The position numbers and the translations under genes are program-made. Source: Ceratodon purpureus (Eukaryota > Streptophyta > Bryopsida > Pseudoditrichales > Ditrichaceae). Taken from it: DNA of 64,000 nucleotides. Position 1 is the first letter of the stretch; each line of letters begins with the position of its first letter. The notes under the pieces are model-generated. The model had not been told where the DNA came from. It ran no database searches and saw only the letters and a list, made by a program, of their open reading frames with translations. The stretch covers positions 682,001 to 746,000 of the forward strand of contig CM026425.1 of NCBI GenBank assembly GCA_014871385.1, in the 5' to 3' direction. Of this stretch, positions 1 to 64,000 are shown piece after piece.

Positions 1-369
1 CTAGAGACAGGATCTCTTTCTTCGTCAACTTCGTCCCAAGCTTCATGCGCTAGACCTCAGGTATCTCTGGCACTGATAGGACCCACTTCCGTCTGCTACC
101 CTTGACGCACTTGTCAATGTTGTTATTACTAGAAAACGAATTAATGAGTCTCTATTCTGTCTTTCCTGTAGTTCTTCATGGGGCCTGTGTATGTCGGTGC
201 AGCAGTGCTCTTCCCGTGCTGGACAATCCGTGCCACGCATTTCTTCTTAATCACAACATGTTGGGCGAAGCAGGCCTTGGCGGATGTCTTAGGAAGTTGT
301 GCAATGTGCCACTCGGAAGGGTTGCAGGCGGTCTCCTCAATTGAAGTGACGTGATGGTAGTCAACTAGA
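1..369. other. unassigned spacer at window edge
   Basis: Open frames exist on both strands but none has recognisable motifs, start context or splice logic. I see no gene here. Confidence 0.3.
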
Positions 370-1640
370 GGTGGAGACTAGTGAGGGTGAACGTCGGCTT
401 GGTCCTCTTTGCTGCTTGTAGGGGAGTCTGCTATTACCACCGTCGGAGGACAGTTGCTCTCTCGGCGTGCAGCTCTAGTTTGGACACGAGGTCTTGACAC
501 ATTGATCTTGTCCGGCCTATGAGACTCTCCTTCAATTCCGAAGGCAACATCAGGTTTTCGTTTCAGAGAGACGCTGACCTTCTCCCCTTCAAGATGCGGG
601 TTCCTGGTGCACCATTTGTCCGCTCCTGACATGTTCAAAATCGCTTCATGTAGGACTTTCGGGTTTCCTGTCCTTGCTGCAGAGTCTCTGTGCCCGTCGG
701 AGCTTGAGCTCCTCTTTTGACGGACCTTTCCCAGGACGCTCCTCCTTCAAGAACTGGAAGTAGGCAACGCATTGCATGAAGGCCTGTACAAAGTCGTCCA
801 CACCTACGACATACAAGTCGCTACCCCAATTTTTAGAGTGCTGCATCTACTATTTGTTAATACATTCTACAAGGTTGCATGATGGCATCTCTGCAAGCTC
901 GTTTTCACTGCAATTTTGGAAACATTAGAGGTAAAACAATTAATTCAATGTTGGATAAGCAAATGTCAGCGAAGTTGATATGCTACAAGAATTGAAAGAA
1001 AGAATAAGAGTTTACGAGCTCCATGAAGCCTCCCCATTGGCAATACCTAAAGTGCCAGAAGGCCAGCCATGGTTTGAGCCGAGGTAGTCCTTGCTCTGTA
1101 GCAGCGCCAGATGACATCCACCATGTTCGAATTGCAAGAATGTATAGTGACTTGTATAGTGACTTGGCTTTCTTGTACAGCTGGCAGATTTTTTGGAGTT
1201 GCGATTGGAGGTCTTGGCAAATGTTAGCCTTTGTGTGTTTCTCTAGAAATTGGGACAAATGGAATAGGCAAGTCCTTTCTTTGTCAATCATCTTTTAAGA
1301 CGCATCTCCACTTCCATAGATGATGCATACCGCATTCCAATTAGCATGGGCTCTGTCAGCCAAAAAGTTTACATTCACGACCCCGTGCTTTATTATAATA
1401 CCATTCAAATTCTTCTACACTCATATAGTGTTGCCGTGTCTTCCAACTCAATGTCGCATGCTGCAATTGACATGACTTAGCAATAATCAAAATCATTGAC
1501 GTCCACGACTTGGCACGTTTGACATGGTCAAACATTATCCACATGTTCTCCAAGTCATTACCCGACTGCATTTGCTTCACCAAATCTACTCTGTTGCCAG
1601 ACCAAACTTCAGACATTTTGAAGACAAAGCTCTTGTCCAC
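370..1640 (-). pseudogene. decayed transposon-type coding remnants
   Basis: Three short minus-strand open stretches (1640-1356, 846-646, 638-378) read like protein but are broken by stops and frame changes. In 1640-1356 the peptide has a SGNRVDLVKQ segment followed by MWIMFDHVKRAKSWTSM. The next recognisable block, VMSIAACDIELEDT, is in a different frame, so a frameshift lies near 1480. The 846-646 piece contains a basic KGPSKEELKLRRAQRL stretch. I believe I have seen the WTsM...VMsIAaCD pattern in unclassified plant transposon proteins, but I cannot name the family. The remnants lie outside the left terminal repeat of the giant element, so they are probably part of the sequence it landed in. 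Confidence is low. Confidence 0.3.
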
Positions 1641-1901
1641 GTCCTCTCCTTGCCATAGAAAGATATTGTTTTGGACATATTTTCAGCGGCTAAAGCCCCA
1701 TAGCATTCTTATGATGTTTATGGTCTCAAAGTGTCAAATACTCCAGAATGACGTAATACAGTTTTGGATCCAAAACAACATACACAGTCTTTCAGGTTTC
1801 AAACCTATGCCATTACCAGAGTTGAAAACTCGCTTCATTTGGTAAGTCTAGCTAGAATTATTACCAAAATTCATCCTATATTCTAAGTACTTCTAGCTTT
1901 C

Positions 1902-2707
1902 ACAAAACATTATGAATTGTGGAACTTAGTTTTGACACCAAGTAGGCAATGCAAGAGCAAGATGTTTGGTCGCAACCTCACGTCATTCTACTTAAACATT
2001 ATAAAATTTTAAAAAATTTGAAAATGTCGTTTAATGTTTTGGGCCCTAAACAACATCAAAATGATCCAAAAAAGACTATTTTTTAATATTATCATTTTGG
2101 AAGAGCCATTATATATGATTTGGGCTTAAATTCTCCATTAAACACATTGCTCGATTTTGTCTCAAAAACAATATGAATAACAAAAATCTAGTTTCTTTAA
2201 AGATTGAAGTGTTCATGTGAGAGTCTTTAAAACCACCTTCATGAGATTTGGAGCCTCATTAAAAGTATATTTGGCCTGATACAACTTCTTGTGGCTCCAA
2301 AATTCTATCAAAATTAGCAGCAGTAGTGTAGAAATTCCTTCAAAAACCAAATTTCCAAAACAAATAAACTGATCTTAAGACGGTTTTTTGGAGCATTGCA
2401 TGAGGTGTGGGGACCCGCTCAAGTGTGATTGCCACCGATCAAACCTTTGAGGCCTTCGATTTGCATCAAAATCAGCAAGCAGTAGTATGAAAATCACTAC
2501 CAAAACAAAAATTCCCAATAAAATAAATTATTCATGAGTGAATTTTGAGAGCTTTGCATGAGGTGTGGGGACCCTTATAAGTGTGATCGCCACCAATCAG
2601 ACCTTTTGAGGCCTCCAATTTGCATCAAAATCTGCGAGCTATAGTGTAGGAATCATTTCCAGAACATAAATTTTCCAATAAACATCATATTCATTAAAAT
2701 GGGACAT
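1902..2707. repeat. left terminal inverted repeat
   Basis: About 800 bp matching the inverted right end. It contains two copies of a roughly 170-bp unit marked by GCATGAGGTGTGGGGACC and GCCACCGATCAAACC (about 2390 and 2560). Homology with the right end is lost just after ATTAAAATGGGAC near 2705. Confidence 0.75.
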
Positions 2708-3305
2708 TAACGCATTTGTGGGACTAAGATCCCTAGTTTCTAGGATGTCCCTTACTATGAGCTAAATCTCTTTCCTAGTCAACAATGAGCTAAATAATTG
2801 CTAACATTGAGCTAAGTTGATATTGCTAGCATTGAACTAAGTTAATATTGCTAGCATTGAACTAAGTTAATATTGCTAGCATTGAACTAATTGAGTTGGT
2901 GTAATCATTATTGTGAATTTTTTTCTTTTTTTCTTTTTTTTGAAGCAAAATTATTGTGAAGTTTTCAAGAAATTTGAGAAAAGACTAAGTGGCGTTTGTT
3001 AGTGTCTCACTTTCCACCAACTTACACAAGTAATGAAAAATAGGATCATGGATACAGTAGATCAAAATTCCATATTCATATTGAGCTCATTGTGAGCTAA
3101 AAGGACTGAAGAGACAATTTCCACCATAGTAAATGAGGTAGACAAACCCAGTGACAGTCAGGTTAAGTAAAAGGCAAACATTCCAACCATTACTATGAAA
3201 AAAATAAATATATCGAAACGATACAGTACAGTATCAGTATTTTTATTGGAAATATTAATAATAAATGAGCAATGACATGGTATAATTGAGTTCGGTACTA
3301 GAAAT
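2708..3305. other. subterminal spacer with TTGCTAGCATTGA tandem motif
   Basis: No gene is seen. Around 2800-2890 a 24-bp unit, TTGCTAGCATTGAACTAAGTTAA, is repeated about three to four times; it looks like a diverged relative of the AGCTCAC palindrome half-site. A further TTGAGCTCATTGTGAGCTAA copy lies near 3081. Confidence 0.5.
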
Positions 3306-4103
3306 CTAAACTATAGATTTCTTCCCTTCCTTTGCTTTCAGGTCCTCCAAGGCCTTCATTATGTCGCCTCTCCGCGAAACGGTCGTAGGGTATGATTCAG
3401 CGAAAACTGAAGTCTTTGTTTGTAGCCGAAGAATAGGATGAGCTAAGGAATCTCTCATTTGTCGCTTAAGTGTTGCTAGATCTGGACCTGTAGAAGAACA
3501 AGAACGGGTAGGCTGGAATCTAGATAATCGCGGGGGTTTGGGAGCAACAGTTGGCACTGTTGGTATTCCCAAGCGTGAAACATCACGTTCTCCTATATTT
3601 GGCTCACGGTTAGGCATGGTTCTAGAAATATTTCTACCTACCGACCTAGTCTCCAGAATTTGCTCACTGTGAACAAAAGGCTTATTGGCAATTTCTACCC
3701 TAAGAGGTAATATTTCAGGTGCAACAACCTCGTACAGTTGTCTTTGAGGGATCATAGACTTCTGAGGTGCGGGAGAAGTAGAACGTTCCCGCCTAGGTGT
3801 AAACCTCCCAACCGATTTCAAAGGGGAAGGTGACGACACTGTGATTCGTCCACCTACACTGCTAGGAGGACTGTTTACTACGTCTTGCTCCACATCTCCC
3901 CTTGAAAAATCTATAGCTGCAGAAGCAGCGTCTGTGGCAGAAAACAACAAGAAGGGCTTCGAATACTGTTGAACTCCGAGAGCCTCCCCTTCAGATATAG
4001 AGCACGTACCAACGAACTGCCCACTTGAAACATTCGACGTTAGGCCGAAAGAATCACCGAACCTGCAATCAGACCCACCAGAAATAGAGTGCAGTGGCTG
4101 AAC
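3306..4103 (-). CDS. terminal exon, disordered Ser/Arg/Pro-rich protein
   Basis: A 265-codon open stretch begins after a good 3' splice site (TTCTTCAG at about 4104) and ends at a stop at 3306. The peptide is rich in Ser, Arg and Pro (for example SPSPLKSVGRFTPRRERS), with a basic, weakly coiled C-terminus ending in KALEDLKAKEGKKS. No known domain is recognised and most of it looks intrinsically disordered. It is the most distal exon of the minus-strand cluster in the giant element. It may be the 3' end of an alternative transcript of the FCP1-like gene upstream, or a separate small gene. No ATG near its start makes sense, which agrees with it being an internal or terminal exon. An AGCTCACTGTGAGC palindrome copy lies just upstream, at about 4251. 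Confidence 0.45.
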   Translation of the reverse strand, partial: VQPLHSISGGSDCRFGDSFGLTSNVSSGQFVGTCSISEGEALGVQQYSKPFLLFSATDAASAAIDFSRGDVEQDVVNSPPSSVGGRITVSSPSPLKSVGRFTPRRERSTSPAPQKSMIPQRQLYEVVAPEILPLRVEIANKPFVHSEQILETRSVGRNISRTMPNREPNIGERDVSRLGIPTVPTVAPKPPRLSRFQPTRSCSSTGPDLATLKRQMRDSLAHPILRLQTKTSVFAESYPTTVSRRGDIMKALEDLKAKEGKKSIV

Positions 4104-4285
4104 CTGAAGAACAATTACACATCGGTAAGACAGGCAAATTAGTATTACGACAAATTGCAAACCTTACAAAATCCGTTTTCAACCGGTAGAGAAAAACAAT
4201 AACATTTACATAAACATTTACAAAAACATTTACAAGTTTGTCCATAGTTTAGCTCACTGTGAGCCACCGTCTTCTCAATCATTGT

Positions 4286-5080
4286 TCAATTTTGCCGAGG
4301 ATTGCTAACCCCGCAAACATCATAAACAGTACCCACATTCCTTGTAGAAACGGCCATTCCCTCTAAAATATGGTTGAATAGTGGATCATCGTTGGACATT
4401 GGGGGGACTCCTATTCTGTTTGACTCAACATAATTTCGAAGATTTCCATTAGCAACCACCTTGACCAAATTGGACAACCATGGAGCCAAAACTGACATTA
4501 GGTAGTCATCTTTGTCATCCTTTTCGATCCAGGACTTTAGGAAAACAGCATTGCCAGTCTCATTACAGATGCTTTTCTCCGGACTATCATCAATTAGAAT
4601 CGTGTTGTTCACGTTGTAGATACTACCCGCTCCAAAAAGGGTTGAAGAGAACGTTTTCAAAAATATAGGCTTATCTCCGTCAGGGTATTTCAAGTAGGTA
4701 CGGCGAGAAGTTTGAATTCGTTCGCAATCTTCCTGACTAAGAACAACCGAAGGCATGGGCAGCCCAGTGAAAAGATATTTGACAACATCCATCGCTGTCG
4801 AATTCTTCATTGAACTCCAGACCAAAATATTTGCGAAATCGTTCACAAATGCTATGAAATCCGAGAATCGGGGCCGAACATACACTGCCTTCGGTCCAAC
4901 AATAGTGGCGAACTTCGGACTATGAACAGAAAGGTTTATGTGGTTTGTCACTGAGTCCTTCAACCCAAGACGCCTCTCGACGCATTTACATAGTATACCA
5001 TTAATGTCCAAAACAATGTTCAGCCACTTCTTGGATGTTACACCCTTAAGACCTCGTGGAAACTGTGTAGAAGCTTCAGC
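4286..5080 (-). CDS. FCP1/NLI-interacting-factor-like HAD phosphatase domain (main exon)
   Basis: The exon begins after a splice acceptor (TTTTCCAG|GCTGAAG) and ends at a TGA at 4286, giving 264 codons. The pattern matches the FCP1-like HAD fold in order: a first-strand motif WLNIVLDINGILCKC (around 5020-4985), a mid-domain segment RPRFSDFIAFVNDF...LVWSSMKN matching the conserved FCP1 R-P...F...vwTs region, and a late acidic motif LIDDSPEKS (around 4600). Family members use D-x-D at the first motif for phosphoryl transfer. Here the second Asp is Asn (D-I-N-G), so activity is doubtful. In plants FCP1-like enzymes act on RNA polymerase II C-terminal repeats, but the substrate here is unknown. 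The frame joins the preceding exon in phase 0. It lies inside the giant transposon. Confidence 0.6.
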   Translation of the reverse strand, partial: AEASTQFPRGLKGVTSKKWLNIVLDINGILCKCVERRLGLKDSVTNHINLSVHSPKFATIVGPKAVYVRPRFSDFIAFVNDFANILVWSSMKNSTAMDVVKYLFTGLPMPSVVLSQEDCERIQTSRRTYLKYPDGDKPIFLKTFSSTLFGAGSIYNVNNTILIDDSPEKSICNETGNAVFLKSWIEKDDKDDYLMSVLAPWLSNLVKVVANGNLRNYVESNRIGVPPMSNDDPLFNHILEGMAVSTRNVGTVYDVCGVSNPRQN

Positions 5081-5115
5081 CTGGAAAATCAATAAAACAA
5101 AACAAATGGCGTTAC

Positions 5116-5330
5116 CTGTTGAAATGCAGATGGACGAAAAGGCGAGGAGAATTTGAACTTTTGATTTTGACAATTGGAACGCAATTCCACGTCGCTAACC
5201 ACAGATTTAACAGCAACCGGGCGGTGAACATGGTCAGTTGCTTTCAGCTGACCATCCATTGAAGCACACCAATTTAAACAAGTCAAATTCAGCAGATATT
5301 CAAATTCTTCTACTAATCAATGAAATTAAC
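5116..5330 (-). CDS. exon upstream of FCP1-like domain
   Basis: The open frame ends at a donor, CAACAG|GTAACG, in phase 0 with the FCP1-like exon (SAFQQ then AEAST). Its peptide has no recognised domain; it includes a Cys/His-containing stretch CQNQKFKFSSPFRPSAFQQ. The 5' edge is uncertain. AG sites near 5330 exist but do not join in phase with the acidic exon at 5952-5543, so this may start a separate gene or use another acceptor. A copy of the element's palindrome (GCTCACTGTGAGCTAAAT) lies directly upstream, at about 5341. Confidence 0.4.
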
Positions 5331-5542
5331 ATCTTCACTTTGCTCACTGTGAGCTAAATAAAATGCCACGATAGATTAACTTAAAATAATGAATATTAAA
5401 ATTTTATAAAATGTGTATAGTCACACTTACATATATGTAAATACAGTCACTTATCATTCGGCTAAGACCTCTACTTTAGAATAAGACAGTGGGGAAGTAA
5501 TACTCAGAGCTTTAAGTTGATATATATCTCAGAGGTGCATAC

Positions 5543-5952
5543 CTCGGGACAATCATCACTTTGCTGACTCTCCAGGTGAATCCTCTGAGCGTCTGGGAGA
5601 GAGAGACTTGCCCCTGGAGACTCCTCGTAGTCCACCAACTCTTCATCAACCGGATCGACAAGTGCTTCGGGTTCCACCAAACAGTCTGAGGGCCCTGAAG
5701 TCTCTTTTGGTGTAGGGTTGGCCGACAGGTTACCTCCTCCCTCCAGGTCCACCGTGGGGCTCGTTGCAGGTGTGACTGGGTTAACGGAGAATCCATCACC
5801 GCCACTACCAATGTCATCATCGTCATTTTTCGGCCCTGATGACATTGGAGTCATCGGTTTGCAAGGGCTCGTAATGACTGCGTCCGGAATCTCCTCTTCG
5901 ACCACAACGGCATTCTCCACCGTAGTATCCGCAGTGGCCAAAGCATCACAAC
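5543..5952 (-). CDS. acidic low-complexity exon of the ParB/methyltransferase-like gene
   Basis: The exon starts after TTATCCAG (5954-5953) and ends at CCCGAG|GTATGC (5543). The junction with the preceding exon keeps phase (AAA G joined to GT TGT gives Gly-Cys). It encodes a Glu/Asp/Ser/Pro-rich region (VVVEEEIPDAV, PKNDDDDIGSGGDG, EELVDYEESPGAS) with no known fold. It is probably a disordered linker or a tail recruiting partners. I am fairly sure it is an exon because of the phase-consistent join. Confidence 0.5.
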
Positions 5953-6254
5953 CTGGATAATTAGAAATACAAGCGTCAGCTACTTCTTTACGATTTTGCT
6001 CAGTGTGAGCTAAATCATTTAATACAGGCCTAGATGATCACCAAATGCAATTCATAGTGTGTTCAGTCCTTGAGCACGTTGATATTTCTTTACTGTTACA
6101 ATCAGTTATGAAGTTCAAATAAGTTGATCCAGATTTCTAACATTCTGAATGACATTAAAAACTAATGTGCCTAGTTTTAATATTTCGTCGATTTGTACGA
6201 ATGTGAGAACTTAGAAGATCCCACACACTGCTTCAAAATGGGACAAAATCTGAG

Positions 6255-6461
6255 CTACTGCCTCCTAGCTATTGCAACAGGATCGTACATCAAAGTAATG
6301 TAATCAGAGGCGTAATATTTTGTGCCTTTGATGGTGAAACCAGTACTGTCAACTGGAATAAATGGAAATCTCCAAAAATATGAAAAACGTAAACAACTAC
6401 GTATCTGGTAGCGTTCAGAAACGACAATCATACCAAATCTATAACAAATACAGTAAGACAC
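6255..6461 (-). other. possible small exon or chance ORF
   Basis: A short open stretch lies in the intron between the coiled-coil and acidic exons. It includes FIPVDSTGFTIKGTKYYASDY, which reads like protein. I see no phase-consistent splice sites on both sides, so it is listed only as a possibility. Confidence 0.15.
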
Positions 6462-6551
6462 TTAGAGAACCATACATCCAGGTTTTTCATACTCGATAAT
6501 GCCATACTATCCATGTTTTCTAGATTAAATTTGTTACTATTTAGTCTTTAC

Positions 6552-7794
6552 CTTTAGGACTTTCAACTGCATCACTACAGGGCATCACAGTGGGCTTCAC
6601 GATGGCGGTCTCCTGGATTGGAGCAATGATTTGACCTCGCATCTGCAACAACATCAGACGCATTTCCTGCATCTCTTTATCCCTCTCCCGCATCTCTCTG
6701 TCCCTCTCCCGATCCTTCTCCTCCTGAATCTTGAGGAGACTCTCTGCCCTCTCCTTGGCCAAACGAGCCTCTTCAACAATAAGCCGAGTTGCCTCGGCTT
6801 CCCTTTCCCTCTTCTCCTCCTTCTTCTTTCTCTTCTCCTGGTTATACTCGAACCAGTCCACGTCCCTCTTCGAAACCGGTGCTGCCGGATGAGGTGCCTT
6901 CCCCGCAGCATTGAAGACTTCCTCCCCGTCATCAGGTACCAACTCCTGCCGGACAACTACAGGATGGACCACTGCTGTAGAGACGACAACAGGATGTACC
7001 ACCGGTGCCCTCGCTACAACTCTGGCCTCTGAATCACTTGGGTCTTCATCGCTGCCATCATCATCGGAGTCGCTGAGCAAAACCAACGGAGTCTCCGTAA
7101 CGGTCTTCACACTGCTCTCCCCGCCTCTATTGCCCTCTACAACATCGTCGGGAACTCCTTCATCCGCTCCCCCCTCCACGTTCTCCTCCTCTTCCATGTC
7201 AACATCTTTCGAAGTTGACCCACCGACTCTGATTTGAGCCTGCTGCTCTGACCCGAACTCCTGAACGAGGCGCCGACCTAGTATAGAGTTCTGTTGGCGA
7301 AACCTAGTCTCACGTGGTGAAGAATGACGGCTTAGTGGTGAGGAATTTAGCTCACTGTGAGCTAAACTTGATAACCGAGTATCTGGCTGAGGTGTGGTGG
7401 GCAAAGTCTCGATTCCAAGAGTCTCTTCGTCAAATCCTGCCCCAAGAGTCCCTTCAATCGGTTCCTCCTCCAGAGTATCGTCTTCTTCCTCTTCGACTAT
7501 CTCATCTGCCTCATCATCCGAACCCGATTCTACAGTGACGTTCCTTTCAAATTCATCACTCTCAAGAAACTGCTGCCTCTCTGGCATTGGCTCGTCCTCC
7601 TTCGGTAAGTCATAGATTGAATCCTCATGAATGAAGTCATTCATATCGAGGTGGGGCACTAGCTTAGCCATATCCTTGTAGCAGTTTTCGAAGTTGTGAT
7701 CAATAATCCCGTAATAAAACATACCGTAGATCTGGACAGAACTAACATACTTCATTAGACTGAAAATATAATGAAACATATAGCTCACAATGAG
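6552..7794 (-). CDS. acidic and coiled-coil exon following the methyltransferase-like domain
   Basis: The exon ends at CCTAAAG|GTAAAG (6552). Its first residues (IYGMFYYGIIDHNFENCYKDM) fit the segment that follows the SAM-binding loop in beta-class methyltransferases (a G-x-D/E strand followed by a helix with Tyr). After that come acidic repeats (EEEEDDTLEEEPIEG), a Ser-rich stretch and a long charged coiled coil (KRKKKEEKREREAEATRL to EMQEMRLMLLQMRGQI). One palindrome copy lies inside the coding sequence, at about 7352, and encodes SLAHSELN. The start is ambiguous. The best acceptor (TTTTCAG, about 7760) is out of phase by one base, and the in-phase AG (7795) lies inside another palindrome copy. 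Confidence 0.5.
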
Positions 7795-8003
7795 CTAAAA
7801 TTCATGCTGACTCTACAATGACAAATGTATATGGGATATACAGATTCAGTAACTATACAAAACCGAATATCATTCAAACTAGAGAGTAACCCAAATTTAT
7901 GCTTGCTGTCTCAGACCTGAATTTAGCTCACTATGAGCTAATACAGTCACTACTAACTAAGACAAAATTTAGACATAAGAAGAATAAAGTAGATACTACT
8001 TAC

Positions 8004-9332
8004 CCGAGCAGCTAACATGCATTTTGTTCCACTGAACACCCCCCAGAAGTTCTCGCCAGGTAAGCAAAATGTCTTCAACAGTTCGATGTAGAATTCCATC
8101 CGCAGCTCCCGAGCATTCAGTCGTAGGTGAGCTTCCTTGTACAATCCGTACACTGTGTAATAGTTTGTATTAGGAGCTTTATAGACTGACTTCACCTTCT
8201 TTCTGTCGTCGCTCCTACCTGCACGCACCAGAAATACTAGGTACAACTCATCCTTCCCTGAGTTTCGAGTAGTATGATCATTAAGGCGTTCGTTCTTCGC
8301 AGGGATGTATCTAGATGGAATCACCTCGTATTGTTTCATGTACTTCTCTCCGTATGCTATTGCTTGGGCATTTCTATGCTGTGAAGCACTAATCCAAACC
8401 CAGACTTCTGGATCGGAGACAGCTGGAGATTTCAGAAGAAGAAGCTTCTTCATAAACGGCTTGAAGAATGGGTTCTCGACAGTGTCATCCTTGGTGGAAT
8501 GGCCCGGGGTATCTCGCAAATCCAGTAATGCCAAACCAAGTCTCGGTTCACTCTCATAGCGCCACTGCTGCCCGAACTCCATTTTAACAGCATTGAATAA
8601 CCGCGTACGAATCCTTCCTTTCGGGGCAACGAAATTACCTTTCACCTCCAGGAACTTCTTGAAGAACGGAAAAACATTGGGCCATTTATCTGTCAAATCA
8701 CGTGACCTCTTAAACATCCCCTTCTTCTCAGCACGAAAACCATAAAATCCCTTATCTGGTCGGTCTAGAAGGACATTCAACGTCGCGCTGGAGATACCGT
8801 GTTCATCCTTCCACTCGTGCCACTTCTCTCGGTTAATGGTCATGTCCTTGTTGCAAAGGCCAAGAGAGGGCATAATGTCATGGAGTTCTTGGATGCATAT
8901 CCGCTTTTGCTTCTTCTTGGCCATCTAGTCGCCAGATGAGTAGTGATGTGGCAACACCGTGCCACGAGTTTTGTGTACGGATACCTTGGGGTATTTATAC
9001 TGCCAATTCTTCGTCAGCATCAGTAAGTGGGTTACCAATGACCTCGTCTCCTCCTCGGTCATGAAGCCCATACCACGGAAGAAGCTGCGTTGGAGCTGAA
9101 ACGACTTTCCGCCTTTGAAGCCCTTCTTCTGGTTGAACCTCTCGCAAGTCTCCGGATCAATCAACTCTCCCGTGCTGTGCTTCGTAATGAACTCCTTCCA
9201 CAGATTAAAATGATCGTCGGGAGCGGTGATGATAACCATCTCGTTCTTAATATCAGCCGGCCCCTGCACTTGCTTTCCGTCCTTGCTGGGGTCGATGTTC
9301 TGGAATCGCTTGATAAGCAACTCGACGAATTT
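8004..9332 (-). CDS. beta-class DNA-methyltransferase-like exon with an in-frame TAG
   Basis: The exon runs from TTTGTAG|AAATTCGTC (9332), in phase 0 with the upstream ParB-like exon, to GCTCGG|GTAAGT (8004). The frame is open for 443 codons except for one TAG at 8927-8925, directly followed by ATGGCCAAG in the same frame. Downstream of the stop, the segment DPEVWVWISASQ...YLVFLVRAG resembles the middle strands of beta-class N6-adenine/N4-cytosine methyltransferases. The end, ELLKTFCLPGENFWGVFSGTKCMLAAR, resembles their C-terminal SAM loop (usually PGD..LDPF.GSGTT..AA). The usual Asp and third Gly are missing, and no clear DPPY is seen (LLDLRDTPG is the only candidate), so it may be inactive. 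The homology is my reading of motifs and needs structure comparison. Confidence 0.5.
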
Positions 9333-9747
9333 CTACAAAATGCATACTTTTAGATTAGAGATATCATGTTTCATTTATTTATGTATAGAAATAAAATGCA
9401 CTTCTCCAACTATTTCGCTATACAATCCATCACTACATGGAACTGTATCACTATAGGAACCCCTGAACATAACAGATTACAACCATAGTAACCCAGAAAC
9501 TATTCAATCTGTTGAATCAGACAGTTCTACAATTACAGAAATCCGATAACCATACAGCAAACCATAGAAGTAAGAGTTCATTAATTCATAAGAGAAATAA
9601 CAAATTTAGCTCACTGTGAGCTAAACGCGACCTCTGTATTCATTGTAAACTCAAGCAGTTGATTTAGCACACAGTGAACCAAATTGAAAATAATCACTCC
9701 ACACAATCATCTTGAAGAAATCTCGTGTTAGTTTCATGTTCACTTAC

Positions 9748-11198
9748 CTGATATTTCTTGGTGTTGTATAGGGCCCCATTATGGCGGTTGTTGTCCTTCA
9801 TATTAGTAGGTTTATCTTGGCTTATCCAGACATTCCGCGCACTAAGTATGTTAGTACCCCATGTCGGTTGCGCGTGATTAAGATGGTTGCACATATTATA
9901 GAACTCCGAGATTCTGACCAGAATCATAGCTTCTTTGCTCCACACAATGTATGCGTCCCAGTACTTGAGCTCTTTCTTCCTCTTCTCCCCGCAACCTGAT
10001 ATCTGTAACTCCTGCGAAGCTACTATACTATGTTGACCATTGATAATCATAAATTTCCCATCTTTAATCTCTCCCCAAGACTTCGGCTTCTCTGGCAGGA
10101 GTTCTAGTTTGTCTGTCACTGGCATCAGACAGACCTTTTGTCTCTGGTTAATATCTCCCATCCTTACAAGCTCTTCTTTAACCGATTTAACGATCTCTCT
10201 CTCTAGGTCTCGGACGATATACTCATCCTTGGCAATGTGGCACTGTTTCACATTAACTGGGAACGTGGTCTTCATGTCGAAGACATATGCGGATTCACAA
10301 TCATCCCAGAATGTCTTCTGTATCTCTGTGAATTTCTGATAATCCGGCACGTCCTTGTCCTTAGCCTTGGCCTTCGTCTTTTTTGTTTCTTCTGTCTGCG
10401 TCAGACCAGATCCAGAGCTCCCTGCCTTCCCTGTCTGCTTCCGTTTCTTCCTTGAAGTGGAGGCTTCTTGAATATCACTGGCCGGGCGCTTGCTTCCACG
10501 TGAACGCGAAGGTGCTGGAATTGGTGATGCGCGTGGGTGTTGAATGCTCCCTCTTGATGGAGCAGCGGAGTCCTCGCGCACAGCAACTAATGCTGAGCTC
10601 TGTAACGGAACTGTGCTGATCTTGGAGGCGGATTTGTCAGTTATATAGTGAGTAAGTGTCAAGAAAACTCGATTCAGCCTACGCCCAAAGGATACGGCAC
10701 TCAACTGTGTTCCATCTTCATTTTTCCAGGCGGTCTTCTCTAGGTCGAGTATAAGGTCTTCGCATGATGTTCCAATCATGCTTTTAATTAGCGGATCCCC
10801 GTCAAATTGAGCATGTTCAGCACCGACTTCGATTACTAACGAGTGGACGTGTGACAAGTCACACTCGGAATCTCGGTCTACAGCACCGACCACGAGTACA
10901 ATGTACTTCCCATGATGTTCCTCGATTACCTTCAGACGCTCATGTACAGACAGGTCCAGATACCTAGGACTGTTCTTTTCTTTACGCAAGATTCTCACAA
11001 ACTTGTGGTACCGGGACACGGCCAGAGACCAACCCTCGACTTCGGACTTGAACTGCCACAGGGATCCGTAGGAATTCTCCAACGACGGCTCAATGAAAGG
11101 AGTCGCTGGATCGGGGTTCTTGAACCTCTCTAGGAACGGATCGAGGTGACTCATGTCGTATCCATGTGGCATTAGCACTGGGGTAACCATCGTCATCT
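9748..11198 (-). CDS. ParB-like domain exon (first coding exon of the ParB/methyltransferase-like gene)
   Basis: The ATG at 11196 lies two bases after a splice acceptor (GATTTCAG), so an untranslated or short coding exon must lie upstream. The exon ends at AAATATCAG|GTAAGTG (9748) and joins the next exon in phase 0. The N-terminal 200 residues have no recognised fold. A Lys/Ser-rich linker with RKKRKQTGKAG follows. From about residue 320 there is a ParB-N-like pattern: VRDLEREIVKSVKEEL, then a strand and the motif GKFMIINGQHSIVASQ near residue 380 (coding 10060-10022). In ParB/sulfiredoxin-like proteins this is the nucleotide-binding DGxHR motif; here it reads NGQHS. ParB domains fused to methyltransferases are known from phages and bacteria, which makes this arrangement in a plant-like element notable. 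Confidence 0.55.
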
Positions 11199-12150
11199 GA
11201 AATCATTCACACAGAACTTTATTAGTTTAACGAGTTTCTCGATTATGTATCTCTTGTATCAATCCACATCAATCATCAACATGGAGAATCAGACAATATG
11301 ACCAGTATGAATGAAATTAGCTTACTGCAATGGAAATATTGAAGGTTGAGTGCAAGATTTAGCTCACTGTGAGCTAAATTCGTACAAATAAGTATGCATC
11401 ACTACTCTCAAAGTTCTCTAGCTTTTAGTAGATCTCAAATCAAATTAGCCACTGTTAGTACATAACGTCTTGAGTTAGGCAAAAGTCATCAAAGTTTATC
11501 GTATAAGTGCATTGGATTTAGCTCACAGTGAGCTAAAGAGGTCATAAGGGCATATAAATTAGTTTATTGAGACCAAACTTATCGTTTAGGTTCATATGTT
11601 AGCGTACATTGATCTTTATACGGAAAGTAACACTACGTTTTAGCTCACAGTGAGCTAAATCCACTAAGTTCCACTACGGTTTAGCTCACTGTGAGCGAAA
11701 TCTTGTAAGGTTCACTAGTATTTAGCTCACAGTGAGCTAAATCCACTAAGTTGCACTACGATTTAGCTCACTGTGAGCTAAATCTGTTAAGTTGCAGTAG
11801 AATTTAGCTCACAGTGAGCTAAATCCACTAAGTTGCACTAATATTTAGCTCACTGTGAGCTAAATCTTCAAAGTTGCACTTGAATTTAGCTCACAGTGAG
11901 CTAAATCCACTAAGTTGCACTACGATTTAGCTCATTGTGAGCTAAATCTGTTAAGTTGCACTGGAATTTAGCTCACAGTGAGCTAAATCCACTAAGTTGC
12001 AGTATTATTTAGCTCACTGTGAGCTAAATCTTCAAACTTGCACTTGAATTTAGCTCACAGTGAGCTAAATCCACTAAGTTACACTACGATTCAGCTCACT
12101 GTGAGCTAAATCTTCTAAGTTTCAGTACAATTTTGCTCCACTGAGCTAAT
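11199..12150. repeat. AGCTCACWGTGAGCT palindrome array, about 41-bp period
   Basis: From 11640 to 12135 the palindrome recurs every 40-42 bp, about twelve copies, with two outliers at 11361 and 11518. The centres alternate between CACAG and CACTG, and the spacers alternate (CCACTAAGTTGCACTA, then TCTTCAAAGTTGCA or similar), giving an 82-bp higher-order unit. The array lies immediately upstream of the splice acceptor that precedes the ParB-like exon, so it probably occupies that gene's 5' intron. Confidence 0.9.
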
Positions 12151-14300
12151 TCTTATATCTATGTAAAGAATGTAGGTCCCCGGGACCCACAACTAATACA
12201 GAATATTGTAAAACAATGCAGAACTTGTGAAAAGGTTACTCTATGAACACAAATTCTGCAATCCGTATGTAGTAAACATATGCTGTAGTAGTGGGACAGA
12301 ATTGTATAGAAGAAAAAAACAAGTTGTGTACTTTTTTAAAACACACGGATAAATCCCTTCAGTTTGATTGTTAGGTATAGAGAGTACAAAAATATGTGAA
12401 GTCCAAATTTATAATGACATTAAACTCAATTCGATTCGTAGAAACATAACAGAATGAAATCATTTACATTCACAACAGTCACTGTCCTCAGCAATACAGT
12501 TACCCGAGGAGGAGAATTCATACAAATAACAAATACATATTCATTTCAAAGTTCCTAGAAATTAGCGCATATACTTATGATCCACAAACGACAGAATACT
12601 CAACATTCTGAACATCCTAATTTAAGCATTAGAAAAGGCTACCCTATATCACTGTAGAAAGTTTATTCTATACATATACAAGTTCAAATGAAGGTTAACG
12701 ACAAAGTCTGCATCGAGTAAAATGCGTACCGCTCTTCTCTAGCTCTGACGTCTATAGGTCCACGGTAACACACGCCTTGGATTCCTTGAAGATTGCAAGC
12801 TGCATTACGTCGAGAAATGAAGTGCAACAACTTCATCAACCAACAACAGGGTTCAGTAAACACAGAAGGCACCGAAAAGAATAATTATCTAGAATCGACA
12901 ACGAAATAATGTGATACCGAGACTGAAAAACATGAAAAGAGATGAAAGAATCTATGAAACAACTTACAGGTCTGTAAAACGTGAATTTCTCAAGGTGACA
13001 ACGTCAAAAGAGAGGCTGGAAACCCTGCAGAGGATATAGACTGAAATAACAATTTGACATTTAGTTCCACGGAACAATTATCCATCACGCATAATGCACA
13101 AAACCGACATTGTCACACGAACCAAAAGCTTGAAAAACAGCTAACAATTGTCAGACAAGAGCACAAGCGTAACAAACATGTTGAACAAGTGTTTCAGCAT
13201 ACCAAACGTTACACAACAAACATACATCGAAGTGTAATTATACAAGCTACAACACTAATTGCAACCAACGACGATGTTACTCTCACCTTACACACAAACT
13301 ACAAAGCACCCACAAAGACACACAGTCTCTAGAGAACAACGAAACTGCAAGAACAGAATCCAACTCACTAGAACAGGCAGTTTTGTCGACTGGAGCGGCG
13401 CGTCCACCTCGTCTCCAGAGATGTCTTGAACTAACAAATAGAAAGAGAACAAGATGGACGTTGAAAGTCCACACAAATTTCGATCAGAGTAGATGAAACC
13501 TAGGGTTCGAGGAATAAATTTGCTGTGATCTAAAGTTTAGAAAACGTAGAGAGCCGACGGCGCTTGCAACTGTCACCAACAACTAACTTGTAACAAAACA
13601 AAACTGGAGTTCTACAACTACAACAACGTCGGGAAGAAACCAGCTAATCGACTGTATGACCTAGAAACCCTAAATGAGAACCAGCTACGTATCGCGATCA
13701 CAACCCAGGGACGCCATGTCTCGATATTGGGAGAGACGACAAAGGAAGCTGGCGAGGGAAGAAGCCCGCGGGAGTTGGGGAGATGCATGTCGTGGGCTGT
13801 TCACGAGGTGATTTCGTGGGCAGCCCCGCAAACGTATGGCGGCTGCGGGCAGGAACCCTAGCCATAGAGGGCATGCCACGTGCCATTCATGTAGTTCTTC
13901 TGAGCCCTCATTAATGACTCATCTCGGTTATAAGGTGACTACTCACCATAATTATACGTTTTTTTTGTTTTTTTTTTTTTTTTTTTTAAATATGAACAAG
14001 TGCCATATAGTATATTTATTTTTAAAATTTACAATGACTTTAAAAAAATCAATTTAATTGGAAACCTCTTAAATAGCATGCATTAAATGAATTATTTTTG
14101 TGACAGTTAATGAACGTACTTTTCTTATAAAAATGAAATTTTAACTAAAATATGAACTTGTATACTCTACTAACAAAAAAAGGCTATATAATGCTATAAT
14201 TACGGTTATTCTACTTTTTTCAACACTTTAAGCTAAAAGGTTTGCAATACTTTAGTTATTCACGCAATTAAATAAATAAAAACTAATAATATTTAAAATT
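12151..14300. other. spacer with probable 5' region of the minus-strand gene
   Basis: AT-rich to 13.3 kb, then more GC-rich at 13.38-13.90 kb, where short minus-strand open frames and stretches with a promoter or 5'-leader look occur. No domain is recognised. The leader exon implied by the acceptor at 11199 should lie here but cannot be placed. A T-tract lies at about 13960-13987. Confidence 0.3.
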
Positions 14301-14319
14301 CAATCGAAGAAGAGTAGAA

Positions 14320-16670
14320 GAATAAAAAGCGAAAAAGAGGAGATAGATAGGGAGAGGAATAGAAGGATGAAAAACCAACGGAAAGGATGGATGACCAATA
14401 AAGGAATAAAAAAGATGAAATGATAGAATAGGAGACCAATAAAACATTAAGAAAATATTAATATTAGAAGATCAATGGTAGAAGAATAGAAGAATTAAAA
14501 GAAATTAAAAAAAAATGAGATAGATGGGGAGGGGAATAGAGTGATGAAAAACCAACGGAAAGGATGGATGACCAATAAAAGAATAAAAAAGGTAAGAGGA
14601 TAGAATAGGACTTTTTCATAAAAAAAATATGAAGAAAATAAAACTATTTTGAAATCAATGGTAGAAGAATTGAAGAAGTAAAAAAAAAAAAAAAAATGAT
14701 GGATAGGGAGCGGAATAGAAGGATGAAAAACCAACGGAAGGGATGGATGACCAATAAAGGAATAAAAAAGGTAAAATGATAGAATAGAAGACCAATAAAA
14801 TATTAAGAAAATAATACTATTTGGAAATCAATGGTAGAAGAATATAAGAACCAAAAAAAAAAAAAAAAAAAAAAAAAAAGATATAAGAGAGGCGAATAGA
14901 AGGATGAAAAACCAACGGAAAGGATGACCAATGAAGGGATAAAAAAGGTAAAAGGATAGAATAGGAGACCAATAAAATATTAAGAAAATATTGATATTAG
15001 AAAATCAATGGTGAAGAATAGAAGAATTCAAATAAATTTAAAAAAATGATGGATAGGGAGCGGAATAGAAGGATGAAAAACCAACGGAAGGGATGGATGA
15101 CCAATAAAGGAATAAAAAAGGTAAAATGATAGAATCGAAGACCAATAAAATATTAAGAAAATAATACTATTTGGAAATCAATGGTAGAAGAATACAAGAA
15201 CCAAAAAAAAAAAAAAAAAAAAAAAAAAAGATATGTAGAGAGGCGAATAGAAGGATGAAAAACCAACGGAAAGGATGACCAATAAAGGGATATAAAAGGT
15301 AAAAGGATAGAATAGGAGACCAATAAAATATTAAGAAAATATTAATATTAGAAAATCAATGGTGAAGAATAGAAGAATTCAAATAAATTTAAAAAAATTG
15401 AGATAGATAGGGAGGGGAATAGAAGGATGAAAAAACAACCGAAAGGATGGATGACCAATAAAGGAATAAAAAAGGTCAAATGATAGAATAGAAGACCAAT
15501 AAAATATTAAGAAAATAATACTATTTGGAAATCAATGGTAGAAGAATAGAAGAACAAAAAATAAAAATAAAAAATAAAAAATATATATATAGAGAGAGGC
15601 GAATAGAAGGATGAAAAACCAACGGAAAGGAGGGATGACCAATAAAGGTATACAATAGTTAAAAGGATTGAATAGCGGACCAATAAAATATTAAGAAAAT
15701 ATAGAAGGATGAAAAACTGAGGGAGAGGATGGATGACCACTTAGAGGATAAAAAAGGAAAAAACATAGAATAGAAGACCAATAAAACATTAAGAAAATAC
15801 AATTATTAAAAAATCGATGGAAGAAGAAGAGGAATAAAATAAGAATATCAAATAAAAAAAAACAAGTTAAGGAGAGGAATATAAAGATGAAAACATAATG
15901 GAAACGGTGGATGACCACTCAAAGAATCAAGAAGGAAAATATAAAGAATAGAAGACCAATAAAACGACTAGAAAATAGTAAAATTTAAAAATCATTTGAA
16001 GAATAAAAAGAAAGGGATGAAATAAAGAGAAAAAGAAATAGAAGGATGGAAAACTAAGAGAAAGGATGGATGACCAATAGAAGAATAAAAATGTAGGAGG
16101 ATAGAATAGAAGACCAATAAAATATTTCGAAAATGATAATTGTAAAATGGTCAATGGAAGGATAACAAGATTAGAAAAGGCTGAAACGGTGAGAAAGAGG
16201 TAGAGAAGGATGAAAAATTGTGAGTCGGGAAGGATGACTAGTAAACCACAGAAATAAAGAGATATACTACAAAGGATCCCAATCGCAAAATAGAAAGAGA
16301 ATAGGATAGAATAGATGCCCAATATAATAATTAAAGTGAATTTAAAAAAATAAAAATAAAATAAATGGAAGAATAGTAGACGAAAAAAATTTGATAAAAT
16401 AGAGAGGGAGAGGAATGGAATGTAAGGTTGGATGACTAATGTAAGAACAACTGAAAGAGAGGAAACTATAATCGATGACCAACGGATTAATAAATTTAGG
16501 ATAATGGAATACAATAGATGACTAATAAAATAAAAAATAAAATTAAAAAGGAAGAGATTATAAGAATAAATACTTAATAAAATAGGGTGAGAGACAAATA
16601 GAATAATGATAAATAATTCGACACAAGTGATGACCAAAAATTCAATAAAAGAATTGCAAAAATTAAACAA
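14320..16670. repeat. purine-rich satellite, about 175-180-bp monomer, about 350-bp dimer
   Basis: Monomers are marked by GGATGAAAAACCAACGGAA followed by GGATGACCAATAAAGG and AGACCAATAAAATATTAAG. Marks occur at about 14365, 14541, 14721, 14902, 15071, 15253, 15425 and 15609, then decay to about 16.6 kb. Adjacent monomers differ, but units about 350 bp apart (14709 and 15059; 14890 and 15241) are nearly identical, so a dimer was amplified. A tracts of about 25 sit between some monomers. Long minus-strand open frames here are low-complexity artefacts. Confidence 0.9.
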
Positions 16671-18350
16671 CGAATATTAACGGGAAAATATAATTTTTGT
16701 AGGATTAAACGAGGAACTTATGAAATAAGCATAGATATTATATTTTAAGGATTATGTTCATGATTTATTGAGCAAAGGTTTCACTAACATGGAAATAATT
16801 ATCTAACTATGGGATTCCCTGTTGTAAAAATGGAATAAATGACTTTAGGCACTGTGTGTAACCTTCGCAAGCAAAATTTTTGGAAAACAAATTCGGATCA
16901 ACGTCTTAGATGAAAATGTAATGATGTTTATTTCTAATTCTTATCGTAATGAATTGCACATTTCTCTTATGCCCTGTCCTTTCATATACAATATAATAAT
17001 ATTCATAAAAATTATACAAGAAATTTCACAATTAAAATAGGAAATGAAGAAGTACTAGGAATTTGAACTTGTATAAGTAGTTATAAATTCCATCAATATT
17101 AGAAAAAATTAGACTTACTATCAAGAGCAAGAGCAGTGTCATGGTACGTGTCCAAACGAGAACATTTCGCATATCAATCGAAAAAATACGGCACTTCCAT
17201 GCAATATGTTATAATTTATAGATTATATATACTTTATATATTCAGAAGGTACGCGTAGTATACAGTATTGTAAATTTATGTATGAACTAATCTCTGTAAC
17301 ATGAAAATTGAATGAAACAAAGTCAATTAACAAAAGAATATCTTCACCCAAAAAAGTTGAAGACTTTTTTTTTACCATGCACTATAATCTGTAAATGTCG
17401 AGCGTAACAGGTATAGGGTACAAGATATAGGACCTAGGATATAGGGTAACTAGGGTTTAGGGTCTAAGGTCGGGGTTCAGGGTTTTGGGGCGTTGATGCA
17501 TTTCATCAATACAACTGTAATCTATTGTTTTCTGTAGATTTATATGGAATATGTGTGTACTGACCTCGTCTACCCTATTGCTCTGTCTGTTCATATTCAT
17601 GAGGTTTGCCACATGTAGTGTGTTAAATGATTATTCACGTATCACATATTATGTAAACTAACACATTAATCATGGTTATATTATAATTATTTCCCATAAT
17701 AACGATGAATTGAAATTGTGGTTATAAACATTTAAGTTTGGTAGAAGTGGAACGGTACTAACTTTGTTATATTTGCTTGCAATGTAAAGTATCGAATAAA
17801 CCGTAATGGATCTCTAACTTCTTAGGAAGAAATATTTTAAAATTTTGTTTTTTTGTAAAAAATAAAATGACTTTAATTTTAAACGTGGTTAATTTCTTGA
17901 AATTATTTAATTCCATTCATGTTCCCTTTTATTAATAGTTCAATTATTTTTGAATCTTTTGGAAATCCTATATCAAAGAGTATCGTATTTTTTCCCCTGG
18001 ATTTTCCCACAGTATTATTTTATTATCTAGCAGTAATTGCAACATGATCTTTTATTTTTATACAAGTTAATCATTTAGACCTCTATAGTTCGAGTATGTG
18101 ATGTTTTAGGCATCGACGGTTTATAATACAACTAATAGAGATCCACAGAAACGTTTCCCAGGTTCATCATATTATTTCCCGCCAACATACAACAGATCCA
18201 TCGTTTCCCCATAACTAATTTGCTATCTAAACAGATCCGTAGTGACTTATTTGTCATAGTATCTTGACCTCACAAGTTCCCCACTTTAAAGAGCATAAAC
18301 CAAGAAGGTCATTATGTCATGAATGCAAAATTAGGCCGGATCTACTAATA
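16671..18350. other. AT-rich spacer with degenerate telomere-like tract
   Basis: No gene is seen. Between 17410 and 17495 there are irregular copies of TATAGGG, TTTAGGG and TTCAGGG, resembling degraded plant telomeric sequence or a GGG-rich microsatellite. Confidence 0.4.
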
Positions 18351-18399
18351 AGAACCTCACATCACGAAAGTCTCTCGCAGCACAACAATGCCTCTCTCT

Positions 18400-18919
18400 T
18401 TAATTAGGCTTAGTCGTTGAAAGCATCCATGTTGAGGTTCTGCCTACTCCATAGCGTGGAATAAAGTTGTGCAAAGGTACCGCCGCCTAAAATGGTGTGG
18501 ATAACAATGGGAAAGGACAAAGTGGATGTGTGCTGCATCTCCGTAATAGGCCAACAGTGACAATTTGATAAAAGGAATTCTTCTTTCCCGCCTAAATGGG
18601 AATGTCGACGGTTCCCGCTTTTTTCAGAGAGCCGTTTGAGAATGCTTGGGGTCCAGGGTCATCACTTCGTGGGTCCTCATACTCTCGCCTTTCTTTCCTG
18701 AGACTCTACTTGGAATCCGAGTGACGCGGTGTTTTGGTCTTCTAGAATTCTCTTCCTGACTGTGAGATTGCAGATTTTGTAGCAGCATTCTGTTTGTGTT
18801 TTCAGCTTTCAGGCCCCTGGTAGACTGAGATCGAAGTCCCTGGTTGCGATTGTATTGGGTTTGCTGTGCTGATATGAATTGACAGTCGTTTCTACAGAGC
18901 ATCAAGGGACTCCTTATTG
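18400..18919 (+). other. putative 5' untranslated exon of the transposase-like gene
   Basis: Moderate-GC sequence ends in a consensus-like donor, TTATTG|GTGAGT (18919/18920). The next acceptor fitting the transposase frame is TTCTTTCCAG at 20534. The implied 1.6-kb intron holds a palindrome array, mirroring the arrangement upstream of the ParB-like gene. The 5' end is not defined. Confidence 0.35.
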
Positions 18920-19325
18920 GTGAGTGTCAATGCATACAGACTTGTTGGTACCGTTTCAAATTCATTCGGTGATTGCCTTTGTGAATACCTTAGGTTCTGT
19001 AATCATTGTATGGAATTGTGTTGGACCTATTTTGGTTTCTGTTTGGTATGTAAGCGTATACCGTAGGTTGTAATGATCTGGATTATAAATCAGATTCAAG
19101 GGATTAGTGAGTGTACCCAATTGCTCTCATAATTAATGTACGAATTCGTTGATTAATTTCCTAAATTTTCGGGAAATTCATTACGAGTTTTACTTACATA
19201 TAACTTTCAATGCTGAATTCTTCTTATTGTATTTGACATATATATGTATTGCTTCTTGCGATCTAAGTTTGACACACTGGGCGCTGAATCTATGTATACG
19301 AAAGTGGTGTTTCCGCTGAATTGGA

Positions 19326-20340
19326 GTTCGTTTACAGTGGGCTAAATTGGAATTAGCTCACAATGAGCTAAATTGGACTTAGCTCACTGTGAGCTAAATT
19401 GGACTTAGCTCACTGTGAGCTAAATTGGACTTAGCTCACTGTGAGCTAAATTGGACTTAGCTCACTGTGAGCTAAATTGGACTTAGCTCACTGTGAGCTA
19501 AATTCGACTTAGCTCACCGTGAGCTAAATTCGGCTGAACTCACTTTGAGCTAAATTAGACTTAGCTCACTGTGAGCTAAATTGAACTTAGCTCACTGTGA
19601 GCTATGTTGTATTTAGCTCACTTTGAGCCAAATCTGGCATACCTCAGAGATAGCTCAATTTCATTTACCTCACAGTGATTTAACTTTGATTTAGCTCACT
19701 GTGAGCTAATTTGGAGTAGACTAAGAGTATTAGGATATGACTGAGGCAGTTAACGAAGACATGCAAATTGGTTTATAATATGCTGTGTTTATGGTAAAAC
19801 AAAAGTAAAGTACCCTGTGATACACTACGGTTCAGTATATACAAAGAAGATACTGCTCATAATCAATTAAGATGAGTTCCCAAATAAATTGTATTGCACG
19901 CCAACCCAAAATAAATTAGGTTGGAGGAAGAAGTATATGTTAATAGCAGAAACTGCTGAATATGAGATTGAATGTGTTTTTTAAACGTGTAGTCAGACGT
20001 CATCTGGTCGTAGTGATTTTAATTAAACTTAGCTCATAGTGAGCTGAATGAATTTAGTTCATAGTGAGCTAATTTGAGACTAGCTTATTGTGAGCCAAGT
20101 AATCGTTCGCCTATTCCTGTTATCTTTCAATTCAACAACAGTAAGCTCTCAACAACTTTAGTCAATACGGGATAATGGTAATCTAACATACGGGGAACAT
20201 GATACCTGGATTGAAGATTGTTCATTAAGTTTTAGTAATTGGGTGAATAAGCTACATACATGAGCAGTCGACTATTATTGTATTTTTAAACCTCCATGTG
20301 AAGTACAGAATTTAGCTCACAGTGAGCTAAATTATATAAG
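19326..20340. repeat. AGCTCACTGTGAGCT palindrome array, about 28-bp period, plus dispersed copies
   Basis: From 19326 to 19720 about thirteen copies recur every 28-29 bp with the spacer AATTGGACT. Early and central copies are near perfect and later ones decay. Isolated copies follow at about 20033, 20056, 20082 and 20312. The array lies in the likely 5' intron of the plus-strand transposase-like gene. Confidence 0.9.
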
Positions 20341-20568
20341 TTCAAATGTACGCGAATGATACTGTATGCTAGCATTCTTTACTGTGATTTTTAGTAACAC
20401 AATATATGGAAGTTGTAGACTCTGTAGTAATCAATATATTAAGTTTAACCAAAGCGAGAAGTATATATTAAGTTTGTAAGCTCCTGAGACTTATTTACTG
20501 CCTCTAACCCCTTCGTGATATTAATTCTTTCCAGGTTTCGAAGAGCGTACCTGGTATCTCATTTTCGA

Positions 20569-23388
20569 ATGGAGTCATTCTCCGGCGCTGACGAGTTTCT
20601 GGCACCACAGTTTCCAACCTTACCGGACGATGTCGTTACTTGCGAAGGATTGCCTCGGTCGTCATGGATCACAAAAGCTGTTACGCTAGTGAACGAGTAT
20701 GGCTCTATTGTTGCCAAAGGAATTTGCCACAGCATCGACTCAGACCTTGTCATCGGAAGTGATGGAGCTCCGCTTGGAGATGATCAAGTAGCTGTTCAGA
20801 TTGCAGAGTCCTTGTGTGAAGATGATGTACCATCGGAATGGATGTTTTCATTACGTGCTTGGCATATCCGGAATGTATTCGTAAATGGTGCATCTCTCTA
20901 CGACCACGATCAAGTGGCTATCTACAATGCTGCTGTTTCTTCAATGCGGGGGAGGAAGCGTGTAGGAGTACGACCTTATGATAGTTCCAGAGTCCAGAGG
21001 GTTCCAAATCACCTTCCAAAGGCAGAGATGAAGTTATCTCCTGAGGCTATCGCTTCTGTATCCAGCGAAAGATGTTGTAGGTTGAACTGTGTTCAGTTTT
21101 ATCCACGACTAAAGATTGAAGCCCTACGAAATCAGTTCTGGAGAGATGGCACTGTGTACTTCAAGAAGCACACTCAACTTGATGTTCATAGGCAAATGCA
21201 CACTGACGTCGCTGGGAATCGCGTCGTTACACTTGAAGGTATTGATGTATGTCAAGTTGCTTGGTACAAGATACTTGGAGTATCGCGCACTAGCTTTTTC
21301 CGGCACCAAAGCCTTGCTGATGAAGGTGTAAGAGCAGAGCATCATGGAAATCTGGGGACTAAAAAGCCTCGTACTTACACCGTTCAAGCAAAAGCAACCT
21401 TGGGTTGTTTGCTTGAGAGCGTCGCAGATCAGATGCCCCATAGATCAAGAACCTTGGAGAATGGAGAGAAGGTAGTGTCAATGGCCCTTCCACCGTCATG
21501 GAAATGGAAAGACTCTTTGCCCCAAGTGAATATAGTGAACGGTCAACTGGGGCTGCGGAAGGTTTCCCTCTCAGGGATCAGCAATATCAGGCGGCGATCC
21601 TTCCCAGAGTTTTCAGTGAAGAGACCAGGAGATAATTTTGCACGTTGCGGTACATGTGATAAACTAAAATCGTTGAAATTAGCCAGTACGAAAGGTTCAA
21701 GAGCTGCGGATTTATGGGGAATGAAACTCCAGGAACACCTCGCTGCGCAACGAGCGCACAGAGAGTTGTACTACGCGAATCGATACAACTCTATCACAGA
21801 GCCTGACAATGTTGTCACTGTGATTCATGATAAAATGGATCACTCCAAAACTGCGTCCCCTGCGTACTCTCACAAGAACAAGGCCACTGATTCCTATTTT
21901 AAGTTACCGTTGCAAGTGACTGGAATGATTGCTCACGGACATGGTGATATACGATATGCTCACTATGGTTTGGATATATATCCTAGTGACTCAAATCACA
22001 CCGTAGGGAGTCTTGCTAAGCTCTTACGTGACCTTGAGTCTACACCAATGGCATGTTCAGGAGAGTTGTTTTCTGGTGATCGCATTGCACCTCTCTTTGA
22101 GGCCGTTTTGAATGGAGCCGACATTTGCAGGTCATCCCTTCCTCCGATTCCAAGAACAGTTGTCCCAGCAAAGCCTCTTCCTCCAATTCTAAATGTCTAG
22201 CTAGACAATGCCTGCTCTGATAATAAAAACAGATATATGTTGTGTTTTTTTTCTCTTCTTGTGGCTCGAGGTATCTTTCGAGAGGTTTATGTGAACTTCA
22301 TGCTTGTTGGACATACGCATGATGATATTGATGCTCTGTTTGGGCGTTGGAGTATGAAGCTTAGGAAAAATGACTACCCTACGATACCTTTGCTCATGAA
22401 ATCGTTTATGGATGCCGAATCGGAGCCTGTTATCCCTCACTTTATTGAAGAAGTGCCAGATTTCAAAGGATTTATTGAAGGTCATATTGCTTCAGGAGAT
22501 GAGGCTTTGGAAGGACATACCAATGCACAACAATTCAAATTCTATAAACATGCCAATGGATGGCCGATGATGCAGTATAAGATTGTTTGCACCGATAGTG
22601 ACTGGCTTCCAAAGGAGAATGGTGGCATTAAGTTGTGGAGTGAGCTTGCTGATGGAAGGCCAAGCTTGCCATTAGGGAGTCCAAATGCATTACCAGCGCA
22701 GTGCATGAAGAACAAGGACGAGATCGTTAGGGGAATCGGAGGTTTTATCAATCATTGGGATACCATGGCCAATGAAGACTTGTCAGGCGAGTTTCGAAGA
22801 AGAAATGAAGGGATTTCACAGTATTGGAAGGGGGTGCATCAGGCACTTACAGAGGATATTATATCGCCTTCTACGTTGAGGGATGGGTTCTGGCCGCTAT
22901 CTCGGTTTGCTCCGTCAGCTGAAGATGAGTACCTTGATGACGGCACCGTGCGTGACGCTTTCGGTATAGATGAGCCCTTCATCGGGCAACACCGTGATAG
23001 ACCAAACGCATCATTTCGGGTGGCTCGTGATGTTTTTGAGGGATATTTTCTTATTGTACGCCCTGCTGATGATGATTCACGACCCTTCTGGGTAGCTAGA
23101 GCAATGTCGAATCCTTTTGAAGACTCAATTAATCATCCCAATGCTATTAAAGTCCAGTACTGGAAACCAGTGTCTACCAAGGTAGATGTCGTAGAGTGTT
23201 ATGTCGGATGGAACTCTGGAAGATCCTTCCTATGGGAAGCAGATGAGGATCACACCCCTGAGTGGATTGATACCGATTCACTTATGACTAGTTGGAAATC
23301 AAAAATTAAACCTGGGAATCTAAATCCAAAAGTTCGTATTCCTGTACTTCAAAGAAATGTTATCTCAAATAGTTTGGTGAGGTTCTAG
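20569..23388 (+). pseudogene. large DDE-type transposase-like gene interrupted by one TAG
   Basis: An ATG at 20569, after acceptor TTTCCAG (20534), opens a frame of 939 codons to the TAG at 23386-23388. It is broken only by TAG at 22198-22200, and both halves are in the same frame. The N-terminal part has a Cys-rich segment, SSERCCRLNCVQFYP. The middle has a CGTCDKL zinc-type motif. The catalytic-looking core has HDKMDHSK (about 21828), LDNACSDNKNRY (22201) and VGHTHDDIDALFGRWS (about 22300), which suggests an RNase-H-like D-D-D/E nuclease. I recognise this as the plant and protist family usually annotated DUF7869. The stop falls directly before the second acidic motif and removes half of the core unless it is read through. 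It is the best candidate for the element's own transposase. No intron is needed inside the frame. Confidence 0.7.
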
Positions 23389-23394
23389 ACCCTT

Positions 23395-23818
23395 GAAGTA
23401 TAATTCATTTAGCTCGATGTGAGCTAAATACTACGGTGCTCTGAAGTTTAAGTATAATTCATTTAGCTTGATGTGAGCTAAATACTGCAGTTCTAGGAAG
23501 TTCAAATAGAATTTATTTAGCTTGATGTGAGCTAGATACTACGGTGATATGAAGTTAAAATATAAATCATTTAGCTCGATGTGAGCTAAATACTTCGGTG
23601 CTCTGAAGTTTAAGTATAATTCATTTAGCTTGATGTGAGCTAAATACTGCAGTGCTCTGAAGGTAAAGTATAAATCATTTAGCTTGATGTGAGCTAAATA
23701 CTACGGTGCTCTGAAGTTTAAGTACAGTTCATTTAGCTTGATGTGAGCTAAATACTGCAGTGCTCTGAAGGTAAAGTATAATTCATTTAGCTTGATGTGA
23801 GCTAAATACTACGGTGCT
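23395..23818. repeat. TTTAGCTTGATGTGAGCTAAAT tandem array, about 59-bp period (left part)
   Basis: About eight units, each with an imperfect version of the element palindrome (TTTAGCTTGATGTGAGCTAA) and the spacer TACTGCAGTGCTCTGAAGTTTAAG. The array starts directly after the transposase-like stop codon and is interrupted at 23818 by a solo LTR. Confidence 0.9.
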
Positions 23819-25579
23819 TGTGAGCTGACTTTTTTTGAGAAAAGTCCTTTTCAGCAAAAACAGTGTAAATAGGACCAAGTTACCATGTCAATTTGAAATC
23901 CAAGTAGATAGTGGCTGTAGAAATCTGGTTGAGAGTCAAATGGACAATAGTGTAGAATTCAGGGGACATGACCCTACCTAGAGACACGACTCGTCAAATT
24001 GACTCTACGTACAGGCGCACCTTTTAGAAATTAAGGCATAACTAGGAATTAAGGAAGAAGAAAGAATTACTTCACCACACCACACAACACTGTGTGAGTG
24101 ATAGTCACATTATGTAAAAAATATAAAAATAGAATTCCATTGTCTAATTGATTGTCAACTTGACTCTGAGTAGCTCACTGTATAATTGAATCACAATGCT
24201 CTTTGTCAATTTGAACTATAGCCTCGATGCACAGTGTATTAATCTGCAGAACTGTAGAATCATAATGGAAAACTGGAGCAAGCTGATTACTGTCTAATTG
24301 ATTTGCAAAGCTTACTGTCAAATTGAAACTGCAGATCTGCTGAACAGTGAATTTATATGTAGTCCATGGGAGATAGAATGAATAGTTTGATCAAAGGGCT
24401 ACTGTCTAATTGACAAATTGAATTCATATTGCTTGCTGCATAATGTCTAGTTAACACTGGTCAAATGGACAAGATGGTGGTTCGGTATGCATCCATGGGC
24501 ATGCATACATTGTCAACTTGACTTGCATGGACCATGTCTAATTGACACAGTGGAGAGTTGGTGAGAGTTACAGTGAATGTGGTGACTCACACTGGATACT
24601 GTTTATTTGAACACTGGATACTGTCTATTTGAAATCAAAGATATTGATGGAGCACAGTGAACAGTGAGGGAATTTGTCTATTTGAACTCAGAACGAAGGA
24701 AAGAGTTACTGAGTGAATAGAAAATAGAAATTATGGAAAATAAACACAACAGTTTGTCCAATTGACAATTGCATTGTTGTGAATGGGAATTATGGAGAAT
24801 GAGAGTTCCATGTGAGTACTGGAACAGTGAAGTGAGTATTACTTGATAGTCTTTTAAATTAGATTGGCCATCTGAAATAGAAGACTGAGAATGACTTAGA
24901 ATTAATGGAAGCCAGATTGAGTACATTGATGGATAAAAGTGACATTAATTATTAAGGAGTGATCAGCCTTAGTGATTATTAGTTCTCATTATAGTAAAAC
25001 TTGAATGTATTCAATTGGAGTATAGTGCAGTCATTGTAATTGAGTAATACAATTGAGAAGTATAGTTGTGATGAATGGTAGAGTTGGAGTATGATTGAAT
25101 GTGAATGAGTAGACAGTGATTACATGTCTATTTGAAATGCGATGGATGGGAGGAAAAAGATGAAGACAAGCAAGGAGTTGCTTGAGATAAGTTAATCTAT
25201 CATAACATATCCCAAAGCATCATTCATAGGCATAAATAGGTTGAACACTAGATTCTAACCTAGTAATGAATGAACTTGCATATGCATAATAAATGCATTG
25301 TCTAATTGAACTTGGAAGGGAGTGATGGCAATAAACCGAGAGATGGTACTTGTCAATTTGAACTCCCATTACCCTTGAACCAATTGAGAGTTTGGATTAC
25401 TTGGGTTTTATGTGACTTGGGGTAATTAAGACATTAGAGTTATAAAGAGATTCTTTTAAGGAAATACTTTGCATTCTATACATTCTTTACTTACTACAGT
25501 GACCTTTAGTTACGTTAAAAGCTAAACGAAAAGACCTATTCCCATGACTTACCACTATTTGTAAATTTTACCAATTACA
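23819..25579. mobile_element. solo LTR (1,761 bp) flanked by GTGCT duplication
   Basis: The insert begins TGTGAGCTGAC and ends CCAATTACA (TG...CA ends). It is flanked by GTGCT on both sides (23814-23818 and 25580-25584), and it splits a tandem array whose consensus reads straight across the joined flanks. No coding sequence is seen. Inside are more than a dozen copies of TGTCWAWTTGA-type motifs. The absence of internal retrotransposon genes fits a solo LTR left by LTR-LTR recombination. GTGCT is also part of the array unit, as expected for a target duplication. Confidence 0.7.
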
Positions 25580-25960
25580 GTGCTCTGAAGTTTAAGTACA
25601 ATTCATTTAGCTTGATGTGAGCTAAATACTGCAGTTTTAGGTAGTTAAAGTATAATTCATTTAGCTTGATGTGAGCTAAATACTGCAGTGCTCTGAAGGT
25701 AAAGTATAAATCATTTAGCTTGATGTGAGCTAAATACTACGGTGCTCTGAAGTTTAAGTACAATTCATTTAGCTTGATGTGAGCTAAATACTGCAGTTTT
25801 AGGTAGTTAAAGTATAATTCATTTAGCTTGATGTAAGCTAAATACTATTGTGCTATGAGTTAAAGTTTACTTCATTTAGCTAGATGTGAGCTAAGAACTA
25901 CGGTGCTATGAAGTTTAAGTATCTTTATTTAAGCTTGATATGAGCTGAATCGTAGGACAA
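25580..25960. repeat. 59-bp palindrome array (right part)
   Basis: Six to seven further units of the same TTTAGCTTGATGTGAGCTAA array resume after the solo LTR and decay towards 25960. Confidence 0.85.
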
Positions 25961-26579
25961 CTTCTTTGTATAATGAAGTTTGTCATATTAGGAGGATAAG
26001 TCGTTACTATTTGTATGTTGTAAACGTTATTGGATTATATTATGTGCACTATGATTTTTAGACAAACTGCTGTGATATGAGGGCAGAAACTGTCTAATTT
26101 GTACATCATTTTTAAGCTTCAAGGTTGTGAAGTTTAATATTAATTATAAATTCCAGACAGTATACTGCTCACATGCAGTTCAAATATGTTGTGTTGTCGT
26201 GGAAGACTTTATATTCTCTAATTTTATTATAACAGAGTCATTTCCCATTCATGAGAACATCGTGCAAATTGCCATTCTACATTTGTTGGAATTGTTCTAG
26301 CAACAGTCATTATGAGGAATTAGTTGACTCTGAGCTAACCCTGGAACCTCTCACACTTTACAGTGACATGTATGATATTTTGACATGCTTAAATTGCTTA
26401 AATTGCTTAAAATGTCCTATTATGAAGCAATAAGCAACAATAATTTATATTGCAACTCCTACTGTATGATGCAATGTGTAAAAAATGGTTGATTAAAAGA
26501 ACACTGTATGGATTTTTGGTCCCAATATAATGAAAGTCCCATTATAGTTGATACAATTTTAGGTCTATTTTAAGCACTA
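25961..26579. other. AT-rich spacer
   Basis: No gene is seen. A short triplication of TTAAATTGCTTAAA-like sequence lies near 26390-26410. Confidence 0.4.
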
Positions 26580-28480
26580 TATTAATTTGGGACTTCCAAA
26601 AGTCCCATTTTAATGAATATGGTGTTAATAAAATAAAATGTTCATGAGTCTGTTTTCGGAGCATTGCATGAGGTGTGGGGACCCGTTCAAGTGTGATCGC
26701 CACCGATCAAACCTTTTGAGGCCTTCGAATTGCACAAGAATCAGCGAGTTGTAGTATAGAAATTTCTCCAAAAACATAAATTCCTGAAAAAACAAAATGT
26801 TTATGAGGCGGTTTTGTGGAGCATTGCATGAGGTGTGGGGACCCCTTCAAGTGTGCTCGCCACCAATCAAACCTTTTGAGGCCTTGAAATTGCATCAAAT
26901 TCAGCGAGCAATAGTGTAGAATTTACCTTCAAAACAGAATTTCCCGAAAAAATAAAATTTTCATGGAACAGTTTTTGTGAGCTTTGCATGAGGTGTATGG
27001 ACCCCCTCAACTGTGCTCGGCACAAAGCAAACTTTATAAGGGCTCCAAAACCTCCTTAGAATCACCAAGTAGGACCATCAAAATGAATGTTGTTAGCAAA
27101 TTTCCAAACAATCAAGAGGCTTTTCTGCTGCAACTTACAGGGTATTAGGGACGCCTTGGAGTGTTTTTCCCACCAAAAACACCTCATGCGATTCAACATT
27201 CTCTGAAAAACGAGTCATTTACTACAATATTGCTTTCAACACTTCTTGCGAGCCTTCACCTAGCTGAATTTGATGCAATTTCAAGGCCTCAAAAGGTTTG
27301 ATCGGTGGCAAGCACACTTGAAGGGGTCCCCACACCTCATGCAATGCTCCACAAAACCGCCTCATAAACATTTTGTTTTTTCAGGAATTTATGTTTTTGG
27401 AGAAATTTCTATACTACAACTCGCTGATTCTCGTGCAATTCGAAGGCCTCAAAAGGTTTGATCGGTGGCGATCACACTTGAACGGGTCCCCACACCTCAT
27501 GCAATGCTCCAAAAACAGACTCATGAACATTTTATTTTATTGGAAAATTTATGTTCTGGAAATGATTCCTACACTATAGCTCGCAGATTTTGATGCAAAT
27601 TGGAGGCCTCAAAAGGTCTGATCGGTGGCGATCACACTTATAAGGGTCCCCACACCTCATGCAAAGCTCTCAAAATTCACTCATGAATAATTTATTTTAT
27701 TGGGAATTTTTGTTTTGGCAGTGATTTTTATACTACTGCTCGCTGATTTTGATGCAAATCCAAGGCCTCAAAGGTTTGATCGGTGGCGATCACACTTGAA
27801 GGGGTCCCCACACCTCATGGAATGCTCCCAAAAATCGTCTCTTGAACATTTTAATTTTTCGGAATTTTTTTTTTTTGGATTGATTTCTACACTACTACCT
27901 GTTAATTCTGATTCAATTCCAAGGCCTCAAAAGGTTTGATCGGTGGCGAGCACACTTGAAGGGGTCCCCACACCTCATGCAATGCTCTCAAAAACCGATT
28001 TATGAACATTTTATTTTTTTGGGAATTTCTATTTCAGGAGTGATTTCTATACTATAGCTCGGTGATTTGATAGAATATTTGGAGCCACAAAAAGTTTTAT
28101 CAGGCCAAGTATACCTTTAATGAGGCACTAAATCTCATGAAATTTGTTTCAATGACCTTCAAATGAACACTTCAATATTTAAAGAAATTAGATTTTTATT
28201 AATCATATTGTTTTTAAGACAATACGGACCAATGTGTTTAATAGAGAATTTAGGCCCAAGTCATATATAATGGCTTTTACAAAATGATAATATTAAAAAA
28301 ATAGTCATTTTTGGATCAATTTTGATGTTGTTTGGGGGCCCAAAACATTAAACAACATTTTCCAATTTTTTAAAATTTTATAATTTTTAAGTAGAATGAC
28401 GTGAGATTGCGACCAAACATCTTGCTCTTGCATTGCGTGCTTGGTGTTATAACTAAGTTCCACAATCCATAATTTTTTGT
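26580..28480. repeat. right terminal inverted repeat, expanded and folded back
   Basis: The outer part (about 27540-28480) is the inverted copy of the left repeat. The inner part carries extra copies of the 170-bp GCATGAGGTGTGGGGACC unit. The block 26640-27000 is inverted relative to 27250-27530, and the two arms are almost identical (63-codon frames in each differ at only four residues), which forms a hairpin around a 250-300-bp loop. The inner edge, ATGAATATGGTGTTAAT (about 26610), again matches the inner edge of the left repeat. Confidence 0.75.
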
Positions 28481-28484
28481 AGAA

Positions 28485-28540
28485 CCGCACCACCTTTCAT
28501 CACCGCACCACCTTTCGTCACCGCACCACCTTTCGTCAGC
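28485..28540. repeat. 18-bp tandem repeat, three copies
   Basis: CCGCACCACCTTTCGTCA is repeated three times with one mismatch, starting directly outside the right end of the giant element. Confidence 0.85.
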
Positions 28541-29360
28541 GCCTCACCTAGTCACCCTCCCCGAGCTGCAGCAAATCCATGTAAGTTTTTTCACCCTCTC
28601 TGCAAAAACATATTTAATCAATTCACCAAACACACCAAAAGAACCAAAATTCCTTACACTGATTTGCAATTCCTTGAACAATTTGTATCACACCATATCC
28701 ACACAACACATGCATGTCACCAATTTTTGCCCCTCACATTCTCACCAATTCACTGTAAACTATTAAATAACAAATCCAAGTAGATTCCTGCGTAGCAATC
28801 TATGGGAGAATTGAAGCAAACAATTGCGGCAGATCAATAGCGTCGACAGCTCTGTTGGCAGCTGCCGCTGGCCGCCCACCAATTTCTCCACGTCCACGCG
28901 TCGCTAACACCTGGTCGTCTCCTCACACAAAACTTGCTACCAAAAACTCTGAGACAAGCCGCACCTCTCCCGATTAGGGCACCAATAATTAAACTCTGCC
29001 CTAGCTGGAACGTCTCCAAACCCACGCGACACCAGCGCCTGAGAGAAAGAACAGTAACCACACCTAGAAAAAACCAAAGCAAAGAAATGCAAAAGACAAG
29101 CAAAGCTCGCCTTTGGTAGGCGGGTTGCTCTGCTGCACCGTGAGCTGCTGTGCTCCACCGAGAGTTGCTTCGCGGTAGGAGAAGTGCTCTACTTTGCTAC
29201 ACATTTGTCTCGGCACCCTCCTCTCCTTCAAACCCAAGATCGTTTCATAACCCTAACCCACCCCGTGGATTGTAGCAGCTCGGCACAAACTCCCCCCGTG
29301 CTGCCGTCACCACACCCCCGCAGCGCCTCCAAACACCCTCGCAACACCCCTCCACCAGCC
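28541..29360. other. spacer, GC-rich in its second half
   Basis: No convincing gene. Open frames on both strands at 28.83-29.16 kb overlap one another and lack motifs. It may be a promoter or leader for the short frame that follows. Confidence 0.3.
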
Positions 29361-29364
29361 CAGC

Positions 29365-29517
29365 ATGGACGCCTCATTGACGTTTCTTGCATGCTTCAGA
29401 GACGACGACATCATGGAGGTTGATTCGCCATTCCAGAGTTTGGAAAAGCTCCTGGCTGCCAAGGCTAAAGAGAAACTCGCTTTGGGCAGTAGCAAGAATC
29501 CTGGGATGCAGCGACTG
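29365..29517 (+). CDS. short ORF, possible first exon
   Basis: The ATG at 29365 gives a 50-residue peptide beginning MDASLTFLACFRDDDIMEVD and continuing with a Lys/Ala/Leu-rich helix (EKLLAAKAKEKLALG) before a stop. Its composition looks more like protein than the surrounding frames. It may be a first exon with a donor hidden before the stop. No family is recognised and no downstream exon could be joined. Confidence 0.25.
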
Positions 29518-29767
29518 TAGCATCTCCCTCTGCCCCAACCCCGCACCACCGTGCCACTATCTGCTCTACTGTCCTCGACAACGCCCACCAACACTCCCTA
29601 TGGCTCGGTTTCCACCTGCTCTTGCAATACGCCGCGCTACACGGTGAAGCTGACAAGGGCTCGGGTGGGGCGTGCCCGCGGGTCGCAGGGATGACACCGT
29701 GTCGCTCGCCACGGACTCTCGTTGACCCTGCCGCTCGCCACCTTCACCAGCTCCGAGCTCGTGGCCA

Positions 29768-29945
29768 TCAAGTCTGCTCGGTGCCGATCAAACTTGAACG
29801 TGATCAAGTCTGCTTGTTGTGGAGCAGACTTGAACACGTTGAAGTCTGCTCGTTGCGGAGTAGACTTGAACACGCTGAAGTCTGCTCGTTGCGGAGTAGA
29901 CTTGAACACGCTGAAGTCTGCTCCGCACCTAGTAGACTTCAACGT
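29768..29945 (+). repeat. 36-bp minisatellite, about four to five units, open in several frames
   Basis: The unit TTGAACACGCTGAAGTCTGC plus TCGTTGCGGAGTAGAC recurs with a 36-bp period. Because 36 is divisible by 3, all frames repeat a 12-residue unit: plus-strand readings give VDLNTLKSARCG in one frame and LEHAEVCSLRSR in another. Any coding role is unproven. Confidence 0.8.
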
Positions 29946-31010
29946 GTACAAGTCTCTTTGTCATTTTCTTTGTATTTACATTCCCATTGAACCCTGTCAC
30001 GCCCATTTCCTCCTATTGTTGTCATTAGTCCCATCCATTTTGAATTTTCATTTAAACCCTCCATTATATGTTTTCCCCGTTCCTTTCAGCACTTCAATTT
30101 CATTTATATTTCTGTTTATCCCATTCCATTCACCTTAAACCGTTTCATTTTCTTTTCATTTTGACCTCTTCATTCTCACATTCTTCCAAACCTTTTTCCC
30201 TTCCCATTTTCGCTTCCATATTCATTTTCGTATTCTCTTCTATTTCCATTTAGACTCCTAGGTTTTCTTTATTCATTTTCATTTTCATTCTCGATTTCAT
30301 TTTTACCTTAGATTCTGATTAACCCTTCTCACTCTAATTTTCCCACGTCACCTTTGATTATTCCTATCATTTAAACTGTTATTTAAACCCCCGCTTTGAT
30401 GTGAATTTTCCACCCCTTTCTCCATTCTATCACCAAATTCAGTTCTACCTTTCCAATTCTATTCCTCCGTAATCCCTTTCATTTTGTTTTTAATTTTCAT
30501 TCCCATTTTCAGCCCTCTTCCTTTCCTTTTTTTCCTTTCACTCTCAAACCCCCTCAAATCGTTCCATTCCCATCTATAGTTTCATCTCCCACTTCGGTTT
30601 TCATTCCCATTCTAACTTTCCATTTCCCATTCTTTGCTTTGCCCTTTCACTTCCCTTCACTCTCGCACCCTCTTCCATTTTTCATTTCCATTTTTACCTT
30701 TACTTTGAAGATGATCCTTTCTTTTTCATGTGGAGTCTGTCATTATCATCTTAATTAATTTATATTCCCTCATTTTTTCCATTTATCCCTTGCACTCCCA
30801 CTGTTTATTTTCTTTTTCATTTCCATTATCATTCTCTTATTGTTTTCCATCTCTATTTTATCTTTCATTTATCCCTTTTTTCATTTCTATTTTCATTTTT
30901 GAGTTCTTATTAATTTTTGTTTCCGTTTTGATTTTCTTTTTTCCCTTCCACTCTCATATTCCTTTTAACAAACCAGTACCTGGACCTCCTCAGCTTGTAC
31001 AACATGTGTA
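29946..31010. other. pyrimidine-rich low-complexity tract
   Basis: About 1 kb of C/T-rich sequence on the plus strand (TTTCATTTCCATT-like words) with no tandem period I can define. Long plus-strand frames here are artefacts of composition. Confidence 0.6.
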
Positions 31011-33500
31011 TTAGCGTTCCTTTTGATTTAAAATAATATTGAACCGAACATGGCAAAATCCCTCACAGATATTGTACTTCATGGATTGATGATGAACAAT
31101 AACAGTACACTCCATAAAAGATTTACAAGCACACTTTGCACATAAAACAGTAAGAACCACATTTTACAACTACCTTCGCAGATGAGCCACTCTCTACAAT
31201 TGTCTGTAAATTGATCTCCTCTGACCTTGTACACCCTAAACCTGGATGAAAGTAACTCCACTGCCTACTTAGTCAAGATTCTAATACACTACTGAAAGCA
31301 AGAAAAATACACCCTATGTAACTCTCTTGATAATTTTCATGTCAATGTACCTTTACATATGTTAAAGGTTTCAGTACGTGGAAACAAAGATGCATAGTCA
31401 TTTGAAATGTAAGCTGTACCACAACATGAAAGTTTTGCAAAACAAGAGTGTGTTATTTATCTTGCAATGGTATCCAAATTTTGTAGTTTGTGTCCAAAAA
31501 TAAGATGGTTTTGTTGCATTCTCTCCCAACAATCTAGAAAGTTCAATATAAGTGCAGGAAAAAAAAATGTACATAGTCCGCTCCAGAGGCACTTCAAAAC
31601 GCACGTAGCGTGATGGTCCTCCAATCACAACATCTTCCGCACTAGTGTACATAGTGGCCTTGCTTTGCAATAACAACCCGACGTATCTGCTATGTCCGAC
31701 ATATCCGATATAGCCAAATCCTTCAAAAATCTGCCAAGAATGACATAGCTGAATCCCCATAAAACATATGCTTAATCGAACTGAATCCATCTAACATATA
31801 GTGCATGAGGAACCAATAAATGGTAATAAAACGAGCTCCAGTAAAAATGCTTTAGTTCGCACTAAAACCATGTCAAAATGCAATGCATGTCGTAACGCAA
31901 TAAATGGTAACAAAACTAAGCTATAGTGAACAAGTTTTAAATCAAAGTAAAACCATGCCAAGATTCAACATCTCACCCAACGACAAACTGTGTTTCAGGT
32001 TATCCCATAATTATTGGAATCAATTCCCATGGCTTTGATAAATACCACGAAATTGCAGTTTATTATCATCACTTGGCAGTGGCGTCAGCTAGATTTAATT
32101 AACCACAGAAATCGAAAGGTGGGACATACGTTGCAAATTAAATCCGCCGGGGTCAAGACCAAACTGACATAATGTAAAACCTAATCGGAAATAAATTATT
32201 CTAAATGGAAACAATTCTAAATGATCTAATAGTGTTCGCCAATTTATTAATGGAAACAATTTTAAATGATCTAATAGTGATCGCCAATTTATCCTTTATC
32301 TCTCTTACTTGGCTATACTTTATATTGATAATAGACTTAGGGACTAAATAAAGGATAATATTGTATTCATAGAAAATTTCTAAATGATCTAACAGTCTTC
32401 ATTACCCTAAATCATATCCACCCCAAAATAAACTTAAGCCATTCACTTCTCTTGAACTTACTACGTAGAAAGATGAAAAGCCAAAATACTAACATCCCTA
32501 GTCTTCAATGACGGCTGTAAATCACATCTCAACAAGGATATAAGCATGCACGGGAATAGGCACGCACGGTCATAGTTGTTTTTTGGATCATACTTTTTGA
32601 AGAAAAAATTCAAAATAAATCCAACATGCTGTAGCTTTAGGGTGTGAAAAACTTCACAAAAAACGTCAAAATTTCCGCAAAGTTACCGCTCACCGCTCTC
32701 CGCTCACCACTCACCGCTCGCAGAATAGCATTTCCCCCGCCCAGACCGGCGCCCTGCTGCACGAAGAACGAAACACTAAACCGTGAAAACCAAGGACGGT
32801 TTGCACTCTACGAGGAGGGGTAAAATGTTACCGCCCAAGACACAGACTCCATAATCAAATAGGGAGATATCAAGAAAAGTCCCACCATGACAAACTAAGA
32901 GTTAACAGAGACATCAAGGGGAGTAGGAGAGTAGCACCGTGGCGAACAAGCAGTAGAACAGATAGTCAGCACTAGGAATAGCAAGGTAGAGTAAGTATAA
33001 GAAGCAGAGACGATGTAGCAAGAGGATCTCTAGTTTTTCCATGACCGTCACGGCTGGTTACATGAAGCATTAGCTCTCAACCAAGGACCTTAGGTCACTA
33101 CGCTAGTTGATCTGTTTTCCCTTCTCTATCTTCAGACCTGTATACTTGTGACCTTGAACTATCTCAGGAAGCAATAAACATGCGAGTCTACTTCTAACAC
33201 ACTCTTCGTCTACCCTCTGGGATCCCTCACCTAAATGTTTCTGTTTGCATGCCGTTGTCTTGTCTACCTATTAGCTATGAATGTTTGAGCTGTTTTCTCC
33301 TTGCTACGTCTTCCAAGTTCCTCTTGGCTCCCTGGGACAATACGAAGGGTCTCGGTGGGCGGAAAGTCTCCCAGCTCGAGGAATCGTAACCGTCACTCCC
33401 TCCTGATCTCGGCAATAGGAGACAAAACCCTATGACCGTGTCTCCATTCACACGGGTTACTATCTCCTAGTAAGCCTACCTGTACCCCTTGGCTCTTATT
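31011..33500. other. AT-rich spacer without recognised genes
   Basis: Scattered short frames (for example 31790-31398 minus) show no motifs. A near-repeat of AAACAATT(T/C)TAAATGATCTAATAGTG occurs twice at about 32209-32283. Around 32695-32725 there is a CTCACCGCTCTCCGCTCACC tract. Confidence 0.4.
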
Positions 33501-33560
33501 CTCTTTCCATGACATACTCGAATTGGTCTCAACACAATCCATCCCTGACCCAGGCTAACA

Positions 33561-34103
33561 GTGATCATTGGGAATTACCTAGGGGAGATAGCGGGAGCGG
33601 AATGGGGACGAGCCATTTCACCAACCGGACGGACCCGAGTGACTCAGGAGAGGGCACTTGCCCCTTCACCCACAGCCAAGACCGGAACGGTGAGTCCTAC
33701 CGCCACCAGAACGCCAGTGGTGGATTCCCCTGCTGACAGTTCCGGTGCTCGGAGAATTTTGAGGAAGAGGAAGGATCCGGCAGGGAAAGGCCCCATTACG
33801 ATTTCCGGGTCCGACTCGGAAACCTATGCGAGTTCTCCGGTTGGAACAGCCGGAACTGGGACTTGGACCCCTACGACCGGAACCCCTCCCGCGCATATGT
33901 TGCCAAAGTCCCCCAATTCTCCCAAGAACCGAATCGTTACCCGGCTGTCCTTGGAGGCCCAGGCGAAGGAGTCAAAGGCGGAACGGAGTGCGAGGCGTCA
34001 GGCGGAGCGGGCAGCAAGGGCAAGAGGATCCGAGCCACGGATGACCAGGTCGAAGGAGAAAGACCGCGAGCAGGAGAGCCACAAGAAGACAAAGATGGGG
34101 TAG
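33561..34103 (+). CDS. Arg/Lys/Ser-rich ORF, possibly gag-like or truncated
   Basis: The frame is open for 180 codons but lacks an ATG at its start, so it is either an exon or the remnant of a longer gene. The peptide is Thr/Pro/Ser-rich, then strongly basic (EAQAKESKAERSARRQAERAARARG, then RMTRSKEKDREQESHKK), and it ends at a TAG at 34101. Such basic, disordered proteins occur near the start of plant retrotransposon gag genes and in transposon accessory proteins. No zinc knuckle, protease or polymerase follows. The surrounding sequence to 35.06 kb is very rich in CGGA/TCCG words. Confidence 0.3.
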   Translation: MIIGNYLGEIAGAEWGRAISPTGRTRVTQERALAPSPTAKTGTVSPTATRTPVVDSPADSSGARRILRKRKDPAGKGPITISGSDSETYASSPVGTAGTGTWTPTTGTPPAHMLPKSPNSPKNRIVTRLSLEAQAKESKAERSARRQAERAARARGSEPRMTRSKEKDREQESHKKTKMG

Positions 34104-34199
34104 ATTCCTCTCGCTGCAACTGGCCGTCAGTTTCCGGATTTATAGGAGTAGGTTTTGGATCAGGAGATCCGGTTTATTCGTAAAGTAGGATTCTAGGTA

Positions 34200-35060
34200 G
34201 ATAATTAGGAACTAGGGTTTTTGATTTAATTGCCGGCGCCGCGGCTTTTGTGAAAGCCCCTGCTTACTTAAACGGGGAAGGCGATGCAGTCCGAGTCTTC
34301 GATTTGTATGTTTTCTCCCTATATTCCTTATCAGTAAAGTATTCGTGTTTTGCAAGTACTGTGCGTGGTTTCCAGTTAAGTGTGAATGATCCGGGAAGGA
34401 TATGAGAGTTCCGCTGTAGCTCGGATAGGAAGGTGATGGGAGTTGTGACGAGACCCGGACCGGAAAGGTAATGGGATTGAGCGGAAAGATTTAGTGGATT
34501 GTCGTAGGAGTGAAGCCTCACTGTTCCGTCCCCAACCCAACCTCACGCGGAATAGCCGTCGCTAGGGTCAAAGCGGATCAAGGAGTACTTGATCGGGCTC
34601 CCTGAACTTCTGAAGAGGTTCCGCAAACTGTGAGAGGGGGATTCGGAACGTGGCACGGGTCGCCTAGGGATAATTGGATCCTGGTTCTCCCAGATCCGGA
34701 TTGGTTTGTCATTGTAGTCTCACGGATCGGAATGGATCGTCTGTGTGACCTGCTGGCCAGAGTATTCTAGGACAGTTGTGAGACGGTAACTGTTCCGAGA
34801 CGTTGGGGTTTGTGGACGAAACATCTGATAAGAGAAAGAAAGAGAGAGAGAGATAGTCGAGGAGTTACGTTCCGAAGGTATTATCCGAGCAGTGGCAAGG
34901 TTCGGAACGATTAGAAGTAACTACTTGGTGAAACACTATTGAGTCCCTGGACAATACTCGGAACCTAGTGACAATACGGAAGTTTACGCTCAATCAGGGT
35001 GCTATCCGGATGTTAGTCGCGTTTCCGTGTTCCGACAATCGGAGGCATGATTTCCGACGG
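34200..35060. repeat. TCCG/CGGA-dense non-coding segment
   Basis: More than twenty TTCCG, CGGAA or TCCGGA words occur in under 1 kb (for example 34445, 34698, 34795, 34870, 34911, 34956, 35003, 35030). No tandem period is seen. It looks like a transposon LTR or regulatory region with a dispersed motif. Confidence 0.4.
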
Positions 35061-35462
35061 CGGCACACATTTCTACAATGGCCTTCTCTCAAATAAAGAG
35101 AATTGTCATTTTTCCGTTACTTGACCCTCGACGTGTTCCTACGTGCTACTTGTACAAAATGTACGCATGAGTATATGATGTACATGGTATCTGTCATAAC
35201 TACTGCCCTCTCTGTTTTCAACAGATCCTGTTTTCCCGGGCCGCCATGCCATGAAGGCGCCGCCACCTCTTGATTTGTCCACGTCATCGTCTCTCTCGTT
35301 GGTTCCTCTCATCGCCCATGCAGCACACTGTTGCGTCTTTGCTGTAGCATGCTGTTGCTTGCGAAACTGAAGATTATGCTTGGTACTGTAGTTTAGCTTG
35401 TATGCTGTGGGATAACTCTTGTTCACGAGTTCAACGGCGGTTTAGGGTTTCCTCTGTGAATA
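35061..35462. other. spacer and likely leader of the following genes
   Basis: Contains clustered GTAC words (35151-35190) and a GC-richer stretch. A minus-strand frame at 35426-35139 has no motifs. Confidence 0.3.
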
Positions 35463-35810
35463 ATGTCAAAGTCCACGCAGCGGCAAGTTGTTCTTATTGA
35501 GAAACTGATAACATCATACTTTACTACAGATGTGATCACTGAGTTCGATTCTTCTTGCTGCCATTCATTCTGTGAGGTTTCTGATTCGGGTTATGTTGAA
35601 GAAACACCAGTGTCAAAGCAAGGGAATCGTGACTTCTATCTAGGCAAGTGCAACAACGTAGATGAGTCTCCTAGGCGGTCTTTATTCATGAGTCCAGTTT
35701 CGTTATGTTATTCTGGAAGTAGCTTTGACAACACACCTTCTCTTTCTGAGGGAAGGCTTTCAGTAGGGTCTCCTACTGCTTCTTCCGAATCTGTTGCGTT
35801 CAAGAAGTGA
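35463..35810 (+). CDS. small hypothetical protein
   Basis: The ATG at 35463 opens a 115-residue frame rich in Ser, Thr and Val (start MSKSTQRQVVLIEKLITSYF) with no recognised domain, ending at a TGA at 35808. A strong donor, CTACG|GTGAGT, lies 18 bp after the stop, so this exon may be the 5' leader of the downstream transposase-like gene with this frame as an upstream ORF. It may also be a short independent gene. The Ser/Pro-rich C-terminal half (SPRRSLFMSPVSLCYSGSS) looks disordered. Confidence 0.35.
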   Translation: MSKSTQRQVVLIEKLITSYFTTDVITEFDSSCCHSFCEVSDSGYVEETPVSKQGNRDFYLGKCNNVDESPRRSLFMSPVSLCYSGSSFDNTPSLSEGRLSVGSPTASSESVAFKK

Positions 35811-35988
35811 GAAGATTGATATTCTACGGTGAGTTTTGGTTGCAGTCTCATGAAAGAGTAACTCTGTCTTTTTCTTCTATAAGCTTATCGTGCTTCTTGA
35901 ACTCGTCGACCATGAATTCTCATTCAATTTTTGATAACTAATGTGTGTTTCTTGTTTTCTACGTCTATTATTTTCCTGGGTTCCAGCG

Positions 35989-36786
35989 ATGGGTAACACT
36001 GCTAAGAGGCAACGCTTGCGACAGGGTATCAGCCGCCCAGGTCCAGCAGCGAGGCTTGCTGAAGCTCGCTTGCAGGAGGAGTTACGGGCAGTAGTTACAG
36101 AGAGGGCGAGAGAACGGAAGGCCCTTCAGAGAGCACGAGATAGACAAGGACACGAGGAAACATTGGTGTTAGCTTCTGTGCCGCCGGATCATGAAGTCGA
36201 AGATGCTCTAACTGCGCGGGAGTTGAACCAAATCTCCCTTCGCATAGCACAGTACATAGTCGAAGAGTTGAGAAGTTGTCCCGGTCCATCTAGTAGGAGA
36301 GATGTTATGGAGAGGGTCATACGTCATAACACTATTTCGCCTTTGCTACGTGTTTACTATGCTCGGCCACAGGAAGCAAAGGTTATTCATTCTTTCATTG
36401 AGAACTTCAAGAACGAGTTACAGTTAGTGAAGCAGGCTAACTCTAACGAGCTGTTGGCAAGGAAGAGTGCCTTGTTAGATGCCGCAGTTAGCCAGGGGAT
36501 CGAAGGAGTGAGGCCGTTGTCAGGTGTTTAGGTTACGACACAGAAGAGCATCAATATTGCGTTGAACAGAAGGATTTACGCCGCCGACAGTCAAGACACG
36601 GTTTGCAGTCTTAGCTTAAATCGGAAGAAGAGAGCAGGGCTATCTGAGTATATCAAACAATGCATTCATGCATGGTGGAATGGTCAAACAATAGTATCAC
36701 CGAACAAGAAGGACATCGTCAAGCACAGAGTAGGTCGAAAAGACTGGGCCGAGCCTCATCCAACACATTACTTGTGCGAGCCTCAG
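35989..36786 (+). pseudogene. first coding exon of second transposase-like gene, with in-frame TAG
   Basis: The ATG at 35989 follows an acceptor, GGTTCCAG|CG. The frame runs to donor CCTCAG|GTGAGT (36786) and is broken by one TAG at 36529-36531; the same frame continues beyond it as VTTQKSINIALNRRIYAADSQDT. The first 60 residues are a basic helical segment (RLRQGISRPGPAARLAEARLQEEL). The rest is helical without a clear domain until GLSEYIKQCIHAWWNGQTIVSPNKKDIV and HPTHYLCEPQ, which look like the entry to the transposase domain. The exon joins the next in phase 0. Confidence 0.5.
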
Positions 36787-37607
36787 GTGAGTTGTAACTT
36801 ATTGATATGAGTTTGTGTAATATGATTAGTCCGAATACTTAGTCTTCACACTTTCGGTATCTCACAGGACAAAAAAGATATCTAAAGATTCTAGAGAAGT
36901 CGAGAACAGTTACTTTGTAGTTTTTGTACAGCATGTTTTGCCTAGGCTGCATTCCATGGTACATAATTTGGATCAAAACATTGCAAGACAAATTACTATA
37001 TATAGTCAATTTTGTGTGTGTACTCTTTGTAATGTTAACTTCTATCAGGGTCCTGTTAGAGTGAAGTATAAACTGTACTGGTTCTGTAATTTGGAGGCAA
37101 TATATGATATAGTACTTTTGAGGACTACAGATTAGAAGTAGAGAAGTAGTACCATGCGTACTTTACGTTCATAGTAAGTCTTAGATGTGCGTCGTGATGT
37201 ACTTTTTGACTTCGGACTTCCACTAGTTGCGATGTAGCAGTACAAATGTCCATAAGATGGTTCTTCATTGTACTTATTGTACGAGTAGAATTTCACTTTG
37301 GTACATAGTTTACTTGTTTCTAATTTTTTAGCTACTTTTGAAAACTTATCAATAACTTAGAATATAGTTCAGTACTTGGAGTCATGTTGATACGTGGCAT
37401 TGAGATGTATTGTACTTTCTTAGTATACAATTTATACTTGCATCAATGTCAAAAGTACTGAGGAGTACCCATTGTGATTTTCTGTGTTTTTTGTAGAGTA
37501 AGGGTGTTAGTTTTCTACAATTAGTACATTGTGTTGTATGTTTTGTAAGAGGTTCTGAAATGAGGGTCCTAAATTGTACCTGATGTATACTTGTGCGTGA
37601 TTGGCAG
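36787..37607. other. intron dense in GTAC words
   Basis: Fifteen or more GTAC words occur between 36920 and 37600 (mostly TTGTAC, AGTACT and GGTACA), against about three expected by chance. It is flanked by a GTGAGT donor and a TTGGCAG acceptor that keep phase. Confidence 0.6.
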
Positions 37608-37985
37608 ACCTCGTTCTTCTTGCGCTTCGAATAGGTCCATCCAGAATGTACTGTGCGGCAAAGGGCTTTTGAGAGGTTGAAGCCTTGGTGGGTGCGAAAA
37701 CTGAAGGAGAGGAATACCTGTTGTTGCATATACCACGTGGAGATGGACATGATGAAGGCTGGATTGAGCAACCTCAGAGACAAAGTCAGGGGGCTCCATG
37801 TGCATACGACCTGTGATTGTGCGTGTATAGTGTGCACAGGCAGTAAGGAAGGGACTTGTTGTGCACATGAGAATACTTTCAAACGAATAACTCTAATGTG
37901 GGAATCATGTGTTTGTGCAAAGGGAGAATTTGATGTGTGGCACAGACTTGAATGTCTCATGGGCAACTGTTCTAGTTGTGGTTTC
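37608..37985 (+). pseudogene. zinc-binding exon of second transposase-like gene, with in-frame TAG
   Basis: The exon begins after TTGGCAG. Its frame reads TSFFLRFE, then TAG (37632-37634), then VHPECTVRQRAFERLKPWWVRK and a Cys/His-rich block: CCCIYHVEMD, then HVHTTCDCACIVCTG, CCAH, CLMGNCSSCG. The pattern of a short HP-x-F-x-L-x-P-x-W-V segment followed by CxCxxH is seen in unclassified eukaryotic transposase families before an RNase-H-like core. The exon end is uncertain; donors near 37980 do not agree in phase with the most obvious acceptor. Confidence 0.5.
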
Positions 37986-38012
37986 TAGCTCTTTTCTATT
38001 TGTCTGCATGAG

Positions 38013-39515
38013 TTGTCTGGTTCTAACACCTTTCTTGTTAGATGGAAATGTTTCGAGTACTACCAGGTGGGAGTGGATGCTCACTCTGGAAGAGTGAAGA
38101 AACGGCTTAGGGAGGCTTTCAGAGAAACAGCTGCTAACGAATTCCTATCTTATATGGAGAAAACAGTGACCACCTTTATCACGCACAACTTCAAGGCGCG
38201 ATGGCAAGATGAGCAATGCCAATTGATGATGAAGAACGTTCCGGAGGGGGTTGTTGTGTCACATATTGACTATGCAGAGAACTACACTTTTGCCATCCAA
38301 AACGAGGTCCAGAGCTTGTACTACTTCAGTACTAGTGTGACCATCCTGGTGCACATTACGATGTGGAAAGAAGGAGAGCAGACCATGAAGCAGACTCACT
38401 TCTACATATCTGATGATAAGGCTCACGATTCAGCTTTTGTTCAACATTGTCTGACGTTGCATTGGGATTGGCTGGGTGATTCAGGGTTGACACCGGAGGA
38501 ACATTGGGTCTACAGTGACGGGTGTAGTTCCCAGTTTAAGTGCGCGCCAGCGATGTACTTTGTTGCACGCTACCCAGCGCTCACGGGGAGCTGCAAGATG
38601 CGGTGGAACTACTTCGAGTCGGCTCATGGAAAAGGAGAATGGGATGGGGCTTGTGCCGTGGTGAAGAGGGCGCTTGCTGCTGAGCAGATCCAGAATCCAC
38701 TCAGGCCCTTACAGAATGCCGCTCAAATGGTGGCGTTCCTGGAGGAAAAATACACAGAGCGTGTTGCCAGCTCATATGCTCATGCCAAAACTTCCCCTCT
38801 TTCACGTGTATTTTGGTTGATAGGAAATACAGAGGTGGATCATATTGATAAGAGTATCAAGTGTAACACTTTGCCGGGCTCAAAGAGTCTATATTCTATT
38901 ATGGGCTTTTCTATGTCTGATCCTACTATGCTTAGAACTCGAGAGTTGTCATGCTTCTGTGTCCCGTGTATTGATGGTGATTGGACTGAGTGTGAGAATC
39001 TGTCGCATGTGCAGGAGTGGACTGTACAGAGGCTCTGTCCAATGAGTGCAGGGGCCGTAGCACAGCAAATTGAAGAAGTTGACGACGAGGCTAACTGGGT
39101 GTATGACGGCATTTCAGAGGAGGTCGGTGATTTGGTGGACATCGGCAACAATTTCATGATTCCAACAGAAGAAGAGAACGAAGACGGGGTGGAATTCTAC
39201 ATTCTCCAGTGTGAAGCAAAGAAGTTTGTGTTAGCAGAGCCCATGACTTGCCCTTGGGGGGGGATATTTAGGGCTGGAGACGTTGTGATCAGAGCAAAGT
39301 ATTACAAGAAGTATGGACGTGGTGAGAAGACATATGTACTCTGTGACAAAGCAGTTGATGCACATGTCGATGCCCATCTGGTTAGAGCTTGTAAATTCCC
39401 TATGGTTCTAGCTCCTCACAGGGTTAAAGGTACTCCTGTATACACAATGTCCAGTGAAACGCAAAGGATATGTGAAGATGCCTTGCGAGAGTGGTGGGCG
39501 TTCAATGAAGATTAA
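38013..39515 (+). CDS. DDE-type catalytic exon of second transposase-like gene
   Basis: A 500-codon frame ends at a TAA at 39513. It opens upstream of an acceptor candidate, CTTGTTAG (about 38041), so the first ten codons may be intron. Three spaced acidic motifs fit an RNase-H-like nuclease: SHIDYAENYTFAIQNE (about 38260), HWVYSDGCSSQFKC (about 38505) and WNYFESAHGKGEWDGACAVVKR (about 38605). The HGKG-x-x-DG block is characteristic of a transposase-like family found in animals and plants that I cannot name with certainty. The C-terminal half contains a barrel-like segment (KKFVLAEPMTCPWGGIFRAGDVV...GEKTYVLCDKAV). It is unrelated in motif order to the transposase-like gene at 20.6 kb. Confidence 0.65.
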   Translation: MSGSNTFLVRWKCFEYYQVGVDAHSGRVKKRLREAFRETAANEFLSYMEKTVTTFITHNFKARWQDEQCQLMMKNVPEGVVVSHIDYAENYTFAIQNEVQSLYYFSTSVTILVHITMWKEGEQTMKQTHFYISDDKAHDSAFVQHCLTLHWDWLGDSGLTPEEHWVYSDGCSSQFKCAPAMYFVARYPALTGSCKMRWNYFESAHGKGEWDGACAVVKRALAAEQIQNPLRPLQNAAQMVAFLEEKYTERVASSYAHAKTSPLSRVFWLIGNTEVDHIDKSIKCNTLPGSKSLYSIMGFSMSDPTMLRTRELSCFCVPCIDGDWTECENLSHVQEWTVQRLCPMSAGAVAQQIEEVDDEANWVYDGISEEVGDLVDIGNNFMIPTEEENEDGVEFYILQCEAKKFVLAEPMTCPWGGIFRAGDVVIRAKYYKKYGRGEKTYVLCDKAVDAHVDAHLVRACKFPMVLAPHRVKGTPVYTMSSETQRICEDALREWWAFNED

Positions 39516-40406
39516 GTACAAGTTGGCCCACTTTGTACACTGATTTCAGGATTGTTTCTCATTTGACGTTGGTTTTAGTAGTACTGGTCCCGTGATGATA
39601 CAAGTCAAACAAATGCTTGGGTATTTGTCTGACTGAAAGTGAGCTCCAAAGATATCCCGCTATCCAAGTGCTCCCCCTTTTTTTTGCTACAGTCATCTAT
39701 TGTCTGGCATAGTAGTCTGTGATTAAGAGAACCTGCAATCCCTTTCTTTTTTTTATTCTTTATAATCTTCTTTTTATAATTTCATTTTGTACCTTGTAAT
39801 GTCAATCTTTTTTACGTTTGTGCCTCTTAAGTGTAGTATCACCCATTCCGTATTTCTTTTTTCATTTTGAGTCAGGCTGGACGATCATGGATCTACATTT
39901 TGCTGGATATTAGATACTGTAGTTTTTTTCCTTTTTTTTTTGGGCCTTCTACAGGGAGCACTGGATAGTGGTATCTCAAGAGCTCATGTCTGAGGATAGC
40001 TACTCAGACTAGCCAAACAGTAGCATTGAAACATAGAACTAAGATTACTCAAACAGTGCCATCGAAACATTCATTCTAAGAATTAACAAGTGAGTTTATA
40101 AAATCAACTTCAAGCTTCCAGATCCAGAATTTGAATGGTTGTATATTTATCCGAATTGTTCTATGTTTGCTACACAATAGTTGAAGTTCCAAGAGTCAAA
40201 AAAATCCTTGCCTATGGCCAACTTGTACATGTCTCGAGCTCCAAAAAATGTACAAAGAGTATGTTCTGAATACACACGGTACTACAAACAGTACATGGGC
40301 TAAACCATTCTTCAAAATCTTTGCATTTCGCTTGTTTGTACATGTAGTATATCAAAAATGTACAAATAGTATGTTGTAGATTTATATACAGTAGTACAAA
40401 CAGTAC
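39516..40406. other. 3' flank with GTAC-rich repeats; insertion site of the gypsy element
   Basis: No gene. Two diverged copies of TGTACAAA(G/T)AGTATGTT... ending in GTACTACAAACAGTACATGGGCT lie at about 40247-40305 and 40358 onward. The second copy is split by the retrotransposon and resumes at 51724. Confidence 0.6.
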
Positions 40407-41005
40407 TGTTAAAGGGATTTTTTGCCATTTTACTAGAGCAGTAAGGTAGAAGCAGGAATAGTAAAACTGCCCGGAGCAGTAACTAGTTAGTTACTGTCCA
40501 TTTACTAGTCACTGCGTTTTGGATGAAGTTTTGACAGTCGGATGTAATTCTGAACTGGATGAAAAATGGACATAGGAGGATGACGGCTAGGGTTTGGGGG
40601 GTAGTGAGGAGTGAGAGCAGGGCGGCTCTCACTCTCTCTCGGCCTCTTGGAGTTTTCAGAGGTATGGTAGTGGGTTAGGAGGAGTTAGGAGATAGGAAGG
40701 AGAGGATACTGCTGCAGATCAGAGTTATGGGCAGTATGGTTGTACTTGGTGGAGAAGTAATGAGTAAAGACACATTGAATTTACAGATCTGAGTGAGTAT
40801 TGAGTATTAGGGTTAGGGAGAATTGAATGAGGAAGCTTTGCATTGATGATCAGATCCGGAGCAGGGAGCAGGCTACTGGTATGAGCAGGATCAGATCAGT
40901 GGTAGTAGAAGAAGAAGGGTCAGTACTACATTTTTTTTCAGATTCCATTTTACTTGGTAGAAGTAACCAAGCGTTTTAAGGGTGAAGCCTAATCACCCTT
41001 TAACA
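40407..41005 (+). repeat. 5' LTR
   Basis: 599 bp, TGTTAAAGGG to CCCTTTAACA. It differs from the 3' LTR at three positions that I can see (AGAAGCAG/AGGAGCAG, CTTGGTAG/CTTAGTAG, AAGCGTTT/AAGCTTTT). Confidence 0.97.
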
Positions 41006-41967
41006 TTGGCGACCATGCATTAAGAACGGACCAGAATCTCTGGCTGCGATTCTGTACATACCTCGGACAGGGGTGGACCAGATCTACAGGCACAGTGGCC
41101 GAGGCACGGGATTCACGTTACAGATCACAGTCAAAGGATTCGTAACACAAGGCAGCCGGGACTCAGTACGTGGCTGCGAGCAGATTCAGTTTCGAAGTTA
41201 GGGTGGAGGAGCCAATGGCAGGACAGTCAACCTCCACAGGAGCTGAGGACAGCTCCACAGTCGAGGGGGGATAGTTGCCGGTATCCAGGTATGTTTCAAA
41301 CTACTGTTGCATTCAGGCAGTAAGAAAAAGGAACAGTAGGTTGTGTGAAGAAACCAGCAGTAAACAGTAGCATTTAAAAAATCAAAAAGTTACTATCCAG
41401 TAAAAGACAGTCGAATAGTAAAAAGTAGCAGTAAAAAATCAAAAATTTGCGAAGTTAGTAACCAATGGCCGGATAGTAAAAGTAACACTGGGAACAGAGG
41501 GTAAAACTGCAAACAGTAAAAACGGGTTAAGAAAACAGTAAATAGCTTAAGAAGAGAAATGAAAATTCAGAAAATTGGAAAAGTAAAAACAAAAATGAAT
41601 GGACAGTAAATGAACCAGGAAAAATCCATGGAAGAAGCTTGCAAAACTATAATGCATGGAAGCTTGGAAAACTAGGACTATGCTAGAACTTGCAAAACTA
41701 AGGGCATGAAACTATCTACAGTAGGGCAGTAAAAGACTGACAGCTCCTTAAGGAACCGGAGTAGAAAGGTGGCAAAGGCATGGACTGGACAGAAACCAGG
41801 AAACAGTAGGACTAGCATTCAACAGACCAGAGGAGGGCTGAGGACAGGAGCCGACAGCACCTACCGGGGAGTTTTGGAGAAGTAGACTCAGTTACTGGAG
41901 ACACCAGCCGGACCAGTAGAACACCTGACCAGAGAGTACCAAGGGAGGAGCAGCAAACTGTACTGCA
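41006..41967 (+). other. gypsy leader: primer-binding site and untranslated region
   Basis: The candidate primer-binding site begins TTGGCGACCATGC right after the LTR; the matching tRNA is not identified. From 41290 to 41710 the leader is full of CAGTAAA/ACAGTA words. Confidence 0.6.
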
Positions 41968-43518
41968 ATGGACAGAGAATACCCAGGGTGGGACAAGGAG
42001 GAGATAGCCAGGAGACAAGCAGCAGAACGGTTGGCAAGATACGAACTCAGGGAGCAAAGAGCAGCAGCAGAAGTAGGAAAACCAATGGGAGGACAATTAA
42101 GTTCAGAAGAAAGCATAGCAAAAGGGAGAACGAGGGACCTGATTGATATGGACCTAGTAGGAGAGAATTCGAGCCAGGAGACAATACTTGGAATAAGCAG
42201 GAGGACAGGGTCAGCAAGAGGAGAACCTGGCCCAAGCTTCAAGAATTGGCAGGAGGATGAGGAAGAAATTCGGAAGTATGAGGGACATCCACTATCACCT
42301 AGGACCAGCAGGAGGGAATTCCTAAGGCCAGGTGAAGGAGACACACAGCATTGGTGGAACCCCCAGACCAGAATGGCATCAGCATATGACCATTACCAGG
42401 AGGAGGAGAAGAAAGGAGGCAGCAGACCAGACACGCCAAAACCAGGGGAGAAGACACCAAGTAATTTGGTGGAGACATTGGAAACGCTGAAAAAGAAATT
42501 AGAAGAAGTTCACACTGGAGACAGAATCCAGACAGGAGCGGCAGCACTGTCAGAGATGTACAAAACGGGTAAGCCAGCACAGGTGAATCCCAGAAGACCA
42601 GTGGTACATTTTGCACAAGAGCAGTTCCAAGGAATGGAGCTGGAGGAAGATGAGGAGGACAGAAGACAACTAGAGGAGTTAAAGGCTCGACAGCAGGCTA
42701 GAAGGCAGGCAGAAAAAGAACGAAGAAACCAGCAGGCAACGGAGGACTTGTACAGGAGGCAGATGGAGGAGCTAGGCCAGGCAGCTAGGTTCAGAGAAAC
42801 CATGGAGGCTTGGGAAGAAAAGAATCGGGAGGAGATCAAACTGAAGGAAGCCATGAAACTATGGCAGGAAACAAAGAAACTGGAAGAGCAGGACCAGGAG
42901 AAGCAGAGACAGGAGGCTCTTAGAACCTGGCAGGAGACTCAAAAAAGGGAGGAAATAAAGCAGGCAGCTGAGAGAAAAGAAGCAATGCAGCAGGACCTGC
43001 TAAGACAGGAGGCCCTGCGTTTATCACAAGAAGCACAGAGATTGGAGGATCAGAATAAGAAGGAGGAAGCTACCCGGCAGGCGACCCTATACAAATGGGA
43101 GGAAATACTGAGGGAAGAGAGCCAGAAACTCCAGGCCAAACCAAGGGCGGATCCGTGGGCAGCATATGACCAATCAGTGGTCCAGGGGGACAGACCAGGT
43201 CAGATGAGGGAAGCAGAATTGATGGGAGCACCCTACATCACATCTGCTATACCAGGAAGGCCAGGGACAGACCATTTCCCAACCTCGAGGACTCGGGTGA
43301 GCCCAACAGGAGGAGGAGGAGTACATTCTACCTATGTGGATCACCTCACAGGTGATGAGTACAGACCAGAAGTCAACAGAACTGCATACTGGCCAAGCGG
43401 AGGAGCAGAAGCCGAAGGAGGAGTTCCCGATGCAGGAACAGGATACAGAAGACCAGCGGAGATAATGAGAGGGATGCCTTATGATACTAGGCCACCTGCA
43501 GGAATAGGACTACCATGA
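41968..43518 (+). pseudogene. gag: gypsy N-terminal gag region (coiled coil), ending at TGA
   Basis: The ATG at 41968 opens 516 codons rich in Glu, Gln, Arg and Lys, with a long predicted coiled coil (for example EEIKLKEAMKLWQETKKLEEQ). It ends at a TGA (43516-43518) in the same frame as the capsid-like region that follows, so the stop probably interrupts one long gag-pol frame (CGA to TGA would explain it). An N-terminal extension this long is unusual; plant Ty3 gag proteins normally start close to the capsid domain. It may help particle assembly. Confidence 0.75.
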
Positions 43519-46500
43519 GATACAGCGGACAACAGTTATCCAGTGAGGCATGGTCCACCAGCCTACCCACCAGCTGCTAGACCCAGAGTACCACCAGTGA
43601 CAGGACCAGTCCTTGTGGCGCAGAGGAAGCCGCTGACCTACTCCAAGTACAAGGAGGGGACGAATCCAGATGCCCACATACGGCAGTTTGAAAGGACCCT
43701 ATCGCACAATGGAGAGACTGATGAACAGGTGATAATCAACCTGATGGGTACTACTTTGCTGGACAAAGTTGGTGCATGGTATGAGAATTTCCTGGAGAAC
43801 CATGTATACTGCTCATGGCAGGATGTTAAAGCTGCTTTCAGGAGGAGGTACAGAGACCAGACTACGGATGAGGCAGTATACAGGGAATTGAAGTCCTTCA
43901 AACAGGGGGACAGAGAGAAGGTACAGGACTACTATGATCGGTTTATGACATTAATTGAATGTCTACAATCTGATCCAGGAGAAGGGTTCAGGATCACTAA
44001 CTTTCGAGCAGGGCTGTTGGAGTATATCAAGATCACTACCAGCGTGGCACCAGTCAGGAGTTTGACAGAGTTGGTGGATGCAGCTTTGAGATGCGAGGAG
44101 AACTGCACGGATTCTAGTGGTAAACCCACTAAGATCGAGGTGAAGAAAGTGGAGACCAGCAGTAAGGCAGCCACAGTGACCAGGAAGGAACCACACCAGG
44201 AGGTTCCAAGGAAAGCCTGTGGTATTTGTAAGAAGCTGGGCCATGATGATAAGAACTGTTGGTACAACCCAGCTAACCAGAGGGGGTCAGGTGCGAAGAA
44301 GGAAGGGGAAGAACATGTGGGCGTCAATGAAGTCTCTGCTTCTAAACCTGCAGGAACTTACAGTTACAACCAAGGATACCAGCGACCACCGAACCCCAGG
44401 GCAGGCAGTAGTCAACAGAGGAGTTATAGTGATCAACCACCAAGTTGTTTCTTGTGTATAGGAGTAGATCACAGAAGCTGGAACTGCCCCAAGAAGGCAC
44501 AATGGGACCAGTTTCTGGCAAACCAAGAGAAGACCAACAAGAAGCAGGATCACCATGTCAATAATGTGGAGATTGAGCTAATAGAAGAACCTGAAGAGTC
44601 AGTGGGGGTAGCTACCATGACCAGAGCCCAGAGGCTGAAGGCAGGACTGTTATCTATCCAAAATGAATCAAGGGAACCTGAACCAAGAAAGGCCAGAACG
44701 AAGGAGGACTGGCAGGAGGAAGAGAAAATCATGAATTCGATGCTAGAAACCTTGAAGGAAATTGAGCTCCAAGAAGAGCAGGAGAAGGCAGAAGCAGAGA
44801 GACTCAGGGCGACTTTAAAAACAGCAGATAAGGAAGGAGATGGTGAAGTGCTGGATAATGAGTGGGCAGGATTCCCAGACTCAGATACACTAGCCTACAG
44901 CTCCAAGACCATCGAGCAGGAAGAGGGGGCAGAAGGGGAGATCAGTACAGAGAACAACCAGGAGCAGCATTATGCAACTGTGGTTGGAAGAAAAATACTA
45001 GATAGTCCCATCACAGTCTCACTAGGACAGCTACTGAAGATGGCCCCTAATTTGACCGAATTTGTGAAGGCCCACGTATTCCTAGAAATGGCAGAGGACC
45101 AGTCCACTCAACCAGAACCAGTACCAAGCAAGAAGCCCACAACCAGTCAACCAAGTAAGACTGATTTAATAGGCAGTCTAGCTATTGATGTTGACAGAGA
45201 ACTACTAGTGTTGACTGTGCAGATAGGCAATGGGATTCTGGAGAATGTTCTACTGGATGGAGGATCAGGTGTGAACCTGATCACTGAGGAGGAGCGTAAA
45301 AGACTGGGCCTCAAGGACCGACAACCTGCTCCTTTCAGATTACGAATGGCGGACCAGACAGTCGTTGACCCGGTGGGGATGATTCGTAATGTGAAAATTC
45401 ACATCCACGGTATTCCTTATCTTATCACTTTGACTGTTATTAAAAATAAAGAAGTTAATGAAGCCTATAGTATGCTACTAGGCAGACCTTGGTTAATTGA
45501 TGCTACGGTAAACCATGACTGGGGTAATAACCTGGTTACGATCAGAGGTAATGGTACTGTAAAAACAATCTCAGTCAGTCAGAGGAAGGGGCCCAGGCAT
45601 AAGTTACCTGAAGTCTTAGTCTGCTATAATTTTACCGAAGGACTGACAGATGAGGAGGAAGCCTTATGGTTAGCTAGTGAGCAGGACTTACTGGCCGTTG
45701 GAACAGTCACTCTGCCTCGAATGGAGCAGAACAAGGACCAAGACAACAGTAAGGACCAGGACGACATCAAGAGCCCGACAAACAACCAGGACCAGAACCG
45801 GGGACAAGAAGGGGGATCAGAGCGAGCATACCCAGACCATTTTTACAACTTTGAGGAGGGCGACATTGAAGTGGATGAGACACCAGCCCGGGAGAAAGTG
45901 AAGAAACTGAAGATTGCATCCTGGACCTTACCAGAATCGGAGCAGTTGAGAAAAATTAACCTTGGAACAAAGGAGGAGCCCCAGTATCTGAAGATTAATG
46001 CAGCTATTAGTCCAAAACATGCTAGTGAAGCAGAGGCTCTGTTCAGGGAATTCAAGGATGTATTTGCCTGGACCTATAAGGACTTGAAGGGTATCCCACC
46101 CTCAATTGCACAGTACAGGATTGAGTTGGAGAAGGATATCCGACCATCCCATCAGGTCAGATATCGCATGAATCCGAATTATGCTAGTATTGTGAAGCAG
46201 GACTTGGATAAACTGCTTCAGGCCGGATTCATTACACCAGTAGAGGATGCCACCTGGTTATCCCCTATTGTTATTGTTCCTAAGAAAAATGGGAAGTTGA
46301 GAATTTGCATTGATTTTCGTAAACTGAATGCTGCCACTAAAAAGGACCCGTATCCATTACCATTTACTGAGGAAGTGTTGGATTCTGTGGCAGGACATGA
46401 GATGTATTTGTTTCTAGATGGGTACTCCATGTACCACGAGATCCAGATAGCACCAGAGGACCGGCACAAGACTGCGTTCGTAACGGACTGGGGAGCATTT

Positions 46501-46821
46501 GTGTGGATAGTCATGCCTTTTGGGCTAAAAAGCGCACCTCCAACATACCAAAGGGCAGTAAACAAAGCCTTTCGTGATTTCATTGGTGATTTCATGAAAT
46601 TGTTTTTGGATGATTTTAGTGTGTACAGTGATATTATTAGTCATCTGGTCAAGCTGCAGAAGTGTTTTGAGAAATGTCGGGAGTATGGGATAAGTCTAAA
46701 TCCTGAGAAATGTTTACTACTGGTCTTCTCTGGTATTATACTGGGTCACATTGTGTCTAAGGAAGGGAAATTTCCTGATCCTAAGAAAATTGAAGCAGTC
46801 GAGAACATGCCTAGACCATAA
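43519..46821 (+). pseudogene. gag-pol: gypsy gag-protease-reverse transcriptase
   Basis: The same frame continues through a retrotransposon capsid domain (around 43640-44100, with WYENFLENHVYCSWQDVKAAF) and two CCHC zinc knuckles (CGICKKLGHDDKNC near 44215 and CFLCIGVDHRSWNC near 44448). An aspartic protease follows with a LLDGGSGVNLI active site (about 45250), then reverse transcriptase with LRICIDFRKLN (about 46300) and the catalytic LFLDDFSVYSD (about 46600). The frame closes at a TAA (46819) caused by an extra base before a run of A; the reading resumes one frame over as KKPVNVQVFNGFAQF. The protease DGG variant is acceptable for plant Ty3 elements (D-S/G-G). Confidence 0.9.
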
Positions 46822-48180
46822 AAAAACCAGTAAATGTACAGGTTTTTAACGGTTTTGCCCAGTTTAACAGGTGTTACATTAAGTCGTATGCACATATCAT
46901 GGAGCCAATCACCAGGCTCATGAGGAAGACAGAGGAGTTCATCTGGTCAGACCAGTGTGAGCAGGCCTGGAAAAAAATCAAGGAGCAGTACCAGAATGCG
47001 CCAATCCTCATTGCACCAAGATGGGACCTGGAGTTTCATGTGCATACGGATGCTTCAAATATAGCATTAGGAGTGATGCTGGCCTAGAATCCAACAGGGA
47101 AGTGTGACCAGCCTATTTCTTATGCTAGTAGACTGCTGAATTCTGCTGAGAGAAACTACAGTACTACTGAAAGGGAAGCTTTGGCAATGGTTTATGCTCT
47201 GAACAAGTATAGGCATTATCTGCTGGGAAATAAGTTTGTTTTCTATGTTGACCATATGGCACTGGTGTATCTGGTCAATAAGCCGCAGGTGTCAAGAAGG
47301 ATAGCAAGATGGCTACTGCTGTTTCAAGAATACGATTTTACAGTGGTGTATAAGCCAGGGAAAAATCATGGTGTGGCAGATGCGATGTCAAGACTGCCCA
47401 ACGGAGAACCAGCAACTGGTGTCGAAGAGCAGACCAAGGATGCAAGTTTGTTTTATGTTAAACCAGAATGGTTAGAGGATGTACGTTCTTACCTGAAATC
47501 TGGTGTTGTACGACAGGACTTGTCTAAGGAGGAGCAGAGGAAGCTGATTCTGAAGTCACTGCCCTATACACTGGTCCAGGGAGTTCTGCACAAGCGAGGA
47601 CATGATCAGGTGGTCAGGAGGGTACTGGACCCGGTGCAGGCAGAAGTGGTGATGAAAGAGATGCACAACGCAGTCGCACGTGGTCATTTTTCGCAAGATA
47701 TTACCACAAGGAAGATATTGGACGCCGGATACTCGTGGCCAGCAATACATCGGGATGTTTCAGAATATTGCAAGGCGTGTGACAGATGCCAGAGAGTCGG
47801 AGGCATGGCAAATACTGGTTTAGCTACTTTAGTGGCCAGTATGCCAGCAGAACCATTTATGAAATGGGGATTGGACTTTATCGGACCCATTAAACCAACA
47901 GCATCCAGAACAGGGAACAGGTACATACTGGTGGCTACAGATTATGCTACCAAGTGGGTGGAGGCAAGGGCGCTCAAAACTAATTCAGCAGCAGTAACTG
48001 CTAAGTTTTTGTATGAGCAGATCCTTTCAAGATACGATGTCCTTTGACACTTGTAAGTGACCAGGGTTCTCATTTTATAAATGACGCTATAGAACACCTG
48101 GTGGAGCATTTTCTGCTCCAGCATCGTACATCAACAACCTATTTCCCCAGGGTAATGGCCAGGCTGAGTCAACAAACAAG
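46822..48180 (+). pseudogene. pol: gypsy RNase H and integrase, broken frames
   Basis: RNase H begins near 46899 with the catalytic FHVHTDASN at 47040, a TAG at 47085-47087, then RNYSTTEREALAMVYAL. Integrase follows: the zinc-binding HH-CC module (MHNAVARGHFSQD...YCKACDRCQ, 47660-47800) and the first catalytic Asp in YILVATDYATKWVE (about 47930). Two frameshifts, near 48041 and 48147, each fit the loss of one C from a C run and divide the second catalytic motif (SDQGSHF) from the third (GNGQAES). No chromodomain is seen. Confidence 0.88.
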
Positions 48181-50985
48181 GTGATTGGTCACCTACTGAG
48201 CAAGCTAGTCAACGATAGGAGAACAGATTGGGATGAACATCTTCATACTGTACTGCTATCCTACAGGACTGCTTACAAGGTTACTACAGGTCACACACCC
48301 TTTCAACTCGTATATGGCTTACATCTGTTAATGCCAACAGAGTACATTGTACCGACCAGGAGGACCAACTCAGAGATAGATTATACACCAACCAGGGTGT
48401 TGGCAGCCAGGATTGCGGATTTGGAGCAGATGGACACTTCAAGACTGGAGGCCCAGGAAGCAGTAGAAGCCAAGCAGTGGAACAGGACACTTTGGAGCCA
48501 GCAACACTACAAGCGAAAGGATTTTCAAGTGGGCGATTATGTGCTCTGGTATCCCAAGGGCCATAAGGAGCATGTGGGGAAATTCAAAAGTCAATGGTTT
48601 GGACCTTATAGGGTCCAGTACAGGCTTCCCAACAATACTGCTCTGCTGGTCCAGGTAAAAAATTTCGAACCAGATCCAGTTTTGGTAAATATTAATAAGT
48701 TAAAACCATACAGATTTTATGACAAGGGGATAGTGGAAACCAAGACTCCAGGACAATTGACGAGAGGACTGGTCAACGAGCAAAAGGAGGATAGTGTCCA
48801 GTCAAGGTTAGAAAATACAGGGATAGAAGGTGAAAAAAGCTATGAAGAAGGTGGCAGTGAAGCAGTAAACCAACAGAAGGGTAAAGAAAACAGTGAGGAA
48901 AAAATTGAAAATCAAAAGAAAAATGAAAATGAGCAAGGGGAAGGACAGCAGTCAGAAGAAGGAGACATGGAGGAGGTGATTGAAAAAAATAATGGAAAAG
49001 AGAAAAATAAGAAAAAAGAAAAAAATAAAGAAAAAAGAAAAAAGGAAAAAACAAATGAGAAGGAAGGGTTAGAGGTAATAGGATGTGGAGTAATGGAGGC
49101 CGTACCAGTGGAAGTAAAGACGAAAGGTAGGTTAAGTGGGCGGCCCATTAAGGAGGAAAAAGGATGGAATTCATCCGAACCGAAACCCTCACCCATTCAG
49201 TTTCAACGGAGAGAAGCGAACCAACTGATTTCATCCAACCCGGATGAAACCAGAGGAATGAGGATGGAAACCCGGGAGCACATAGTGGAGCCGAGGAGTC
49301 ATTTCAATTCTTTTGTTTTGAACCGAGAAACGGGAAGAAGGGGTGGAGAAACACAAGGAGACACTGCGGACCGAGACAAGAAGACATTGCACCACGGGGA
49401 TAGAAGAGAAGCAGCGCAGGAGGTCAATACACAGCAGCAGCAGCTAGGAGGGGTGCGGCAGCAACAGCTTGGAGGGGTGCGGCAGCAGCAGCTCGGAGGG
49501 GTGCGACAGCAGCTCGAAGGGGCGCAGCAGCAACAGCTCGAGGAAGCTCAACGGCAGCAACTCATCTATCGAGCACAAGGAGAAGGCGAACAGCGGCGGA
49601 GACGAGAGGAGCAGCAAAGACTAACCCGGGAGCAGCACCTCACAGCTGGAGCGCCACAGGAAGAGCTGAGAAGCGGGAAGCAGCAGCGGCCCGAGCAGCA
49701 GAGAAGAGGAGAAGCACAACGAACCGAAGCAGGGCAGCGAAGAAGACAGGGCGAAGACGAGCGAAGCGATCAAGCGGAAGAAGAAAACGAGAGGCGAGTC
49801 GAAGAGGAGCATTGGCGGCGACTGGACGAGGACCAGCGACGGCAGTGGGCAGAACTTTGGAGCCGGCCTGAAGAAGAAACCCTAACCGGAGGAAGGGTGG
49901 AGAGCAACGAAGGGGACAGAGCAGAACAGCTACGAGAAAGTTACAAGGACAAAGAACAGTCACAAGAGGACGGAGGGCGGAGATACTTGACAAGAGCAAG
50001 ACGACTCCAAAACGATCAGGTGACTCTAGAGGTTCAGGGTTTTTGGGGGGGTTTTCAGTTAGAATTAGATCAATCTCCAGTTCGAAGCAGTTCAGCCAGG
50101 GAGAGAATAGAGCAGTGGCGAAGAATCAGAGCTTTGCAAAGAGAACATAGAAAAAATCAGAGAAAAAACCCGAAGAGAACAGAGAGGAGAGTAGGAGTTA
50201 GAAGGCAGAAAATTTGGAAGAACCAAGAGCAAAAAAAAGAGAGCAGTCGAGTCCATAGGCAGCAGAAGTCAGTCTTAACCTTCAGGGATTGGGGACAAGA
50301 GGAAACGGTACAACAGATAGGAGGAAGAGGAAGAATGGATAGAATGGCAAGTACTAGCGCTGGTCAGAAGGAGGACGCAACAGCCAGCAGACCAGGGGTA
50401 AAGGGGACCTTACACGACTATATCATAAAAAGAGGAGCAGCAGAAGGGCCGGAGCAGATGGAGGAAACGAAGACCCGCAGGGTAGAACTGGAGATGACCC
50501 TGAGTGCCAGGCTTAGAGACTTTGACAAACTGGCTCTTGAAAACCAGGAGCTCAAGCGACAGCTGGAGGTGGCAACCAGTCGTGCAACTCCAGCCATCAA
50601 AGGACTCCAACGGCACATCTTGGCGACCACCAAGAAACAGGTCGGAGACGAAATCCAAGCCTACAATGAGGATCAAGATCGACAAAACAGGTATCTGATT
50701 CGTTTTGCTGAAGCCTATCCGACATTCGTCTACTGGTCGGATGAGGAGCAGGGAATGGTTGAAGAGGAGAGCGGTCCGCCGGGGGATTTCCTTACTACGG
50801 GGGCAGGCACTGTGGTAGCAGCTTCAGTGGGAGAGAAGTTAGGACCAGAATTGACATCTTGGGGGGCAGTTCCGACGTCAGTAGAGACAGCAGGGCCAGT
50901 CACGGCCATAGGACCAGGCACGACCACAGGGGGACCAGTAGCGACGGACATCGCCATCGTCGAGACTACACCAGCTAGTGGCTAG
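48181..50985 (+). CDS. gypsy integrase C-terminus plus long charged extension
   Basis: The first 180 codons are the integrase C-terminal region (VGDYVLWYPKGHKEHVGKFKSQWFGPYRVQY). About 750 codons of low-complexity, highly charged sequence follow: a Lys/Glu block (EKNNGKEKNKKKEKNKEK), a Gln-rich repeat (QQQLGGVR three to four times at 49440-49510), Arg/Glu/Gln-rich coiled coil, and near the end a better-structured helix (ELEMTLSARLRDFDKLALEN). A Thr/Val/Gly-rich tail closes the frame. The extension is far longer than the usual pol end. It may be a fused extra gene; no envelope features (signal peptide, transmembrane helix) are seen. Confidence 0.8.
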   Translation: MIGHLLSKLVNDRRTDWDEHLHTVLLSYRTAYKVTTGHTPFQLVYGLHLLMPTEYIVPTRRTNSEIDYTPTRVLAARIADLEQMDTSRLEAQEAVEAKQWNRTLWSQQHYKRKDFQVGDYVLWYPKGHKEHVGKFKSQWFGPYRVQYRLPNNTALLVQVKNFEPDPVLVNINKLKPYRFYDKGIVETKTPGQLTRGLVNEQKEDSVQSRLENTGIEGEKSYEEGGSEAVNQQKGKENSEEKIENQKKNENEQGEGQQSEEGDMEEVIEKNNGKEKNKKKEKNKEKRKKEKTNEKEGLEVIGCGVMEAVPVEVKTKGRLSGRPIKEEKGWNSSEPKPSPIQFQRREANQLISSNPDETRGMRMETREHIVEPRSHFNSFVLNRETGRRGGETQGDTADRDKKTLHHGDRREAAQEVNTQQQQLGGVRQQQLGGVRQQQLGGVRQQLEGAQQQQLEEAQRQQLIYRAQGEGEQRRRREEQQRLTREQHLTAGAPQEELRSGKQQRPEQQRRGEAQRTEAGQRRRQGEDERSDQAEEENERRVEEEHWRRLDEDQRRQWAELWSRPEEETLTGGRVESNEGDRAEQLRESYKDKEQSQEDGGRRYLTRARRLQNDQVTLEVQGFWGGFQLELDQSPVRSSSARERIEQWRRIRALQREHRKNQRKNPKRTERRVGVRRQKIWKNQEQKKESSRVHRQQKSVLTFRDWGQEETVQQIGGRGRMDRMASTSAGQKEDATASRPGVKGTLHDYIIKRGAAEGPEQMEETKTRRVELEMTLSARLRDFDKLALENQELKRQLEVATSRATPAIKGLQRHILATTKKQVGDEIQAYNEDQDRQNRYLIRFAEAYPTFVYWSDEEQGMVEEESGPPGDFLTTGAGTVVAASVGEKLGPELTSWGAVPTSVETAGPVTAIGPGTTTGGPVATDIAIVETTPASG

Positions 50986-51111
50986 GTAGTAGGATACGTA
51001 GAGTACTGGTAGGACCAGTAGTAGACTCTCTTTTTAATTTTTATTTCTTTTTTTTATTTTTGCTAACTACATAAAACTAGGAGCCAGAGCATCTGAGGAC
51101 ATATGCAGACT

Positions 51112-51121
51112 AAAAGGGGGA
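51112..51121 (+). other. gypsy polypurine tract
   Basis: AAAAGGGGGA lies three bases before the 3' LTR, where plus-strand DNA priming is expected. Confidence 0.8.
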
Positions 51122-51124
51122 TAA

Positions 51125-51723
51125 TGTTAAAGGGATTTTTTGCCATTTTACTAGAGCAGTAAGGTAGGAGCAGGAATAGTAAAACTGCCCGGAGCAGTAA
51201 CTAGTTAGTTACTGTCCATTTACTAGTCACTGCGTTTTGGATGAAGTTTTGACAGTCGGATGTAATTCTGAACTGGATGAAAAATGGACATAGGAGGATG
51301 ACGGCTAGGGTTTGGGGGGTAGTGAGGAGTGAGAGCAGGGCGGCTCTCACTCTCTCTCGGCCTCTTGGAGTTTTCAGAGGTATGGTAGTGGGTTAGGAGG
51401 AGTTAGGAGATAGGAAGGAGAGGATACTGCTGCAGATCAGAGTTATGGGCAGTATGGTTGTACTTGGTGGAGAAGTAATGAGTAAAGACACATTGAATTT
51501 ACAGATCTGAGTGAGTATTGAGTATTAGGGTTAGGGAGAATTGAATGAGGAAGCTTTGCATTGATGATCAGATCCGGAGCAGGGAGCAGGCTACTGGTAT
51601 GAGCAGGATCAGATCAGTGGTAGTAGAAGAAGAAGGGTCAGTACTACATTTTTTTTCAGATTCCATTTTACTTAGTAGAAGTAACCAAGCTTTTTAAGGG
51701 TGAAGCCTAATCACCCTTTAACA
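51125..51723 (+). repeat. 3' LTR
   Basis: 599 bp, paired with the 5' LTR; followed by the AGTAC duplication (51724-51728). Confidence 0.97.
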
Positions 51724-51772
51724 AGTACATGGGCTGAAATATTGTTGAGAATAGCACAACACAGATGTGAAG

Positions 51773-52028
51773 TCATCTTCTCCTAGGTGGTTTCCTGGTT
51801 GACCTTCGGATGGCAAGTGGTAAGGCATTGTCTCTACACATTTTACTCTTATACTTACAAGAAAACTGAGGTAGGTCCGGATCATCATTGTTAAAATTAG
51901 TGCCATAGTCCCAAGTTAGTTCCTCTCCATGCCGTATGATACGATTTGCAAAAAATGCTACATGATAGAAGCGGCGATCCACACTCTCTATCGAGACAGG
52001 TACATCCACTAGGTTAGAATCTTCACAC
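51773..52028 (-). CDS. SET C-terminal half and post-SET exon of the RING-SET gene
   Basis: The exon begins after CATTACAG (52029) and joins the previous one so that AG plus G makes Arg in the canonical RFLNHRCEDSN. It contains the SET strand FYHVAFFANRII, the catalytic-site ELTWDYGTNFNND and the post-SET segment FSCKYKSKMCRDN, and ends at a TGA (51773). The closest family known to me is SUVR1/2/4, plant histone H3 lysine-9 methyltransferases. The post-SET zinc motif should be C-x-C-x4-C, but the second Cys is Tyr (TAT for TGT), which should weaken zinc and SAM binding. The retrotransposon lies 50 bp downstream, within the expected 3' UTR. Confidence 0.8.
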
Positions 52029-52117
52029 CTGTAATGAGAGAGGCCCACCGTCAGGTCAGATTGAAAACGTGAGGACAAAGACCGCAGAGTATATAGAATA
52101 TGGTCGCAAGTTCTAAC

Positions 52118-52903
52118 CTGTGGTTCAAAAACCTGGCCACATTTCCAAACCGAGAAGAGTCCAAGCATAGTGCACTGTGGTCGTCCAGTTTCCGCTCAGT
52201 GGCCCAGTCAGCATCAAGTTGCAAGCTATAGGACTGACCCCCAACTACCTCCAAGTTCCTAACCATTTGCTCAGCATTTGTTAAAATCTCTCCTGTCAAC
52301 TCAAAAACAAACCACCTCTAGGAATTAGCTCAGTCGTCCGAATCCCCCACCCCATAAGGGCTGTACGAAAAACCTCTACTTGATACTTCATCCCCTGCTG
52401 GACAACACGATTGCCACAATCACTATGACACCTACACTTGACATTGCATTCCTTAACGAAAAGACGACCCACATGACCCCGGCACACTGAATCTCCATTA
52501 AAACACCGTGTTGCCTTCTTACAGTAATGTGCATCTTCTTCGTTGCGTGGCTCCAGGTACGCGTCCTCCACTTGGCCTCCTTCAGTGTATGCAACTCCAT
52601 CGACTGGACTGGATTGGCATGCACAAGTACCATTCGCCCCCAAGCATTCCGGGGAACAAAGACAGAAGTCCTCGGGGCGGAGGCTTTCAAGGGTGGTAGG
52701 CACGACTGCTTGGTCAAAGACCACACTAGAATTCATGTATTGAAAATATGTCATAGCAATTTCAGACTGACCGACAAGGACAAGAATCCTCTCGAGTCCC
52801 TTAGACAAGTCTGCTGCATCATACCAAGCTTCAGCCTGGTTGAATCCCATCCCAACAGACCACCTTCCCCTTGTCATGGTCATAAAAATAGAAGAGACAA
52901 GTT
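52118..52903 (-). pseudogene. pre-SET and SET N-terminal exon, with one frameshift
   Basis: The exon begins after an acceptor, ATCTTAG (52904), and ends at CACAG|GTTAGA (52118). It encodes a Cys-rich pre-SET (DFCLCSPECLGANGTCAC, then KECNVKCRCHSDCGNRVVQQG) and the SET start (VEVFRTALMGWGIRTTELIPRG). The frame then shifts by one base near 52308 (a short T run), and the SET domain continues as TGEILTNAEQ...LDADW...LCLDSSRFGNVARFLNH. Without the shift this would be a complete SUVR-type domain. The shift could be a real mutation or a homopolymer error. The phase at the 5' edge fits the donor of the acidic exon (AAGAG|GTGGTG, 53164). Confidence 0.75.
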
Positions 52904-53163
52904 CTAAGATTGCAGGGGAGGACTACAAATAAAGAAATAAAAATCAGGGCCGCAACTAGAACAACCGCATGGGGAAAAAAACAGACAAGCCTGGAACCTT
53001 CCCTGTAAGGAAGACCTCACTCATGAGGTAAGATACATTGATATACCTGCAAATCCATTCTATACAGGCATTGTACCGCAGCTCAATAGATCAAAAAACA
53101 AAAAAACTAACTACAAAAGGCAATCCTACAGATTGCTCAAGCTTGTATTCTATGTGGCACCAC

Positions 53164-54735
53164 CTCTTCGCCGTTTCTGTGAGAGGTTGCCACCTACCTT
53201 GCCGCCCTTCACCTTCTCCTTCTTTCTCCCCTTCGCCCTGGTCTTCTCAGCAGATTCCTCTGCCGCTTGCTCTGCCTCCTTGGCGGTGCGTGCCCTGGTC
53301 CGCACATTGACCTCAGGGACAGCCGCGGGACACCCACTCACTCCAACAATCCCAGCGAGCTCCTTGTATGTGGTCTTGTCAGCTGAGTACACATTCTCTA
53401 CCGTCGCACATTGTCCCGCGCCAACATCATCCTCCACCTCCGGCCCCTTTGCCCTCTTTGCTCTCAGCTTGAAAGGAGACCGGGGCGAAACAGACTTCAT
53501 CACCTGGGCTCCTTCTCCCTCCGGTGCTCCCAACGAGGCCACACCAGCCGATCCTTCCACCGCGGCTGAATCCTCTACGGCTGCCTCTCCTTCCAAGCAG
53601 ACTGAAGCTTGCACATCCAACCCCCCCTTCTCTACACTAGTCCTCCCAGCATCGCCCTTCTCCTTTGGAGCTTGCTCCTTCTCCTTTAAAGTACCCTCGG
53701 ACCTCCTTCTTCATACCGCCATAAATTTTGCAGCAGCCTCCTCCGAAACCAATGTCTCCACCAAACCCCCAACCGTGGTCCCCGCTCCATCCCGAGGAAG
53801 TTCTCCCCAAAGCACTCTTCCCTTGCGTCCCGGGAGGCATTGTGACCCCGGCTTGGCCATTTCATTCCTCTCAGGTTGCGGCGGCGTGTCCTTCCCCTTC
53901 ACTCCCTGCGGTCCCTTCTTTTCCTCTGGCAGCACCTCCACTCCCTTCACTCCATGTGGCCCCTTCTTCTCCTCTGCCATCACCTCTGTCCCCCTCACAC
54001 CCTGCAGTCTCTTCTCCATTCCCGTCACCACTTCTCCTTCCACCTCTGCCCCCTCCTCTACTGCCTCGGCCTTCTTCTTCCCGCTCCCAACGACCTCTGC
54101 AGTCTCACTCTTCTTCTTCCCGCTCAGACCAACCACAACCCCTCCTTCAGCCTTCTTCCCGCTCCCACTGACAACAATACCAACAACCCGACCACCCTCA
54201 CCCCCTTCAGCTTCCCCTGGACTCATCACTTCGACCAAATCCTCCTCTTCCACATCTCCTTCCGCACGGTCTTGGCTGTCTGGCTGTTGTGGGCTGCCAT
54301 CTCCACCGGCTGCCTGTGAAGGCTTGAACTCCATACTGACAGCGCCGTCTCCTCCATCCTCTGTCTCCTCATGTGAGCTCGCATCATCTTCCGAGCTCCC
54401 ATCCGAGTCGGTAGTGCCGGAGCTCGAACGTTCCGGGGACATCTTGGGATGGGGCTCTTCATCATCTGAAGACTCCTCTTCCGACCCTAGATCTGGTTCA
54501 AACCCCTTCAAGTGAGTGCCCTCAACGAGAGCCTCCATGACCACCTTCTGCACCGGCTTCTCCAACCTTGGTGCCTCTCTTGAAATTATGCTCTCTCCTC
54601 TCAGAATCCGCGGTGGCACCCCACCAAACTCTTGAGGCACGCCTCCTGAGCATGCTGCTTGGCTTGTTCCCCAATCGACTGCTCCTCCCGCGCTGTTGAA
54701 AGCCTTCTTAGGTGATGCAAACCTGAGGCTAGACC
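53164..54735 (-). pseudogene. acidic Ser/Gly-rich exon of the RING-SET gene, with in-frame TGA
   Basis: The exon starts after GTCGTGGCAG (54736) in phase with the RING-like exon and ends at AGAAGAG|GTGGTG (53164). It encodes SSLRFASPKKAFNSAGG, an acidic stretch (LGSEEESSDDEEPHPKMS), Gly/Glu/Val repeats (KKKAEAVEEGAEVEGEVV; EEKKGPHGVKGVEVLPEEKK) and a basic C-terminus (KKEKVKGGKVGGNLSQKRRR) that looks like a nuclear localisation signal. One TGA at 53711-53713 interrupts the frame. A GTATGA donor-like site lies just before it, so a short intron is an alternative. The exon is probably a disordered linker between the RING-like and SET modules. Confidence 0.55.
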
Positions 54736-55757
54736 CTGCCACGACACAGGACATTAGAGTCTTTACACATAGTACTAAATGTAATTGTAGTCAACTAGCA
54801 CAAATGAACCAGTACTGTCACTACCTATTGGATTTGAACTGGTGCACCATTTGTACAAGTCTGCAATTTAGAATGTACTGTAGGACCTGGACTCAATCTT
54901 CATTTACCATGTAGGACTTCTAGTACCAAGTTAAATAAAGACAAGAAATACGTGTTGTAGCTCCGTCAAGTACAGTGTCGTCTGTGTACAGCATCGTAAG
55001 TACATTTCAACCACAATGTAGTACATAAGATACTTGCTCTAAGTAGCCGCATGTACCTGAAGATTAGGCCTACTATACAAATATGACTTTTCCAGCACCT
55101 AACTAAAGTCACCAAGTACTATGCAATACACAATAATCTATGGAATTTAGTGAAGCAACTTCTTGTACACATGCTGCATTTACTGAATTTAACACCAATA
55201 TACAAATATGACATTTCCAGCGCCTAACCACTACCTGCAAGTACTATGCAACACACAGAAATCTATGGAATTCACTGAAGCAACTTCTTGTACATATGTT
55301 GCATTCAGACTTTTACACTGATATACAAACATGACATTTCCAGCGCCTAACAGAAATCACCAAGTATTATGCACTACATACTAATCTATGGAATTCATCA
55401 AAGCAACTTCTTGTACACATATTGCACTTAGACTTCGACACTAAGGTATACATTTAGTCACATGCCGTTTGTGAAATTGACCTTCTTATACACTGTGCAA
55501 GCTTAACTTCTCTAAGATGACGATCAGATGAGTGATCGCAACCACAGGTATGGAGTGTACAACCTTACTAGCCAATGGGTGTACTGGTTATACTTCCTAT
55601 AACAAACTTCTAGAACTCACGAGAAGTGGAACAGTCGCATACTACAATCTGAGCTACGTAGTACAAAAGCTCTGAAATCCCTACAAAGCACAACATCGAC
55701 TATTCAAGTAACAAGACACATAATAAGAGTCTGAAAATTAGGTTTAAGCAAACTTAC
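54736..55757. other. intron with a 125-bp triplicated unit and many GTAC words
   Basis: From 55079 to about 55450 a unit beginning ATATGACATTTCCAGCGCCTAA and containing GAAGCAACTTCTTGTACA is repeated three times (starts about 55079, 55206, 55330). GTAC words are frequent throughout. Confidence 0.75.
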
Positions 55758-56598
55758 CATCCGAAGGCACCTTGGCCATAGCCTGGTTTGTTCTCTCTTC
55801 CATCAATCTCTTCCTTTCTTCGGCCAGTCCTAGCATCCTAGCCTTCTCCACCAAATCTGCAGGTGGCTCCCCCCAGCCAAAACTTCGGTGCCAATCCGGG
55901 TGACACATCTCCCCACACCCTGTGGCCACGCACTTGCAACTTTGTACGAAGACAACTGAAGCACAAAAAGGATGATACAAGTGTCTACAGGAGGATACAA
56001 CCATGTCATTCTGCGGAAATGGGAAGGAACACAAGCAACAAGTTGTAATCCTGATCTGCGAGGGCTCATCTAAAAAATCGACCCCGGGCAGAATTGATTC
56101 CCCAGCCGCATACACCATTGGACTTGGAGCGAAGTTCAGATTGCTCCTCCCCTGCTCCAATTGAAACTTCTCTACTGCAAGGGCATCAAACTGCAGCTGG
56201 CCCTTGTCCAACTCCCTTGTCAACGCCTGGATCTCAGCCTCGGCACTCCACAGCTCCTTCTTTGCGGCCGCGACCATCTTCTCCTCCTCTGCTAGCTGCT
56301 CCTGAATTCCCTCCATCTTGATCTTCTCCTTGTATACATCCGCTCCTTGCGACTCAAGTGTTCTTATCAATGCCGTCTTCTCCTCCTCCAGTTTCCTCAG
56401 CTGGCCCATGCCCCATTCAGACTGCTTGGTGCTACAAACGGCGCGGTCAAGCCGTTGAGCCGCCTCCTTCTTCAGCTCCCGCTTGTGCTTTTGCTCCAAA
56501 TGGATGGCCTGCATTAGTCCCTCCACGCATTGCAGCCGATCCTCCACTGCCCCCTTGGCCAACCTCCCTCTACCCTGATCACATGCCTGCGCATCCTC
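55758..56598 (-). CDS. coiled-coil and RING-like zinc module exon of the RING-SET gene
   Basis: The exon begins after GTGTTTGCAG and ends at TCGGATG|GTAAGT, phases 0 and 1. The first two thirds are a long coiled coil (QKHKRELKKEAAQRLD to ALTRELDKGQLQFDALAVEKF). Then comes a Cys/His module: CCLCSFPFPQNDMVVSSCRHLYHPFCA, followed by CKCVATGCGEMCHPDWHRSFGW (about 56060-55880). The spacing C-x2-C ... C-x-H-x2-H-x2-C ... C-x-C ... C-x3-C resembles a RING/treble-clef fold. I believe similar HLYHPFCA modules recur in repetitive genes of non-seed plants. It may mediate protein binding or ubiquitin transfer; the function is not known. Confidence 0.65.
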
Positions 56599-56721
56599 CT
56601 GCAAACACACACCCGAGACCATGGCTGATTCAAGTCCCCCCCTTGATTCACCCGGTGCCCCACGACCCCGCACCCTCACCACGTCCCCTTGCTCCCCCTT
56701 CCCTTCTCAACCGGGCTCAAC

Positions 56722-57570
56722 CTTGATGCCGCGCCACTCCTTTCCTCGCACGTCCACCTTCTTCTTCCCCTCTTCGCACTTGGAATCTTCGATACTCTTC
56801 CTCAACTCCTCCAACTTCCCTCGATCTAACTTGTACCGACTCCTTTGTCGCTTGTTAGTCTCCTCCCCGAATGCACACCAATTCACCCGACCTCCACCCT
56901 CTTCGTACTCCAAAGCAACTCCTTCCGCAAACCTGATGGTAATCAGGTTCGGATTCTCCTCTTCTTCGTGCTGGTACAGAATCGGATGCAAGTACTTCAC
57001 CCTATCCACCACCTCTTGAACCTCGCAGCCCTGCCAATAGAATCCGCTACGGCCCCCATCCCCATACGGTTTACCAAATAACCTACGCACCGTGTCGGAG
57101 GAGACTGTTCCGCGACGAAAGTGGTGGGGAGTGTCTCCCTCGTTGGAGAGTCCATACTCTGCTGCAAAATCTGCCTTCTTCAGCTCCCGTGGAGGCTTCT
57201 TCAACCTGTCGATTTCTTCATCAACGTCCTCCACGCACAGGAAGGCCTTCTCGGACCGCACCGGTCCCTTTCCCTTCTTCTTTGCTGTGGACCTCGAGCC
57301 TGCGGCTGGTTCTCCCTCCTCCGCGTCCCGGCTTGGTGCCCTCCCTCGGCTCGTTCCTCTCCCCTTCTTCTCGATCTCCTCGACAGCAGGCTCGCTCGCA
57401 GATGTCCCTCCTCCGGCTCCCTCCCCTCGTGCCTTCTTCCGCGGACCCTCCCTTCCCCCTTCATCTTCATCGCTCCCCACACCTCGACTTCTTCTCTCTC
57501 GCGCTCCCTTACTTCTCCCCCTCCTCGCGCTGTCCCTGTCTCCAGAGCGCGCGCTTTGGCTGCGCTCCAT
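56722..57570 (-). CDS. first exon of the RING-SET gene: basic N-terminus and conserved globular region
   Basis: The ATG at 57570 gives MERSQSARSGDRDSARRGRS; the exon runs 283 codons to ATCAAG|GTTGAG in phase 0. The first 110 residues are Arg/Gly/Glu-rich and probably nuclear. A structured region follows (DEEIDRLKKPPRELKKADFA, FGKPYGDGGRSGFYWQGCEVQE, YEEGGGRVNWCAFGEE), rich in aromatic residues and with no family I can name. The start was chosen because it is the first ATG in the frame and lies in a GC-rich, start-like context. The whole five-exon gene would encode roughly 1,430 residues. Confidence 0.6.
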
Positions 57571-60290
57571 TGCTGCCCCACCCAACTCCTTGAGCTACCT
57601 CCAACACACCGTCACGGCGCCAAGCTAACCAACACCCGCCTAAACCATCACAATCCAAGCCGACCAACACCCGTAGAAACCCACATTACGGCTAACTAAA
57701 ACCCTAAACCATTACCCCTAGCAATCCCCACCCGCCATTCCTAGTTGAGGCACAGCTCGCAGACTCCACAAGCATGGCAGACCTCGACCCCCAACTCGGG
57801 AGGTGCGAGACGAAGGTGACCCCCGACCACCGGTCACCCAACAAATTTCACAACATGCCCACCGCCGGTCACCGGTCACCTCCACATTCTCCATCGACGG
57901 TAACCGGTGACCGCCGGTCACTCTGGTGGGTAATCACTTCCCGCCGTTTTCTAAGCCGTCACTTCAAAAATTTCCAGCTATCGTTGCGTGTTAACATTAA
58001 TTCACATTTGGTGGTATACTCCCACACTTAATTCTATCTTATCCTAAATCTGACTAATTTACTTAATTACCATTCTTAAAAAATCCCCAAAAATTTAAAA
58101 ATGCCTAAAAAAATTCTTGTAACTTTAAACGTACATGTAAAGCTCTAAATAAATTTTCCGCGTTTTCACAATGACATTATACACTACGGTGAGGGTTTCC
58201 AAGAATAATAAAATATTTACTCCACATAATCAAAATTTCATAAGTAGATCGCCACTCGAATGATGAGAAAATCTCTCAAAGTATTATTTCATCTTAGAAT
58301 TAAATTGGTCTAATAACGTTGAAAAAAAACATTTTCAAATGAATTTTTTCATTCATCCCTTCAATTTTTTATTTCTTTCATTTTTGCAAAAATGAGATTC
58401 AGATATCTAAATTGTTACATCAATGCGTACCACTTTTTAATTATTTTTCCTTCAAGTAGTCGTAAATGAAAACCAACTAAAATACTTTTACTTCACTTTG
58501 ATTTCACAATTACGCCACTCTTCAGTAACTTCTATTTTTGTCCTTGAAGGAACGTTGATTTTTTTAAATTAATTCTTTTCTAGATTTTCATCTTATTTAA
58601 CGTGGGAAAGACAACAAAATTTGTCAATTGATTTTTTTCTAATTTCCTATCATCAAATAAACTTTAAATAGATCTCGTTTTCTTTTCCATTTTAAATGAA
58701 CAACATATATAAAGCAATCTCTACAATATCTTGATCTTTCGTCTTTGGAAAAATGTCCTTCTCAATTCTTTCACTTCTTCTGTTTCTTTAAATGTTTCAT
58801 ATTTTATTTAAAGGGGGGAAGAAATAATCTTGGTCTATTATTTTTCTAATAATCTTGATCTATTTTTTTTTCGTTCTTCTTTTTTGATATATCATATCAA
58901 CTCTTAAGAAGGGGCGCACAAAATGACGTTCATTCATTTATTTTTTAAATTTATCTCTCTATTAATAAAATATCTTAAAGTAGTTGCACATGTTAAATGA
59001 ATATATTAACTATCTCATAGTTTGATTTTGCACGCTATACTTTTTCCATCATGCTAATTTCTAACAACTCATTCCTTATTTAAAGAAAAAAATACATATA
59101 AAACAAATCTACCTTTATTTTAGAATATTCTATTTTCAAATTGCTATGACAAGAATCCATTGGCACCCATAACTCTAGGGAATTCACTTTCATTTCTCTA
59201 TTACATCACACTTCAATATAGTATTCCTTCATCCTTTAACTAATTTTTTCCCCTTTGTTCTTTTATCACCATATTTCATATTTGTCTCTTTTTTTAATCC
59301 TTCTACTATTGTTATTTTTTTCTTCTATTTTTTTCCATTTTACTTATTTTTCTTCCTTCTTTTATTATCGTATTTCATATCTGTTTCTATTTTATTTATC
59401 CTTCTATTATTTTTATTTTCTTCTTCTATTTTCTTTTTCCTTTCAATTTTTTCCTTCTTTGGTCTTAATATTTAATATGTTATTTTAGGGGGGGAGGAAA
59501 TGATGTCCATATTTTAATTTTAATTTTTATATTATTATTAAAACAACTTCAAAAAGCTATACATGAAAAAAATTAAAAAACCAAAAATTAAACATGTTGT
59601 ATAGAGTACTTTCTTGCATTCTCCTTTTCCCACCATGCTAATATCTTAACTTCTCATGTTCTCTTTTATAAAATGATGAATTCTAGGAAGAAATCTCAAT
59701 TCAAGTACGGAGGTTTATTTTCAAAATACTAAATTAGGAACCATATACAATTCTAAAAAAACAAGTGTATAAATAATCGATACTCATGGTTTTCAATTTA
59801 TATTTTTTATAACAACGTATTAAAAAGAAAATTTTATTAGAGCCATGCTATAATTTAATTTCAAAAGCTTGCATAATATTTTGGAATGCTTCAAACAACC
59901 AATGACTTGACTGAACTAGACTTCATCCCAAGTTCATCTAAAAAAAACCTGAAGTGGAGACAAGTCCATAACTTTGAGACCTTTAACGAATATACAATTT
60001 TCAAGAGCAGGATGATTGCACATTAGAAGGATGATTGTAATCAAATGACCAATCTCGGAAACCGTATCTGTTCAAGGCTAGGATGCTAAGTGCTTCAATG
60101 AATCGCAGATCCTGCCGCCGAGGCTGGACATCAACTCCCGCCACTCCATGTATTTGAATTCCGCCACATGTCATGTCGAGATGTGCTGGCTCATATGGAT
60201 CTAAATCAAAGCGAATCCATAGTGTCAGAATAGACTATCCTGATTGGCTGATCCCAATCACCTAACCTCTCTTCTCCCAAGGAATTTCAA
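57571..60290. other. promoter-side flank and AT-rich spacer
   Basis: Around 57825-57930 there are several CCGGTCACC/GGTGACCGG words forming short palindromes, a possible regulatory cluster upstream of the RING-SET gene. From 58.0 to 60.2 kb the sequence is AT- and pyrimidine-rich without genes; the open frame at 59255-59488 is compositional. Confidence 0.4.
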
Positions 60291-60299
60291 CGACTCAGA

Positions 60300-60880
60300 T
60301 TGAGTAAGGCAGAGTACTTATTGTACACTTTAGTACTAAAAGGTCTCAATGGTACACTGGAGTTTTGCCAAAACTGCACTACCTCTAGTGTACTTCCACC
60401 CTACCATGGGTGGCGCCCGTCGTCGCGTCTGCTCGCGCCCGTAGGCACATGCGCGAGCACTCGGGCGTGAGCGCAAAAAATTAAAAAAATAATAAAAAAT
60501 TGGTTTATTGGTGCACGCGCCCACATGCTCGCGCCCGTAGGCACGCGCGCGAGCACTCAGGCGCGCACAAAAAAAAATATATATATTTATTTATTTATGT
60601 ATTTTTATTTTTATTTTTTTAATTCTTTTTGGTGCGCGCGCCAGAGTGCTCGCGCCCGTTCGCATGCGCTCGAAAGCTTGCGCGAGACTTTCACAAAGAA
60701 ATTGTTCATTTCATTTTGGTGATAGTTCATCCTTTGGGCATGTGCATGTAGGCATGCACATAGGAAAAAATAAAGCACCAAAATGAAATGAACAACTTCT
60801 TGGTGGAGGTTGGGTGCGTGCGTGTCGGTCTGCGTAGAAAAAACTAGCACAAAAATGAAATGAAACCGAACTCCCAAAAC
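60300..60880. repeat. GC-rich hairpin units with A tails and GTAC cluster
   Basis: TGCTCGCGCCCGT occurs at about 60414, 60528 and 60648, each followed by a partial inverse such as GCGCGAGCACTC and an A tract. Five GTAC words lie just before, at 60314-60400. The word CACCAAAATGAAATGAACAA occurs at about 60776 and inverted at about 60700. Confidence 0.7.
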
Positions 60881-61079
60881 TCATGTAGATATGTTCTTGT
60901 ATGATTTGAATCCTGATTTTCGTACTATTAAAGTTATTCTTGTTAAATATAGTTTTATATTTTGTTCATGATTGCATTCATTAATTAAATATGTAAATAA
61001 CTTATATTTCATGTTATTCTTAAATTTATTTATCATGTTTCATTTAATTGGCACAAATAATAAGTTTACATAACAAATA

Positions 61080-61880
61080 TAGGAAAAAAAAATACATCAT
61101 AGACTTGGAATGATAAAATAAATACATGATAGGCTAAGAATGGAAGAAAAAAAAAAACAAGAAGATAGAATGGAATAGTAATGAACTTAAAAAGGACTAG
61201 ATGATAGAACGGAAGACAATCGGAAAAATAAAAATAAAAAAAGATGGAATGGGTGTCTATTGGAAGAATAAACAAATAAATAAATACATGATAAACTAAG
61301 AATGGAAGAAAAGGAAAACAAGAAGATAGAATGGAATTATAATGAACTTAAAAGGAACAAGATGATAGAATAGAAGACAATTAAAAAAATATATAAAAAT
61401 AAAAGATGGAATGGGCGACTAATGGAAGAATAAATAAATAAATACATGAAAGACTAAGAATGGAAGAAAAGGAAAACAGAAGATAGAATGGAATTATAAT
61501 GAAGTTAAAAAGAACAAGATGATAGAACGGAAGACAATTGGAAAATTAAATAAAAATAAAAGATGGCATGGGCGACTAATCAAAGAATAAATAAATAAAT
61601 AAATACATCATCCAGTAGAAATGGAAGAAAAGGAAAACAAGAAGATAGAATGGAATTTTAATGAAGTTAAAGGATGAGATGATAGAATGGAAGACAATTG
61701 GAAATTTTAATATATAAAAATAAAAGATAGAATGTGAGACCAATGGAAGGCTAATAAAATAAATAAATACATCATCCACTGGATATAGAAGAAAAGGAAA
61801 ACGAGAAGATAGAATGGAAGAAGAATAGAAAAATCAACAAATAAAGGGATAGAATGGAAGAAATATAAAAAAAAATCATG
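61080..61880. repeat. A-rich satellite, about 160-bp monomer, five copies
   Basis: Monomers are marked by GGAAGAAAAGGAAAACAAGA followed by AGATAGAATGGAAT, at about 61138, 61302, 61461, 61619 and 61786. Words such as AGATAGAATGGAA, GAAGAC(A/C)AAT and GCGACTAATGGAAGAATAAA recall the satellite at 14.3 kb, but the monomer differs. Confidence 0.85.
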
Positions 61881-62200
61881 GATAAAAGCCATCAAGTGTG
61901 ATGAACGACATAGTCAACAATGAATTGACGTTTCAATAGATTATGATTTAATCAACGCGAAGATAGTAGAAATGTAGACAAAATGTTCTAGTTTAAACAA
62001 AATTAAACCAACTCCAAAATCTTCTACTGATCTAATTATCTATGCCTTTTGCTACTATTTTTATTCTAATATCATATTACAAAAATGTTCTCATCACTCA
62101 TCGATCTCCATCACATCGCGTACTGAGCAATTGAGCTCCTTGGTCTAGCAACAATTATTTGTGCATAAAATTGCAATGAACAACTTCTTGATGGAAGTCC
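61881..62200. other. AT-rich spacer
   Basis: Nothing recognised. Confidence 0.4.
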
Positions 62201-62435
62201 GATGCGAGCTATCGAGCGAGTGCAGACGGGCGCCAATACTCGGGCGCGAGCATACCGGCGAGTGCAAAGGAGGAAGTAGCACCAAAATGAAATGAACAAG
62301 AACTTGGTGGAAGGCCGGCGCACGCCATCAGGCGAGTGCAAACGGGCGAATGCAGTCAGGCGAGTGCGGACGGGCGAGTGCGGACAGGCGCAAGCATATG
62401 GCCGACTGCAAAAAAAAAAAAAAAAAAAAAAAAAA

Positions 62436-62473
<38 letters not shown>

Positions 62474-62567
62474 CTTTGACTAGTTTATGTGTGCACGTTT
62501 GCTGATACGCTTGCGCCCGTCTGCGCGCGCCTGAGTGCAGACGGGCGCGAGCATACGGGCGAGTGCG

Positions 62568-62608
<41 letters not shown>

Positions 62609-62825
62609 TGGTTTCTGTGTGCGCGTTTCTTGATACGCTCGCGCCCGTCTGCGCGCGCCCGAGTGCGGACGGGTGCGAGCATACGGGCTAGTGCGAAAAA
62701 AAAAAACAAAAAAATAAAAAAAAATTAAAAAAAAATAAAAAAATAAAAAAATTGTTTCGCAACCGCTTGTATGCTCGCGCCTGAATGGATGCGCGCGAGC
62801 GCGAGCGCGCGCAGAAGTCAGCGCT
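62201..62825. repeat. GC hairpin/A-tract array
   Basis: GC-rich units (CGCTCGCGCCCGTCTGCGC with GCGGACGGGTGCGAGC and relatives, at about 62203, 62330, 62508, 62636, 62772) alternate with pure A or A/T tracts. At 62410-62473 about 25 A, 26 T and 13 A lie in a row. The units are inverted within themselves and could form strong hairpins. Confidence 0.8.
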
Positions 62826-62940
62826 AGGTAAATTTGTTTTACCCTTAACGTGAGTCAACCGGTCAATGCCCTTATGTGATGGACACGGGGGTGTGCCTTG
62901 TCACCATGACGGACTAACGGACTAACGGACGGTCGGTCTA

Positions 62941-63156
62941 TTATGACAACCATGTGAGTACTGAGTTCAAGGATTCCAGAGTCAAGGTATACCATGTCCT
63001 CGTCCTTCCAGCGTGTGTAGTCTTTGCCGCTTCCAGAGCAGCGCTCGAGACAAGTCCTTCGAAGTATGAAATTGGTTGTGGCGCTATGCTCTGAATTCGG
63101 TATAGTTTGTGAACTATATTTGCCTTAACATGCGATTTCTGATTTCTCCTGTACAC
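62941..63156 (-). other. possible downstream exon of the ParB-like gene
   Basis: Two minus-strand frames overlap. One has SYFEGLVSSAALEAAKTTHAG; the other reads KDYTRWKDEDMVYLDSG and ILELSTHMVVII, which looks more like protein. A join to the upstream exon could not be fixed. Confidence 0.25.
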
Positions 63157-63177
63157 GGTATGGACATGGTGATATAG

Positions 63178-63837
63178 TCATGTAAGATTTACGAAAACAA
63201 TCAATAGTACTAAAGCATTTCCGAGTTTTTTTAAATAGACTAATTCATGATTGAAGTTGTGGAAGATATTACCGTCGTGAAGTACCGCTACCACCGTTGG
63301 TACATCACCCTTAGGATCCAGGATAATACTATCTACGGAATAATGCCATGTTATGTTGCCCTTATGGTACTCGTCGATTAGAGGCATCCAAGCCTGCAAT
63401 TGGTGATTGCCGTCCCAGACCATGAACATCATATTGGAGAAAACACACAAGTCTTCGTCTGCTTGAAGCATCCTCTCAAATTCGTTGTTTACCTGCCGCC
63501 ACTCCGGACTCCACGAATCCGATATTTCTCTGGTAACCTCGGTTGAGCGTCCGTTGTTATCCACAGCAGACACATAGAAGAATCTGTTTCCCTCCATATA
63601 CCCACTGGCGATAAAATATGAAGCTAGGTGAGAGACATCACTCTTGAGGTATGGTCAAACAACGGGGAGCGACATCATCCTACAAAGAGGAATTTTAAGT
63701 CTGCTCTTGGACCTTGGCTCCCACTTCAAAGCGTCCAATCGAGAAGCCGTATTGCCAGTGGCAGCACCAACAAGATCATGAAGCTTTGAATTAACCTCAC
63801 TCCGCGTTAGTTGAATCGGGTCAGGATCTGCAAACAA
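63178..63837 (-). pseudogene. ParB-like DGNH-motif gene fragment with in-frame TGA
   Basis: The exon begins after TTGTTTGCAG (about 63837). The frame reads DPIQLTRSEVNSKLHDLVG, is stopped by a TGA at 63657-63655, and continues in the same frame as PYLKSDVSHLASYFIASGYMEGN. It includes MFMVWDGNHQLQAWMPLIDEY (about 63420), followed by WHYSVDSIILDP. The V-x-DGNH-x2-x-AW pattern matches the nucleotide-binding DGxHR motif of ParB/sulfiredoxin-like domains, with Arg replaced by Gln. The 3' exon edge near 63240 is uncertain and the gene continues off the right of the window towards its 5' end. Its pairing with a methyltransferase domain, as at 8-11 kb, cannot be seen here. Confidence 0.5.
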
Positions 63838-64000
63838 GAAGGTGACAAAACCCGCCTAATTAGAATACCATTGAACTGCCAAAAATAATTCTTATTTCGG
63901 TACTCAAAAATCAACGTTATAAGCAACGCCGTCAACGGCATCATAAAATATAGTGTCTACACAAATAAATAAAAGAGCATTCACAGTAACAACCTGTGAT
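63838..64000. other. intron of the ParB-like gene at window edge
   Basis: AT-rich sequence upstream of the splice acceptor at 63838; an upstream exon must lie beyond the window. Confidence 0.35.

Follow-up and report, generated by a model that had tools for sequence, protein, structure and literature searches.

The moss Ceratodon purpureus carries a giant DNA transposon that is real, recently active and of the cut-and-paste kind. Moreover, sequence comparison indicates that each of three related transposon families has its own 21-bp palindrome, located upstream of one or both genes, an arrangement that is new here: no such private-palindrome system was found in print in the open-licence literature. 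The copy described below lies in a 64-kb window, i.e., the whole stretch of DNA analyzed.

Limits and copies of the transposon

The first-pass annotation of the window had proposed a 26.6-kb transposon at 1902-28480. A giant transposon is indeed present, but the unit spans 2681-26626, as summarized in the following list, in which the support for each feature is given in brackets.

2681..26626, no strand: the transposon itself, 23,946 bp (right ends of 23 other loci, left ends of 9 of 12 stretches, empty site)
2681..2705, plus strand: 25-bp terminal inverted repeat, left copy (matches the right one at 24 of 25 positions)
26602..26626, minus strand: right terminal inverted repeat, 25 bp (comparison of copies)
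2677..2680, no strand: target site duplication AATA, 4 bp, left copy (copies and empty site)
26627..26630, no strand: target site duplication AATA, 4 bp, right copy (copies and empty site)
1902..2680, plus strand: not transposon; left part of a dispersed inverted-repeat element, the insertion target (occurs without the genes; empty site)
26631..28480, minus strand: not transposon; right part of the host inverted-repeat element (occurs without the genes; empty site)

On the right, 23 of the 24 other transposase loci with a readable end match the window exactly through 26626, and the remaining one breaks off 5 bases before it. The sequence beyond this point is unrelated among loci, except for a flank common to L019 and L020, leaving 22 distinct flanks. 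On the left, the limit coincides with 2681 in 9 of 12 left-end stretches, the others being L039 and L047, from which the end is absent, and L048, whose match stops at window position 3037. Both ends are seen in 10 copies including that of the window, nine of them with identical 4-bp duplications and the tenth with a duplication that is compatible if its right tip was altered. The transposon makes a 4-bp target duplication and has short inverted ends.

The long inverted repeats described around 1902 and 28480 do exist, as three pairs of arms (1902-2046/28336-28480, 93%; 2079-2301/28078-28300, 87%; 2322-2682/27536-27896, 92%), but they are not the ends of the transposon: they belong to a dispersed host element into which it inserted, and which is found in the genome without the transposon's genes. 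The first-pass annotation had itself named repeats dispersed independently of the internal genes as the case against its ends, and this is what we found. The exact empty site exists elsewhere in the genome (198/200 identity), gapless at four separate locations (L003, L004, L007 and L002/L008, which overlap). Together with the copies that stop at 2681 and 26626 within differing flanks, these empty sites refute a 26.6-kb unit bounded by repeats of 0.8 and 1.9 kb, a reading that, real as the repeats are, retains practically no probability.

Besides the window copy, nine others, each some 22-26 kb long, have both ends paired, eight with direct 4-bp duplications and one compatible with this. Over their first 5 kb, the 9 copies compared differ by 0.06-1.07%. 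The earlier suggestion that the element moved as one unit was thus borne out by full-length copies with different flanks, by target duplications and by empty sites, the latter two located at 2681/26626. Copy numbers given here are lower bounds, because only part of the candidates were scored in three genome scans (105 of 1143, 85 of 590 and 130 of 861).

Transposase and predicted fusion protein

The two genes are divergent, as first annotated, with the transposase on the plus strand and the accessory gene on the minus strand.

20569..23388, plus strand: transposase gene, one long frame interrupted by an in-frame stop at 22198-22200 (Pfam DUF7869)
9748..11196, minus strand: accessory exon 1, belongs to a conserved family that has the motif INGQHSI; resemblance to ParB confined to a motif (no ParB profile match)
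8004..9332, minus strand: accessory exon 2, resemblance to methyltransferases confined to a motif; interrupted by one in-frame stop (no profile match)
6552..7731, minus strand: accessory exon 3, completes the methyltransferase-like motif, followed by acidic and charged stretches (gene model)
5543..5952, minus strand: accessory exon 4, low-complexity linker (gene model)
4286..5080, minus strand: accessory exon 5, FCP1/NIF phosphatase-like domain (Pfam PF03031, E 9.4e-14)

The gene annotated as DDE-type transposase-like matches the Pfam profile DUF7869 (E 1.3e-32). A search of NCBIfam with the transposase alignment gave weak matches only, and no paper on DUF7869 was found in an open-licence literature library. 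Each gene of the window copy carries one in-frame stop; intact relatives of the transposase exist (P0038, 96% over 713 aa). Among 101 DUF7869 relatives, five are named from Physcomitrium patens, with 46-53% identity. Five aspartates (421, 424, 474, 546 and 588) are invariant among 37 sequences (36 of the 101 relatives and the window), and three of these residues could form a DDD triad. In comparisons restricted to copies whose compared stretch contains no stop, dN/dS was 0.04-0.09 in 7 of 10 copies, those with dS above 0.25; the other three values (0.13, 0.27 and 0.80) say little, because they come from nearly identical pairs. Judging from these substitution rates, the transposase is under constraint. 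We infer that the DUF7869 protein acts as the element's transposase, cutting at its 25-bp ends.

Sola elements are described as having 4-bp target duplications, terminal inverted repeats of 11-1124 bp, a DDD transposase and sizes mostly of 2-9 kb with some over 15 kb, and as occurring in the moss Physcomitrella (PMC10741241). The Ceratodon element shares the 4-bp duplication and its 25-bp ends fall within the described range, while at 24 kb it is larger than most Sola elements; its transposase looks like that of Sola, and the element as a whole looks most like this superfamily. It belongs to the same size class as the Polinton/Maverick, Teratorn and large Helitron elements covered in a review of giant DNA transposons (PMC6431247). 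As candidates, Polinton, Teratorn and Helitron gained no support from the nine frames scanned with Pfam, which contained neither a DNA polymerase nor a herpesvirus or Helitron helicase domain.

In the accessory gene, five exons and four GT-AG introns keep one frame, bar one stop, giving a predicted protein of 1,720 aa; the splice signals of this model were chosen for frame, which the acceptor initially picked for exon 3 had broken. We infer, with less certainty than for the transposase, that its product is a single fusion of ParB-like, methyltransferase-like and FCP1-like parts. Of these three, the FCP1-like part is the only one backed by profiles, PF03031 and also TIGR02251 (E 3.2e-9, under its curated cut-off), and it reads DING in place of the textbook motif DxDx(T/V). 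The motif GVFSGTKCMLAARIYGMFYYGIID, which spans an intron, resembles a methyltransferase motif, and INGQHSI recalls ParB/DGQHR proteins, with S at the position where ParB has R. No Pfam or NCBIfam match to ParB was obtained for 24 members of A1 (23 of 37 relatives and the window), nor any methyltransferase match for three relatives or the spliced piece. In the searches of Pfam, NCBIfam and PHROGs, which paired some parts with some libraries, the ParB-like and methyltransferase-like parts matched unrelated families weakly, and PDB sequence searches gave only weak matches to unrelated chains, one at E 0.014. Of the gene first annotated as ParB/methyltransferase-like with an FCP1-like frame, it is therefore the FCP1-like frame that a profile upholds, the other two assignments being short-motif resemblances. 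A phage origin of the ParB-like protein found no support: tblastn gave no match among 50,697 phage records.

The divergent-gene layout is conserved in related families. A ParB-like frame lies upstream of and opposite to the transposase at 45 of the 52 loci of family A and 10 of the 12 of family B (105 of 106 transposase rows, the second piece of one copy being dropped, and 75 of 87 ParB-like rows, the 12 others being further pieces of broken copies). In family C this frame was seen at few loci (at least 2 of 40), one of the two probably belonging to a neighboring A copy, so that family C has a palindrome but no established ParB-like partner. The FCP1-like frame occupies such an upstream and opposite position at 44 of 52 A, 12 of 12 B and 24 of 40 C loci (105 of 106 transposase rows, all 131 FCP1-like rows), and thereby adjoins three transposase groups, of which two share no more than about 50-58% identity with that of the window.

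The nearest precedent comes from the brown alga Ectocarpus: Sola1-1_Ec32, a giant Sola-1 transposon of 21.5 kb, in which a ParB-like/DNA methyltransferase gene, with a product of 1,104 aa, lies opposite the transposase (PMC12477816). The moss element is of similar size and also has its accessory gene opposite the transposase; it differs by its host, by a longer predicted product (1,720 aa) with an FCP1-like C-terminal part, and by family-private palindromes and many near-identical copies. The passages on Sola1-1_Ec32 mention neither an FCP1-like part nor private palindromes, and the stem "palindrom" does not occur in the main text (PMC12477816). The initial statement that no plant element with such cargo had been described is thus tempered by the Ectocarpus element.

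Family-private palindromes

The palindrome of family A is TTTAGCTCAC-W-GTGAGCTAAA; those of families B and C, known in each case from a single stretch of a single copy, are TTATCCTCGA-S-TCGAGGATAA and TTTAGCTCGA-S-TCGAGCTAAA. The genome contains 1146 sites for a 19-bp form of A, 151 for B and 2293 for C, and none for the reversed controls; some sites of family B stand alone, at a distance from known copies. That each related family has a different palindrome hints at how a mobile element could recognize its own DNA.

In the window, the palindromes form the following clusters:

11361..12150, no strand: palindromes clustered upstream of the accessory gene (array spacing 41 bp)
19315..20335, no strand: palindromes clustered upstream of the transposase gene (array spacing 26 bp)
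23396..23818, no strand: altered-palindrome array downstream of the transposase, 54-bp spacing
25576..25950, no strand: second altered-palindrome array, 54-bp spacing

All 53 sites with at most 2 mismatches lie inside 1902-28480, and all 57 with at most 5 mismatches inside 2681-26626, with none in the other 40,054 bp. The palindromes are hence private to the element, as had been noted, with the correction that they stop within 2681-26626 and not at the wider limits. Of these 57 sites, 56 are non-coding, and each of the accessory gene's four introns contains sites. Four sites fall within the leftmost 1.6 kb of the element, and the last right-hand array ends about 0.7 kb short of the right end. 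Palindrome A is kept, with a different array spacing, in the one copy read of an 88% subfamily whose transposase synonymous sites are near saturation (dS about 1.3-1.5). In a family-C copy, a palindrome array sits at the expected start of the transposase gene.

Possible roles of the palindromes

VANDAL transposons of Arabidopsis belong to the Mutator-like elements. Because its target duplication is 4 bp, as opposed to the 7-12 bp of the Mutator type (PMC10741241), the moss element is no member of VANDAL, only a possible analogue. The work on VANC describes family-specific motifs of 8-9 bases that differ between related VANDAL families and are located, often in tandem, in introns, upstream and in terminal non-coding parts; the stem "palindrom" is absent from it (PMC5735166). 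Both systems have family-private motif arrays in non-coding parts (motif position by gene part being that of the window copy) and an accessory gene beside the transposase; their proteins are different, and anti-silencing, which VANC performs, is only proposed for the moss element.

The best reading is that the palindromes are candidate binding sites for self-recognition or anti-silencing, as in the case of VANC. The predicted ParB-like, methyltransferase-like and FCP1-like fusion protein would bind the 21-bp palindromes of its own family, which adjoin both genes and sit in introns, and would mark or open solely the DNA of that family, which would then stay expressed despite host silencing, in a mode of action like that of VANC though with different proteins. 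We consider the chances evenly balanced that this recently active, giant Sola-like transposon counters silencing in such a VANC-like manner. A broader proposal, more tentative and rather less probable, is that giant Sola-like elements of mosses possess a VANC-independent, sequence-specific self-recognition, in which the fusion protein would read the 21-bp palindrome private to its family, possibly acting on RNA polymerase II or DNA methylation at the palindromes; if protein and palindrome diverge together, each family would activate or mark only its own copies.

Alternatively, the palindromes could be bound by the transposase, a serious candidate, or be operators regulating both promoters, the accessory protein having another job. 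The array at the expected transposase start in family C, where a ParB-like partner was seen at few loci (at least 2 of 40), would fit, as would the palindromes on either side of the window transposase gene; however, the sites do not concentrate at the extreme tips that a transposase must bind (four of 57 lie in the left 1.6 kb, and the right array stops at 25950), and transposase binding alone does not predict sites in all four accessory introns. We regard this alternative as unlikely, and two others as much more so. The second gene could be captured host cargo with no role in the element, and the palindromes passive repeats, given that FCP1-like domains are a eukaryotic protein family and tandem repeats expand easily. 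Such an origin is improbable, as the FCP1-like frame is kept beside three divergent transposase groups, the palindrome persists at near-saturated synonymous divergence while array spacing differs, and 56 of 57 sites avoid coding sequence. Slightly less probable again is a partition- or replication-like role, in which a ParB-like protein would load at the palindromes and spread, aiding segregation, clustering or copying. The sites are palindromic and clustered, a parS-like form, and INGQHSI recalls ParB/DGQHR, but the motif has S in place of ParB's R and no ParB profile matches, the nine frames scanned with Pfam showed neither a ParA-like nor a replication domain, and integrated elements need no partition.

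If the accessory protein does bind the palindromes, they would supply the missing target for the ParB/methyltransferase proteins that the Ectocarpus authors suggested may bind and modify their own transposon (PMC12477816), and would be simple reagents for sequence-specific recruitment in chromatin. In that case, VANC's solution would have arisen also in another protein family. Mosses are haploid and genetically workable, and copies differing by as little as 0.06% in such a plant would make the idea testable. Finally, 39 of the 52 family-A transposase loci (at least 52 in the genome) lie on the V chromosome, whose contig represents 110.5 of 362.5 Mb, a concentration that bears on the growth of moss sex chromosomes.

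The transposon and the host repeat around it

The assembly holding the window comprises 362.5 Mb, with the window on contig C5. Another contig, C6 (110,524,308 bases), is very probably the V chromosome, judging from its gene prefix (KC19_VG078600), and the genome hence male. The features of the window are as follows:

402-1901 and 28481-29943, flanks of the host repeat
1902-2680 and 26631-28480, host inverted repeat
2681-26626, giant DNA transposon (the element; 23,946 bp), 25-bp terminal inverted repeats, AATA duplication
3306-4163, minus strand, open frame of 285 aa, after the FCP1-like exon
14342-15702, mid-element, strongly AT-rich and purine-skewed stretch with a 350-bp tandem array, without palindromes
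43519-48047, retrotransposon frames (gag, reverse transcriptase, RNase H, integrase zinc-binding domain)
52296-52922, minus strand, frame with a Pre-SET motif (E 7.7e-8)

The transposase gene (Pfam DUF7869) is multicopy, with at least 106 matches in the genome, and 30 loci were cut out for comparison. The right end was readable in 24 loci besides the window; 23 of these match exactly up to 26626, while in L021 the match breaks off 5 bases earlier. Beyond 26626, the 23 loci show 22 distinct flanks, because two of them (L019 and L020) have one in common. The left end lies at 2681 in 9 of the 12 stretches taken where left ends were expected. Both ends were seen in 10 copies, window included, nine of which carry identical 4-bp duplications (AATA in the window, then AATA, TTTG, CACA, CTTC, TATA, CTAG, CATG and ATGT), and the tenth (AATT) is compatible provided that its right end carries changes in the last bases. 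By coordinates, the nine other two-ended copies are ~21.6-26.3 kb long, and nine copies differ by 0.06-1.07% over their first 5 kb. The first-pass annotation had suggested looking for empty sites, and one was found: the window flanks, joined without the element, match 198 of 200 bases in L004, ungapped. The joined flanks also align ungapped over all 200 bases at 97.5-98.5% in L003, L007 and the overlapping L002/L008, at 96.5% with one gap in L006, and partially in L005. The view that the transposon moves as one unit is thus borne out by other two-ended copies with different flanks, by 4-bp duplications and by empty sites; the element has jumped whole, and it did so recently.

The longest copy (~26 kb, on C6) carries a row of three near-identical transposase frames (G000:C6:84407546-84413354), with shared element ends and a single CACA duplication.

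Inverted repeats do enclose the genes in the window, as first described, but they are not the transposon's own ends, and the unit proposed at 1902-28480 had to be abandoned. A genome search with 1902-2700 gave at least 117 matches, with 38 of 52 candidates scored. Close inverted pairs 0.75-5.4 kb long are frequent among them, and no second pair ~26 kb apart is among the matches listed. In L002, L003, L004 and L006, similarity to the left part of the window stops at 2682-2694 and is followed by matches starting at 26627, a junction that is blurred by tandem units within the host repeat and clean in the joined-flank comparison. Since these left-part matches run straight on to 26627, the inverted repeat is a dispersed repeat that occurs in the genome without the genes. 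Its two flanks are common to several of its other loci, and the host repeat therefore itself belongs to something larger. It is made of related tandem units (~160 bp by eye), its listed matches are mostly on C6, and at G000:C2:4436990-4444212 its inner units form a long array in a single orientation.

Transposase, accessory gene and their arrangement

The transposase is encoded in one frame of about 939 aa. A search for relatives gave 101 proteins, of which five are named from Physcomitrium patens. Across 37 aligned transposase sequences, 30 columns show no variation, including five aspartates, and Asp 421, 546 and 588 are positions where a DDD triad could be. The gene is under constraint: among ten intact copies compared over its second half, dN/dS was 0.04-0.09 in the seven with dS above 0.25, while the other three, being nearly identical, gave 0.13, 0.27 and 0.80 from a handful of changes. 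A single in-frame stop interrupts the window copy; intact ones are present elsewhere in the genome. The description of the Sola superfamily in PMC10741241 notes Sola in Physcomitrella and gives 4-bp duplications and terminal inverted repeats of 11-1124 bp; with its 4-bp duplications and short inverted ends the moss element, judged by that description, is in keeping with the superfamily.

The accessory gene, opposite the transposase, was modeled as five minus-strand exons with four GT-AG introns and one frame for 1,720 aa; its splice sites were picked to keep the frame, which the first choice for exon 3 had broken, and the window copy has one stop in frame. INGQHSI forms a conserved stretch of exon 1, for which 37 relatives were found, and a stretch of exons 2-3 resembles the glycine-rich motif of methyltransferases. 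Of the earlier reading as a ParB/methyltransferase-like gene with an FCP1-like frame, the last part stands, exon 5 being FCP1/NIF-like by Pfam, but profile searches of the accessory parts (Pfam, NCBIfam, PHROGs) gave no support for a ParB or methyltransferase identity. The textbook motif of FCP1-type phosphatases is DxDx(T/V); DING occupies its position here, so that the FCP1-like part may be inactive as a phosphatase. The frame at 3306-4163, with no Pfam or NCBIfam match, is possibly a further exon or gene.

Related families were grouped by transposase identity to the window copy, which belongs to family A.

Accessory frames by transposase class, among the matches listed
Class; amino acid identity; ParB-like frame divergent from transposase; FCP1-like frame upstream-opposite
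A; at least 83%; 45/52; 44/52
Intermediate; 69%; 1/1; 0/1
B; 56-58%; 10/12; 12/12
C; at most 54%; 2/40; 24/40

Absence of either frame among the matches listed is weak evidence, and one of the two family C ParB-like matches probably belongs to a neighboring A copy. Among the same matches, ParB-like/transposase pairs within 40 kb are upstream-opposite in 60 cases and upstream-same in 0, the remainder being 1 downstream-opposite and 1 downstream-same; FCP1-like/transposase pairs within 50 kb comprise 91 upstream-opposite, 2 upstream-same and 3 downstream-same. Its placement across A, B and C suggests that the FCP1-like part is a core component rather than incidental cargo. Family C (50-54% identity) accounts for 40 of the 105 transposase loci counted; many of these are open over some 955 codons, and this family may be recently active too.

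Family-private palindromes and their candidate reader

Palindrome A (TTTAGCTCAC-W-GTGAGCTAAA), allowing up to 5 mismatches, occurs at 57 sites in the window's element and at 0 in the 40,054 bp outside, with 0 or 1 site in each of 20 shuffles of the element. The private palindrome family of the first-pass annotation is therefore confirmed, all 57 sites lying within 2681-26626. The 1.0 kb before the accessory gene contains 14 sites and the 1.4 kb before the transposase 17. A further 15 lie downstream of the transposase, 13 of which have over 2 mismatches; the four introns together hold 6, the left end 4 and the 7,983 bp of coding sequence 1. Nine other left-end stretches contain 65 sites in 49,955 bp inside and 0 in 40,045 bp outside, and a 19-bp form is found at 1146 places in the whole genome vs. 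0 for the reversed control. One copy of an 88% subfamily keeps palindrome A with a different array spacing, at a distance where transposase synonymous sites are near saturation (dS about 1.3-1.5).

Palindrome B (TTATCCTCGA-S-TCGAGGATAA), taken from upstream of one copy's ParB-like gene, is present at 151 places (reversed control, 0), forming clusters upstream of each gene in two copies, with single sites elsewhere. Palindrome C (TTTAGCTCGA-S-TCGAGCTAAA), seen as eight exact copies in one stretch at an expected transposase start, is the commonest of the three (2293 places vs. 0 reversed); at the transposase at 299 kb on contig C1, it forms a cluster upstream and a second about 7 kb beyond, with additional sites as far as 313 kb; the clusters near 302-313 kb are followed by an FCP1-like frame at C1:314.6 kb. 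The palindromes are thus family-private and, in the window copy, lie outside coding sequence. Each of the three palindromes consists of two 10-bp arms around a single central base, as would be expected of a dimer's binding site.

We propose that the DUF7869 protein would move the element by cut-and-paste, and that an element-encoded protein would bind the palindromes. As a working model, the nearest is the VANC protein of VANDAL elements, described in PMC5735166 as binding short family-specific motifs, often tandem repeats, in introns and in intergenic and terminal non-coding parts; VANC causes loss of DNA methylation, and the motifs differ between related elements. The closest known element is Sola1-1_Ec32, with an opposite-strand gene carrying ParB-like and methyltransferase domains; its authors suggest that proteins of this kind may bind the very transposon that carries them and modify it (PMC12477816). 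Put together, these two analogies make reading of the palindromes by the predicted accessory fusion protein the best single explanation. A serious rival is binding of the palindromes by the transposase itself, chiefly because those of family C lack a demonstrated ParB-like partner. Three features are new here: the predicted fusion to an FCP1-like part, palindromes private to each family, and very recent copies in a moss; searches of the open-licence literature turned up none of them.

Lone palindrome B sites, apart from the copies found (e.g., C1:3586188, C1:6637306 and C2:3671757), perhaps lie in short derivatives or were captured by the host genome.
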